From the NCBI GenBank assembly GCA_024734495.1, contig JALMQS010000075.1, positions 5,564,832 to 5,628,831 on the forward strand: a stretch of DNA of 64,000 nt, written 5' to 3'. The position numbers were made by a program, and so were the translations under genes. The notes under the pieces are model-generated. The model was not told the DNA's origin. It was given only the letters and a program-made list of their open reading frames with translations, and searched no databases. Below, piece after piece: positions 1 to 64,000 of this stretch (position 1 is its first letter; each line of letters begins with the position of its first letter). Source of the DNA: Forficula auricularia. Taxonomy: Eukaryota > Arthropoda > Insecta > Dermaptera > Forficulidae.

Positions 1-3000
1 ACATACCGCATTTATCTCTTTCCAATAATGGCTTATACATTTTTGATTTAGCTCCTTGCATAAGACATTCAGGCTGTTCTATGGGAATTTCTTGTACAGC
101 ATTTTCGTTTACCGATAACATCGATCTTATCATTGTCGCCCTATATTAGATAAACATGATAAATATTATTCTTAATTTTAAAATTTATATATAAAAATAA
201 TTCTTACTTAATAGAAAGAAAAGACCATCTTTCTTGAAGACTAATTATCACAGATTTAATAGAATCTTCGTCAAAGTACCAATTTTTATTTTCAAATTCA
301 CAGTCAAACAATATTAAAGGGATTTCATGCCCCATAGAATATTGTGGCTTCCTAAAAACATTTCATAAAATATGTGAATTTATACCTAAGATGAAAACAA
401 CCAAAATAATTTCTAAAGAACTATTCCTTCCTGGTGAAGAATCTTAAGAGATATTTTTGTTAAATGAGATTTTCTGATATAAAACTCCTTATTAAAAACT
501 AAATAATTTTTTCTTTATATTTTCTTATGATTAAATTATTTCAATATTATAACAGAATACTATCGTACAAAATTTTAATGAAAAAATTATTTCTTGTAAC
601 CAGATATAGTCGTATCCCATAATTTACTGAGACTGCACCTCACTAGTTACTATGTGAATTTTTAATAATTTTTAAATTTATATAGCCTGAACGCCCAAAC
701 GGTGCTTTATACAATAAACAATTACACTCACATTATTTCTAATAGAAAATGAATATATTAAGTTTCTAAAATCCATTTTATACAGTTGCTTAAGTATAAT
801 GATATTAAAATTAAAAATCGATTACTAGCAGGCTTCACAAATAAAATAAATATTGCTCATGAGAAAGGCTCAATATATATTTCGGGAGACGGTATTTCTT
901 TTATTTGTGAAATCTACTCTTTAATTTATTTTTAATTTTATTAAATATGTTTCTCTTTGAACCTATACCATTCTCCCTGAATAAAATAAGCTGATGTGTT
1001 CTGATGTGGCCATCGACTTGACTTTACCATACAACCTGGCCTCTCAATTATATTTAATATTTAATAAAATTATTTATAATCATGTAGGGGGTGGTTAGTT
1101 TTTGCATTTTTAGATTACTGTGTGCCCACTGATTATGTATACAAAATTTGGTTGAGTTTGGAACAAGAGCCTATATTTTCATTTTTTGACCTTACACCCC
1201 CTCCCCCCACCAATTTTGGGAGGTTAGTTTTTGTATTTTTAGACTTCTGGGGTCGCACTGATTATGTATACAAAATTTGGTTGAGTTTGCTCAAATAGCC
1301 TAGATTTTTAATTTTTAACCCCCCTCCACCCCCCTTAATTTTCGGTCGATATGCACCAAAATCTAATCAGCTATTAATCTCAATGAACCAAAACTACGTG
1401 TGAAATTTGGTTTCGATATTCACACTAGTTTTTGAGCTAGCTCGTCCACAAAAAATTGATAACGCACAGACTAACGGACACCCAACCAACCGGACAGACT
1501 AACTAACAGACATTTTGACAAAACAATTATTATCTCGAAAAATATCATTTTTTCGATGTTCACTTATTAGAGCTTTTTTGTAGAGCGAAATGCCATGGTT
1601 TCGCTCAATTTTTTTAATCAAAATAGTTTGAGCCGTTTTTTAGATATTTCGAAAAAAAAGAAGGAAAAAACCACTTTTTTCATGCACGATTACAATACTT
1701 GACCATACCCTGTATGGTAAAGTAAAAATATAATTGAACAGACATAAAGAGTGTGTCTTCCCTGGAATAATTCCAGCAGAAGACATACTCTCTTATTGTC
1801 TCCTTCAATATATAGACTCTTGCTACCCTCGGCACAAAAACTTTCAAAAAAATATAATTATATTCATTTTGCTTCAACTGAAAAATGTTTATATTTTCAA
1901 TTGAAAGTTTCTTTTTGCCGAGAGCAGTATTATTTTAATAAATTAAAGGAGAAAATAAAAATTAATAAAGTAAAGGGAGTGTAGTTTCACAGTGAATGAA
2001 ATAAAACTCAAAGATTAAAAACGTTTTTAATCTGTAAACTCCTGATGATGGACTAATAATCTGGAAATATATTGAGTTTGTATAAACCTCATTGACTGTG
2101 AAACTACATTCCCTTTACTTTATTAATTAATATCATGTTTCACCTAAAACCTACACCACTTTTCCTAAGTAAAAGAGACAATAAAGAACGTGTCTTCTGC
2201 TGAATAATAAATTTTTTAATTTATTTATTACGGGACTATAGTTTTGAGGATTTTGTCCTTCATCAGTCTATTAGCAATTGATTCACAGAAATTGATGTGT
2301 AAAACTCAGTTGTGAATCAATTGTAATAGACTGATGAAGAGGTCAAAGCCCTCGAGACTATAGTCTCGTTATAAAAAATTTATTATTCCAGCAGAAGACT
2401 ACATTCTTTTATAGTCTCCTTTAATTTATAAATATTTTCACATAGCAGCTATTGCACTGTCAAAGACGATATTATACATAATATATATTTTAAAATCTCA
2501 TAAAATAAAAGGTAAATTACCTTGGATTTGCTTTAACATCCAATAATTCTAATATAATTTTAGGATCTTCGCGACCTTGACCAATAAGTAAAAGAATTCC
2601 CATTATACATCTTATTTGATGCCATAAAAATGCTTTAGATTTGATAGTAAATTCACATAATGAATATTCTATAAAAGAAAGGTATTTATTTAATTGTTTA
2701 TATATATTATAAATATTATAATTAACATTTAGAAAAATGAATATTCATCTCTATTAAAAGCATCATTGCTAAATATGGATACATAAGCCGAATCTACCAG
2801 CCTTTCAAAAGAGACAACTCCATTAGCTACATCCATTTTACAAAGGTTTCGAAAATCATGTTTCCCTATTAAATATTGTGCTGCTTCTTGCATGTCCTAA
2901 AATTAAAGATTTGAAATTTAATTATTTAACTTAGGAGGTTGTACAATACAATTTATAATTTAATTAAAGGATTGAGGTCTGTTTAATTAGAAATGATGCG

Positions 3001-6000
3001 ATACATGCTGAGGACTAACAATTAACTCTAGTTGATCGTGAAATACGTATCTTTTCCATGTGTATTTCAGAATTCTCAATTGAATATTAGAAAATCACAA
3101 TTGTATTTCAGAAATCTCAATTCAATTTCCGAAAACCTCAATTGTATTTTAGAAAATGTCTATTGTTTAGTTACTTCTTTATATATGTTTATTTTCCGAA
3201 AATACAATTGACATTTTCTAGAATTCAATTGAAAATTCTGAAACACAAGTGAGATTTCTGAAATTAAGGAGGTTCTTTAGCGACAATCGACAATCCACAC
3301 AAAAAGTTTTAGCCTCGTAACCACTCTATAAATATGAACGGAACTAAAATTTTAGGTTATGTTTTTTAACGTGACTGTACCACTCACACTACGAAATTTC
3401 TATATGGATACACAGATACTTGCCGTATCGTTTCCAAGCCATTGTGCTTATATCCCCTCCACTAAAAATAATCGCCCAAATATGTTTTTTTATTTTGTTT
3501 TTTATCAAAACTAAGAGGTAAATAATTTCAATTTTTTTCTAAGTTACTCCGAATATATTATTCTAACAAATATTAGTTTTTCATCAAGATAGTGAAAGTC
3601 CTTCAATGAAAAATAAAATAAAATAATGATCATATCCCCACCCTTTCCCTATCTACCCTATGTAAAAAATGTCATTTTTAATTGCAATTATTTCATTTTT
3701 GGTGTGGTGAATCGTCTTCAAATTTTAACAGTATGCTTTTAATGATTTATATTCCAAGTTTCAAAGACTTCTTGAATTTTTGCATTTGTGAAAGAACTAC
3801 CTTAACTTGACATTTTTAACCGACTTCAAAAATGGAGGAGGTTCTCTATTCGACTGAATTTTTTTTTTGTGCCTATGTTACCTCATATCTCCGCCAATTG
3901 TGAACCGATTTTGAAAAAAAAATTGCATTGGGTTCAGTCTACCTTCCGATTGGTCCTATTTTTTTTTCATAGGTATTAGACCTTTTTTGTTAGGTTTACT
4001 CATGCCTAACTTCTTTGTTTATGAACCGATTTCGATGATTCTTTTTTTATTGGAAAAGGGGGTATCTTAGGGATGGTGCCATATTAATTTGGTCAAGTTC
4101 TGATGATATGATCACTATTAATAACATCACTAAAAAGAGAAAAATAAAAAATACTTTTAAGAAAAAAATAAAACTGACTTCAAAAAGATTAAATGCAACA
4201 AATAAATACACTAAAAGGTATATATAATCATTAACTTTTTTAGTTACAACTAAACTACGAAATATTAACATGAAATTACTTTTTTAAGTCGGTGCCAAAC
4301 ATATACCTTTTATGAATCGCATTGGCATCGAGTACAAAAAGTAATTTCATGTTAATATTTCGTAGTTTAGTTGTAAATCTCAAATAAGTTAATAATTATT
4401 TTATACCTTTTAGTGTATTTTATTTGTTGCATTTGATTTTTTTGAAGTAGTTTTATTTTTTTCTTAAAAATTATTTTTCTGAAATAAAATTGAAAAAAGT
4501 GTAGTTAGTTATAAGTCTCAGGTTTGGTTGAACTAAGTTTCTATTTGAAAAGTTTTTATTTTGCCGAGAGTAGCAGAGTTGTTTATTCATAAAGAGATAC
4601 AAAGAGGTTGTCCTCTGCTTGATGCAATAAATAATATATATATATTTGATTTATGTATATATATATATATATATATGTTTATTTGCAGGACAACCTCTTT
4701 GTTTCTCTTATTTTAGGATGCAGGCTCTTTATTCAAACAGATTGAAAGTTTAGGTGTAAAATTTATTTTTTCATGTCCACTATGTTTGTGGTTAATAAAT
4801 AAATTCTGCACACCGATCAAGTACGTTAAATAGATCTTTTTAAAACTATTAAGCATGTTATCTTGTAATTTTTATTTAGTTCGCGCTATAAGTCTAAAAG
4901 TCGCCTCTAATTATACATTTTCAAATTTTTTTCGATTATTTGGAACTTCCATTAGACAAAATCCTGTAAAAATGTGTACTTTGACGTCCTCCCCTATGCC
5001 GTCATTTTAAAGTAAATAAAATTTAAAAAAATGTAGGCATAATTCTACTTGATTAGATCTTGACGCGGATATCTCAGTCTACTCGTGTGGTAAAAAAATT
5101 TAAAAAAATTTTTTGACTCCACGTTCGATCCTTTTAATATCGATTTCGAGGAAAATGAATGAATAAAACTTGTGAATTTCAAGTTTCTATTTTATTTAAT
5201 TGAAAAGTTTTGTGTTTTGCCGAGGGTAGCAGAGTTGTTGATTCACAAAGAGAAACAAAGAGGTTGTCCTCTTCTTGATGCAAATAAACATACACACATA
5301 TATATATCGAAATTATATATCTGTATATATATTATTTATTTGTTTGAGACTATAGTTTCGAAGGCTTGGCCCTCATCATCAGTCTTTTTAATTATAAATA
5401 CTATTTTTCATGGGATCAGTATCGCGTGGATTTTGAAATTTTTTTTCTTCTTTCTCAGCTGAATAGCCAGGTAGAATTAAAAGTTTTTTACTGAGTGACA
5501 GTTTTTAATCTGTAAACTAAATTGAAAGTTTTTGCCGAGAGAAGCAGAATTTTTATATATTGAAGGAGACAATAAAGAGTGTCTTCTGCTGGAATTATAA
5601 ATTTTATTTATTTATAACGAGACTATGGTTTTGAGGCTTTGCTCCTTCATCAGTCTATTAATCACAGGAATTAATTTATGAATCTTCATAAATTAATTCC
5701 TGTGAATACATTGTAATAGACTGATGAAGAGGGCAAAGCCCTCGAAACTATAGTCTCGTTATAAATAAATAAAATTTATAATTCCAGCAGAAGACACACT
5801 CTTTTATTGTCTCCTTCAATCTGTAAACTCCTGATGATGGACTAATAATCCGAAATATATTGAATTTGTATAAACCTCTTTGAGTTTTATTTCATTCACT
5901 GTGAAACTACACACCCTTTACTTTATTAATTAATATCATGTTTCACCTAAAACCTACACTACTTTCTCTAAGTAAAAAAAAAAATAGTATTTATAATTAT

Positions 6001-9000
6001 AAAGACTGATGATAAGAGCCAAGCCTTCGAAACTATAGTCTCAAACAAATAATTAATTTATACCTATACAGATATATAATTTCGATATATATGTGTGTAT
6101 GTTTATTTGCATCAAGCAGAGGACAACTTCTTTGTTTCTCTTTGTCTATTTTATTTAGTTAACGAGCTAGAAATGTTCTGATAGGCTGATATCTTATCAA
6201 CAATAATAGAAGTGTTTGTCATATGGAGCCCTAAAAACTATCATATTCGTTTTCAGCCCTCTCCCATATCCCAGTAAATTTTAATTAATTTCACCTAATG
6301 ATTGTTCTAACGTAAAAAAACCTGATAATTAAATATATATACTTACTGTAATGTTAAGATTTCCTTTTGGGAAAAAATATTTATAAGTCCTAGATTTACA
6401 ATTAAATCTTGCACTGAAATCTTTTTCCACTGGACACCACGAAATCATCCGAATTTCTTGTGGCAAAATTTTATTCAAATTCTTTACGTATGTTATTTCA
6501 TTTTCTGGAGCTAGCTCTGGATTTTCATCTTCTATCCGCTGATTACTTCTTACATCAATAGATATTACCTTAATATTTTGATTATTTAAAATTATATTTT
6601 AACAATATATAATGTACAAATATATAAATCAATTTTATATTTTACCTGACTAAATGCGCTCACTCCTTTATCGGTTCTTCCACAACGGTGATAATTACTT
6701 GTTTCTCTACTTTCAATTAAACAGGTTTTTTGTAGAGCTTGGAAAATCTCATATTCAATCGTTTTATTGGTCTCTTCTTGAATTGCAAAGCCTTGATAAT
6801 CCCATCCCAGATATAGGAATTTCAAAAGTACATGTCTTTTTTTGAAACTATATAAGAAATAAAAATGAATTTTTTTAGAAAATTTTTAATTAATTCACAG
6901 AGAACACATATCATCTCGCCTTGCTTGTGAGTAACGCTTCAAACCAAAAGGTGCTTAAGGTACGATTACCCAGGAGTTTGTCTATTTTCAGGTAACGCTC
7001 CAATCCCATGGCTACACCTATATAATTTGTCTTCCTATCTATCATTGCCATACATATTATATTCCTGCACGAATGCTTTTTGTACCCTCTCAATCAGTCT
7101 TTTGTAATTTTTTTTATTAGTAAAATGCATCCCTAAATATTTTGAAGCAATTATAGCATGATCTATGAGTTGTTGAAAGAAAGATGCAGATGAATTACTT
7201 CAGATACTAACAAAAAAAAAAAAAAGCCAAACCAATATTTAATATATACTCGTATAATTCAAGGGTTATGCAATAACATGATAAGCCAGAAAACTACAAA
7301 CCTAAGATAAGAGACTTCTAAGTTTCAGAAAAAAATCTATAAAATTAAATAACTACAGATTTTTGGTAACAACTATTTTTAATGTGCAATTTTTAGATTC
7401 ATAGCAGCTATGGTTGGATAAAAGAGCAAAGAATGAAGTATAGGAGTAATTTTTGAGACGGACTGATAAGGAAATTAGTGGATATTGATAGAAGCACCAA
7501 AAAAGAAGATAATTTATACTATCTTTTTATTCATAAACCGACGTTTCGAAGGCTATTCCCTTCTTCTTCAGAGTTTTGAAGTCAGTGAAGGAAATCCAAT
7601 CCTCTGTCTCCTCCTTTTAGTGGCAGTAACAATAATATATTGTATTTCATCTCAGCAGTAAAAATAAAATAGAATATATATTATTACAAAAGATAAGAGT
7701 AAATAGATATTTATTTAATATGGATTTACTATGAGTTAAGTGATACTGAATCATAGTAAATCCATATTAAATAAAATATCTATTTACTCTTATCTTTATT
7801 AAAGATGTTTCACCTTGCACCAACACCACAATCTCTACTGATTATATATTATTGTTACTGCCAGTGAAAGAGGAGACAGAGGGAAAAGTCGCATTGGATT
7901 TCCACCCTGAAGAAGGAGAGAATAGCCTCCGAAACGTCGGTTTATGAATAAAAAGATAGTATAAATTTTCTTCTTTTTTTTGGACTGCCTCATCAATATC
8001 CACCAATGAAGAATATTTTTACAAAAAAAATTTAATTAATAAAATCATGTGGCTTGTCATGTTATTTATTGCAATAAGACCTTCAATTAAAGAATGCCTA
8101 TTGCCATCTCTGGTGTAGTGCTTACAATGTGGACACATGGACTGGTATGGGCTACAGTGAATAAGTTTTCGGGCTGACTAGAATTCATACATTATTATTT
8201 ATCTAAATTAAAACATTTAAACATTTATATCAATAATGATTAAATATTTCTCATAAAATATTCTTTAAAAATCTGAGTCAGTTTTTCATAAATTTCACCC
8301 CTTCATTTCTAGGCCTCGAAGAAGGAAAGTTTCAGTTTTTCAATTTCCTCCTTTATTAATGTTCCAAGCTTTACCAGTATGCCAAAATTTAGAATTCTAG
8401 CTTGATTGTATTTTCTCTATATGTTAATTAAGCCTATAATCAATTTCACACCTTCATTTTAGGTCCTGAAAAAGTTCGATTTTTCCCTTTAATTGTAACC
8501 CAAACTCTACCAGTATGCCAAATTTCAGCATCTAGGATCAGCGGAAGTACTTTAGGTTTTTGATATGTCATTCAGTCAGTCAGTGTTAAAAAATTTTAAC
8601 CCCCCCTCCACCCCCATTAATTTTGGGTTAATATGCACCAAAATCTAATCAGCTCTTAATCTCGATGGACCAAAACTACGTGTGAAATTTGGTTTTGATA
8701 TTCACACTAGTTTTTGAGCAAGCTTGTCCACAAAAATTTGGTAACGCACAGACTAACAGACTAACTAACATACATTTTGGCAAAAACAATTATTATCTCG
8801 AAAAATATCATTTTTTCGATGTTCACTTATTAGAGCTTTTTTGTAGAGCGAAATGCCATGGTTTTCGCTCAATTTTTTTTAATCAAAATAGTTTCAGCCG
8901 TTTTTGAGATATTTCAGAAAAGAAGGAAAAAACACTTTTTTCATGCACGATTACAATACTTGACCATACCCTGTATGGAAAAGTAAAAAATATGAAAAAT

Positions 9001-10007
9001 AGTTTTTCCATAACAACAATATTAAATTTTGTTTGTTTTTTCTCTCTCCTGTAAAATTTCCTTGTTGTGAGTTAGCAGGTTTACTCTCTAAAGCGATGAA
9101 ATATGAGATCTTTTTCAATATATATGCTTGTGATATGGCCATGATCTATGTTGCGATCTGTTGAGTGTTAAGTACTTTAGGTTTTTGATGTCAGTCAGTC
9201 AGTCAGTGAATGGCACTTTTCAGAGCTTAATAACTCAAGAACTATATTAGATTTATTCATGAAATTTGGGATTCTAGGTGTTCCAGTGGGTCTTATTAGG
9301 CATGGAAAATTTCAAGTGTCTAAGTCTAATACTTTTTGAGTTATGGGGGGGGGGGAGTCGAAAGTAGCTCGAAATGGTTCGTGTAAAGTGTAAATATACA
9401 CATGGCCGGTCGTCCGTTTTTCCGAACTTGGCTGACACATGGGACACACTGCCGTGTGTCAAAATTTAATCGCGAGCCGGTGTTGAATGTTTAAAAATCG
9501 TGTATTTTGCGCAAATGAAGCTTTAGGAGGGTTTGTTGATTTTATTTCACAATATGGAACTAAATATAACTCCAAACGAACACAAGTATTATTATTATTA
9601 TTATACATTTTCCATTGAAAGCTTTATAAATTATGAATATAGGGACTAGAATCTTTGCGTTACTCCTGAGTAAGGACAGAATAAGCGCGCGTTGACTGTA
9701 AACTAATAATTATTAAATGTTACTTCCACTCTGAAAAATTGAATTTCCTTTGATTTTTCCAATTAACCTGTTTCGAACGTGTTTCCTCGTTTTTATTGAT
9801 TATATTTTTTAATTGTAAATTATGAGATTCTAATTGTATTATTCTGTCAATTAAATCCTTAAAAAAATTCCAAAAATTAAAAATAAAAAACAACATAAAT
9901 ATTGAAATTCTTACTTCTTTGCTAAATTTCTCAAGCTCTTGTCTACTTATTTGGTTAGTTATTTTTTTCCTCTTTATAACAAGTGATTTTTTATTTAATT
10001 CATCCAT
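1..10007 (-). CDS. PUS3: tRNA pseudouridine synthase 3 (PUS3), spliced, 3' end outside window
   Basis: Makes pseudouridine at positions 38/39 of the tRNA anticodon arm (known for the Pus3/DEG1, TruA-type family). Exons I can place: 10007-9915, 9857-9724, 6847-6646, 6568-6347, 2896-about 2746, 2668-2521, 351-208, 139-1. The start ATG at 10007 opens a short charged, coiled-coil-like N terminus (DLIDRIIQLESHNLQLKN). Exon 3 has GWDYQGFAIQEETNKTIE and RCGRTDKGVSAFSQ with the catalytic Asp. Later exons give DFSARFNCKSRTYKYFFPKG, KHDFRNLCKMDVANGV, FLWHQIRCIMGILLLIGQG and the C-terminal KSKMYKPLLERDKCG. Phases agree at every junction except the donor after 2746, where no GT in the right phase is visible: an 11-base repeat GAATATTCATT lies at both edges of that intron, so this is an assembly error, a non-canonical intron or a mutation. 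The 57-bp first intron is in frame. Introns 2 and 4 (2.9 and 3.5 kb) are filled with foldback repeats. Identity is very secure; one junction is open. Confidence 0.93.
987..1725 (+). mobile_element. Helentron-like repeat (family A), full copy
   Basis: Starts TAAGCTGATGTGTTCTGATG and ends in a hairpin (ACCATAC CCT GTATGGT) followed by AAAGTAA. A subterminal GACTTTACCATAC near the left end is the inverse of the right hairpin arm, so the inverted repeats are asymmetric. The interior has runs of C flanked by ttttagac and tatgtatacaaaatttggtt. No protein. Helentron affiliation is inference. Confidence 0.6.
1740..2440. repeat. Cluster of hammerhead foldback elements, decayed
   Basis: Arms of type i at 1745-1850 (centre deleted) and 2180-2430, and a type iii unit at 1945-2180. 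Three hammerhead cores are recognisable but damaged: 2042-2072 plus (helix II spoiled), 2266-2234 minus (GAAA to AAAA), and 2331-2365 plus (GAAA to GAGA). Confidence 0.7.
4140..4495. repeat. Foldback repeat without ribozyme core
   Basis: Arms around agtaatttcatgttaatatt return inverted with about 55 nt between them. Starts beside a sequence with accgacttcaaaaa, a motif also seen at 53165. Confidence 0.6.
4500..4745. repeat. Foldback arms of type ii, core deleted
   Basis: The arm ccgagagtagcagag ... aaagaggttgtcctctgctt returns inverted after an AT dinucleotide tract. The hammerhead region is absent. Confidence 0.6.
5348..5382 (-). ncRNA. Hammerhead ribozyme motif, type ii
   Basis: Minus strand: CTGATGA, T, helix II GAGGGC/GCCTTC (one G-T pair) with loop CAA, GAA, palindromic helix III ACTATAGT, cleavage base C. 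Core invariant residues all present. Activity is inferred. Confidence 0.72.
5721..5755 (+). ncRNA. Hammerhead ribozyme motif, type i (best copy)
   Basis: CTGATGA, A, helix II GAGGGC/GCCCTC (six pairs) with loop AAA, GAA, palindromic helix III ACTATAGT, cleavage base C at 5755. Helix I can be drawn between TTGTAATAGA just upstream and TCGTTATAA just downstream, with one bulged A and two G-T pairs. Confidence 0.78.
5831..5861 (+). ncRNA. Hammerhead ribozyme motif, type iii
   Basis: CTGATGA, T, helix II GGA/TCC with loop CTAATAA, GAA, palindromic helix III ATATAT, cleavage base T. Helix I AAACTC with GAATTT pairs at five of six positions. Confidence 0.65.
7540..7571 (-). ncRNA. Hammerhead ribozyme motif, type iv
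   Basis: Minus strand: CTGAAGA, A, helix II GAAGG/CCTTC, GAA, helix III palindrome ACGT, cleavage base C. Helix I has about five pairs (AAACT with GGTTT, one wobble). Confidence 0.72.
7907..7938 (+). ncRNA. Hammerhead ribozyme motif, type iv
   Basis: CTGAAGA, A, helix II GGAG/CTCC, GAA, ACGT, C. Helix I is short (ACC with GGT). Confidence 0.7.
8587..8986 (+). mobile_element. Helentron-like repeat (family A), left-truncated
   Basis: Shares the block accaaaatctaatcagctct onward with the 1-kb copy and ends in the same hairpin. The right half of a family C element follows at 8987-9165. Confidence 0.6.
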
Positions 10008-10199
10008 ATTAAATAAAATGAATGAAATGTTGGAAATAAGATAAAATTGAAACTTAAAATGACACTAAGACTAAATTATAACATTATTTTGATTTTAAAT
10101 AGACCTCTTCGGAACATGCCAGAATGCAAGTTACTCGAGTCTTTCAAGTTTCCGAACTTTTTCCATCTCTTACTATGCATGCGCCAACAGTGTGGACGC

Positions 10200-10830
10200 G
10201 CGTGGCGGTTTATAATGAGCAAAAGTCGTAGGGGATGCAATTTCTGACACAGCATCGGTGTTTAAAAGGGGCCCCCCCCAAAAAACCACCTGAAACAGAG
10301 GGGGAGGGTCAAATAAGGCATGATGCACCCCTACCCTGATAACCAACTTAAATCCAAATTTTGTATACATAATCCTGTGGGTCAATGGGGAAGGCTAGAA
10401 ATTCAAAATCCGGATGCGGGGTGTGGAGCGGGGTGGGTTTGGGCTACCGCGCATGGGTTGGAATGGGGTGGAGGAGGGAGTAAGGCGAGGTAGAGGGTGG
10501 AGCGGGAGGTCCAGCGGGGCTAGGCGGGGGTGTGAGAGGGCGCGGGGGGGGGGGGGGGCGCACAGGGCCAGGAGTGGGGTTCAGGTGAGGAAGCCCGAGT
10601 GGCGTAGGGCTGGTACGGGGGTGAGTGCAGTGACGGGAGTGTTGGGTGGTGGTGGTGTGGGGGCGGGGCTCGCGGGGCACGGGCCTGCGGTGTGGGGAGC
10701 GCAGCGGGCACGGCCGGGGGTGCTGTGGCAGGAGCTGACTGGAGTGCGAGGGCGGCGTCTGGGGTCCAGGGGCGGGCCCTCGGCTGGGCAAGAGGGCCGC
10801 AATGCAAGCGGCTTCTACAGCAGTAGATGT
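10200..10830 (-). repeat. G-rich relative of the family A repeats
   Basis: The part 10209-10390 matches 19200-19345 in reverse (tttataatgagcaaa, ggggatg, tatgtata). From 10390 to 10810 the sequence is about two-thirds G or more on the plus strand with almost no A/T, including a run of 15 G. Overlapping open frames of 110-141 codons occur on both strands, but their Gly/Arg/Pro make-up is what such DNA gives by chance. Related C-rich sequence is at 19010-19140. Confidence 0.6.
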
Positions 10831-11261
10831 ATAAAATGAGCGTAAAAAACAAAAAAATAGATTTTATCTATATTTATTATCATCATTAAAGACCGGATTT
10901 TTATATGCGATTGGATATTTTTCTTTGCTAGTCTCCTATTCAAGCTTAGATTAAATATCCCTACAGAATCTTACCCTGAACCATGAAAACATTATGATAT
11001 AAATTTGATAAGTATTGGATATTTTCTCAAATATTAAAATAATTAATAATTTAGCAGTATTACCTAAATTAAATTGAGAAATGAACTTTAAGGTATAAAG
11101 CGAATGAAAATATTTAGAGAGGGCCTAAAATCGAATGAATTGTGCCTGTGTGGATTGAATCTGTCTAAATCCGCCACTGCTATTTAATATGAGAAATAAA
11201 AGGCACTGAAGAATATCTCGCTCGTGCAGCGCCAGATTATATATCATGAAATAGGTATAAT

Positions 11262-11526
11262 TAGAGCCGTAGCGTGATATTACAGCGCCCGATGCGAAAT
11301 GATAAAATGGCGCCCCCCACAATAAAAAAAGCTTTTTTAGAGAATAAACGTTTATTTAAAATTATTAATAAAATATGTATTACAGAAACAAATATAAATA
11401 AACTATAATTAAACAAAATTTAAATAAATACTGAGATGTTTATAATATATATAACATAAAGTACATTTATCGTTCGGCGCCTGGTACCGGGGGGACACCG
11501 CTTGCACCACCCACGCTACAGCTCTT
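11262..11526. mobile_element. Non-autonomous hAT-like element, 265 bp
   Basis: Perfect 8-bp target duplication GGTATAAT at 11254-11261 and 11527-11534. Terminal inverted repeats read TAGAGCCGTAGCGTG on the left and AAGAGCTGTAGCGTG from the right. The 8-bp duplication is the hAT hallmark; no transposase is inside. Confidence 0.8.
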
Positions 11527-11691
11527 GGTATAATAAAAGAGTATACCATGTTTTGAAAAAGTTTTCACCTTTTAACTTAGTAGAATTTAAGGATGTTTGC
11601 TTTAACGTCTTTCCTTAGTCCGCGCTTTTCTTAGCAGATTTGCATTAGAGATTAGAATAAGTGTGATAATTAAAAATAAATATGTAGTGAA

Positions 11692-13445
11692 GGAGACAAT
11701 AAAAGAGTGTGTCTTCTGCTGGAATTATAAATTTTATTTATAACGAGACTATAGTTTCCAGAGCTTTGCCCTCTTCACCAGTCTATTATAATTGATTCAC
11801 AGAAATTAATGTATGAATGGAAAGCGAACATTTTCACGTGGATGAGTTAAGAAAATAATAACAAGTATAAGTGACAATTCTTAACTCATCCACGTGAAAA
11901 TTTTCGCTTTCCATTCATACATTAATTCCTGTGAATCAATTGTAACAGGTCATAAACCAACACGTCCTTCATCACTTTTAGAAAACAAATAAATTAATTC
12001 ACGATAGGCAATATGGATTCAGACAAAATCGGTTCCACAGGCGACATCTTAACCTGTGTCACCCACACCTTGAACAATACTCTAGAGGCCGGAAAAGAAA
12101 CCCTTGCTGTAGCCCTTGATATCTCCAAAGCTTTTGACCAGGTTTGGCACAAAAATCTTCTTGCCAAACTACCAGCCTTTGGATTCACACCAACACTTCG
12201 CAAATGGATTGAAAGCTTTCTGACAAACCGAAGTATAAAAGTTGTGGTGGATGGAACATCTTCTGAATCGTTCTCCACAAACTCTGGTGTTCCCCAAGGC
12301 TCTGTAATCTCCTCCACACTCTTCCTTATTTATATAAACGACCTTATTGATCAAACGGCAAACCCCACTCATTGTTACGCCGACGATAGCACTCTACACG
12401 GCAAACCCTCTCTCCCGAATAATCGAATCAATATTGCCTCCTCAATTACTCTCGACCTAGACAAACTGAATAAATGGGGCTCTCAAAATTTAGTTAACTT
12501 CAATTCAAACAAGACTCAATGTTGTCTAATTTCTAGGCGCGAAAATAGAGATTTCCCTGATATTCACTTCGATTCGAATACCCTGAAAATGTGTGACAGC
12601 CTATCCATGTTGGGCGTCTCTGTCGCATCTGACCTGTCTTGGAATGAACACATCTCCTCTGTGGCGAAATCTGCAGCAAGGAAGATTGGCTTCTTATTCA
12701 GGTCCAAGCGATTTTACAAACCCCCACAACTGCTCACCATCTACAAGGCCCAAATCCGCCCCTATCTCGAATACGGCTCTCATCTGTGGAGAGGAGCCTC
12801 AAAATATTCTCTTGCTACCCTTGATGCAATTCAGAAACGAGCCGTCAGGCTAATTGACGATTCTACCCTCACCGACTCCCTCGACTCGCTGGCTCATCGA
12901 AGAGATGTCTCCGCCCTTTCCCTTTTCTATAGATACTATCACGGCAGGTGCTCTGATGAGATAAATTCAATAATTCCCCCCAAAGCATGCTTTGCACGCA
13001 GCACACGTTTTGCCGACTCCCAACACTCTTTCGCGGTCAAATTAGAAAAGTGCCGGACCACTTCATTCGCGAATTCATATATCCCCATGACTTCAAGGAA
13101 CTGGAACTCTCTCCCAGCCTCTATCTTTCCCAGCACCTATGATCTTCAAACCTTCAAAACCAGGGTGCATAGACACCTACGTCTACACCCTCTCACTTAA
13201 ACAACTTTCCTTCTCTTCGGTAATGCAAGGGTCTTTCGAGATCCATAGGGGCTACATCTTTACTGGTGCACCCCTTCTTGCATTCGATTGCATTAAAAAA
13301 AAAAAAAAACTGATGAAGAGGGCAAAGCCCTCGATACTATAATAGTCTCGTTATAAATAAAATTTATAATTCCAGCAGAAGACACACTCTTTTATTGTCT
13401 CCTTCAATATAGAAAAAATTCTGCTACCCTCAGCACAAAAACTTT
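11692..13445. repeat. Type i hammerhead foldback split by a LINE
   Basis: Left arm 11692-11830, then an inner stem 11818-11935 (gtggatgagttaag and inverse), then the LINE, then the right arm 13310-13445. Both cores are damaged: 11781-11747 minus (CTGGTGA), 13310-13348 plus (GATA for GAAA). Confidence 0.8.
11949..13309 (+). mobile_element. 5'-truncated LINE with long reverse transcriptase frame
   Basis: The reverse transcriptase frame runs 12013-13200 (395 codons). It has motif A (ALDISKAFDQVWH), motif B (SGVPQGSVISSTLFLIYIND), motif C (YADD at 12375-12386), a thumb region and the C-terminal SRNWNSLPASIF typical of the CR1/jockey groups. The 3' UTR ends in an A-run near 13295-13309. The true frame continues upstream (KLIHDRQYGFRQNR) but is broken by a one-base shift near 12032 and another before 12000; no endonuclease is present. 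It is therefore a dead, 5'-truncated copy. It sits in the loop of a hammerhead foldback element whose arms are at 11692-11830 and 13310-13440. Confidence 0.85.
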
Positions 13446-13621
13446 CAATTTAATAAATATGTAGTTATGTTAGTTTCATAGTCACATACACATTATCATA
13501 TTAATGCGCTGTTTTGTTTATTTATTCCCATCCTGCTGTAATTTTTCAATACTCTTGTTATTCTTTTGTATCAATTTTTAAGTTAATAAAAACCTAATTA
13601 AAGGTCGTTTTTGTCTAATTC

Positions 13622-13860
13622 TTTACAGTAAGCTGTCTAAGAGGCGCCGATATAAGAGCAGTGGCTAAAGCGCGACTTCGGTTCAAGTTTTTCGGGAGCG
13701 ATTTCGCCTTAGTCAGCACAATCAATTTCCATCAAAATGCCTGGCTCTTCACTAAATCCAGGGGAAGACAATGGGAAACCACCCCTGTGAAAATTTTCCT
13801 CGGGACAAGAGGATCGGAATCAAATATGGCGCTTGAAGCGAAGAAGAAGTTGTCTTAAAG
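13622..13860 (+). mobile_element. tRNA-derived SINE upstream of PFDN1
   Basis: An A-box-like TGGCTAAAGCG and B-box-like GGTTCAAG lie 30 nt apart, followed by a tRNA-unrelated body (caatgggaaaccacccctgt). Located 240-480 bp upstream of the PFDN1 start. Confidence 0.55.
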
Positions 13861-14103
13861 CTACGAGTTGAGTAAATGTCAAACCCATTGTTATTCTTGG
13901 CATTTGTTTAGTTGTTTTGTTGTCTATGAGTTGGCCATTCTGATCACATGGCAAACATTATGTTTATAACTTCATAATTTATTAAAATTCGCAACTCAAA
14001 CTCCAAATTTGGTTCTCTATTAGAAAAAAAAAGGTTTTCTAATAAAAATAATCATTTACTTTAGTATAACATATTTATATAGAAGTTAAATTCTCTTTGA
14101 AAA

Positions 14104-17100
14104 ATGTCTATAAAAGTTGACTTGGAACTCAAAAAAGTAATTAACATTATATTAATTATAGGTATACTCTTCTATATTATAAATTTAATTATCATTTCTC
14201 TAGGCCTTCGCAGAACTTCAAACCAAGATGTTAGAAACATCGCAAAAGTTAAAATTGGCCGATGTTCAAATCGAAACTTTAAAACGATCAATGAATCATG
14301 CACAACTTACAGACAAAGAATTAAGTGTGAGTTAAATCCTTATCATTAAAGACCGTGCAATTGCACCTTTTTTTTAGCCAACTTTAAATTCAATGAAACC
14401 TAGACAGAAATTTGAATTATACAAAGGACTTAAAGGAGACAATAAAAGAGTGTGTCTTCTGCTGGAAAAATAAATTTGTAAAACTCACTTTCACACATCA
14501 ATTACTGTGAATCAATTGTAAGTAATAGACTTTTGAACTGTAGTCTCTTTATAAATAAATTAAAAATTTATTTTTCCAGACGAAGACACACTCTTTTATT
14601 GTCTCCTTAAATTTATTAAAATTCTTTTACTCTCAGCAAAAAGAAACATTCAATTTAACATAAAAAGGACGTTCTTTTGACACTATTATTTTGAACGAAA
14701 TTGCACTTTTTCAATTTTGACAGCACAATTTATTTATTTTTTTCCATAATTCATAAAAATATGTTTTTTTTAAATAATTTTTCTATAAATTTAATATTTA
14801 ATAATATTGGAGTAATTTTTGGAGGCAGAAGTATAACTTATCGAAAACCATTTAGAGATGTGCATAGGAATAAATGATTAATTTCTTGAAAAAATTTATT
14901 ATGTTAAACAGGACTTTTTACCTATTTGCACGTTTTGAGCTTTTTATATGCACCTTTCAAAGGTTTTTACGGCACGAACATCCGGTCTTTACTTAACATA
15001 AATCGTTGGCTTAGAGTGTAAAGCTGCTAAGTCCATTTTTTATCATATATGACATATTAATACCGTTCGAAAGAAAAAGAAATTCAGCATCGCCCAAGTA
15101 AAACTGCTACTTAAAATTACGATCGTAAGTTGTAGAAAATAAGCTGACGTGTTCTGATGTGGCCATCCACCTGACTTTACCATATAACCTAGCCCCTCAC
15201 TTATATTTAATATTTAATGAAGTTATTAATAATCATGTAGGGGGGGGGGGTTAGTTTTTGCAATTTTAGACTCCTGGGGTCCCACTGATTATGTATACAA
15301 AATTTGGTTGAGTTTGGTACAAGGGCCTAGATTTTCATTTTTTGACCCTACACCCCTCCCCCTTTGGGCGGTTAGTTTTTGCATTTTTAGACTTCTGGGG
15401 TTCTACTGATTATGTATACAAAATTTAGTTGAGTTTTCAAATGGCCTAGATTTTTAATTTTTAACCCCCCCCCCCCATCCTCCTTAATTTTGGGTCGATA
15501 TGCACCAAAATCTAATCAGCTCCTAATCTAAATGGACCAAAACTTCGTGCGAAATTTGGTTTTGATATTCACACTAGTTTTTGAGCTAGCTCGTCCACAA
15601 AAATTTGGTAACGCACAGACTAACTAACAGACATTTTGACGAAACAATTATTATCTCGAAAAATATAATTTTTTGATGTTCACTTATTAGAGCTTTTTTG
15701 TAGAGAGAAATGCCATGGTTTCGCTCAATTTTTTTATTCAAAATAGTTTCAGCCGTTTTTGTGATATTTCGAAAAAAAGAAGGGAAAAAAACACTTTTTT
15801 CTTGCACGATTACAATACTTGACCATACCCTGTATGGAAAAGTAAAAAATATGAAAAATAGTTTTTTCCATAACAACAGTATTAAATTTTATTTGTTTTT
15901 TCTCTCTCCTGTAAAATTTCCTTGATGTGAGTTAGTAAGTTTACTCTCTAAGGCGGTAAATATTATATCTTTTTCAATATATATGCTTGTGATATGGCCA
16001 TGATCTATGTTGCGATCTGTTGAGTGTTAAATCTCAATTAAGGTTGCCTCAAACTTCTTTTGATTGCGAATTTCTTATATGAATGTAATTTATACTTAGC
16101 ATTCTAATTTGTGATTTCTTTGCTCCCAGAGTGGCAGTTTTATTTTTCGGAATTGATTGTTTTTTGTCTTTTTTAGATGTCGGTTTTTGGCGAAACAAAT
16201 TATATACATTGCCCACCAAAAAATAACACTAACATACTGTATAAAAATGCTAATTAGTGTTATTTAATTTTAATTACACTTTCAAAAGTTCCCCAAGGCT
16301 CCTAATTGTTACCAGAAATATTATTAGATCTTATAATTAAAGGAATCGTAGGGAGTTGGTTAATTTAAAGTCTTGTCCAACTCCCTACGATTCCTTTAAT
16401 TATTAATCATGGACACGAATAATGAAATATTATTAGATCTTTTGCTTAAAATATTATTTCTTAAATCTTTTGATTATCAATTTCAATATATATGGTTGTG
16501 TTATGGTCATGATCTATGTTGCGGTTCAATCTGTCCAATACATATGATTTTTTGATCGAATTTTGGGGCCAATTATAAAAATATCGAATTTGGTATCTCA
16601 AGTATTTTGGAAGATAATCTCACTTAGAAGGCTTATTTAGTGTTCCATACAATCTTAAAACAGAACCTTATTAGTGTCGTTACAATCTCTGTCTCTTTAT
16701 CAGCCAGAACAGCTCGTTGACTAAATAGTATATAGACTTCAAATTTACAAGTTACTAGTTTTGTTTTAAAATTTTAATCATTTATTTTGGGAGATTAGGT
16801 TAGATTTCTGTGAGATCGAAAATACTTTTATTTCTTGACATGGGTTAATGAAAAGAGCTCATTAAATAGAATGAGTCTGTATTTTTAAAAATTTAATTCA
16901 TTTCAAATTGGTAGCTTGAGGGAGTAGTTGAATTTCAAGACATTTAAGACCCCTTCAACAGATTCAATTCTGACTCAATTCCTGAAATTTTTACTTCTTC
17001 TTTTCACAATGCGGAGGTCTACTCCCGACTAAACTTTGAACTTTTTTGTTCGACATCCTTTTACATCGGCATTATTACAAAAAAAAAAAAATGAGCTAGT

Positions 17101-18607
17101 TTTTGTATGTAGTCACAAGTTCCTTTTTTTACTTTCACATTTATATTCTATAGAGGAAAATAGGGGAAGTATTGTAATGGCCAGTCTGAGTCCTGACTCT
17201 GTTTTTTTTTGTAATGATATTTGATACAAGAAGTTGCATCAAAAAGATACAACCTCTCTCGATCCTTGTATCGTAAAATGAAGAAGAAATTTAAGGGATT
17301 GAATCGGAGTTGAAGATTGTTGCGGGTCTTGAAGACTGAAAGTTATCTGTAGCAGGAAAGAACGAGGGTAAAATAAGTCCCAGTCTCTAGAGGTCATAGG
17401 GATAAACGAATTGCCGATAAACCAATGCTTTTGTTCGGTTAGTATCTAATTGAACATAATATCAATCTGGTGGTAGGACTTCTTTAATTGAATGGCTGCG
17501 ATGGAAATTACAGAGCTAGACTTGCTTTGTATCCAACCATTACCCTTATCCTAGGCTACTCGCCATGATACTTCTCATTCTATGTTCAAATACCCCTCAT
17601 TATCTTGAGGATTTTACATTTGTTTTAACCGATTAGCTTCAGGAGCTCAGCTTGGCCAGATTTTTCGGCTATATAAATAATGTTTTCTCTGAGTCAGATA
17701 ATTCAACTAACTCCTTTCTTATATCTTTATTATTTTTAAGATTTACACCTACGATAGATGAATACATAAATTAATTCAGATTACTTTTAATAAATTTTTT
17801 TATCCACAAACCATGGATAAACTCTTTAACTATTGTTTTAAGATAGAATATCATCATCATTGAGTATACAGTCCTAAGACTGGTTTGGCGCAACCACCCG
17901 TCTCCACTTGGCTCTATCCCCCGCCAGCTGTTTAACCTTCTCTAAGGGCCAGTTGTAGCGGTTGGTAAACTTTTTTAAACGTTGACAAAGGGTAAAACCT
18001 TAGAATTCACCTTGTGGCCAGTGGGATGGCCAATCAGATAGCAGGTACTTTCATCTGATTGGCCATCCCGCCAGGCACAAGGTGAATTTTAAGGTTTTAC
18101 CCTTTGTCAACGTTTAAAAAGAGTTTACCAACAGACATACAACTGGACCTAAATGTCTCGCATCCCATATCCCCAATTATTTGGTTAAAATATTCTGATC
18201 TGGGCCTTGCCCTTTTCTTTCCCACCTCCCCCTCCAAGATTAAATTTAAAGAAAATTATTTTCATTAAGTATATTAATTAATTTACATATTTTATTTACA
18301 TCAAGTTTTATTTGAATTTTTTAGGTTTTTAGATGAAAATACCAGAACATATCAAAGTGTTGGAAGAATGTTTTTATTAACTGAAATTCCTGAAATTAGA
18401 ACAAATCTTAAAACTAAAGTTTCAATGTGTTCTGATAAAATAAAAACTTTAGAGGTAAATGTGTGATATTGATTAAATTAAAATAATAATGAATTACTAA
18501 TTTTTTTTCTTTTCTAGAATAATAAATCTTATTTGGAACGAAATATTAAAGAAAGTGAAAATAATTTAAGAGAAATGGTTCAACAAAGAAAAGAAGTTCC
18601 AAATTAA
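14104..18607 (+). CDS. PFDN1: Prefoldin subunit 1 (beta-type), four exons
   Basis: Beta-class subunit of the hexameric cytosolic prefoldin chaperone, which passes nascent actin and tubulin to the CCT chaperonin (family knowledge). Exons: 14104-14136 (MSIKVDLELKK), 14204-about 14326/14330 (AFAELQTKMLETSQKLKLAD, then VQIETLKRSMNHAQLTDKEL), 18325-18454 (FLDENTRTYQSVGRMFLLTE, then IPEIRTNLKTKVSMCSDKIK) and 18518-18607 (NNKSYLERNIKESENNLREM, stop at 18605-18607). The coiled coil, hairpin (SVGRMF) and second coiled coil are all present, and the total of about 124 residues is normal for the family. The exon 2/3 junction is unresolved: donors GTGAGT at 14327 or GTTAAA at 14331 do not keep frame with acceptor 18324; the second acceptor at 18332 does with 14331, at the cost of residues FLD. 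A T-run indel near 18320 would also explain it. AATAAA at 18611 fits polyadenylation. Intron 3 (4 kb) is full of repeats. Confidence 0.92.
14433..14655. repeat. Type i foldback with hammerhead deleted
   Basis: Arms aaaagagtgtgtcttctgct and the inverse at 14575-14605. Only fragments (ttttgaactgtagtctc) remain where the core should be. In PFDN1 intron 3. Confidence 0.7.
15140..15845 (+). mobile_element. Helentron-like repeat (family A) inserted in a family C element
   Basis: Full copy whose insertion splits a family C element. Comparison with the uninterrupted copies at 36.1 and 54.1 kb fixes both ends: TAAGCTGACGTG on the left, GTATGGAAAAGTAA on the right, inside an A-rich tract. Confidence 0.65.
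16280..16445. repeat. Foldback related to type v outer arms
   Basis: Stem aaaggaatcgtagggagttg and its inverse around 16365; flanking attattagatctt on both sides. Related text at 39960-40020. Confidence 0.55.
17280..17460 (-). mobile_element. LINE 3'-end relic
   Basis: Contains the diagnostic blocks gcgggtcttgaagact and cagtctctagaggtcat that are also found at 38.3 and 43.8 kb. Diverged and without frame. Confidence 0.5.
17850..18235. repeat. Dispersed repeat (family E), copy 1
   Basis: tcctaagactggtttggcgc ... catcccatatccccaattat also occurs, diverged, at 30205-30470. Split by the 198-bp foldback. Nature unknown; possibly a LINE 3' region. Confidence 0.45.
17949..18146. mobile_element. 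198-bp perfect-stem foldback element
   Basis: The arms (for example gttgacaaagggtaaaacct) return inverted over about 95 bp, meeting near 18045. Ends share CCAGTTGTA in inverted order. It splits an older repeat whose other copy is at 30200-30470. Confidence 0.7.
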
Positions 18608-18610
18608 TTG

Positions 18611-18616
18611 AATAAA
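18611..18616 (+). terminator. Polyadenylation signal of PFDN1
   Basis: AATAAA four bases after the PFDN1 stop codon; a second AATAAA lies near 18695, just before an A-rich run. Either could define the transcript 3' end. Confidence 0.5.
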
Positions 18617-18964
18617 TCTATAATATTATTCATTATTTTCTTATTTTAACTTATGGACAAGTTTCACTATTATGCTTCACCCTTATTAAATTAATAAACA
18701 AAAAAAAAAAAAATTTAAGTTATATTGCACTGAATCAAAATTTATATTAATAAATTTTATTAAATATATATATTTTTCATTTTAAATTATATTTTTTATT
18801 TCCTATTACTTAATATTTATTGTCAAACTCTTAAATTTCATTTTTTTTGATAATTTTCTTTTTAATTAATATTATCTATACAAAATTTATTATAGTTTTT
18901 GCTGCAAAAATTAACTTTATTTATAAATCTATCTGAATTATATATATTTCATTTATTTGCAAGA

Positions 18965-19740
18965 TCACACTTTTATTAGTGACTAGTTGTAAGCTGCTTG
19001 CCTTCGGCGGCCCTCTTGCAGCTCAGGGGGCACCCCCCTTGCCCCCTCCCTCCCCCGAAACCCACCCATCACCCCTACCCCCTGCACCATGCACCCGTGC
19101 CCAACCCCCGCCCCCACACCGCACCCCAATACTCCATCCCGCACCCATTCATTTTGGGTGGTTAGTTTTTGCATTTCTAGCTCTCTAGAGGCCCACAGAT
19201 TATGTATACAAAATTTGGTTGAGTTTGCTCCAAGGGCGAGAATTTACAAATTTTCCCCCCCCCCACACACACCTTTTTGGGTGGTTTTTGGGGGAAATTT
19301 TTTTAAACAAAAGTTGTCAGAAATTACATCCCCTACAACTTTGCTCATTATAAAATTTGCCGTAGAGTTAATAGTTTAGGAGTTATTTGATAATTTTCAT
19401 TTGTGCGCCCCCCCCCCCCAAACCCCCTTTTGGGGTCAAAATATCAAAACCTTATATAGCTAAAAACGTAAGTTAGAAGACATCTGATACAAATATGAAA
19501 TTTCATAATAATCCCTTCAGCCGTTTTGACGTGAATCGTGAGCAACTTTTTGCGGAAACCACGGAAACATACAGACATACATACAGGAATTATGTTGAGG
19601 ATGTTTTCGTTCTTAACTTTGGTTGAAACGTGTGCAACCAAAATTTGGCGTGATTTGGAGCAATGTACAGTCAAAACCTTAATTATATATAATATAGAAA
19701 TTGATTTGAATAAGCTAAAGGAGAAATTAATATAAAGAAA
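18965..19740 (+). repeat. C-rich repeat, partner of the 10.2-kb copy
   Basis: Begins with gtaagctgcttgccttcgg and cggccctcttgcag, passes a C-rich stretch, then the block ggttagtttttgcattt and tatgtatacaaaatttggtt shared with family A. Not coding. Confidence 0.6.
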
Positions 19741-21189
19741 AAAAGATAGTTGGTTTAATTAATATTATGTCACCTAATTTTTAAATTTGTAATTTTTTAA
19801 GACTAGCTAATAAATTTTTAGGTTTAATAAAAATGAAGCAATTTTAATTAGTAAATTTTTAAAATTAATATAAGTCTTATTTTATTTAATACTTATAATG
19901 CTTAAAAGCGACAAATAACAGGGTATAACAAAAAAGCGTTCTTTGCAATTAATTTTCAAATTTGGGGGTTAAAATTAATAAAAAATATCGAACTTTCCTT
20001 CTATCTTTCATCTGATATGTAGGCATATCCCAAAATTTTTTCAGTAATTTTAAGTAGGCACATCTTCACTTGTCGCTAATAAAGGAAAAATTACAGTGAA
20101 TACAGGCTTAAATTTTTAAAATGGCGGCCCTGTCAATTTTTAATCCTTTATTTATCAATAATTGTTACTTTTTTAAATTATCTTATATTTAATAAAATAT
20201 TAATAATTTATTTATAAACAAAATGTCACCTTATTTTTGCAAATTGGCTAATTATTTATTAACTGAGTTATGGTGGTTTTAGTTATGGTTAGTTATTCTT
20301 AAGTAAATAAAAAAAAGATGGTGCTGGATTCCATTTGATTTGAATTTTCATAATTAATTATGACAAGCGAGTTGAACGTAAGTTGATGAAAGAAGCATTG
20401 GAAAATGAATAAAGTTTAAATTCAAATATTCAAAATTCGATGATGGCCGATTTCATCTCATCCAATTAACTATGACTAACCTATAATAATGACAATAAAA
20501 AAACATCATAACTCGAGTAATTGTAAACCGATTTTCAAAATTAAGGTGTCATTATATTCAGAATAAAATGCTTAATATTTTATTAAATAAACGATAATTT
20601 GATAAAACTAACTATTGAGATATAAAGGATTGAATAATTGAGATGTAGCCAACATACTCAATTTTGAGATTCTATATTCACTATAATTTTTGACTACTTT
20701 ATCTATAGAGAAGCATGGATTTTAAAACGACTATAGATAAAGTCTAGCAACTATCCGTTGCAGTTTACTGCGATTTAAATTATATTCTCACGAAAACTTT
20801 ATTATGGCGTAGGGAGTTGGCGACCCCATTTTCCTGCAATCCTATACATAAATTTTTAAATGATCAAAGAAAAAAATGTATTTTTTCTAATTCTTCAAAT
20901 ATTTATTTATTTTCATTTTTTTTCTCTCTCTCGTTTGTAGAAGCATAATAATTTTTCTTTAGCTTGTTTCGAGTTTCTCTAAATTAATTATTTTCTTCAA
21001 TGAATGAAAATTTTATATTTATAGAATTTTAAAATATTTTCGAAATGTAAAAGTGTCTAAAAAATTATAGAGAACAAATACTTTTTTTAATGGTACTAAA
21101 ACTTTTAAATTTTTTTAGTAGATGGGAGGTTATGCATGTTTTAATATCAAAATAAATATCGTATTTTTTGTCTCTAACTAATCTTATAT
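19741..21189. other. AT-rich intergenic DNA, probable old repeats
   Basis: No coding frame. Paragraph-like segments with gttgaacgtaagttgatg and tggcgtagggagttgg suggest decayed transposons, not classifiable. Confidence 0.35.
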
Positions 21190-21312
21190 ATATTTTTTTT
21201 TACTTAGAGAAAGTGGTGAGGTTTTAGGTGAAACATGATATTAATTAATAAAGTAAAGGGTGTGTAGTTTCACAGTGAAACTACACACACCTTTACTTTA
21301 TTAATTAATCTT
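21190..21312. repeat. Type iii foldback arms, core missing
   Basis: The arm attaattaataaagtaaagg and its inverse nearly touch at 21262-21268; the hammerhead segment is deleted. Confidence 0.6.
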
Positions 21313-22335
21313 ATATAGTCCAGTCAACGAATGGGTTATAGAAAACATTTTAGAGGAGAGAATTTTTTTCTTATGTAATGTGTTTGGGCTAGTTAGGATG
21401 TAAAAATACTAAACGTTCCCAGTCCTAGCATCCGGGCTTAGGAGTGGAAATGTCCCGTTTTTTGGGTTTTTTGCTTATATCACAAAAACGGTGGGTCGTA
21501 GGGAAAAAGTTACTCTTAGCAAAATAAATGCTTATAATATTTACCACAAGATTGCTTCTATTTAATTTTTCTTTATTTCTTATGATTTTTGAGATATTCG
21601 CACACATGTATGAAAAAAATAAAATTTCTTAATTAATGTAAGCTGAAACCCTTCCTATATACTGGGCTATTGCGGGGTTTTCTAATAAAATGTATAAATC
21701 GACCTGAAATTTTTAAATTGCTATAACTCCAGATGATTTGAAAATAAAATCATAAATGCATATATCATTTTAAAGGAAATTGAATGCTCTACAACTTCTT
21801 TTCTGAGGACTTTTATTGTAAAAAGAAAGGCTGATGTGAAAGAGACAAAAGTTTGACGAAAAATATAGGAAATTTCATTTTTTTCATACATAAACGATAT
21901 TCACGTGCGAATATCTCAAAAACCATAAGAAATAGAGAAAAATTAAATAGAAGCAATCTTGTAGTAAATATTATAAGCTTTTATTTTGCTAAGAGTAACT
22001 TTTTCCCTACGACCCACCGTTTTTGTGATATAAGCAAAAAACCCAAAAAACGGGACAATAGAGAAAAATTAAATAGAAGCAATCTTGTAGTAAATATTAT
22101 AAGCTTTTATTTTGCTAAGAGTAACTTTTTCGCTACGACCCACCTTTTTTGAGATATAAGCAAAAAACCAAAAAATTGGGACATTTCCTCCCCCTTCTAT
22201 CCCTAAGCCCGGCAGCTAGGACTGCGAACTTTTAGTATTTTTACCTACTAACTAACCTAAACACATTCCATAAGAAAAAAATTCTCTCCTCTAAAATGGT
22301 AACTATAGCCCCTTTTTGAGCGTTCGTTGAGTGAA
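21310..22335. repeat. Large foldback, 1 kb, with internal tandem duplication
   Basis: Left arm 21310-21650 returns inverted at 21870-22335. In the right arm a block of about 118 bp (gagaaaaattaaatagaagc through the cggg stretch) occurs twice in tandem, 21933-22045 and 22050-22175. The 99-codon frame across it reflects this repeat and is not a gene. Confidence 0.7.
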
Positions 22336-22608
22336 AGAGAGCAATTTTTGTGCATAAAAAAAAAAAAAAAAAATTGAGGATCGTGAGAATCAGTCCCTTC
22401 TCAAGTCTATATTTATAACAATGTCCTCGTTTTAGGAATTACTATAAATTTGTGAGAAAATTTTTGAATGATAATCGAAAATGAATGATTCTAAGAAAAA
22501 AAAATATTTGAAGATTTTTACTTTTTTTAAACTATCAAAGATACTAAAAAGAATTGGAATTTCTTGGCCATATTTTCTAAATGATTTATTAAGATCCGTT
22601 CATATCTA

Positions 22609-22925
22609 CAGACAACGAGCTTGTCAGACAAAATAATATTCTCCTATACAATGTGTATGAACGTATTCACATCGTGCCCGGCCTGCATTCGGGAAAATAA
22701 TGTTTTGTCATCGCGGTTCGTGTCTGTACGTGTCTGAGAGTGTTTGCCCGGAAGTATGATTTGCGCATCGGAACCGTGACGTGGTTTTTCTACTAAAGTT
22801 ATCAGGTGAGAGCGGCCGCCTCTGACGCCGAAGGTGTCTGTCGATGTCTGACACGGCACGCTCTGGCAAGCTAGATGCAAATAATCGGCCTCTGTCGGTG
22901 TCTGAAACGCTCGTTGTCTGTAGAA
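22609..22925. mobile_element. TIR element with recurrent GTGTCTG blocks
   Basis: Inverted ends CTACAGACAACGAGC. The interior has GTGTCTG or TGTCTG at least seven times and is richer in GC and CpG than its surroundings. No target duplication is clear. Confidence 0.55.
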
Positions 22926-22929
22926 ATTC

Positions 22930-23179
22930 ATTAAGTGGGAGATAAATTTAACCGAATTTATCGCGCGGAGAATTTACCACTGCTCGAAGCCCCTAAAACC
23001 TTAGTAAATTGGATATTGAATTGTATCTAAGTTTCTGAGATTGGCTCGTGATCCCGGCTTCTTTTCCTTCTACTCTGTTCTTTTCACGATTGAGGGGCCA
23101 GCCCATACAGGCCTTTAGGGGATGGACCTTCTGGTGTATCTCCTTCTCACATCAATATCATTAAAAAAAAAAAAAAAAA
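22930..23179 (+). mobile_element. Retroposon 3' end with A-tail
   Basis: A roughly 250-bp segment ending in 18 or more A residues. The end has ttttcacgat, gaggggccagcccatacagg and cctttagggg, the same layout as the LINE 3' UTRs elsewhere in the window. A second copy lies at 42290-42930. No coding frame. Confidence 0.65.
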
Positions 23180-23549
23180 AATGAACTTACCTTTAAACGT
23201 GGATACCAAGAGACGTTTGATGATACAATTATTCTATTTGAAGCGGTTCTGTTTGATGTAAATAAAGATACAAATATATAAAAATATATTTACATAAATA
23301 TTTCATTATTTGAGTCTAGTTAAGGCCTGGCTAACCTAAATCGCACCACGGTTCGCAGTAGATTACGACCTAAAAATTTCCCAAAGCCCCACAAAAAATT
23401 TTTTAATTTAAATATTTTTTTCGAGATTTGCATTTACAACGTATTTCGTATTTAGTGAATTTTAATGAAAGTGAATGCAAAGGAACACTTAATAAAGTGT
23501 TCAAATGTGAAAAAACACGTCAGATCCAGATAAGAAAAGAAAACATCTT

Positions 23550-23840
23550 TTACTTAGGGAAGCTGGTGTAGGTTTTAGGTGAAACATAATATTAATTAAT
23601 AAAGTAAAGCGGAGTGTAGTTTCACAATGAATGAAATAAAACTCAAAGAGGTTTATACAACTCAATATATTCCTGATTATTAGTCCATCATCAGGAGTTT
23701 ACAGGTTAAGCTAGAAGTTTAAAAAAACCTCTAAACTCCTGATGATGGAATAATAATCCGAAATATATTGAATTTGTCTAAACCTCTTTGAGTTTATTTC
23801 ATTCACTGTGATACTACACTCCCTTTACTTTATTAATTAA
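23550..23840. repeat. Type iii hammerhead foldback inside a hAT-like element
   Basis: Arms from acttagggaagctggtgta to the inverse near 23840. The minus core 23694-23663 is damaged (CCGAA replaced by CAGGA); the plus core at 23739 is intact. Confidence 0.8.
23739..23769 (+). ncRNA. Hammerhead ribozyme motif, type iii
   Basis: CTGATGA, T, helix II GGA/TCC, GAA, palindrome ATATAT, cleavage base T. Same helix I as at 5.8 kb. Confidence 0.65.
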
Positions 23841-24497
23841 ACAAAACATCCATTGAATGACTCAACAACAAAAATGTAGTTAATTGAATGGTAATAACGA
23901 TAATTAAAAATAGTTTTAACTATCAAAATTATTAGTTTTTTTTAATTTTATTTTAATGATATTCAAAAAACAGGTTTCAATATTCAACGCCTAATGATGC
24001 AACCCGCAATTCAGAGCGTTCGATTTGAATGCATAACCTAGAAAACACAGGCGAACCTCTATCTTTCTAATCTTAGCCCCCCCCCTCCTCTTTTTGGTCA
24101 CTATCGATTTCACCGTCATTTTCATGAGGTAAATAAAAACTATTTTTACCCATCAAAATTATTAATCAAGTCATACACCGAACAATATTTCGAGTCTTAT
24201 TTTACAATAACAAACAAATATCAATGGCTATTTCTTTCAGTGTGATTTTTGCATTTCATTTCGCCTATTTTTAAATTAATTTCTCTTGTTGAAGTTATTA
24301 ATATTATTTATGTTATTCTTTGTGAAATTATAGGGAACGCTATTTCTTTTAATTAATTTAATGCGATTTAAAATACATTCTGAAATAACCAATTAAAAAA
24401 GAAAAAAAACTTCATATATCATATAAGACCGCGGGCCGCACCGTAAGGACGCCGAGGACCGCATCCGGCCCGCGGGTTAGTCAGCCCTGGTCTAGTT

Positions 24498-25475
24498 CTT
24501 ACCTTCATTATCAGCCAAATATTTCTCATTGGTTCAGTTATTACTTGCCTGTAGAAGAAAAATAGTAATTCCTAATTCACTAATTCACTGTCATTTGGTC
24601 ACAATTACGTAATCCAATACAACAACTAATCTAATTAAGATTATATGATATTGCAATTAAAGGCAGAAGAAGCTGGTCAATAAATATTAAGTTTTATTTC
24701 CATCATTCACATGATTTAAACTCGTCATTCATTTGTTAATGAATACGTTTTTGTAATAAATTAATTCCTAAACTCCATGATCTCTGAAATTACGATATGA
24801 AGGGTTCAGTCGAACAAGATTCTGACCATCCATAATATTACAATATAAAATATATTAATACTTATAAATTTACATTTTAAAAGTGTGGACTAAATTTATA
24901 AATTAATATTTTGTCCATTGAATAAAAGCTATCTTTATATTTCATATTTCTTTATCATTTTATCGTTTTGATTCATATTAGTATATATATATATATATAT
25001 ATATTACACTTTAGTGAAAAAACAATCTATATTTAACTTATTAATTTAAAATAAACCAAATCAGTTGAATTTTCATTGCTAAATTTTCTCAACAAAACAT
25101 CAAAAGTCACTTTGAAAAAAAAGTTAAAAATTCCATATGTAACAAAACTTTAACTTTTGGCATCTTATCCTCAAATTTAGATATTAAAAATATAATTTAA
25201 TTTAACAACTAGCATTATTTATTATTTTTTTTTTATGTTATTTACAGGTTTAAAAATTTATTTATTTATACATATTAGGTAGTATATAATTAAATTCTTA
25301 TTTATATTTTAAACACATTTTAGTCAATTTTAACAGTAAGTTTTAATTAGTAAAACACGTAGAATTTGAGATTTAAATCAATAAAAATTATATCAATGAA
25401 AAAGATTCATGTTTTTTTTAATATCATATATTCAATCTGTATTTCATTCATTTTAAGTTTATTTTGGAATGAACC
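24498..25475. other. AT-rich intergenic DNA, nothing recognised
   Basis: Between PFDN1 and CAP. Contains an AT dinucleotide tract at about 24981-25003. No frame, TIR or RNA motif seen. Confidence 0.5.
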
Positions 25476-25735
25476 CCCGTATGGAAATAAATAGATTTTC
25501 GAAATATGTTTTTTATATATTTTTTTTAAATATAAATAAATATATTAAAAATATAAAATTTTTGTGTTAAATTTATATAAAGTTTATACTAGAGCGACAT
25601 AAAAATAATTATATTTTATGAATAAATAGAAAACATAAACTTTATATAAATTGAACACAAAAATTTTATATTTTTAATATATTTTCAAAAAATATATAAA
25701 CAACATATTTCAAAATCTATTTATTTCCATACGGG
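25476..25735. repeat. Foldback element, about 260 bp
   Basis: Ends CCCGTATGGAAATAAATAG and the inverted copy. Arms of about 105 bp surround a short spacer. No hammerhead core. Confidence 0.7.
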
Positions 25736-26890
25736 CCATCAACAGGTAACAGGTTCATGTTGATAACCATATGCAAATTAGGTATTCTAAAGCAAGAGGA
25801 GTAATCATACTGAGAACCCCTGACCTAGACTCTGCCTGGCTGCAAAAAATCAAGGAGGATTAATAGTAGCTATAAGAAGAACGTTTTATTTAATAAGAAA
25901 ATAATAATTTGTAGACTAGACTAGTCAGTATATTTTTATTGCAAAAACAAAAATGCATATTACAATACAAACACAACAAGATATATTAATTAATTAAACT
26001 TAAAGCTTTGATATAAATAAAATAGGCATATTTGTTAAATTCCTTCAATAAATAGCTCTGATTTTCTAGTTCTATAAAGTTTTATTTTTAAAATAAAATA
26101 ATTTACTAGTTTATATATCTAACAACTATATAATCGTATTGGAAGTCCTTTTTTGTTCAAATATAAACTTTTATTCTCTAAACTATTATTATTCTTTTGG
26201 TATGGATTGTTTGTTAAGTGAAGGCACTAGTAATATAAGTCTTAATATCATAAAAAACATTTTTTTCCACTAGTCAGAAACGTATTTACATGCAAAAAAT
26301 AAAATTTCATTATGTAAAAAAATTTAATTCATAAAGAACTATTATTAATTTTGGTAATAATCAATGACACAATAAATTTTGTTATAATGCAACTTTGGAC
26401 TCTGACTAGAACGTATTTAAAAGTAAATTTATGTTTGTTAAAAAAATTAATTAACAAAAATTTACATATATACATGATTTTTGAAATGAATATTTCTAAA
26501 TAATAAGAAATACTGGAAAGCTTTTGAAATTTGGATCAATTTTGACATAAACATAAGTAGAAGAAAAAAAAAGAAAAAAAAACATTAACAAAATTACTTA
26601 ATTGTGCGTTTTAAGTTTATTTAATTTTTAAATTAAGAAATAAAAAATAAATAAATAAAGGGTTCTGTAGTTTGATTTTTGTTAAAATACGAGCCCAGAA
26701 TTTTTATGGGGCAAAGGAGTTAATTTTTCTCATATTTCTTGAACTTTCTAACATTTTTCTATCATATAACTTTATTATTAGATTCTATTTATTATAATTA
26801 GTTGCGACTTTTCTGTTATTGTACTTTTTACTTAATATCTTAATTTTTCCAAATATGAGCGGTTTAACTCTCCCCTTTTTCTCCTTGGAC
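25736..26890. other. AT-rich DNA downstream of CAP
   Basis: Probably includes the CAP 3' UTR (minus strand). No other feature seen. Confidence 0.45.
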
Positions 26891-27015
26891 ATGGCCATGT
26901 TTTATTTATTTGGATATTATTTCCAAATGGAAAAAAAAATATATATATAAAAATAATCTTGCAAAGAATTTTAATAAATAATAAATCTAATTTTGGAAGC
27001 CCATTAGGTCTTATT

Positions 27016-27184
27016 TCAAAGCCGCTCGACGTAATTCCCTGGAAAAGTTCCAAAGTATCCCGTACGCTGACTTGAACCAACATACCAACCGTCATCACAT
27101 TTTTCCATTACAAATACTCTATCACCCTCTTGAAGCTCGAGTTCATCGTCATTTTGAGGACGGTAATTATACAACGCTCGATAC
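27016..27184 (-). CDS. CAP: CAP last exon: SH3 domain 3 and stop
   Basis: Encodes [40 protein letters not shown] and [15 protein letters not shown], then TGA at 27018-27016. ALYNY, the paired acidic residues, the Trp and the PxNYV motif make a complete SH3 domain at the C terminus, as in other family members. AATAAA-type signals lie downstream on the minus strand near 26910-26901. Confidence 0.94.
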
Positions 27185-30100
27185 CTAAAAAATATTAAAA
27201 ATCATTTCAGTATTAATTAAAATATAAATAAAATATTTTCCTTAAATTAAAAAAAAAAATATTTCAGAGACAACAAGTTAGAAAGCCATTTACTTTCGCT
27301 CGTGATTAGTAATACTAACATTTTTTATATAATTTTATAATATGAAAAAAAAATATTTTCAAAATTATATAGAATAAGTTTAAGGATTAAGGCTTCTGAA
27401 GAAGTGTTTCTCTATAAGAGATATATCTCTCCCACCATTCTATTAACAATCGAAAAGTCAAACCTTAACTTATTCAGTATCAATGGTACGTTGTCATTAA
27501 CGTGCATCATTCTTAAAGACAGATTAATTATATTCTTAATCAATTACATTTTCTCTTAAAGAGGAAGCTCAACCATAATTTTGGGTAAATCTATTTCACT
27601 CCCTCCATAGGAACCCTTGATTTTTATTCTTCTTTTAAGTGCCATATCAGGTCTCCCTGACGTTTTGGCTCCTCTCCACATATACCTGTGCTGAGTGTGT
27701 TTAGTTGTTTTACACAGATATACGGGACCTACTTCTTAACGCCGGTTCCGGAACGGGTAGTTTGGAGAGGTTACTAGACAATTATACTCTTGGTAGGTTG
27801 CCATTGCTTTTCAAGAGGAAGCGACTGAAAATATCTGATCTGCCAAGACTCAGTCTCGAACCAGCGTACTTCGAGCCAGCGACCCGACACTCTAGCCACT
27901 GACCCACAGTAGCATGTTATTTAGTTGATTTCTATGATTTTATTAATTTGTACTTATGTAGTTTTACCATTTTAATTCACCTTAAAACAGTCATATATCC
28001 TACATATATATAATAATAATTTACTAGAAAGCCCATCATTGTCTGATTCTTTGGGGAATCGAAACAGATGAATTTTGTTCAGATATTCAATAAGAAATTT
28101 TATTTGGAATGTTTATATGTTAACGTTAGATGAATGCGAAAGTTAAAACTTTTTATCAGGTCACTGCCCTATTTTGGTGCAATTGGGACCAGACTCGTTT
28201 TGATACTGAACCAAGAGTTGAAAAAAAGATACAGGACTCAGCCGGGTATGATCCGACATCTTCTGCGTTTAAGCTAAATGCGTCTAAATGCTACAAATAA
28301 ATCTCTCAAATTAAACATACATTCATCTATTCATCTATTAACCGACCACAGTCCAACAAAGGTAATAATAAATGAATAATGTATACTTATAATAATAATA
28401 ATAACATAATAATAATAATATACAATTAATTAAATTTTCATCAGTTAAAGTAGAATAATAAAAATATTCGATATTTACGGTATCGGTTCTGAATGCGTGT
28501 CCACATGAAGTGTTTGGCTTACTGGAGCATTTAAAGGCTTTTGAACTTGACGAGGCTGTAAATAGACGAAAAAACAAACATTTTTTACCATCTTTAAGAT
28601 TGAAATTTAAAAGATAACGTTATATTGAAATTTTTTTATTGATTGTGTATATAAATAAATTCTAATAATCTTTTATAAAAAACATCCGAAAACGTTTATT
28701 TGAAATCCAAGCGTTTCGGGAGAAATTTTCCCTTTACCAATGGGAATTTCTTGAAATTTCTTAAAATTTCAATTAAGGACGTTCCCTAATATAGCTCAGA
28801 TGCATTTCGCTCTTTCCCCTACTCTCACATGCGCAGAAAGGCAAAAATATTTTCACTGCGTCGTTTCTCGGATCTGGCAACATTGCATTCTTACCGACGC
28901 TAAAAGACAAAGAATAAAAAAACACTTCATGAAACAGCTCAATGCGAAATTCCAGATGAGAACAGTATAGTTAGGTTGAGAGAATTAGCTAAAAATCTCA
29001 AATGCACCAGCTGCAGAAGTTTTTTAGATATGGAAAAATTGAGTGATTTTAGTGCGACGTTGCCAAGTCGCCATCTCTCACTTGCCATGCCATGAGAGAA
29101 AAATGAAAACCATCAAAAGTACCTAACTTTTTAACATTTTTCATACAAAACGAATACCGCTTGATACAATTATTTTAACAGAAAAATATTTGTTATATCT
29201 TCAGTTAATGATTCTCAGTTTTTCAAAATAATTTCAAGAAAATTACGATTGTTATTTAATGAAACAGTCGCTTTAACATCAATCGGGATAGGGTTCGCGT
29301 GTTAAATATGCAAATTTCAATGGTCAATATTTACAAATTTAGTGCCGCAAGGACTATTGAAAAAAATTTCTACGTATAAAGGACACTTATAAATATGTGT
29401 ATTCAAAGTTTTAAAAGGATTGCAAGAAAATCGATTTATTAGGGAACGTCCTTAATTAAGGGTGAATTTCTGCCGAAACGTTTGAATTTCAAATAATGTT
29501 TTCAGATTGTTTCTTGATAACATTATAATTAATATGATTAGCGTTTTGTGATGATCAATGAAGGTATATTAATAAAGGACATTGCTAATACTTTTCAAAA
29601 TGCTAATGAACTTCCAGGTTCAGTGGTTTTAAATTGTCTGAAGGGAGGCAGTGTAGATAATTAAATGCTGCTTGTTTCTATTGTATTCATTTTAAAGATT
29701 GCTTTTAACCCACTTACTAGTGTTGAATAGCTGGAGGATGCTGATGTTGTTGGGTAACTCTGTTTAGTCTGTGAATAGAAATTGGTGGGAGTCCGACTAG
29801 GCTGATAGTGATGCTGAGGCCCCGCTGCTTGTCTTCCATTAACCAGAAGCGAATGGGCTGCCGGCACAGCTACAGGCTTAGGAACTCCTTGTCCGGGTTC
29901 GGTAAGAACTTCCACATAGGAGATAGGGAAGATACCTTTCCGATTGCCAATCCTACCCTCGAACCAGTTCTCATCCACGCGTCTCGTAAGAACTACCAAT
30001 TCACCTAAAATCAAAATAAATAAACAAATAAATAAATAAACAATTGAACCATATTATATTTACCTTTTACAATTTTATTATAGAAAAATGTGATTTTTAT

Positions 30101-33100
30101 GCACTCGAGTATTTGATGGAGTAAAAGAAATGGAAATATATTTTTTCTTTTTTTTCTCTCTCTCTCAAAAAAAACGACAATTAACAAATAAATAAATCTA
30201 ATATACATTATCATCATCATAGAATATAAAGTCCTAAAACTGGTTTGACGCACACCTCCTTCATGTAACTCTTTCCCATTCTCTAAAGTCCCATATTCCA
30301 TATCCTTAATTATCTGTTTAAAATATTCTACTCTAGGTTTTTCCCGTCCCCCTTTGCAATCCCCTATGTCTCAACGTAATATTTTCATCAGAGTTCCTCT
30401 CTTCCTCAGAGTCTTACTCAAATTTCTCTTTCCTATAATATAATCCTATCGAGATCTTTTTAATTTGTAATTCTATCGACCAATTTAATCTTCAAGACTG
30501 AGGTTCAATATCCACAATAAATTGATTATTCTATTCTAGAAAGAATGAGAAGATAAATAGAAATAAAAGCGATCTTCTCTATTATCAATCGCGTGGCTTG
30601 GAATCGATGGATAATAAAAAAATCATTTAACAATCATCCCAGTGATCAATTTTTCCATTAATATGGAAAGATACTCTTTATAGCAGCTTTGTTCAACTTT
30701 TAACCCTTGAATAATGATCATGTTTCAAGAAGCCCCCAAAACAAATGATTTTACAGACGATCATATAATATATGTGTTTAGAATTCGATTTAAATTTTAG
30801 ACTAGTGAACGTTTAGGCAAGAAGATAAAATTTTTGATGACTTAAAAGAATATTTTCATTGACATTAAACACTTTCTGCGACGTTCAGCCTCTATAAGTA
30901 TTAGGTAACATACTCAATATACCATTGTTCATTAGCTGAAGATTTTTTCATCCTTCCAAAGCAAATCGACTGTAGATATTAAGCAGTGTTGTAGCTAGGG
31001 TCATAGGATAGGCAACCTGAGTAAGTTTTCGATGTTGTGCCCTTAAAAATTCTCTACTGAATAGATTCCAATAAACCAATCGAAACAGTTAAATATACCT
31101 TATAAATTATTAAATTATTTATTCTCTACGAATAGTCTTGTGCCCCTGGTGCGTGCCTATGTTCCAGGCCCGAACAACGGTGTTGGGAATAATTCCTTAA
31201 AAGACTTTCTGTCACCATCTTTTAAACCCTTTGAGATGGATAACTACCCAAAATCTAGAATTCTTCATTAGAAGATATTTTTTATGTCGTATATATATTA
31301 AGCCTCGAATATGAATTTATTTTCTACTAATCTTTATTTGATACCTAAAATGAATTAATTTGTCTATGTCTATATATTTTTAAAGGTGCAACCGCTGTAA
31401 CCTGGGTTGAACCCCTGCATTGTGAAAAGATGGAGAATTGAAAGAAATTTCAAAGATTGGGTTGGAGATGAAGATACCTGTAGATGCAGAACTTGAAAGA
31501 ATGAAGGTTGACAGTGGCGTAGCCAGAGAATTTTCATGGGGGGGGGGGGGGGGGGTCAATCCACAAAGCAAAATATTTAGTGGGAATTTTTTTTTTATTA
31601 AAACAAATAGTCCAGTTAAATTGTGTTTTTACTCGGAAAGTTTTAGAGTAGTTGTAATTTCTTCGACCCTTTATGTTTTTAGGTGTGCTGAATCCGAATC
31701 TGACGTTTGCTAACAAAATTTCGTGACGGAACATTGTCAAAATGAAAAAAAAGTTAAAAAAATCTAATTTTTGGCGGTTTTTTGCTTATAACTCGAAAAC
31801 TATCAACTTTTTGTAATTACCATTCAAAATTAAATTTAATAAATTTCATAACTTAGGTTTTTTCTTTGACCAACCGTTCGGACTCAAGCGCTAGTTGAAA
31901 ATTGGCGTATTTTTCCTGTTTCCGCAAATCCTAAAAACTCGCACTATTTTCGATTTTTTCCCATTTTGACCATGAAAGAGCAGGTTTTCGACAAAGACCA
32001 ATCTATACATTTTTAGCCTAGATTAAATTTCAAACAAAGTTTCATCTTAATTGCTTAATGGTAAAACCCGTGCAGGAATGAGGTTGAATTTTTGAAAAAC
32101 TGCAATTTTTTGCAAAAAATCGCGGTTTTTCATAAAATGAAAACCACTCATCCTAGAAACTTGATTTCTATCTTATTCTCTAGGAAATTTTGTTGACTTG
32201 AACGTTTACTTGGACCACTTTTTTGTTAAAACTCTTAGATTTGTAGATATTCAGTATTTTCAATAACACTTTTGAGGATTCGGATCATATCCTTCGTAGG
32301 AAATTTTATGAACTTTCATTTTGAAAATGAGGTTATTTACGAAAAGTTGATAATTTTCGAGTTATAAGAAAAACAGCCAAAAATGAGATATTTTACCTTT
32401 TTTTGCATTTTTGACAATGTAACGTCACGAAATTCGGATTTAGCAACCAAAAAACATATAGGACCAAGAAATCAAAACTACCCCAAAACTTTCCCTCGAG
32501 GGGCCGTTTAGAGAACAATTTAATTGGAGTAAAAAGGTACTTCAAGAAATTAAAAAAGAACATAATTCTTGATTAAATATATGAAATATATTTAATTAAG
32601 GTTAGTTTGCCATAAGAAACGGTTTGTCGTTACCGTTACTCACCCCATGAGCCCTGAACTTGGGGGGCCCCTTGACCACCCCATCCTCCCGTGGCTACGA
32701 CTTTGGAAGGTTATACTAGTATATCAAAGTAAAGAAGGATGCGGGAAGATGATACTCTTCTTTTATAAAATCTACAATATTTTCGAAAAAAGTAATCTTT
32801 AGGTATAAATTAAAAATTAAAATATAATTAAATTAGGGAATTAAAATTTGAATATAGTTTGAATATATTAAAATAGTTTACCTTTCACTAAAGAAAGTTC
32901 GAGGTGTGTTTGTGCTATAAAATTAAATTTGGCCCTCGCTTGTCCTTCCGTTGCTTTCTTTGGTATTGTCCTGATGCCATCATAAGGAATAATCTGTGAA
33001 TATTAATGATATCATAAAGTTTATTAATAATAATCGTAGTTGTTTTACTATCATAATATTTAAAATCATAATATTTTTCAATATCAAATATATGTATGTC

Positions 33101-36100
33101 GTAATACAAAGTATTTATTCTATAGTATTACTTATTTCCATTTTAGTCAGTCATTATGTAAAGAATATTATTCCAAGTCACGCGATGCAACGCAACGTGT
33201 AAAGCAAACTAAATATAAATTAGATTCATTTGTTTACTAGACGAATTGAACAGTTTAATAGGAAAAGAAAACATTTAGATTTATTCAACAAGTTTTATTT
33301 GTACTTTATGTAGCATAGTCATCGTGCAGAACAAATTCAAATTTTTGCATATCAAGGTCGCATAAGAAAAAAATAGTTTTCAAAAAATGTATATGAGGGT
33401 GTTTGTGTGGTCAAATTTCAAGTGCTGCTATATCTTAAAACCTAATAAGAATTTTACTTAGGGAAAGTGGTGAAGGTTTTAGGTGAAACATGATATTAAT
33501 TAATAAAGTAAAGGGAGTGTAATTTCACAGTGAATGAAATAAAACTCTAAGAGGTTAATACAGTTTTTAATCTGTAAACTCACGATGATGGACTAATAAT
33601 CCCAAATATATTGAGTTTGTATAAAAATCTTAGAGTTTTATTTCATTCACTCTTTTTAATTAATAACCTTTATTTGATTAATTAATAAGAATTTCACAAC
33701 GAATTTTCATATTTAGTACTTATATATTCATTTAGATCTTGGTTCAAATGAAAACTTGAGATTTGCGCTTGACATTTTTCTAAAAGTAATTAATATCTCT
33801 TAAAAAACAACAATTTTAAAGATTTTTTGTAAACCTTAGTTAGCACTGTTTTCATTCAAAAGGCTAATGAAAATTTGTTCAGCTCTTTTTGACAATTTTA
33901 GAATAAATTGAAAAATACACCAATAAAGTACCTTTAAAATTAAAAATTTAAAAATAGAGCGAATAAATAATCCTCGATATTAGTCAAAATCTCTACATTT
34001 AAAATTTCATAAATATGGGTAAATGATGGGTAAATGACCGAAAATCGTCAAAAGCCATTAAGATATCGACATTCCTCACACTCAATCTCAGATAAAGAGT
34101 TTAAAAATCCAATTTTCGGACTTGAAACGAAGAAAAAATCTTAATATAAAATTTTTTCACAGGAATACATTATTTTCGATCTTCTCTTTCTTTTTGCTGT
34201 ATAGTAATGGAAATTAATTATGAAAGAAAATTCTTAGGCTACAAATTTGAAGAATCGTTGATAACGTGATGTTAAGGTAATTAAAATATTTATTTAAAAA
34301 TTTATAATTAAAAAACAAAAAAAAAAAAAAGAATATACGCATAAAGAGAAGTCAATGAGGTTTTTCTCATGATATATAATATATACCCTAGTAGCATAAT
34401 GTTTCAATTTATATAGTAACTATATAGAGGCTATATGATTCTCGAAATCTATATAGGCACTATATAGGCCTATATAGATTTCAGACACTATATATTTACT
34501 ATATATTATAGTTTGAAACATTGGGCTACTAGGTATATATATGAAACTATAATTTCGAAGGTTTGACCTCCATCATCATTCTTTAATTATAGAAATATTT
34601 TATCTGTTATTTCTCATGGGTTCAAATACTCGATTGAATTTAGGCAAATTCATTTTGTCGTAATAGTAAGAAGATATTTTCAAGAATATATTTAATTAAT
34701 TATAAAGAAAAGTTGATTATTGTTTGGTGTATATGTCGGGCAATTATTTCCAAGCTTGGTTTGCTTCATAAAGAATTCTCTTTCAAAATTCAACTAACAG
34801 TTTTTTTGATTGTTTATTAATATTACACAATTATTGGAAATTATTTATATAAATATGGTAAAGTCATATGATTGGCAACATTATATTTTTACTTTACCAT
34901 ATAGGGTATGGTCAAGTATTGTAATTGTGCATGAAAAAAGTGTTTTTTTCCTTCTTTTTTTCGAAATATCTCAAAACGACTGAAACTATTTTGGTTAGAA
35001 AAATTGAGCGAAACCATGACATTTCGCTCTACAAAAAAGCCCTAATAAGTGAACATCAAAAAAATTATATTTTTCCAGATAATAATTGTTTTGTCAAAAT
35101 GTCTGTTAGTCTGTCTGGTTGTCTGCTAGTTGGGGGTGGAAGGGGGGGGGGGAGTTAAAAATTAAAAATCTAGGCCATTTGAGCAAACTCAACCAAATTT
35201 TGTATACGTAATCAGTGGGACCCCAAAAGTCTAAAAATGCAAAAACTAACCGCCCAAAATGGGGATGGGGTGTAGGGTCAAAAAATCAAAATCTTGGCCA
35301 TTTACCAAACTCAACCAAATTTTGTATACAAAATCAGTGGAAACCTAGAAGTCTAAAAATGCAAAAACTAACCGCCCAAAATGGGGGGGGGGGTGTAGGG
35401 TCAAAAAATGAAAATATAGGCTCTTGTACCAAACTCATCCAAATTTTGTATACATAATCAGTGGGCCCCCAGGAGTCTAAAAATGCAAAAACTAACCCCC
35501 TCCCCTAAATGATTATAAATAATTTTATTAAATATTAAATATAAGTGAGGGGCCAGGTTGTATGGTAAAGTCAAGTGTATGGATACATCAGAACACGTCA
35601 GCTTATTATTAATAGAATTCGTTTACCTCAACATAATTGAAGGGGAATAGGCCGATCATTGCGTTATGTTCGCCTTCGTACCAATTTTTGTCAATTTGTC
35701 GCCTGACAAAAATAATATCTCCTCGTCGAAAGCTCAACTCTCTGGATGTTTGGCCAACAAAATTGTAAAGCGCTCGCGCTACGAGCTTAGGCTCAGGTGT
35801 TCTATCTCGTGCTCGGTGTTTGGCGTCGACTTCGTCAAAAAAGTCATCGTAACGGTTCAACGGGATCGGAGACTTTTGAGACGGGCTAAAAAATGAAATA
35901 ATTATAATAATAAAGTAGCTGCCAATTAAATGGTGAGAAAATCATGTCTTATTATCTGATTCATATATAAGAATTTGAGAAAATTATATTGAAATTAAAG
36001 AGAATTTATTAATGAATGTAATTAGAAAGATTGCTACCGCATATAAACAAACTCTCAGGATGTATACAAATTTTGAAAATTAATTGAAATTTGGTGAAAT

Positions 36101-39100
36101 TATTCAAAGATGACATAGGACTGCTAGATGATATCGTCGCCTTAGAGTGTAAACCTGCTAAATCCATTTTTTATCATATAAGACATATTAATACCGTTCG
36201 AAAGAAAAAGAGATGGAGCATCGTCCAAGTACATAAAATGCTACTTAAAATTACGATCGTAGTTGTAGAAAAAAAATGTTAAAAATAGAATAAACATATC
36301 TTTTCATCACAACAATATTAAATTTTGTTTATTTTTTCTCTGCCCTGTAAAATTTCCTTGCTGTGAGTTAGCAGGTTTACACTCTCTAAGGCGATGATAT
36401 GATTTTTCTTTTATTTATGGCCTCGTAAAGGGTGTTTTTTTTTTTAGAGAACTTTAAATTGAAATAAAACACCGAAAAATGTTTTTAATATCCATGAAAT
36501 TGGCCAAAATCACCATTTGGAGCGCTTTTTAATGTGCACAATGTGTGTGGAATTGGTCCAAAATGATGATGGTCACAATGTCACAGTCAACATTGAGGGG
36601 ACATGATTACTAACTTTTTCATGTCTGATTTGGAAGGCAGATATGTGGATTAAACTTTAAAATTCAGCAGACGGCGTCACATGACACACAGTGTGCGATA
36701 CAATTAATTTATTGAAAGAAACATTTGATGAACGATTAATATCAGGAAATGGACCTGTTAACTGGCCACCTTCTTCGTGCGATTTGACGCCATGAGATTA
36801 TTTTCTCTGGGGACATGTAAAGTCGCATATCTACGCCGATAAACCAGAAACAATTGAGCACTTGGAAGCCAACATTCGACGCATTATTGCCGAAATACAG
36901 ACTGATTTACTGCGAAGTGTGTGTGAAAATTTGACCTCATATTTCGCCATGTACGCGCCAGCCCCGGCGGCGACAATCATATTCAAATATTAATGCCATA
37001 AAATTATCTGTCAAATAAAGCCAATTTCACGGATATTAAAAATTTTTCTGTGTTTTATTTCAATTTAAAGTTCTCCGCCTCTAATTAAAACACCCTTTAT
37101 TTAGCACTTCGCCGTTTGGTAAGAACAAATTTAGTTTTAATGTCTTATCCTATGTTATTTGTGTTTACAAGTGTGTGTAGAGATTAGGTTTAGTGTAAAT
37201 AACCGCATGAGCCAGATTTAAGAAGGTTAAATTTTCGAAAGCTACACCTCGACCAACAGAATCTTATAATTTTTTCGAAATATCTAAAAAACGGCGGAAA
37301 CTTTTTTGATAAAAAAATTGGGCGAAACCATGGTATTTCGGTCTATAAAAAAGCCCTAATAAGTAAAGATCGAAAAATTATATTTTTCGAGATAATAACT
37401 GTTTTGTCAAAATGTCTGTTAGTCTGTGCGTTACCAAATTTTTGTGGACGAGCTAGCTCAAAAACTAGTGTAAATATCAAAACCAAATTTCACATGTAGT
37501 TTTGATTTCTTGAGATTAAGAGCTGATTAGATTTTGGTGCATATTGACCCAAAATTAAGGGGCTGAGGGGGGGGGGTTTAAAAATTAAAATTATAATATT
37601 TTCAAACTAAAAATAAATAAGAAAAATGAAATATACTATAAAATGAACTTATAATAACAAAATATTTTTTTTCTGGGGCCAAAATTAAGGGAGGGTTTCA
37701 AAAATAAAAATCTAGGCCATTTGAACAAACTCAACCAAATTTTTTATACATAAATAATCAGTGGGCTCATAGAAGTCTAAAAATGCAAAAAACAACCACC
37801 CAAAATGGGGGGGGGGTGAAGGGTCAAAAAATGAAAATTTTGGCCCTTGTACCAAACTCCAATATACCAAATTTTGTATTCATAACCAGAAGTCTAAAAA
37901 TACAAAAACTAACCCTCCCTCATACATGATTATAAGTAATTTTATTAAATTTTAAATATAAGAGAGGGGCCAGGGCGTATGGTAAAGTCAAGTGGATGGT
38001 CACATCAGAACGTGCCAATTTATTTCCGCTATGCTTGAACAGCCTTCCATCTCAATTAATCAAAATTTTCTAGTTTTTCTCAATAATTTTAACTCATTAC
38101 GTGGGGTACAACACCAAAGATTAATCCAAATCACTAGCGTGAACATCAAAGCCTCAAACAAGAAAATAATCTACTGATTTGATGAGATTTTTTTTATGAA
38201 AATGATGAGAGAAGGCGTTACACCAAAAAGGTGTAACCCTTAAAGGCCAGAGTTGGTGCCTCCATCGTGAAAAGAAGAAGAGGGAATTTTATGGGGTGGG
38301 CAGGGATCGAAGGTATCTGTGGATACGGGTCTTAAACAACTTAATGTTATAAGTCGCGGGAAAGATGGTGGCAGGGAGCGAGTTCCAGTCTCTGGAGGTC
38401 ATAGAAATAAAAGAGTTGGCGAAAGCGGCTTTTCGGTTTTTATCCAATTTGACAGCGAAGGGGTGATGAGCGCTCGAAAACAGCATGTTTCTCGTAAAGA
38501 GGGCTTTAGGGGGGATAATTGATTTCAGCTCGACTGAACAGACACCATGATACTATCTGTAGTACAGGGAAAGGGCAGAAACTGTTCTTCGGTGAGCCAG
38601 GGAGTCGAGTGAGTTGGTTAGAGCCGGGTCTCCTATTAGTTTAATTGCTCGCTTCTGAATCGCATCCAGTGTAGCAAGAGAATGCTTGGAGGCACCCCTC
38701 CACAGATGAGAGCCATATTCGAGACATGGACAAATTTGAGCCTTATACAGTGTAAGAAGTTGACTGGGAGTATAATAGCGTCTAGACCTAAATAGGAGAC
38801 CAAATGATTTTCTATAAGTATGATGTTGGAACTTACGTGAAATTGTCGGTGTGTCTTCTGCTATTCATGTCCTGAAGCTCTTGTAGGTATTTCCGGCGAC
38901 GTTCCTCTTGGTAGATGCGGCGCATCGCCTCTGCCTGGCGGCGCGCCAGCTCTTCTTCGGACAGCAGCTCCTTCACTTCGGAGCGAACCGGAGTCTTGTA
39001 GTGGATGCTCACCTCGGACTCGACGTAGCGCCGCGGGGACTCTAAGCACCAAGCAAAGAAGCCAAATAAGACCATGAAGCCCAGTTCCAGTTCCCTGCCT

Positions 39101-42100
39101 CCTCCAACTCATTCGCTCGCTTCGGTGTGCGCGATATTAATTTAATTATTTACTTAAAAATTCGAAAATAACATCCCTAAAGTCAAAGAACATAAAAATA
39201 GAAAAACCTCGACAAAAAACAAACTTTTTGATTTAATTAAAATAATCATAAAATTAAAAAATAAATAAATACTAAGATCGTAAATAGGGAAAAAATAATA
39301 ATTTATTGATTTGTCGTATTGATTGAAATTTTTTAATCAATAGGGAGTTAGACATGACTTTAAATTAAATACAAAGTTTTTTATTTAAACAGGCCAAACG
39401 TTTCGTTGCTGGTTCGCAACTTTGTCAGTGGCTCATTTATTAAACTTATTTGTCCTGGGTTTTGACTAAGAGAAAACCATTTTCAAACAGTATCCTTACA
39501 AATCACTCAATTTTATCAAATAATTTAAAACATAAACCTTTTAAAACAATAAAATTGTTTCCTGTCAAAATAATTAAAAGAATCAAATTGGGGGGTTGGG
39601 TAGGCTAGGGGTTACCATGTCAGCCTGCTAACCAAGTGGATCCGGGTTCGAATCCGACTCGAGGCTTCTGGCTAAAACCTGACCCCCCGGGGGGGGGGAT
39701 AGAGATAACTTTAATAAAAAATAATTAGTATCGTAAATTGGCTTATGGCTAGAAAGGCCGAAAAGCCAAAAAGAAAGAAAGAAAAAAAAAGAATCAAATT
39801 GAACAAAGAAATAATTCCTGTGAAAGAAATTTTTATTATGTACTATCAGATATCTTATTAAGAAGTACAGACAAATAAGTTTAATAAATGAGGCACTGAA
39901 GAAGTTGCGAACCAGCAACGAAACGTTTGGCCTGTTTAAATAAAAAACTTTGTATTTAATTTTAAGTCATGTCCAACTCCTTAGGATTCCTTTAATTATT
40001 AATTATGGACATGAATAATGAAATATTTTTAATCAATGTTTCAATTTATATTCAATTATATTTTTTAAAAATAAAATAAAATTTCATTAAATTGTTCATA
40101 ATTAGTTTTAAAATCTTCATCAATGTTTAGATTTTACTAGATCGAAATAAAAACCTTCCAATTTAGTGACTTGAAAAACCGAATGTTGATTTTTTTAAAT
40201 TAAATTAACTCTGAACTCGAATTAAATATTTACTTATATGATTTATAAGCATTTCTATTTAAGCCATATTGGTTAGATAAATCATCTTCAATTTACAGCT
40301 AGTAATCTTTTAAAATGAAAAATCCAATGTGATTGGATTATTTATTCTTATAGGTTTATTTTACATTATAGCCTTAGAACGCGGTCCAATGTTTCGTTTG
40401 CTTTTAATTCTTGGGTATTGGCTTGATCAAGTGCCTTCGAAGATGGCTTATCGTATCAAAATCGCACACTTAAAATAACATTGTAAATTAGCGTGTATTA
40501 AATAATCCATCTTTACATTGCAACACGAATAGGTAATGTTTACTTATAGCGAGATATTCTGTTCTGAAATATTGTTGAACTTTATGAGTATTAAATAATA
40601 ATTTCGAAAAGCGCACTTGATGTAAACCCTACCATATTAAATTTGGTGTTCACTATTTAAATTCTCGGTGTAAATTAAGATTGACTTTACACTTAATGCT
40701 TATAGGACAGGTTAAATATTTTTATTAACATCTGGAAGGGTTTTTCGTATTAGATCACTCATGATTAGTAAATTCATGAATTAATTAAAATATGATTATA
40801 ACTCTAAAATGACATCTAATTGTTAAAAAAACAGCGAAAATCAATCTCTCTTCATATAGAAGTCTTCATGCTACTGACGCGAAGAAGCCAACAGTATTAA
40901 CTTCCTTCAATTCACCCATATCAAAACAGATTTTCAAATTTCTGATGGTAAGCTGTGTTATTTAGGCACAAATAGGAGAATAAATAATTTTTTAATCTTT
41001 TAATTCTTCATGCATAAATAATAGGGTTTATCTGCAGAAGGTTTGAAAAATTAGCTTAATTGTGTGCTTTTGAGAGAGCTAATGCTGGACATGGTCTTCG
41101 TCAAGGGCGCCCAGGAGTTTCGCAACTAAAAGATTGATAGTTTGATTATAACTGCATTTTTCAACAGTTAAAAAGAGGTCCGAAATTAAAAAATGAAATG
41201 AAATTTTAGTGAATTTTATAAGTTAATTTACAATGGGTGATCTACCACGAAAGAATCTTCCTGATCATATTCTTCTCGTAAAATTGATAAAAAGGTTTAT
41301 TCAGACTTTTCAAAGTGCAAAATCTATAAGAATTTATTATATATAATCCTACTTTATACTAGATCTTTAATTTAATGAAAAAATTACTGTCTGTAAATTA
41401 AAAGTTAAAATATCTTGATACTATAATTGAAAATTGTTATTAAATTTTAAATTTGAGCTTTGATGAGAAATGAATAAATATTTTTGATTTTCTAATAAAT
41501 TAAAAATGTAAATATAAAATCGCAATTTTTAAAAATATATTTGCGAAAAATCGATTTTGTTTTAGTCTGAATTGATTTTATAACGGCTTAAAAATTACAT
41601 TAGTTACCGAAACGAGCGATTCACGCATAATATGCCATGCGTCGCCTAAACTGTAAATAGAGCAACAAAAAATGTGTCTTTTAAAAAGACACATTAAGCT
41701 CATGAATAAATGTAAATATAATGTTTAAATTATGGTTATTAATTATGATTAATATCAGATGGTAATTAGCAGGCAAGAATATCAAGATTATCTCCAGAAA
41801 GATCATGCAAAGTAAAGAAAAGATCTAAAATATACAAAAAAAATTGAATTATCGAGTATGAATGTATCTATTCAAAAATTCTCCATATTTTCTGTATGTC
41901 CATTTGCCCATGTGTTTGGTTTCTGATGCTCACGATAGCTCAAGAACGGAAGGTCATGGGAAGTTGATTCTGGTGCCAAAATGTGTGAATTTCAATTATG
42001 AAGAGGTGATTATATTTAGTACTTTCTAATTTCCAAGTGCCAAAAATTTTAGAAGATGAAAAAAAATTAATTAAATACTCTTGAATGAGCTGAAATTTAG

Positions 42101-45100
42101 TATGCTATGCCTGTTTAAGCTTTCTAGCTCAAAACATTTGTGGATGAAAATCGCCGAGTCTTAAAAAAGTTTACTTTTACCTCCAATTCATTATTGATAT
42201 TAGTCAGATTATGATGCTCTTTATACTGGGAATATCGTTGGTATTTAAGGGTTAGCATTGAGTTATTAGTGGAGATCTTAAATGGGAAATAAATTTAAGT
42301 GGGAGATAAATTTAACATAATTTATCGAACGGAGAATTTACCACTGCTCGAAGCCCCTAAAAACTTAGTAAATTGGATATTGGATTCAAGGGGGGACCCA
42401 GGAATTTTTTATGGGGGGGGAATGTATAAAGGTGTGCCCGATGTATATAATAGTGTGTCGCCATCGAATTGTCCAAGCGGGGGGGGGGGGGGGTCAGAGA
42501 CGCCGCCCCCCCCCCACACACACACATAGAACTTTATTTTCAATTTTAAAATTTTTTAAAAAATAAATGTTTTTTTTTCAAATTTTTTTTACAAATTTCA
42601 TATCTCATATTTTAAGTTCATTAAAATAAAAAATAAAAATTGTTATAAATTCCCTGTCGATTTGGCCGCCGTTTTTTGGCCTCTGCGTGCGACGCACGTG
42701 TTGCACTCCCGCCAGGCACCGGCCTCTATGGAGGGGGGGCGGTCGCCCCCTACGCTCCCCCTGGATCCGCCCTTGATTGGATTGTATCTAACTTTCTGAG
42801 ATTTGGCTCGTGATCCCGGCTTCTTTCCTTCTACTCTGTTCTTTTCACGATGGAGGGGCCAGCCCATACAGGCCTTTAGTGGATGCACCTTCTGTTGTAT
42901 CTCCTTCTCACATCAATATCATTAAAAAAAGATCTTGAGAAACAGGGCCACAATAGCTATAGTTTTGTAAACCTTTCCAATCTATTCCAATGATACATTA
43001 AAAATTGAAAACGACTAACTCACTACTAAACTGAAAATTGAAATTTTCTTAAAAATAAACTTTCTTTTATTTTATCTAATATGATATTCTTAATGGGACT
43101 TTGATGGTCAGACTGATGATCTGGGAAATTTTGTTAGAATCGATAACTTGAGTTAACTCTAGCATATAATATGCGTTCTTGATTATATATAATTAAAATA
43201 AATACATTTTTTTCTTTATAAAAAACATACAAATAAAATGTTTAATCAACTTTTGAAAGTTTCGGGAAAAATATTATTTTTAACAAAGAATATTTTGAAT
43301 ACAAATAGAAAAGTTTTTTCATTTTTAAATATTCATTGATGAAAATAAAGTTTTTCCTAAAACGTTTGAAAGTTGTTGAAATATTTTTTCAATTCAATGT
43401 TTTTATAAAGAAAATTGTATTTATTTTTGTTATAACATCGAATGAAGACTTATATGGCCTTTTATAAAAATATTGATTCAACAATCTTAATTTAATTTTA
43501 TTATAAAATTATATTTATTAAGCTATAATCGAGCTTGAGTTATTCCTTTTAGCTCCACCATGAAGCCCCATAAAGTTTAAAATTTAATCAAATTAATACA
43601 GAATAAATCAATTTAATATAAAGGATTGTTGGTTGGTTTCACAAAAAATAAAATAGAAAAATGTGATTTTTTTTTTAATAATAATAATAATGCAAGAATA
43701 GTTTACACTAAGAAGGTGCAGGACCTATAGGCCAGGATTAACCCATACATCGAGAAAAGAAGAAAGAGATGATAAAGTAATTTCAGGGGTTGGGTCAGAG
43801 TCGAAAGCGCATATGGCCGCGGGTCTTGAAAGACTAAAGTTTGTGATGTGCGGGAAAGACGGAAGAGAGAAGTGAATTATAGTCTCTAAAAGGGTTGGAG
43901 AATAAATATGTTCGATTTGAATATAATTTGACGGCAAAGGGAAGTAGGGCGTTTGAAAATTGCTTTTAAATTATTACTTTACCATACAGGGTATTGTCAA
44001 GTATTGTAATCGTGCATGAAAAAGGTGTTTTTTCCTTCTTTTATATATATCAAAAACGGCTGAAACTATTTTGATTAAAAAAATTAAGCAAAACCATAGC
44101 ATTTCGCTCTACAAAAAATCTCTAATAATTGAACATCGAAAAAATTATATTTTTCGATATAATAATTGTTTTGTCAAAATGTCTGTTAGATAGTCTGTGC
44201 GTTACCATATTTTTGTGGACGAGCTGACTCAAAAACTAGTCTGAATATCGAAACCAAATTTCACACGTAGTTTTGGTCCACTGGGATTAAGAGCTGATTA
44301 GATTTTGGTGCATATCGACCCAAAATTAAGGGGGGGTGGAGGGGGGTTAAAAATGAAAAATCTAGGCCATTTGAGCAAACTCAACCAAATTTTGAATACA
44401 TAATCAGTGGGACCCCAGAAGTCTAAAAATGTAAAAACTAACCGCCCCTCCCCTACATGATTATAAATAATTTTATTAAATATTAAATATAAGAGAGGGG
44501 CCAGGTTGTATGTTAAAGTCAAGTGGATGGCCACGTCAGCTTATTTTTATAAAGTGTTTAAAAATTGCTTTAAGGTAGTTGTTTCACCATATTGGATTTT
44601 CATAGGATTTTTTTGAAATTTAGACAAATTATCATTTAAATACTTCTGCATCGATTGGTGTCAAAACGAAATTTATGAACAATATTGTTCCGGAGATATT
44701 AAATTCAAAAGATAGAGTTTTTTAGACTCTTATACATTGCACTATACGGGATATCGGAAAGTTTACATATATATTTAATTATAATTAAGAAACTCTTCTT
44801 ACCATTGTTATAAAAAACTAAACTAACATTAAACAATAACTAATACATTTTTTAAGAAAATTTTAATTCATAGTTACAACACATTTTCTGAGATAGTAAT
44901 GAATAAATTATGAAAAATATATAATGAAAAATTCACACTAAAAACAAGCTGGCAACAAAGCATTTATTTAACCTAAAAAGTGGGTTAACCTTAGTACTTT
45001 TTTGACGTTTTTTCGCTTCAGCCATTGTCGCAACAGCTTTTAATCGTTTATTAAGAACTTTTTGTTTAATAAATCGACCTGTATAATGTATTTTATCTGT

Positions 45101-48100
45101 CATTTCTATGATAAAAATATTCTAGCTCGGACAATGTTGCCAGATGTGTTAAACGAGCAGGGGATTGGCTAGTAGTGGTACATAAACAGCAAAAAGTTTT
45201 GGGCTTTTGAATTATGAATCCTTATTGTCTGTTGTATATATTTTAGCATTAACTTTTTGCTAGTATTTTCGCGAAACCACTACCTTAAAAAATGAATATA
45301 AAGCACTAGTAAAAAAGTAAATATTTCAAATATAGACAATGATACAAATTGTCTGGGTGATGAAATTACCCGGAATAAAAATAAAAAATATAAATATTTA
45401 CATTAAAATAATTTTTTTCTAAAAATTTTCATAAATATTAGAAAAACATTCCATATCTGAGCTTTTGTTGTTTCAAATTATAAAATTAACTATAGTTATA
45501 TAATTGAAGTGAATTTATTTTTATGAGTAATAAATTTCAATTTGATTGATCCCCTCTCTTCCTCTATAGAACAATAATACGTATACTAGAGTAACGATTT
45601 CCACCCATGGTTCCGCGGAACACTGACGTTCCTCAAGCTCGTCTCCGGTGTTCCAGGATAAATTTCAAAAGGAAAAGTAAAAAAAATTAAAATTTAACGG
45701 GAAACCGCAATGAGAGCTGTCTGTAATAACAATGCTCTTTTATTATATATAAACGGTAAGAAATTGAGATAGGATGTTGATTTAAAAGATTTTGTTTTGC
45801 CGAGAGTAGCAGAGTTTTGTTGATTCACAAAGTAAAATCAATGAGATTGTCTTCTGCTTGATGCAAATAAACATTACATATGATGAATATATAATATATA
45901 TAATTTATTTGTTAGACTTAAGTTTCGAAGGTTTAACCTTCATCATCAGTCTTTTAATTTACGTTACTTTTAAATATTTTATCTGTTATTTCACATGGGT
46001 TCAATTAGCCGATTGGATAGAGAAAATCATTACCTACCAGTTGGATATATGACAGGCAAAACGTGTATGAATTTTCGTACCAAAGATTCCTGGCCTTTTT
46101 TTACTAGTGTATTTCAAACGAGGGGTGAACCGCGATTGGAATTAGGTGAACACCGTCTTTGGAATTATTTGGAATTACTTTGGAATTCATTAGATAATCT
46201 ATTGTCTTCCACTTGGAAATGAAAGTGGAAGTAGGTGTACAAGATTTTAGGTCGCGGTTCACCCCTCGAGTTCATATCTATCTAGACTGCCCCCCCCCCA
46301 TTATCAATTCTAGTTATGCTAATGATAATTATAATTATATTTTTTTGTGTTTAAATTTCGTTTCTTATTTAACAAATTTAGAGTATCAGTCGTTCGTAGT
46401 TATAAGTTCAGTCCAAGTTTTTTTTTATGATGCATTTTCGAGTTTAGAAACATTCGAAACGAGAAATCATTTACAAACATGAATTTTTTTCTGTGTCTAG
46501 GTCCTCCACGACAACTTAGAAAGGAAGGTCATATAAAGTTTGTTTTGGTTTTAAAATGTTTGTATTTGTCATACAAATAACAAATTTGATTTTAGGCTAT
46601 TAGATATTAGAACTCCCGTTTGAATGAATTAAATAAAAAAATCGAATCATTATAAGGGAAATTTTCGAGTGAATGACCAGAAATTTGGCACACAAGTTCG
46701 TACTAAAAAGATGCATCTTTATACCAAGTTTCAGCTTAAACCGCTTGTTTATATGAAACTATTAAATTATCAAATGAAACATTTTCACTTTTCCCTCCAA
46801 TTTATAAACGTATTTAGGACGGCGGAAATAGCATTAATTTACAATTATGTTGAACATCAATCCGGATATAGGTATATACAATTCTTTTATAAAAAAATAT
46901 ATTATATTCGAGTTTCGGAGACTTTTTCAATAAATATCTTTATTTGCCATGGTAGATATAAATATTTTGAAGAATGTTAGAAACAATTGTTCGTAATTTT
47001 TTTATTATTTAAATCTCACATTAAAAAAATATTAACAAAATATTATAAGTACAATTAAAGTAATTATGATTGATTTTGATAAAATTATCGTATTTATTTC
47101 TTTAAATAAAAAATTAAATAATATTTTGAATTTATTTCAGAGACGTATACAGGCGAGAGTCCATGAAATTTTGGGCCCTGAAGCCCGAGCGCTTCGGAAT
47201 CACATTGTACATATCTTAGTAGATCTAATATAAAATATCTTTAAAAATTTAATTTAATTTACATTTTATTCCAAAAATTTTATTTTAATAAATACCCAGA
47301 TTATTTTATATATATACAGATAAATTTGTAATTTCTTGATGGGTTCTTTGATCATTTTAGCCAGAATATAAATTGTTAGTGAGTGCGTGAATATTTCTTA
47401 TATTATCAAAATTATAGGAGATAGATTTTTTGCTGGGCGCGGGACTTGAACATGAATTCGTATAGTGAAAATCGGCCATACTACATTAAATATTCATATA
47501 TTGGAGAATAGTAAAATTAATTTAAATGTATAAATAAAGTAATGACAATTTTGCATACCGTAAAAATAAATAAGAAATAATAACAACACTTGCGCAGAAT
47601 TTAAACTTTGTATCACGGACGAGAGAACATTTTCCGACGCACAGACAGGTAGGCACTACACTCAACTGGCGAATGAATCTGCATGAAATTCAATGAAAGA
47701 ATATGCCTGGGAATGCTAGTCAGTATTGGATTGCGTGTGTGTATTTGTATGTGTGTGTGTGGATGTGTAGAATTACGATGCGAGATAGAGAGAAGTGATA
47801 CTGGGAAATAAAGAACAATACCCCGCCCGCGTTAAAACCGGACATAGAGCCGGTTTTAAAATAAAAAAAAATTGATAGTAGCGTTATTTTCAGATTCGGT
47901 GGTCCATCTGAGTTCCTCATTACGTGTGCGGGCGTAATAGTTGACGGAGTGGAACAGAAGCACCCGTGGTACTAACCTTGAAATGACGCATGTAATCTGC
48001 GCGCCTGTTCTTATGCAACCTGTTCCTCCAGGCATGAAATCATATGCATCATTCTTGAAAACTCATCAACCATTTGGACCCAAACAAGGGGGGGTTCACA

Positions 48101-51100
48101 GAAAATCGAGTAGGTGCATAACAATGTAAATACAAAAATGTTATTTATTAATCGATAATTTAAGGTAATTGTTTCACCATATGGGTTTTCTTAGGATTTT
48201 TTTGAAATTTAGAGATTATTTTTTAAAAAATTCTACATCAATTGGTGGCGAAACAAAATTTATGAAAAATATAGTTCCGGGGATATTAAATTCCAAAAAT
48301 AGAGTTTTTCAGACTCTTATACATTGCACTATACAGGATATCGGAAAGTTTCCATACATATTTAATTGTAATTAAGAAACTCTTCTTACCATTGTTATAA
48401 AAAACTAAACCAACATGAAACAATAACTAATACATTTTTTAAGAAAATTTTAATCCATAGTTACAACACAGTTTCTAAGATAATGATGAATAAATAATGA
48501 AAAATTTACACTAAAAACAAGCTGGCAACAAAGCATTTATTTAACCTAAAAAGTGGGTTAACTTTAGTACTTTTTTGAGGTTTTTGGCTTCAGCTTTTGT
48601 CTCAATAGCTTTCTATGGCTTATTAAGAACTTTTTGTTTTATAAATCTCTCTTTAAAATGTACTTTATCTGACATTTCTATGATAAAATATATACAAACT
48701 CGGACATTGTTTCCAGATTTGTCAAACGAGCACGGGATTGACTAATAGTGGTACATAAACAGCAAAAAGTTTTGGGCTTATGAATTATGAATCCTTATTG
48801 TCTGTTCTATATACTCTAGCATTAACTTTTTGTTAGTAATGTCGCGAAACAATTACCTTAAATAAAAATATGCATTTTTTTTCTTTTGAAAAATGAAATT
48901 GAATTTGGAAGAAAAAGTGAAACTTTTTCAAGACTCGGTATACTGTTCGCAGTTTTGGTAAATTAATCATTTTAAATAATAAATATCTAAATCTGATATT
49001 TATTTCGATTTAATATTTTTTTACCTAGAGGCAAAAAAAAGGCCGTTCCTTGAATAAAGAAATTCAGAAATTAATATCCAATAGTGTGAAACAGGTCTGG
49101 ACTTGTATTTATCATCCTTGGTTTGCTTTAGTTCTGAAAGAAAAGAGATAATTCTATCTGCGCTCTTTTTAGTAATTTTTCTTGATGAAAGAATCGCTCT
49201 CTCACAATTTTATTAAATAATTAAAAAAGTGAAAACTTATTTACACTATAGACGTCCTTATATCTAATTAGTAAAAAACTCAAATATATGAAATGATAAT
49301 TTATGCCTATATTATAAATAAACCGTTCTAAAATATCAATAAGATCTTTCAAAAAATGATGTTTTCTACATTTTTGAACGAGAAGTTCTAAAGCTAGAAA
49401 GCTCAAAATCTAACCAGTTCCCCATATTCGAAATACAAACATTTTGGTTCAAACTAACTTTCTATGACTTTTCGTTTTTAAGTTATCGTGAGTATCTGAA
49501 TCAAAATGGGCTAATACCCCGATATATCGAGTTAAATTTTCAAATATGTAGATTTTCTTTTCTTTTTGTGAAACTCACTTTGCATTTATTTAATTCAACT
49601 ATTAATTAGTAATGTTTCAGAGTGCACCGTCATCATATTTCTGAACAATTAAAAAGTTATAGCCTATGATGTTTGTTTTCAGCTTGAACTCTTTTTTCCT
49701 ATTTGAAAATATACCAGAGAGAATTTGCAAATGATCAAAATAATAAAATAATAAATCGGTAAGTAAACTTCTGTTATTGTTCTATGACTGAATATTCCAG
49801 TTTTAAGTGTGATGATTGTTTATGGGAAGCGAAATATTGTTCATAAAAAATGATTTATAAGCATTCAAGAAGATATAATTTCTTAAATCCTACTTAAATA
49901 ATTTGGATCCAAACTTAAATATAATTATTTTTATAAGATTGGAGTAATTTTTGGAGACGGACTGATAAGTGAATTAAGTGGATATCGATGAGGCAGTCCA
50001 ACAAAAGAAGAAGATAATTTACACTATCTTTTTATTCATAAAACCGACGTTTCGGAGGCTATTCCCTTCTTCTTCAGGGTTTTGAAAAGTCAGTGAAGGA
50101 AATCCAATGCGACATTCCCTCTGTCTCCTCTTTCAGTGGCAGTAACAATAATATATGTAGACTACATTATAATTCTGCTGACTATGAAATACAATATATT
50201 ATTGTTACTGCCACTGAAAGAGGAGACAGAGGGGAATGTCACATTGGATTTCCTTCACTGACTTTTTAATACCCTGAAGAAGGAGGGAATAGCCTCTGAA
50301 ATGAATGAATAAAAAGATAGTGTAAATTATCTTCTTCTTTTTTGGACTGCCTCATCGATATCCACTTAATAATTATTTTTAATAAAAATTTGGTTTTTTA
50401 TTTAAGGCCGATAAATCCTTACCCTTACCCTTATAGTCTCATTTGTAATACCAAATTTAATTTTAAAATATCTAGAGTAATTGTATTGCCTTGAGACTGC
50501 TGCATCGAACAAAAACAGTTCATGGCCTATATTAAGATAAAGTAGATATTCCTCTGTTTGCTTTTTTTTAAAATTAATTTTATATATAAACCATATTGTT
50601 TTCTAATAAGTTTTCTGACCCGCATCTCCCAGAAAAAATTTCAAAAGACACCTACCACATGAGTATTACATACATATGTAGTAGGTATAGTTTATTTTTT
50701 AATCTTATCTCTGATATCTGTGTATCAAGAAGGTAAAATTAGTAAGATTTTTTTAAAGCGCTTTTATTCTATTTAATTAACATAGAAGAGACAGTCTGGA
50801 AATAATTTACGGGTGTAATTAGGAATTTTTAAATTCATTTATTCTTTATCTCATTAATCATTCATTCATTCATTCCTCTTATGAGGAAAATTTCTTCGTA
50901 CCATCTTTAGTCATTTATATTGTCTTTTATTACACGTGTATAGTAATTAACTATACATTTTTTATTCAAAGAATAATTTACGTGTTTTCGAAGCTTATAT
51001 AATGTCCCCTATAGAATATTTGGAAAAAATTTATGCATTATTAAATGTTACGAAATTCGAGATAAACACATCAAATTTAAACTATGAAATAGTTGAAAAT

Positions 51101-54100
51101 TTGTGAGAAACTATTAAAATCGATAGGAATTAAAATTTTACCCATATCATGATTCTTTAAATTTTAAATTTCATTTTACAGTTTTTGATGTTGTTATTAT
51201 AGATTGAGGATAGGGTTGAAATATGTAGTTTTATTAAATTCAAACGTCTTAAAAAGTAAGTTACTTGGATTCAATTGATGAATGTCAATTTAAGAGGATA
51301 GTATATTTTTGAAAAACTACAAAACCTATTTAATTTATATCTCAGGTTTGGATGAAGGCAGTCCAGAAATAAATAAGAAATTACTTCCAACAAATATTAT
51401 TTATTGGAAATATTTTACTCTCATAATGTTCTTTTGAAACCAACGTTTCGGAGGATCTTCTCTCCTTCTTCAGGGTTCAAAAGGGTCATTGAAGGAAGCA
51501 GACAAGAAGAAAGAGTGCTATATGCTTCTTTCAATGATCCCTTTGAACCCTGAAGAAGGGAAGATTCTCCGAATCGTTGGTTTCAAAATAACATTATAAG
51601 GGGAAAACATTTCCAATAAATATTATTTGTGGAAACTAATCTCTTATTTATTTCTGGACCACCTTCATCCAATCCTGAGAAACTAATAGATCAGTTCGTC
51701 TCCAAAGAAAAACTTAACCTATTGATTTAATTTTAATACATAATCTTCTTCTTCTTTGACCCTATTGGTATCGTATTTTCTCTATTGGAATGGTTCCCTT
51801 CCACTAAAATTGTTTTTATTTTTTTACGTTTTTTTTATTCTCCATATCATTTCTATAATGTTTCTATAAGTTTTCACCGCAAAAATAACACATTTTACTC
51901 ATTCATTTATAATTAAAAATTCATTAGCTCCATCGCATTTTGAATCGCACCTGAATGTGGAAATTTTGTATTCTTTCGACCAGACGATACTTGTAGCAAA
52001 ACTATACTATAAATAGTATAAACCATACTATCATATAATCTATTTGCAAGTACAATCATGAGCACATTTATTTTTTCGAAATGTTTCCTACCTGGTGATA
52101 TTAAGATGAATTTTATTTTATGATTTTTTTTTTTTTTTTAATTTATCATTAAGTTTTATTTTAGAAAATGTACTATATAAAACACTGACAATATTAGAAA
52201 TAATTCATATTCTATGACATATCAAATACCTAGATATAATTTAGTTTCCCATTTCTATTATCAAACGTTAAACAAAGAAACGCTTGATAAGATATTTTGC
52301 AAATTTCTTATGACATTGAAAATTAATTACGAAAGAGATAAGAGAAAATCAATGTTTTATGTTCTTATATAGGTATAGAAAACCCTTTTGTATCATTCTC
52401 ATGAATATTAACAATTCAAAATACATGAATAATGAATATATATATATATATATTTTCAATTTGTTTTCTGTTTATTATGGAGACACACCTATGCATTTAT
52501 AAATGATAATTTTTCTAATTAATTTCTTAAATTATAAATGTATAGATATAAAATTAAACTTTCAATCACAATTTCTCTTTAATGCAGATTTTTTTTTTAG
52601 TTAAGCATAAATTATTTCTCAAAAAAATTAAATTCTTTTGAATTTGTGATGGATAAAAATGTGGGGGGTCACAATTCCAATTATTTTCCTTTAGATTTAT
52701 TTAATAATTTCTAAATGAATGCAAGCAATACGACTTTTTCGAAAAAGTGCCTAGAAATTGAATTAATAAAAAATATTTAATTAATTGACGATAAATCTGT
52801 TAATTTCTCACATCTAAACAATATTGGTCGATAAATTACATCATTGATTAGAAAATAAAATTGAACCATTATAAATTTTAGACACCGAGGAAATCTCATG
52901 AGCGTTTGCGATCTAATCTTTTTTTTCATTCATATACCTATTTTAACATTTATTTATAATAGATTATCGGTTCAAAGACGGTAATTAATTTAATTTGAAG
53001 ATAAAAAATAAGGCAGCTTATATTATTTACCTTCTTCGGAATTTCGAGTCACTCGCTTGTTTCTGATAGTGATTTTTATTTACATTTTAGCGATGTTTCG
53101 ACATTTTAAAATTGAGAGGGATGTATGAGAGAGGGATGTATGACTATAGAGATATAATTACCTACATTTTTTTACCGACTTCAAAAAAGAAGAAGGTTCT
53201 ACTTATACAAATTAAAAAAATCAATCAATCAATCAAAAAGCTTGAAGAATATGTCATTTACTAACGTTGCTAATATTTAAATAAATATGACCTTAAAAAT
53301 ATAGGCGGTTTATCATCAGACATTAATTATACCATATTTATTGGCCTTCAATTTATATAAAAATAATTTTTCAAAAAAAAGTTAAAAGTAATATATCTAT
53401 GATATCTTATTAGATATTTGTGATATAAAAGGATTGCTTCTAGGAATCGAACCCAAGTACCAAATTGCAATCTGGGCTAATGTTTCTTTTGATATGAAGC
53501 TCTATTGACATTAGGAAGAGCCGAGGGGTGAACCGCGACCTAATATAGTGTACACCTACTTCCACTTTCATTTCCAAGTAGAAGAAACTGGATGAAGATA
53601 CATTATCTAATGAATTCCAAAATAATTACACATAATTCCAAAGACGGTGTATACCGAATTCTAATCCCGTTTCACCCCTCGAGAAGAGGCAGGTCTATTG
53701 AGGAGGCTCTCACTCCAAGAGATAGAATTTAAAAAATTCAATTTTAATTGAAAAGATTTTGCTTTGTCGAGAGTAACAAAGTTATTGATTCATAAAGAGA
53801 AATGGGGTTGTCCTTTGCTTGATGCAAATAAACATTTACAAATATCGTATATAATAATAATAAGCCTTATATTTATCATAAATATACATATATAGAAAAT
53901 TAATTATTTGAAACTAGGCCCTTCCGGGCAGAGGCCTCTCCAAGGAATCGCCATGCTCTTCTTTGTCTCGCAATATCGTATATAACAAATATAAAATGTA
54001 ATTATCGTATAATATATATTTATATTTGGTATATAAATGTATATGTTAATTTGCATCATGAAGATAACAACCTTATTTCTCTTTATAAATGCATTTTTTT

Positions 54101-57100
54101 GAGATTCGAGAAACTCACTGCTTTGTATATCGTCGGCTTAAAGCGTAAACCTGCTAACTCCATTTTTTATAATATATGTCATATTTATACCGTTCGAAAG
54201 AAAAAGAGATGCATGCAGCATCGTCAAAGTAAAACTGCTACTTAAAATTAAGATCGTAAGTTGTAGAAAAAAAATGTGAAAAATAGTTTCTTCCCTAAAC
54301 AACAATATTAAATTTTGTTTGTTTTTTCTCTGCCCTGTAAAATTCCCTTGTTGTGAGTTAGCAGGTTTACTCTCTAAGGCGACGATATTTGATTTTGTTT
54401 ATCTGATGAATTCTTCTTTCGCTTATCTTTTCTATTAAAATCAATTTTTATTTGTGAACAATTTCTAAAATAACCAGAGTGAAATGGTGAGGTGATAAAA
54501 CAAGTACAATATGGTACAAACTGTAGGGCAATGGTGCATAAATCCCTGATAGAGGAAAACTCCACCGGTTACAGGAGGGTTCATGTTCCATCGTGAGCAG
54601 GATCCACACGCGCACATGTCATCTCCTAATTGAATTCGCTTTTCCAATCTCCCGAGATAATAATCCCAGAGATTAGATAATACGCGACAGAGACCTTCGA
54701 TATTTCATGATTTAATACTTCGGAAAAAAATGTCTTTGACATTGACTGTGATCACCAAGAGGAAAAAGAGAATGAAGAGAGAGTGTTGGCAAGAAGAGGA
54801 GTTAATCACTACTGACTGAATGGCTGGGCTGCATGCACCACTCGAACGAACCTTACCTCCAATTAGTTGCGGCTGAGCCATACTTGCGAAACCGCCAACA
54901 TTGTTAGTCTAAGACCTCATGCTAATGGATGCAAGATAATTACATAGTTTGAATTCAATAGGACCCCTCTTTGGCCTGAAGAGAAATTATATTTTATGGC
55001 TATCATTGCTCAATCGATTGATTTATAGAGTAAAAGAGAAAAAAAATTATCCTTAGTAGGTATTCATTATTTCGTGATAATCTTCGGAAATTTATCCTAA
55101 TGAATTTGAGCACATATATGTTAAGAATGTATTCCGTACTGCTCTACTAATTTTATAATCCAAAATGTATAAAAAATATTAATAACGATACAGCACATTT
55201 TAGATAGCTTTACTTTAAACATTTGTTTTAATTTTTAATTTTTAAGTACCCAAGTGAACGGCGAAAGTTAAATAATTTTAACGGTATATCACTCGCATCC
55301 ATAATAAGTATTAATTAAAACAGGAATAGCAGGGAATTGGACAATAAATAAAAACAGAGTTTTTATTAAATGGGCCAGACGTTTCGTCGATTTATTTCGA
55401 CTTCCTCAGTAGCCCATTTTATTACGCTTTGTCAAACGACAATTCCACTATGCGTCGAAACACCTTTAATCTTTTTTATTATAACTACAATACATTATTG
55501 GCCTCAATCATTCAACAATCTTGAACCCCTTTTCACCTTTTAACAATTAAAAAAATCAAAATCCTTTATGTTGTTTTTATAAGAATTTTGATTTTTTTAA
55601 TTGTTTAAAGGAGAAAAGGGGTTCAAGATTGTTGAATAATTGAGGCTAAGAATGTATTGTAGTTATAATAAAAAAAGATTAAAGATGTTTCGTCGCATAG
55701 TTGAATTGTATTTTGACAAACAGTGATAAAATGGGCCACTGAGGAAGTCGTGTTGTAATTTGTTCAAAAATTTCTGACTGTTAATTCTACAGATCTAGAA
55801 ATTATTTTTTATTTTTTAAAATGGAATTGAGCACCCGGCAGGATTCGAACCTGTCATCTTTCTTTTATAACCGAATTAACAGGCAGAAATCTTCTATTAT
55901 AAAGCGCCTATGCTACCCATCGCGAGCCACTCATTTAAAACCCACAAAAAGTTTAAGTCAAATTTATTAAAATTAGAAACTTTAAATTATTATTTTAAAA
56001 CCCACGAATGGTCAAGGTCAAAAAATGAATAGGCCTCCTGGACAGCAAGATGCCCGACAAAGGCGGGTTTCGCAGCTGGTTATCGAATAAATTTGAAACT
56101 TTCGCGGTTCACTTACTTAAAAATACAGTACATTGTGTATTAAAAACCCAAAGTAACTTTACGCTTTAAATCACGCACTATTTTTGCTCTGTCTGTGTTA
56201 TGTACTCATAAAAAAATAAAAAATAAAAAGGCGACGATTTAACGAAAAAGCAATTTTGTTCTATTAGATTAATTTTTGCATTAGACTTTGTTTTTATTAA
56301 TACAAGTAATTTATTTATGAAAAATTTAATTTCGGCTCCTCGAGTGACAAAGAAATTTTCGCTTGCTTAGCAGAAAATTTTCTCCTACCAAAGATAAATT
56401 GACGGAGATAGAAAAAAAATTATTGATTTAAATAGATGAAATGTGAACATATAAGTATATTTTGATTTATGTGGTTCTTTTGCGCTTCTTTTTAAATTAC
56501 CTAATTTAAAATTCCGATTAATCATTCTTTGATTATTTTAAATTAAATGATGAAGCGCCTTTTTATTTCCTCTTTTCCATATATGGAAAAAGGGGTTTAT
56601 TATAGTATATTGCTACCAAATATTTTAATAAAAAAATGTGATTTTTAAGAAGGGTCTCATGAATTTCTTACTGATTGTGTGATTGCCTTAAATCTAATAT
56701 GTAGATTAGTTTTAATGTTAAATATTTTCTGATGATTTTGATGTTTTTCACAAATGAAATTATGCATGGCAAAGATAGAAAATGAGATTATTTCGGATTT
56801 TTTCATTCTATTTTACTAGAGATTGTCTTATTTTTCATTCTTTTAAATATAATTTAACTTGGTAATAGATTCAATAGATTTTCTATTTACACCTTGCATA
56901 GTCTTATCTGTAATAAACATCACCATTATCCTATAATGTTATACTACTAAATTGCTAGAATGGTGTTAAAACATCACAGAGTATTTGATAATGCTCTTTC
57001 TCATTTCCTGGAATTTACAATGGGCGTTAGGCGCAATTTCTATTGAGTAAATTTTAAGTTATTAATTAACATATTATACCTATAAATATATTTAGAGACC

Positions 57101-60100
57101 TGAGTAAGTTCCGGAGAGACTACTAATATGACATTGTGTTCGGAACAAGTGTTGTCCCATCACACTCGTTTCAGCTCTTATCTTTGAACTCACAACTGTG
57201 TATGATACGAGCCAATGGAAATATCAAAAGGGTGCAAGTGGGAAAAAAGAGTCACTTTTCTCAAAAAAACTTACTTGAATTCGTGAATATATCTATTTGA
57301 TTTTATTTCCAAATAACCACTTCACTATATTTTTTTATTAACATTTAGGGAAAGCGGTGTTGGTTTATAGTGAAACATATTAAACACAGGAGTTTTTGAC
57401 GAGTTATAGTGGTGTTTCACAAAGAGAAACCTCTTTGTGAATCACCACTATAACCCATCAAAAAACTCCTATATTTTTTTATGTTCCCATAAATTTAGAT
57501 ACGTATACGATACTAGCAATATAGTAGTATTACATTTAAGAAAAATTACATAGATTAGATATGACTACTAGAATCTATTAATTTTCATTTTATTATACAC
57601 TACATTAATAACAACGAGACTTGATCAAAATTCTGAAAAGGTGTTATAGACCCCTGGAAGTAAAGTACTTAAATCTTATTATTTTAGAAGAAATATTAAA
57701 TTTTAGTTATAAAAATAGAATCCCTAAAATCTTTATCACAAAAGAGTTCAGATTCAGCCATTACTTCAGATCAAGATCGACAACTTTTTTGTTTATGAGA
57801 TCTCAACAATTATATACTTGACTGAAGGAAGGGTTTCGGGTGACTTATCCTTTTTCTTTTGTGGTAGATTTCGGTTGTGAGTCTTTACTGGAGTATATAT
57901 TTAAATTGGGGCCTTAGGCCATTGCATGCACCCTACCTGGGCGCGGCGGGATGCGCCCTTCGCTGTCAGGTCCCATGCTGAGTGCCTCGAGGGTTGGTTC
58001 TGTCAACAGGAAAGCGGACGGGGCCCCACTTGCTCTTAGCTCTCTTTTTAACACTTGCTTACACCTAAATGACCCTTAATCATAAAATAAATATACCTAG
58101 TTCTATTTACAACTAAAAAATCATTTCTTATTTATTCTACCTGTAAAACGTAGACAATCTTTTATTAAATTTAACCTGAATCAATCTAAAAATTTTCAAG
58201 TAAAATAAACTAGAATTAATTTTTTCATAAATTTTTAATAATAATTAATAAATAATCCAATTAATCGACAATTTAATAGTGATTATATATTTATTGTAAA
58301 ATGTTATTTAACATGTTTCTAAATAAAAAAAAATTAATTTAATAAATGGAAATAAGTATTTTTTTCTTTAGCTTGTGATGCTTTATATTTGAAAAGTGCA
58401 TTATCTCTAATGTAAAATTTCTTTAATTTTTAAAGTAAATAGGGACTGATATCAAAATTAAAGAATTAATTTGCATTTTAATTGGAGTAGATCATATTTA
58501 AAATATATAATTAAAATTAAAAATATATAGGATACAAATTTTATTTTCAAGAGGTGCTAGAGAAATCTTAAAGTTAATTACACCAACTTTGAAAGAATTT
58601 TTAAAAACAAAATATTTTTGGTAATCCTTATTTTATTTCTTCTTAAAATCACGTTATAATCAATAGGTGCAGTATTATTGACACTTATATAAAAATATTG
58701 ATTTACATTAGAGTTCAATTAGACTTTAAATTATGTGAGTGATAAATGTATTTATATGATTTTCACTTAATGATCTTTCAATTTCTTAAATTAAACATTT
58801 GTAAGTTAATTCAAATTAGATATTTGTAAGTTAATTCAAATCAAATTTAAAAACGATAATGTAAAAATATTTTTATATTAATATATATTTTTTTAGAATT
58901 GCTAAAAATACTTTATTTGATAATACTTGAAAATACTTAGGATTAATGAATTCTTTGGTGTAAATATAATACTTGGTAAGCTTTTTAATTATGTGCAAAG
59001 ATAATTGCTAGGAGGCAGTTTTCAATTAAAAACAGATTTCGAAACAGTTGCTGCCTGTGTGTTAAGTCTCTCTACCATGCTTTGAAATATAAGTCTAGAT
59101 TTATTGAATGGCCGTAGCGTAATTCTCTACAAGCTTGATTATGGATGAGCACCTTGGAACTTGACCACCCTGTCGCACCGTGACTGGAGAGGTTTGGCAC
59201 GGTACAGCATTGGCGTCGGTGATGGCTGATAACGATATAGTGGTCGGTGGATGACTGGATCAAAAGTCTGGTCAGCAAACGGATCTGGTGGTTTCAGAAT
59301 TGACGGAGGACTTTCTTGATGCCGAAGACGCACTGGACTCGCTGATGAAGGTCGGGTACGTGATATTTTCGGGGAAGATAATTTTGGAGAAGGACCAGGA
59401 ATAACTTTAGGCACTGTAGGTGGTGATCGTAAATCAGGAGATGAAGTGGATCGAGGTCGTTCATTATCTTCCGTGCGATGCGCTGCCCAGTCATCTCCGA
59501 GACCTATATCCCTTAATTCACGAAAATCTGGGGTGGACGTAAATAGTTGTCCCATTAATGATATTTGTTCGAATTTGTCCCTAATTCGAGATACCTCTCC
59601 TTGGGAAGCTTTTTCACATGTCATATTGTAATTAGAATTTTGTTCGTTACTCCTTTGAAGAGCAGCAGTTTTACTTATCACATTGATGTGAGGCATAAAT
59701 CGGGCATGTGCTTTTAATGGGTGCCTAGGTACAGGAGATAGACTTTTTGCGCCTCGTCTGGTTCTTGCCGAAGAGGATTCATAGCGACTTCGAAGCCAAG
59801 TGACATCTCCAATTTCTTGGGCTCTTACGATAACTCCACGAAGCTCTGGGTCTGAAGAAGAACGTTTAATAATTTTTATAATTTCAGGTAAATCCTCTGT
59901 ACTTTTTTCAAATTTGTTACGTAATCTAAGAACATCTCCATTTTTTACTGTGTCCAAATAATAGATTGTACTATTCTTTAGTTGCTCTGCTTGCCTTCTT
60001 TGTTGGTCTCTAGTAAAAACATCATAAGTCATTTCTTGACATTGTTTGAAACGATCGTCTTCGCCAAAGAGATCTTTTAAATTCACGAATGATTGGGATG

Positions 60101-63100
60101 AGGAGAGAGTATGTCTTTCAGGTGCACTTGATGACCTAACTTTCTTATTTGATTCATTTGATTTTTTATCTAAATTTTCATCTCTTTTTTTGTAATCCGA
60201 CCTGTGAATTACAGTTTTTGCAGATGTTTCTGAGCTAGCACTTTCTTCACTTAATGAAGTTCCTGCAATTATATTTTCTTGATCCGATTTTGAATTTGCC
60301 CATTCTTCTACTACTTTTTTTGTCTCTTGCTTTTTTTCTGAAGGAGTCAAAACTAAAAGAAAATCATTTTTTCCTCCTTCTCCTCCATCCTCTGACATGT
60401 CCAGGGAATAACACGTTCTGGGAGATATTTCTGAAGAACAACTTGTTTTAGGAGGTGATGACTTTTTTTTAGCACGATCCATTACTTCTTTACTCAAATT
60501 CATTGATATTTTTCTTTTTTCAGATTCAGGCATTATCTTGGATTCTGGAGATGATTGTTTCCAATGAGGAATTGAACTAATAGAATCAGCTTTCCTTGTT
60601 TCGTTACGACGTTGACTAATCTTTTTTGATTTAACCGAATACAATTGATCACTGGACACTAATGAATGACTTCTTACAGGTAAAGGAGCTAACACTTTTG
60701 AAGGGACTTCAATTTCATATTTACTTTTTTCTAAGCGCGTATTATATATTTCACTTAGCTGATTTTTAAGAGCATTCACTTGATCCATTGATAAAGAAGA
60801 CCATAATCCTTTTGCACATGACCTTCCGTTTTGTTGTCGTTCGCTAGTTGTGGCCTTCGTGACCATAGTTTGAGCTAAATTTAAAACAGAACTTCCTCTC
60901 CACAAAGGCTTATAAGTATCTTTTTGAATTTCCATTTCATGTTTTTTCAAAAAATCAACTTCTGTTTCTTCAAGTTTTCCAAAAAGTTGTTTTAAATCTT
61001 CTACTGATTTATCTCTACACCTCAACCCTCTATCTCCCCTCCATCGAAAGGCTTCTACATCTTTAGGCCGAAAAAGAAGGTCTTTTTCCTTTTGATCCTG
61101 TTTTAATTTCCTATAAAGAATATTCAATTCCTTTTCAGCCCGTTCTTTCTTTCGAACTTCTTTCCATCGATCGAAATCAATTATTTCTTCATCTTTAAGT
61201 CGAGGCCTCAAGTCTCCACTAGACGTAGTTCTTTCAAGTTCTCCCATTCTCTCTAAGCTTGTATAAAATTTATGCAATTCTTTAAAACGTTCCGATTTTC
61301 TTGTCGAATGAATTAATTCTAAAACATATGCCTGGTATTCATTGTGATCAACTATTTTAGAAACATTTAGTGAACTAGAGCTTTGCATAGGCGGGTCAAT
61401 TTTTTTAACAGGCCTGTCAGCTTCGCCAGCACTTCTGGCTCGAGGAAGCTTATGTTTCAAGCCGGAAATAGTTTCTAAAGTTTTGAAACTTTTATCTCGA
61501 ACATTTTTAATTTTTCTACAAGATGGCGAATAACATCTTGTTTCCGGTTCAGGTTCAATAGTTTCTGATATAGGAGGTGATTTTGGAGGAGGTTCGCTGA
61601 TTGAACGAATTTTGCTTATATCTGGACTTGATGAACGAGATGACATTAGCGAAATATGAGCAGTCGATTTCATATTTGGACTTGGAGAGAGAGAAGGTAC
61701 TCGTTTTTCGAATTCTTTAAATCTTGATAAACTCACTGGCTTTTTATTAGCAAGGTAAATATTGAGCATTCCAATGAAAGGTTCTGGCTTCAGAGATGGA
61801 TTTGGGTCCTGAAATTTTCTCGCTTTTTCTAAAACGGAAGACGATCGATAAAGACTACTGACTGAGGGTGCTGGTGAAGGAAAGTCTCTTAATAATAAAT
61901 GTTGAAAAAAATTATCAGTATTGATTATATTTTGGGATAAATCTAATCCACTACCAAATTCGGATGACTCATTATCTTTTTGAATATTTTTTGTTGGGAG
62001 GGTATCTAAACGACTTTTTCTTTTTTCTGTAGTTCCTTTGTCTTTTGATTTAAAAACACGTACTTCAGGTTTGCTGTATTTTTTATTTTCTTCTTTCGAC
62101 TTACGTTTTCTTTTTTCTGTTTCACTTTGACTAATTGTAGTTGTTTTCTTAATTGTTTTTTTAGATGATGTGGATTTTTCTTTAATTTTTTCTTTCTTTT
62201 TATTCTCTACGCCATTTCTTTCATTTAATCGGTCTTTCTTTTCTTCTTTTTTAGGAGATTTTTTAGTGTCAGATTTTTTAGCAACAGAGGTAGAAGAATG
62301 AGATCTTCGTAATCCTGTGTCAACCTTTGGAGAAATACTTCTATAATCAGTACTGTGTGAGGGTGATGGAGATGGTGATTTTGAAATTGGCTTTGCCAGA
62401 GATGATCGCAAAATGTCTCGACCTCGAGATGAAATTGCAACTGTTACCTTGAGAGATTTATCATCATTCTTAGGATTTGTTCTAGAAGAAGTATAATAAG
62501 CGGTTGAGCTTTTGACGACAGTGCCACTGGAAGGTGATGAACTGGTAGTTGTTGCTGTAGTTGATCTTAATTTTCTTTCTCTACGACAGGGTTCTGGAGA
62601 TCTACTGCATAATCTTGCTGACGCAGCATCCTGTTTGGCTTTTCTTGAAGAGGAAGAATGTGAAGGTGATGGAGAACTTGATGTTGTTCTTGTTCGTTTT
62701 TCATCAAATTTCGATGAAATTTTTTCTCTCAAATAGGTTACTTGATCAGTTCTTGGGGGGCTAAAACAGGAACTATGCCGCCCAGATTGAGGAACTTTCA
62801 TTTCAGTCCAGAGACGTAATGTGGAACTATGTCTCGATGATCTTCTTCGAGGGGGTTGTGGCGGTGAAGGAGAAGGGGAGGAGTGCCTGGGAGGAGATCG
62901 AGCTGATGTGGAACTTGAAGGTATTGGAGTTGTAGACGATGTAGCTGATGGAGCAGTTCGTTTATATGATGAAAACACAAGAGGTGGATTCTTAGGAATT
63001 GTCATTACTGGATAACATGTTATCTCTCGAAGCGGCATTGGCTGATTCTTATGAACACGAATTCGAGTGAGATGCGGCGATATTGGAAAGTATTCCAATG

Positions 63101-63106
63101 AATCTT
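27016..63106 (-). CDS. CAP: CAP/sorbs (ponsin-vinexin family) adaptor, long isoform
   Basis: Cytoskeletal adaptor of the SORBS/CAP family, which binds vinculin and other partners at adhesions and muscle attachment sites (family knowledge). Exons on the minus strand: 63106-59153, 39041-38837, 35885-35627, 32993-32882, 30004-29718, 28555-28479, 27184-27016. All six junctions are GT-AG and phase-consistent (1-1, 2-2, 0-0, 1-1, 0-0, 2-2), giving about 1,690 residues. Three SH3 domains lie at the C terminus; a long serine-rich, disordered N-terminal region fills the first exon. The first listed exon starts at a good acceptor (pyrimidine tract, then AG at 63108-63107), so at least one upstream coding exon is expected; the in-frame ATG at 63140 is inside that pyrimidine tract and is less likely the start. 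Introns are 18-20 kb, 3 kb, 2.6 kb, 2.9 kb, 1.2 kb and 1.3 kb and hold most of the mobile elements in the window. Family assignment is secure; the N terminus is not. Confidence 0.93.
27590..27912 (-). mobile_element. tRNA-derived SINE in CAP intron
   Basis: Reverse strand: A box TGGCTAGAGTG then B box GGTTCGAGACT, then a body ending near 27590. The open frame on the plus strand is a shadow. Confidence 0.62.
28479..28555 (-). CDS. CAP: CAP exon 6: short linker
   Basis: A 77-bp exon between acceptor TTTACAG and donor GTAAAT. Reads [20 protein letters not shown] then HSEPIP, and joins the next exon as [12 protein letters not shown], a SORBS-like lead-in to the last SH3. Recognised only because both neighbouring phases match. 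Confidence 0.88.
28690..29512. repeat. Old hammerhead-like foldback with inserted TTAA element
   Basis: Arms tttatttgaaatccaag / tttgaatttcaaataat on the outside of the 675-bp TTAA element. The inner part (gaaacgctt on minus, gaaacgttt on plus, each after a weak stem) looks like decayed hammerhead cores whose CTGATGA has been lost. Confidence 0.5.
28777..29451. mobile_element. TTAA-flanked TIR element, 675 bp
   Basis: TTAA at 28773-28776 and 29452-29455, and inverted termini GGACGTTCCCTAATA at both ends. TTAA target choice recalls piggyBac-type transposition but the terminus is not the usual CCC. No frame. Inserted within a decayed hammerhead foldback. Confidence 0.75.
29718..30004 (-). CDS. 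CAP: CAP exon 5: second half of SH3 domain 2 and linker
   Basis: Encodes [33 protein letters not shown], then a Pro/Ser/Gln-rich spacer ([40 protein letters not shown]) that ends SSYSTL at donor GTAAGT. The exon is 287 bp: two bases, 95 codons, phase 0 end. Confidence 0.92.
30205..30470. repeat. Dispersed repeat (family E), copy 2
   Basis: Uninterrupted relative of 17850-18235, in a CAP intron. Confidence 0.45.
31385..31510 (-). mobile_element. LINE 3'-end relic, split by a palindromic transposon
   Basis: Resembles the LINE 3' end (block gaaaagatggagaattgaaa). Its continuation (gatgcgggaagatgata) resumes at about 32740, after the inserted element 31511-32705. Confidence 0.5.
31511..32705. 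mobile_element. Palindromic DNA transposon, about 1.2 kb, hAT-like ends
   Basis: Flanked by GAAGGTTG (31503-31510) and GAAGGTTA (32706-32713), an 8-bp near match. The ends share CGTAGCCA in inverted order. Nearly the whole length folds back: segments around 31700-31860 return inverted at 32290-32480. A G-run of 18 follows the left end. No protein. Inserted into a LINE relic. Confidence 0.75.
32882..32993 (-). CDS. CAP: CAP exon 4: linker and first half of SH3 domain 2
   Basis: Encodes [20 protein letters not shown] followed by [18 protein letters not shown], a linker sequence typical of SORBS proteins running into the ALYDF strand of the second SH3. It ends one base into a codon (donor GTAAAC). 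The second SH3 is therefore split between two exons. Confidence 0.92.
33460..33670. repeat. Type iii foldback, core mutated
   Basis: Plus core at 33575 reads ACGATGA and CAAA in place of CTGATGA and GAAA. The left partner core is deleted. Confidence 0.6.
34340..34625. repeat. Type ii foldback, core mutated, split by a short TIR element
   Basis: Minus core near 34580-34545: helix II GGAGGT/ACCTTC and GAAA are kept but the first C of CTGATGA is A. The 147-bp element 34387-34533 is inserted between the arms. Confidence 0.6.
34387..34533. mobile_element. 147-bp TIR element nested in a foldback
   Basis: Ends CCTAGTAGCATAATGTTTC and, inverted, CCTAGTAGCCCAATGTTTC. The interior repeats the block tatatag many times. 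It lies between the arms of a decayed hammerhead foldback. Confidence 0.65.
34889..35605 (-). mobile_element. Helentron-like repeat (family A), full copy
   Basis: Reverse orientation, from TTACTTTACC to the inverse of TAAGCTGACGTG. Contains a duplicated internal block (aactcaaccaaattttgtat occurs three times). Ends 22 bases from CAP exon 3. Confidence 0.62.
35627..35885 (-). CDS. CAP: CAP exon 3: SH3 domain 1
   Basis: Encodes [20 protein letters not shown], a short linker, then a complete SH3 fold: [19 protein letters not shown] (ALYDF-type motif), [20 protein letters not shown] with the conserved Trp, and GLFPFNYVE. Ends in phase 0 at GAG|GTAAAC. The complement also shows an open frame, which is a shadow. 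A Helentron-like repeat ends 22 bases downstream of the exon. Confidence 0.93.
36131..36400. mobile_element. 270-bp TIR element (family C), uninterrupted copy
   Basis: Ends ATATCGTCGCCTTAGAG and its near-perfect inverse, with AAACCTGCTAA just inside. Other copies: 54127-54388, and one split by a Helentron-like element at 15010-15139/15846-15970. Confidence 0.7.
36428..37097 (+). mobile_element. Internally deleted mariner/Tc1-type element
   Basis: TA on both sides (36426-36427, 37098-37099). Inverted termini start AAGGGTGTTTT and continue with aactttaaattgaaataaaa over about 70 bp. A transposase remnant lies at about 36600-36990: [20 protein letters not shown], then CDLTP, a stop, [16 protein letters not shown] and [20 protein letters not shown]. 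Two TGA codons interrupt the frame and the N-terminal two thirds are missing, so it is dead. Confidence 0.87.
37270..38022 (-). mobile_element. Helentron-like repeat (family A), diverged copy
   Basis: Reverse orientation. Hairpin end missing, other end decayed (cgtgccaattt). Recognised by the shared interior and G-runs. Confidence 0.58.
38212..38822 (-). mobile_element. LINE 3' fragment abutting the CAP exon 2 donor
   Basis: Minus-strand reading matches the LINE at 12.7-13.2 kb: [40 protein letters not shown], then [14 protein letters not shown]. Frames are broken. The 5' end of the fragment lies about 15-25 nt from the CAP donor at 38836, so only the donor and a few intron bases separate exon from LINE. 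Confidence 0.8.
38837..39041 (-). CDS. CAP: CAP exon 2: basic linker before the SH3 block
   Basis: Encodes [20 protein letters not shown], then a Glu/Arg-rich helix ([34 protein letters not shown]) ending DNFT. Donor is AC|GTAAGT; the two leftover bases join C CCG of the next exon to give [20 protein letters not shown]. Base composition is strikingly GC-rich against its surroundings, especially at codon third positions. A truncated LINE copy begins within about 25 nt of the donor. This is the first exon shared by the long isoform and the proposed short isoform. Confidence 0.93.
39591..39786 (+). mobile_element. tRNA-derived SINE with target duplication
   Basis: Perfect B box GGTTCGAATCC, A-box-like TAGGCTAGGGG, and a 3' tail of GAAA repeats. 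A 15-bp duplication AAAAGAATCAAATTG lies at 39576-39590 and 39787-39801. It is inserted in the loop of the hammerhead foldback 39345-39985. Confidence 0.85.
39896..39927 (+). ncRNA. Hammerhead ribozyme motif, type v
   Basis: CTGAAGA, A, helix II GTTGC/GCAAC (five pairs) with loop GAACCA, GAA, palindrome ACGT, cleavage base T. Helix I AGGCA pairs with TGGCCT with one bulged G. Confidence 0.72.
40025..42289. other. CAP intron, no gene or clear mobile element
   Basis: A perfect 12-bp-arm hairpin (aatgtgtctttt / inverse) is at about 41672-41696. Around 41900-42170 is a diverged repeat also recognisable at 46490-46780 and 49370-49500 (agaacggaaggtcat). Confidence 0.4.
42290..42930 (+). mobile_element. 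Retroposon 3' end interrupted by a hAT-like element
   Basis: Same sequence as 22930-23179, in two pieces (42290-42386 and 42776-42930). The gap is the transposon at 42387-42775. The retroposon insertion is therefore older than the DNA transposon. Confidence 0.75.
42387..42775. mobile_element. Non-autonomous hAT-like element, 389 bp
   Basis: Perfect 8-bp duplication ATTGGATT at 42379-42386 and 42776-42783. Termini read CAAGGGGGGACCCAGG and, from the right, CAAGGGCGGATCCAGG. The interior is GC-rich with G-runs and C-runs and has no transposase. The intact retroposon copy at 23.0 kb gives the empty site. Confidence 0.88.
43700..43972 (-). mobile_element. LINE 3'-end fragment
   Basis: Same order of blocks as the 38.2-kb copy, read from its 3' end: the GGCC-containing 3' UTR, the fragment of the RT C terminus, and a break at about 43972, where a Helentron-like repeat starts. 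Confidence 0.65.
43974..44543 (-). mobile_element. Helentron-like repeat (family A), shorter copy
   Basis: Both ends present, interior one unit shorter than the 34.9-kb copy. It interrupts a LINE relic. Confidence 0.6.
44574..45284. mobile_element. TTAA-flanked TIR element, copy 1
   Basis: TTAA flanks at 44570-44573 and 45285-45288. Termini GGTAGTTGTTTC and, from the right, GGTAGTGGTTTC. The second copy is 48164-48857. No transposase. Confidence 0.78.
45790..46000. repeat. Type ii hammerhead half element
   Basis: Left arm tgccgagagtagcagag and gattgtcttctgcttgatgc, then a single intact core on the minus strand. The right arm is absent. Confidence 0.7.
45915..45949 (-). ncRNA. Hammerhead ribozyme motif, type ii variant
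   Basis: Minus strand: CTGATGA, T, helix II GAAGGT/ACCTTC (six pairs) with loop TAA, GAA, palindrome ACTTAAGT, cleavage base C. Compared with other type ii cores, the helix III palindrome has changed at both of its two central bases and remains self-complementary. Confidence 0.74.
46119..46272. mobile_element. Short TIR element, about 150 bp, copy 1
   Basis: Ends are CGAGGGGTGAACCGCG and its exact inverted copy. The interior has two ggaattactt-like repeats. The second copy is at 53523-53690 in opposite orientation. Confidence 0.72.
47440..48140. other. CAP intron with higher GC, tRNA-like patch and GT repeat
   Basis: A reverse-strand ATGTTCAAGTCCCGC at about 47470-47445 looks like a tRNA T-arm. 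A GT-rich tract is at 47735-47765. The rest (to 48130) is more GC-rich than its surroundings but no exon could be placed. Confidence 0.3.
48164..48857. mobile_element. TTAA-flanked TIR element, copy 2
   Basis: TTAA flanks at 48160-48163 and 48858-48861. Termini GGTAATTGTTTC at both ends. Collinear with the 44.6-kb copy over its whole length, with substitutions and small gaps. Confidence 0.78.
49935..50375. repeat. Type iv hammerhead foldback
   Basis: Collinear with 7440-8010. Minus core 50077-50046 is intact; plus core 50274-50302 has lost ACGTC and part of helix I by a short deletion. Confidence 0.82.
50046..50077 (-). ncRNA. Hammerhead ribozyme motif, type iv
   Basis: Minus strand: CTGAAGA, A, helix II GAAGG/CCTCC (one mismatch), GAA, ACGT, C. 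Helix I is six perfect pairs, AAAACC with GGTTTT. Confidence 0.7.
51340..51690. repeat. Hammerhead foldback, type iv-like
   Basis: Arms gcagtccagaaataaataag and the inverse. Minus core 51473-51442 is intact; plus core 51550-51578 has GAAT instead of GAAA. Confidence 0.78.
51442..51473 (-). ncRNA. Hammerhead ribozyme motif
   Basis: Minus strand: CTGAAGA, A, helix II GGAG/CTCC with loop AGAAGATC, GAA, ACGT, cleavage base T. Confidence 0.68.
51720..53160. other. CAP intron, AT-rich, nothing recognised
   Basis: Only a TA tract near 52438-52453. No coding frame over 60 codons. Confidence 0.45.
53523..53690. mobile_element. Short TIR element, copy 2 (inverted orientation)
   Basis: Starts CGAGGGGTGAACCGCG and ends with CACCCCTCG. 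The interior is the reverse complement of the 46.1-kb copy. Confidence 0.7.
53755..54100. repeat. Type ii foldback arms, core lost
   Basis: The arm cgagagtaacaaag ... gatgcaaataaacat returns inverted near 54050-54095. A GC-richer 60-bp insert (aggcccttccgggcagagg) lies between. Confidence 0.5.
54127..54388. mobile_element. 262-bp TIR element (family C), second full copy
   Basis: Collinear with 36131-36400. The block accgttcgaaagaaaaagag is shared and both ends are retained. Confidence 0.7.
54857..54881 (-). CDS. CAP: Possible alternative first coding exon of CAP (short isoform)
   Basis: On the minus strand, ATG at 54881 gives MAQPQLIG plus one base, then a strong donor (GAG|GTAAGG). This is phase 1, exactly what the 39041 acceptor needs, so the joined protein would read [14 protein letters not shown] and keep all three SH3 domains while skipping the giant exon. 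The upstream sequence (54882-54960) is less AT-rich than its surroundings. CAP/SORBS genes commonly use several promoters. This is an inference from signals and phase; no transcript was seen. Confidence 0.4.
55330..55757. repeat. Hammerhead foldback, type vi, right end truncated
   Basis: Arms meet near 55545; both strands carry aaggggttcaagattgttga-like segments. Minus core 55409-55378 is intact. The plus core begins at 55739 (CTGAGGA, AGTCG) and is cut off inside helix II. Confidence 0.78.
55378..55409 (-). ncRNA. Hammerhead ribozyme motif, type vi, longest helix I
   Basis: Minus strand: CTGAGGA, A, helix II GTCG/CGAC with loop AAATAAAT, GAA, ACGT, cleavage base C. Helix I pairs AAATGGGCTA upstream with TGGCCCATTT downstream, ten pairs with one G-T. 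All three helices and the core are present. Confidence 0.8.
55828..55935 (-). mobile_element. tRNA-like SINE head
   Basis: Reverse strand: GATGGGTAGCATAGGCG (A-box-like), then about 60 nt, then GACAGGTTCGAATCCTGCC, which is a full T-arm with perfect B box. The boxes are too far apart for a functional tRNA. Confidence 0.5.
55936..59152. other. CAP intron next to the giant exon
   Basis: Mostly AT-rich without features. A GC-rich patch at 57905-58035 (gcgcggcgggatgcgccctt, gacggggcccc) stands out and may be part of a retroposon. Confidence 0.35.
57345..57478. repeat. Small foldback repeat
   Basis: Left part shares acatttagggaaag... with type iii arms. A stem ggagtttttga ... caccactata folds back with the loop around 57425. 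No hammerhead core. Confidence 0.5.
59153..63106 (-). CDS. CAP: CAP giant exon: disordered Ser/Pro/Lys-rich region
   Basis: A single open exon of 3,954 bp. It starts two bases into a codon and ends one base into the next (CAA G, donor GTGCTC), which joins to AG TCC CCG at 39041 as [10 protein letters not shown]. The first 400 codons are Ser/Pro then Lys/Glu rich (for example [18 protein letters not shown]), consistent with disorder. Further on are short conserved-looking blocks: [53 protein letters not shown], and three copies of a G-D/E-V-x-x-L/I-R-x-K/R-F/Y-E motif at about 59940-59889, 59812-59779 and 59601-59566. I cannot place a SoHo (sorbin homology) domain with confidence. Retention of a frame this long shows strong coding constraint. 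Confidence 0.93.
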
Positions 63107-63440
63107 CTAAAATTGGAGAGAAAATCAGAGGGAGAAACAAAATAAAAATGTCAATTCGTTTATATAAAATTATGTGTGCACGTTTTGATGCAGTGCTTAA
63201 AAAAAGATGGTGCCATCTGAAAATCGAAGTGTGTAAAAAGGAAAGGGAGGGCCATCACCAAAGTTCCCAAGATTCAAATCCAGACAAGCTTTGATACTTT
63301 ACGCCAAACCATTGCTTTACAGAACTTAATCATTAATACAATTACACCATTTAATGATAATCAATCCAACAATGTATTTGTAAAAAATCTTTGAAAAAAA
63401 GAAAAAACTAAAAATATTTAAGAGGAAGATACTTACTAAC

Positions 63441-63453
63441 CTTTTATTAGCAT
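63441..63453 (-). CDS. CAP: Possible first coding exon of the long CAP isoform
   Basis: Minus strand ATG CTA ATA AAA G then GTTAGT. The one leftover base would join AA GAT TCA at the 63106 acceptor to read MLIKEDSLEYF. The intron would be 334 bp. The short exon and modest donor make this only a suggestion. Confidence 0.22.
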
Positions 63454-64000
63454 GGTGTGGCGAAGACTTTTGAGAAGAACAAAAGAGCATACACGTAAGA
63501 AATGAAAAAAAGAAAGTCTAGAGAGCGTCATTTTCACTAAATGTGCTCATACATCTCTAAATCTAGTCTAAACCATGCATAGGCAACTATGTTCGGAAAA
63601 AATTTTGTAAAAAAAGCTTTATTTATCAGGGAACTATATAAATATAACATATTTAAACAAGTAAGAATTAAAATAATTAGCACTTATAATAAGAATACGT
63701 GAGGAAGTGGTACAACGGAAGGATCTAAATACATAGATAGGACAAATTATAAGATATATCATCCACCATTTGTTTTTTATTTTCAACATGATTATAAAAT
63801 TTAAGGACTATTATAAAAATATAACATGAAGAATATGTCCCCAATTTCCAACAAATTCAATCCCAAGTACACAAAGAGGCCATTAATAGGTATATAAATG
63901 ATTTCACCTTTTCGAATATAAATTTTGAAACTAATCCATTTTAAATAGATAAGATTCGGCTTATTTTTATAAAGAATAAATCAAAGAATGAACATATGTC
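63454..64000. other. Upstream side of CAP, no feature identified
   Basis: AT-rich. Further 5' exons of CAP are expected beyond 64000. Confidence 0.3.

Follow-up and report, generated by a model that had tools for sequence, protein, structure and literature searches.

The 64,000-nucleotide stretch of Forficula auricularia DNA analyzed in this study (the window) very probably holds what remains of four or more Penelope-like retrotransposon families, preserved as inverted pairs of pseudo-LTRs that would have been inserted by two-strand priming. For each family, mostly the pseudo-LTR would remain, in head-to-head inverted pairs in which each full arm would carry one outward-pointing minimal hammerhead ribozyme of the dimer type, with a short or palindromic helix III, intact helices I and II, and an extra base after A9. 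The motif, its pairing, the architecture of the carriers, their flanking repeats, and a tail on one arm were each demonstrated in the window. The inverted pseudo-LTR layout, the one-arm tail, and the flanking duplications match the published anatomy of Penelope-like elements (PMC3846280), which supports the link to these elements made in the original prediction.

At each of the 11 sites first proposed as hammerhead cores, CTGANGA is accompanied by a hairpin, GAAA, and a palindromic stretch, and the cleavage position is occupied by C or T. We count four repeat families among these sites, some with two subtypes, instead of the "at least six types" announced. Family A comprises the cores at 7540..7571 (-) and 7907..7938 (+), both supported by sequence, descriptor, and covariation; 50046..50077 (-), which has one helix II mismatch and is supported by sequence, chance-core control, and covariation; and, in subtype 2, 51442..51473 (-), with a long helix I (sequence, descriptor, helix I test, and covariation). 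The family B cores lie at 39896..39927 (+), supported by the same four lines, and at 55378..55409 (-), supported by these four and by the chance-core control; the latter, with 10 paired helix I positions, appears from its sequence to be the single best candidate ribozyme. Family C is represented at 5348..5382 (-) and 5721..5755 (+) (sequence, descriptor, and BLAST) and at 45915..45949 (-), where helix II and the palindrome are both altered with pairing retained (sequence, descriptor, and covariation). The two family D cores, 5831..5861 (+) and 23739..23769 (+), are weak (sequence, descriptor, and helix I test).

Using 13 query copies, BLAST yielded 31 merged rows, corresponding to the 11 listed sites, 5 motif-less alignments, and 15 damaged relatives, in line with the "about fifteen" expected. 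Two of these relatives were found by both descriptor and BLAST: a family D copy at 2042..2073 (+), with one inserted base and a retained 6-bp helix I, and a family A copy at 50274..50301 (+), whose cleavage site is gone. The other damaged copies are at 2266-, 2331+, 5653-, 6006+, 11781-, 13310+, 14522+, 23694-, 33582+, 34579-, 39428-, 51550+, and 55739+. A descriptor scan of both strands (CTGANGA, a stem of at least 3 bp, and GAAA) gave 13 matches in the window versus a mean of 0.28 and a maximum of 2 in 200 dinucleotide shuffles. These are 10 listed sites, the damaged relatives 2042+ and 50274+, and 21803+, which looks like a chance match. The remaining listed site, 50077-, was missed because of an A.C mismatch in helix II. 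As the original prediction stated, helix II exists in several versions, all of which pair. Since a repeat's copies cannot count as independent, evidence between families, i.e., the chance-core control and the compensating changes, weighs more. Among 63 chance occurrences of the CTGANGA/GAAA core in viral contigs, 2 had a 4-bp helix II versus 5 of 6 window cores, and none combined it with 5/8 helix I pairs, again versus 5 of 6 in the window. The hammerhead motifs are real as sequence.

Compensating changes support helices I and II in families A and B, for which 7 of 10 copies were used. In these helices, 84.6% of cells were paired versus 62.5% when shuffled and 28.6 to 46.4% when slid, and the covariation score of 0.652 versus 0.268 for shuffles was reached in 0/500 of them. 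Cells with a double change numbered 23 versus 11.4 (0/500 shuffles); counted as pairs with a double change (9), there was no excess over shuffles (118/500). Covariation gave modest support in family C (7/11 copies, helix II and palindrome only), and family D, with 5 copies, was left out of the count. Tested site by site against shuffled flanks, helix I reached p<0.05 at 3/13 sites (55409, 51473, and 39896). In family D, both 5831 and 23739 have a helix II of 3 to 4 bp and a helix I with one mismatch. Helix I is weak in family C, where the monomer fold pairs core bases and the helix swap test fails, the own family being preferred in one of three rows. Helix III consists of palindromes, namely, ACGT in families A and B, ACTATAGT and ACTTAAGT in family C, and ATATAT in family D, so that two motifs must pair; monomer folding gave a hammerhead-like fold at 3/12 sites.

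Rfam scans of the whole window detected no hammerhead at E<=10, and no hammerhead model matched when sites 55409 and 51473 were scanned singly. This is because helix III, which the Rfam hammerhead models expect, is almost absent and because one extra base, A or T, lies between A9 and helix II at all 11 listed sites. The microRNA precursors proposed by cmscan, below gathering scores, were rejected: they correspond to long hairpins formed by these repeats and by others, not to miRNA genes.

The foldback carriers announced for these cores are present, but they are better read as head-to-head inverted Penelope-type pseudo-LTRs, with ribozymes pointing outward, than as a separate foldback class. 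In family A, the inverted pair A50 (49934..50368) is a palindrome with a 41-nt left-arm tail and exact 13-bp flanking repeats (ATAATTATTTTTA, at 49921 and 50369). A7 (7443..8004) has an intact core in both arms, a 34-nt left-arm tail, and flanking repeats of 7 bp exact or 11 bp with one mismatch; A51 (51341..51715), of subtype 2, has a 36-nt right-arm tail and exact flanking repeats of 8 to 9 bp, its limits being set partly by eye. In family B, B39 (39342..40025) has arms of ~113 bp, a 415-bp spacer, a 43-nt right-arm tail, and an exact 12-bp repeat (TTTTTAATCAAT, at 39330 and 40026); a tRNA-like SINE in this spacer was discarded, as ARAGORN detects no tRNA there. B55 (55340..55751) contains a palindrome at 55398-55750, its right arm ends within the hammerhead, and no flanking repeat of at least 12 bp was found.

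Family C shows nesting. C5.6 (5519..5817; left-arm tail of 43 nt; exact 12-bp repeat AATCTGTAAACT at 5507 and 5818) lies inside a family D arm, and a related family D copy at 2006-2060 is without the insert. Around this arm and C5.6 lies an outer pair of family C subtype 2, C5.2 (5199..6144), with a 47-nt left-arm tail and an exact 13-bp repeat (TCTATTTTATTTA, at 5186 and 6145). In the third pair, C2 (2165..2440), both cores are damaged and neither arm has the full tail. The family D pairs are D23 (23548..23842; left-arm tail with a 42-nt overhang; 8-bp repeat AAAACATC at 23540 and 23843), D33 (33455..33682; left-arm tail of 44 nt; exact 12-bp repeat TAATAAGAATTT at 33443 and 33683), whose truncated left arm is without a hammerhead, and the short pair D21 (21191..21305; left-arm tail with a 53-nt overhang; exact 12-bp repeat TAATCTTATATA at 21179 and 21306), whose arms are truncated past the hammerhead. 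D21 and D33 arms are cut back on the inner (5') side. Cleavage was rejected as what sets the inner ends, since in a by-eye look no truncated arm (D2, D21, D33, and one at 4.6 kb) starts at the predicted cut.

Altogether, exact 12- to 13-bp flanking duplications were found in 6 of the 20 elements tested, versus 0/400 random zone pairs; the other 14 elements had no 12-bp flanking repeat, and the 7- to 9-bp repeats of A7, A51, and D23 are within chance length. Exactly one arm is tailed in 12 of 13 two-armed elements (9/9 and 3/4 further pairs), the exception being C2, with tails of 34 to 53 nt in the first nine pairs, the limits of three pairs being set partly by eye. Among 20 arm quartets, 6 group the arms of the same element, 4 oppose this grouping, and 10 are without signal, while left-with-left grouping is never a clear winner. 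Private changes are unequal between arms, with 9 to 10 in the left arm of C5.6 and none in the right, and 13 to 14 versus 3 to 4 in the arms of A7.

We propose a model in which a Penelope-type reverse transcriptase/endonuclease would produce, by target priming at one staggered cut, two cDNAs in opposite orientations. One cDNA would start from a far and the other from a near reverse transcription start site, leaving the tail on a single arm, and the staggered cut would give the ~12-bp duplication. In the parent element, the ribozyme would process transcripts of tandem elements, in which motifs on the same strand could pair. A tentative extension, which we consider possible but doubtful, is that the two cDNAs of every insertion start at different sites, one per target strand, in all four families alike; the tail would be the lasting mark of this rule, and the hammerhead would be kept for tandem copies and be off in inverted ones. 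Against one site per strand, start sites were alike on both strands in vitro (PMC11167929).

Three other origins for these repeats appear improbable. It could be argued that the cores arose by chance in AT-rich repeats and were multiplied by repeat copying, given that copies within a family lack independence, that Rfam yields no hammerhead, and that helix I is weak in families C and D. This is extremely unlikely, as the core is common to four families otherwise unlike each other and A and B retain both helices through compensating changes; together with the shuffle scan and the viral-contig control, in which no chance core joined the two helices as the window cores do, these changes rule out chance or repeat copying alone. 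Nearly as implausible is that the motifs are animal retrozymes, small non-autonomous type I hammerhead repeats spreading as circular RNA. It is true that the genome is GC-poor and that the repeats bearing the hammerheads are small and non-coding, and, according to the accessible parts of PMC7761336 and PMC7229834, minimal Penelope-type motifs and retrozymes co-occur. Retrozymes, however, have helix III and loop contacts and are arranged as direct tandem repeats of 150 to 300 bp, whereas the window motifs stand in inverted pairs; this reading was rejected on the 18 tandem arrays listed for the window, which contain none of the 26 motif positions. Somewhat less remote, but still unlikely, are DNA transposons of the foldback or MITE-like type, mobilized by a transposase and holding hammerheads in their inverted repeats by happenstance. 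Long near-perfect inverted repeats, small size, the non-coding content, and target duplications would all fit such elements, but their expected matching termini were not found: the one-sided tail makes the ends asymmetric, which a transposase recognizing both ends would not allow. Moreover, the inner cut-back of D21 and D33 is as expected from incomplete reverse transcription, and the quartets lack left-with-left grouping (10/20 without signal and 4/20 against same-element grouping).

The closest competitor concerns the route rather than the origin. Instead of two separately primed cDNAs, a single template might have yielded both arms by snap-back self-priming, as proposed in PMC3846280, and we regard this as a serious but less probable possibility. 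The nearly symmetric inner junctions of C5.6, B55, and D21 and the 6/20 quartets grouping same-element arms speak for it. Yet copying of the first cDNA should reproduce its tail, while the tail is on one arm only; both arms should share one age, while C5.6 and A7 show unequal private changes; and the arms of A50 and D33 begin at different points.

Returning to Penelope-like elements inserted by two-strand priming, no Penelope reverse transcriptase/GIY-YIG gene was seen among the 14 open reading frames of at least 110 amino acids (Pfam was run on 3 of them), and thus membership rests on the non-coding anatomy. The one reverse transcriptase-like frame among them, 11998-13197, is presumably LINE-like, judging by its motifs. 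A minus-strand gene of the window resembles an animal sorbin/SH3 gene. In-element folding predicted that the ribozyme is masked by its own antisense arm in 5/5 elements folded, and inverted-pair copies are therefore probably mostly inert. Under the tentative rule of one start site per target strand, each such insertion would from the outset set its ribozyme against an antisense arm of its own.

Standard RNA-family annotation overlooks a whole ribozyme class here, and hammerhead counts obtained in this way in animal genomes are therefore too low. Furthermore, the inverted copies constitute a readable record of Penelope-like insertion (one-arm tail, ~12-bp duplication, and cut-back inner ends), a mechanism called incomplete by a 2024 biochemical study. 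If true genome-wide, the one-tail rule would tell self-priming and two-strand priming apart with no further experiment.

Our findings describe a dense example of an already known phenomenon and not a new kind of system. Minimal dimer-type hammerheads of Penelope-like elements were reportedly described by Cervera and de la Pena in 2014 and by Lunse et al. in 2017. The window motifs share with them the type I layout, the CUGANGA...GAAA core, an almost absent helix III, and pseudo-LTR carriers; they may differ in the additional base, A or T, that follows A9 ahead of helix II. A single extra A at this position is reported, in the accessible part of the source, for a viroid hammerhead, and the accessible text of PMC7761336 describes minimal type I hammerheads without helix III in Penelope-like elements. 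The Penelope elements of Adineta vaga, as far as the accessible text of PMC3846280 extends, likewise have head-to-head inverted pLTRs, an optional one-sided tail of ~31 bp, a junction palindrome, target site duplications, and solo pLTRs. They differ from the window elements, whose arms enclose no coding part, whose duplications are 12 to 13 bp versus 8 to 10 bp, and which, in 12 of 13 pairs, have a single tailed arm; that part of the article makes no mention of hammerheads. In Poseidon of Anolis, the hammerhead also lies near the element start with the reverse transcription start downstream, and the Penelope-type protein cuts and extends both strands and uses two internal start sites (PMC11167929). 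The same study points to a protein helper, which cleavage by the window copies may also need. By subtraction, from 26 to 111-118, the Poseidon distance would be 85 to 92 nt, and the cut-to-end distance without the tail in the window is 55 to 73 nt in A7, B39, C5.6, D23, and D33 and 101 to 104 nt in A51 and C5.2. Metazoan retrozymes, in the accessible parts of PMC7229834 and PMC7761336, are likewise short non-coding repeats bearing type I hammerheads, but they are arranged directly in tandem and have helix III and tertiary contacts, unlike the inverted and minimal motifs of the window. Finally, the density that the original prediction had stressed (at least six types in 64 kb) appears less exceptional beside a coral genome for which the accessible text of PMC7229834 gives 16 families of type I motifs totaling >6000, mostly of the minimal kind.

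Rereading of the window confirmed that all 11 core sites of the original prediction carry the sequence as described, and a descriptor of core plus stem gave 13 matches; across 200 dinucleotide shuffles it averaged 0.28 matches and never exceeded 2. When 13 copies served as BLAST queries, 31 merged places came back, namely, the 11 listed sites, 15 damaged relatives, in line with the roughly fifteen announced, and 5 places without the motif. According to the sequence flanking the core, the copies fall into four families (core start and strand given): A (7571-, 7907+, 50077-, and 51473-, with two damaged copies), B (39896+ and 55409-, with two damaged copies), C (5382-, 5721+, and 45949-, with eight damaged copies), and D (5831+ and 23739+, with three damaged copies).

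The carriers of these motifs are near-perfect inverted repeats, in which the left arm (one half of the pair) bears a minus-strand motif and the right arm a plus-strand motif, both thus facing outward. Arm identity is mostly 80-97% inside one subtype and ~52-76% between different subtypes inside A, B, or C. We searched for direct repeats at the borders of 20 elements (14 zone pairs plus 11 more, five of the latter being elements tested already) and found an exact repeat of 12-13 bp in six of them, named here by family letter: A50 (49934..50368; 13 bp), B39 (39342..40025; 12 bp), C5.6 (5519..5817; 12 bp), C5.2 (5199..6144; 13 bp), D33 (33455..33682; 12 bp), and D21 (21191..21305; 12 bp). The longest direct repeat among 400 random zone pairs was 11; border repeats of the remaining 14 elements were shorter or absent, lengths of 7-9 bp being frequent by chance. 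C5.6 is inserted within a D arm, and a single instance of the 12-bp sequence, with no insert, is found in the D copy near 2022-2042. C5.2 encloses this D arm together with C5.6, and nesting is therefore three levels deep. The spacer between the B39 arms (39455-39869) contains a stretch resembling a tRNA B box by eye, and ARAGORN found no tRNA in it.

Arm-to-arm alignment of nine elements revealed in 9/9 a 3' overrun of 34-53 nt (the tail) on one arm, the other stopping with the shared part; limits were fixed by repeats in the six elements with exact 12-13 bp and partly by eye in A7 (7443..8004), A51 (51341..51715), and D23 (23548..23842). When four further pairs were compared with family tails, C14, the 4.6-kb pair, and D2 had one tail, and C2 (2165..2440) a partial tail at most. 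Altogether, 12/13 pairs have exactly one tail, a count omitting B55 (55340..55751) and C11, each with a broken arm.

The window fits closely the Penelope elements described in PMC3846280, which are bounded by inverted pseudo-LTRs (pLTRs), usually placed head-to-head with a palindromic junction; their TSDs measure 8-10 bp, and one pLTR of the inverted set may carry a 31-bp tail. PMC8969392 likewise names inverted pLTRs as peculiar features, together with short 3' extensions. Penelope membership rests on anatomy because no recognised Penelope ORF occurs among the 14 ORFs of at least 110 aa in the window. The sole RT frame among them (11998-13197, plus strand; RVT_1, E 8.2e-25) is presumably LINE-like by its motifs, and 38358-38803 on the minus strand matches it at 72%.

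Work on a Penelope-type protein (PMC11167929) shows cleavage and extension of both DNA strands and reverse transcription that begins inside the RNA at two adjacent sites, the tail being the stretch between them. One tail per pair would be most simply explained by one start site per strand, although the same work saw no start-site difference between strands, which counts against this explanation. Self-priming, the rival origin of inverted arms offered in PMC3846280, would instead copy the tail into both arms. Divergence between arms is uneven in C5.6 (9-10 private changes in 5519-5680 versus 0 in 5695-5817), and arm quartets are mixed, with 6/20 for the grouping of arms from one element, 4 against, and 10 silent.

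In families A and B, helix I directly adjoins the core, and one extra base precedes helix II. Over 7/10 A and B copies (three omitted for deletions), 84.6% of cells were paired versus 62.5% in shuffled and 28.6-46.4% in slid alignments; the covariation score and the number of double-change cells were matched by 0/500 shuffles, and double changes counted by pair were matched by 118/500, these counts coming from kin rows and not being readable as probabilities. For helix II and the palindrome of family C (7/11 copies), 93.7% of cells were paired versus 90.5% shuffled (31/500 match) and 22-46% slid, with double changes at two pairs (113/500 shuffles match); the pairing counts cover families A, B, and C. 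Tested per site against shuffled flanks, helix I reached p<0.05 at 3/13 sites. In the swap test, 5/5 A and B rows paired best inside their own family, 1/3 family C rows preferred family C, and the damaged D core at 2042+ came second best. An exact search of viral contigs for the skeleton CTGANGAAG..CGAAACGTY gave 63 stretches, 2/63 with a helix II of at least 4 bp; such a helix II plus 5 of 8 helix I pairs was present in 0/63 versus 5/6 in the window, two sets of differing base composition.

The predicted monomer fold is a hammerhead at 3/12 sites (51473, 39896, and 55409) and contains helix II at 8/12. Within the whole inverted element, the predicted helix II probability is at most 0.007 in 5/5 folded, versus at least 0.8 alone in 4/5. 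Since transcription always reaches the antisense arm ahead of the ribozyme, masking would be expected while the RNA is being made as well. In vitro, mutation of the Anolis ribozyme was without effect on insertion, and cutting required the protein (PMC11167929).

Exon-like minus-strand frames lie at 29661-30053 (SH3-like by eye), 35609-35941, and 59139-63254; 35612-35941 encodes an SH3 domain for which sorbin and SH3 domain-containing protein 1 is the nearest PDB entry, and the 1371-aa frame among them has no Pfam match. These frames probably form one large gene with ribozymes inside its introns, and its sense strand would carry four intact ribozymes from 45.9 to 55.4 kb. A dispersed repeat with an internal tandem unit of ~122 bp occurs at 983-1728, 8591-9171, 15136-16030, 34880-35607, 37270-38024, and 43966-44539 (copies ~75-93% alike). 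Long palindromes without a hammerhead match (4147-4478, 17945-18150, 25476-25735, 43188-43434, and 57382-57476) give weak Rfam miRNA matches.

In the Rfam covariance-model check proposed with the original prediction, no hammerhead was named in whole-window scans at gathering score and E<=10 or in scans of two sites taken singly. This silence is likely due to helix III, which amounts to just 2 bp or is palindromic (ACGT, ACTATAGT, ACTTAAGT, and ATATAT), together with the single A or T that separates A9 from helix II. The claimed density of hammerheads is indeed high here and is tempered by a coral that is reported to carry >6000 motifs in 16 families (PMC7229834). Minimal hammerheads in Penelope elements are already published, as are, separately, inverted pLTRs; an open literature search of incomplete coverage returned no paper combining hammerheads, inverted pLTRs, and the one-tail rule. 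Penelope motifs are described as minimal type I variants without helix III that may act as dimers (PMC7761336), and single insertions beside CUGANGA are reported to occur (PMC10085705). A chrysanthemum viroid hammerhead likewise has an additional A between A9 and helix II.
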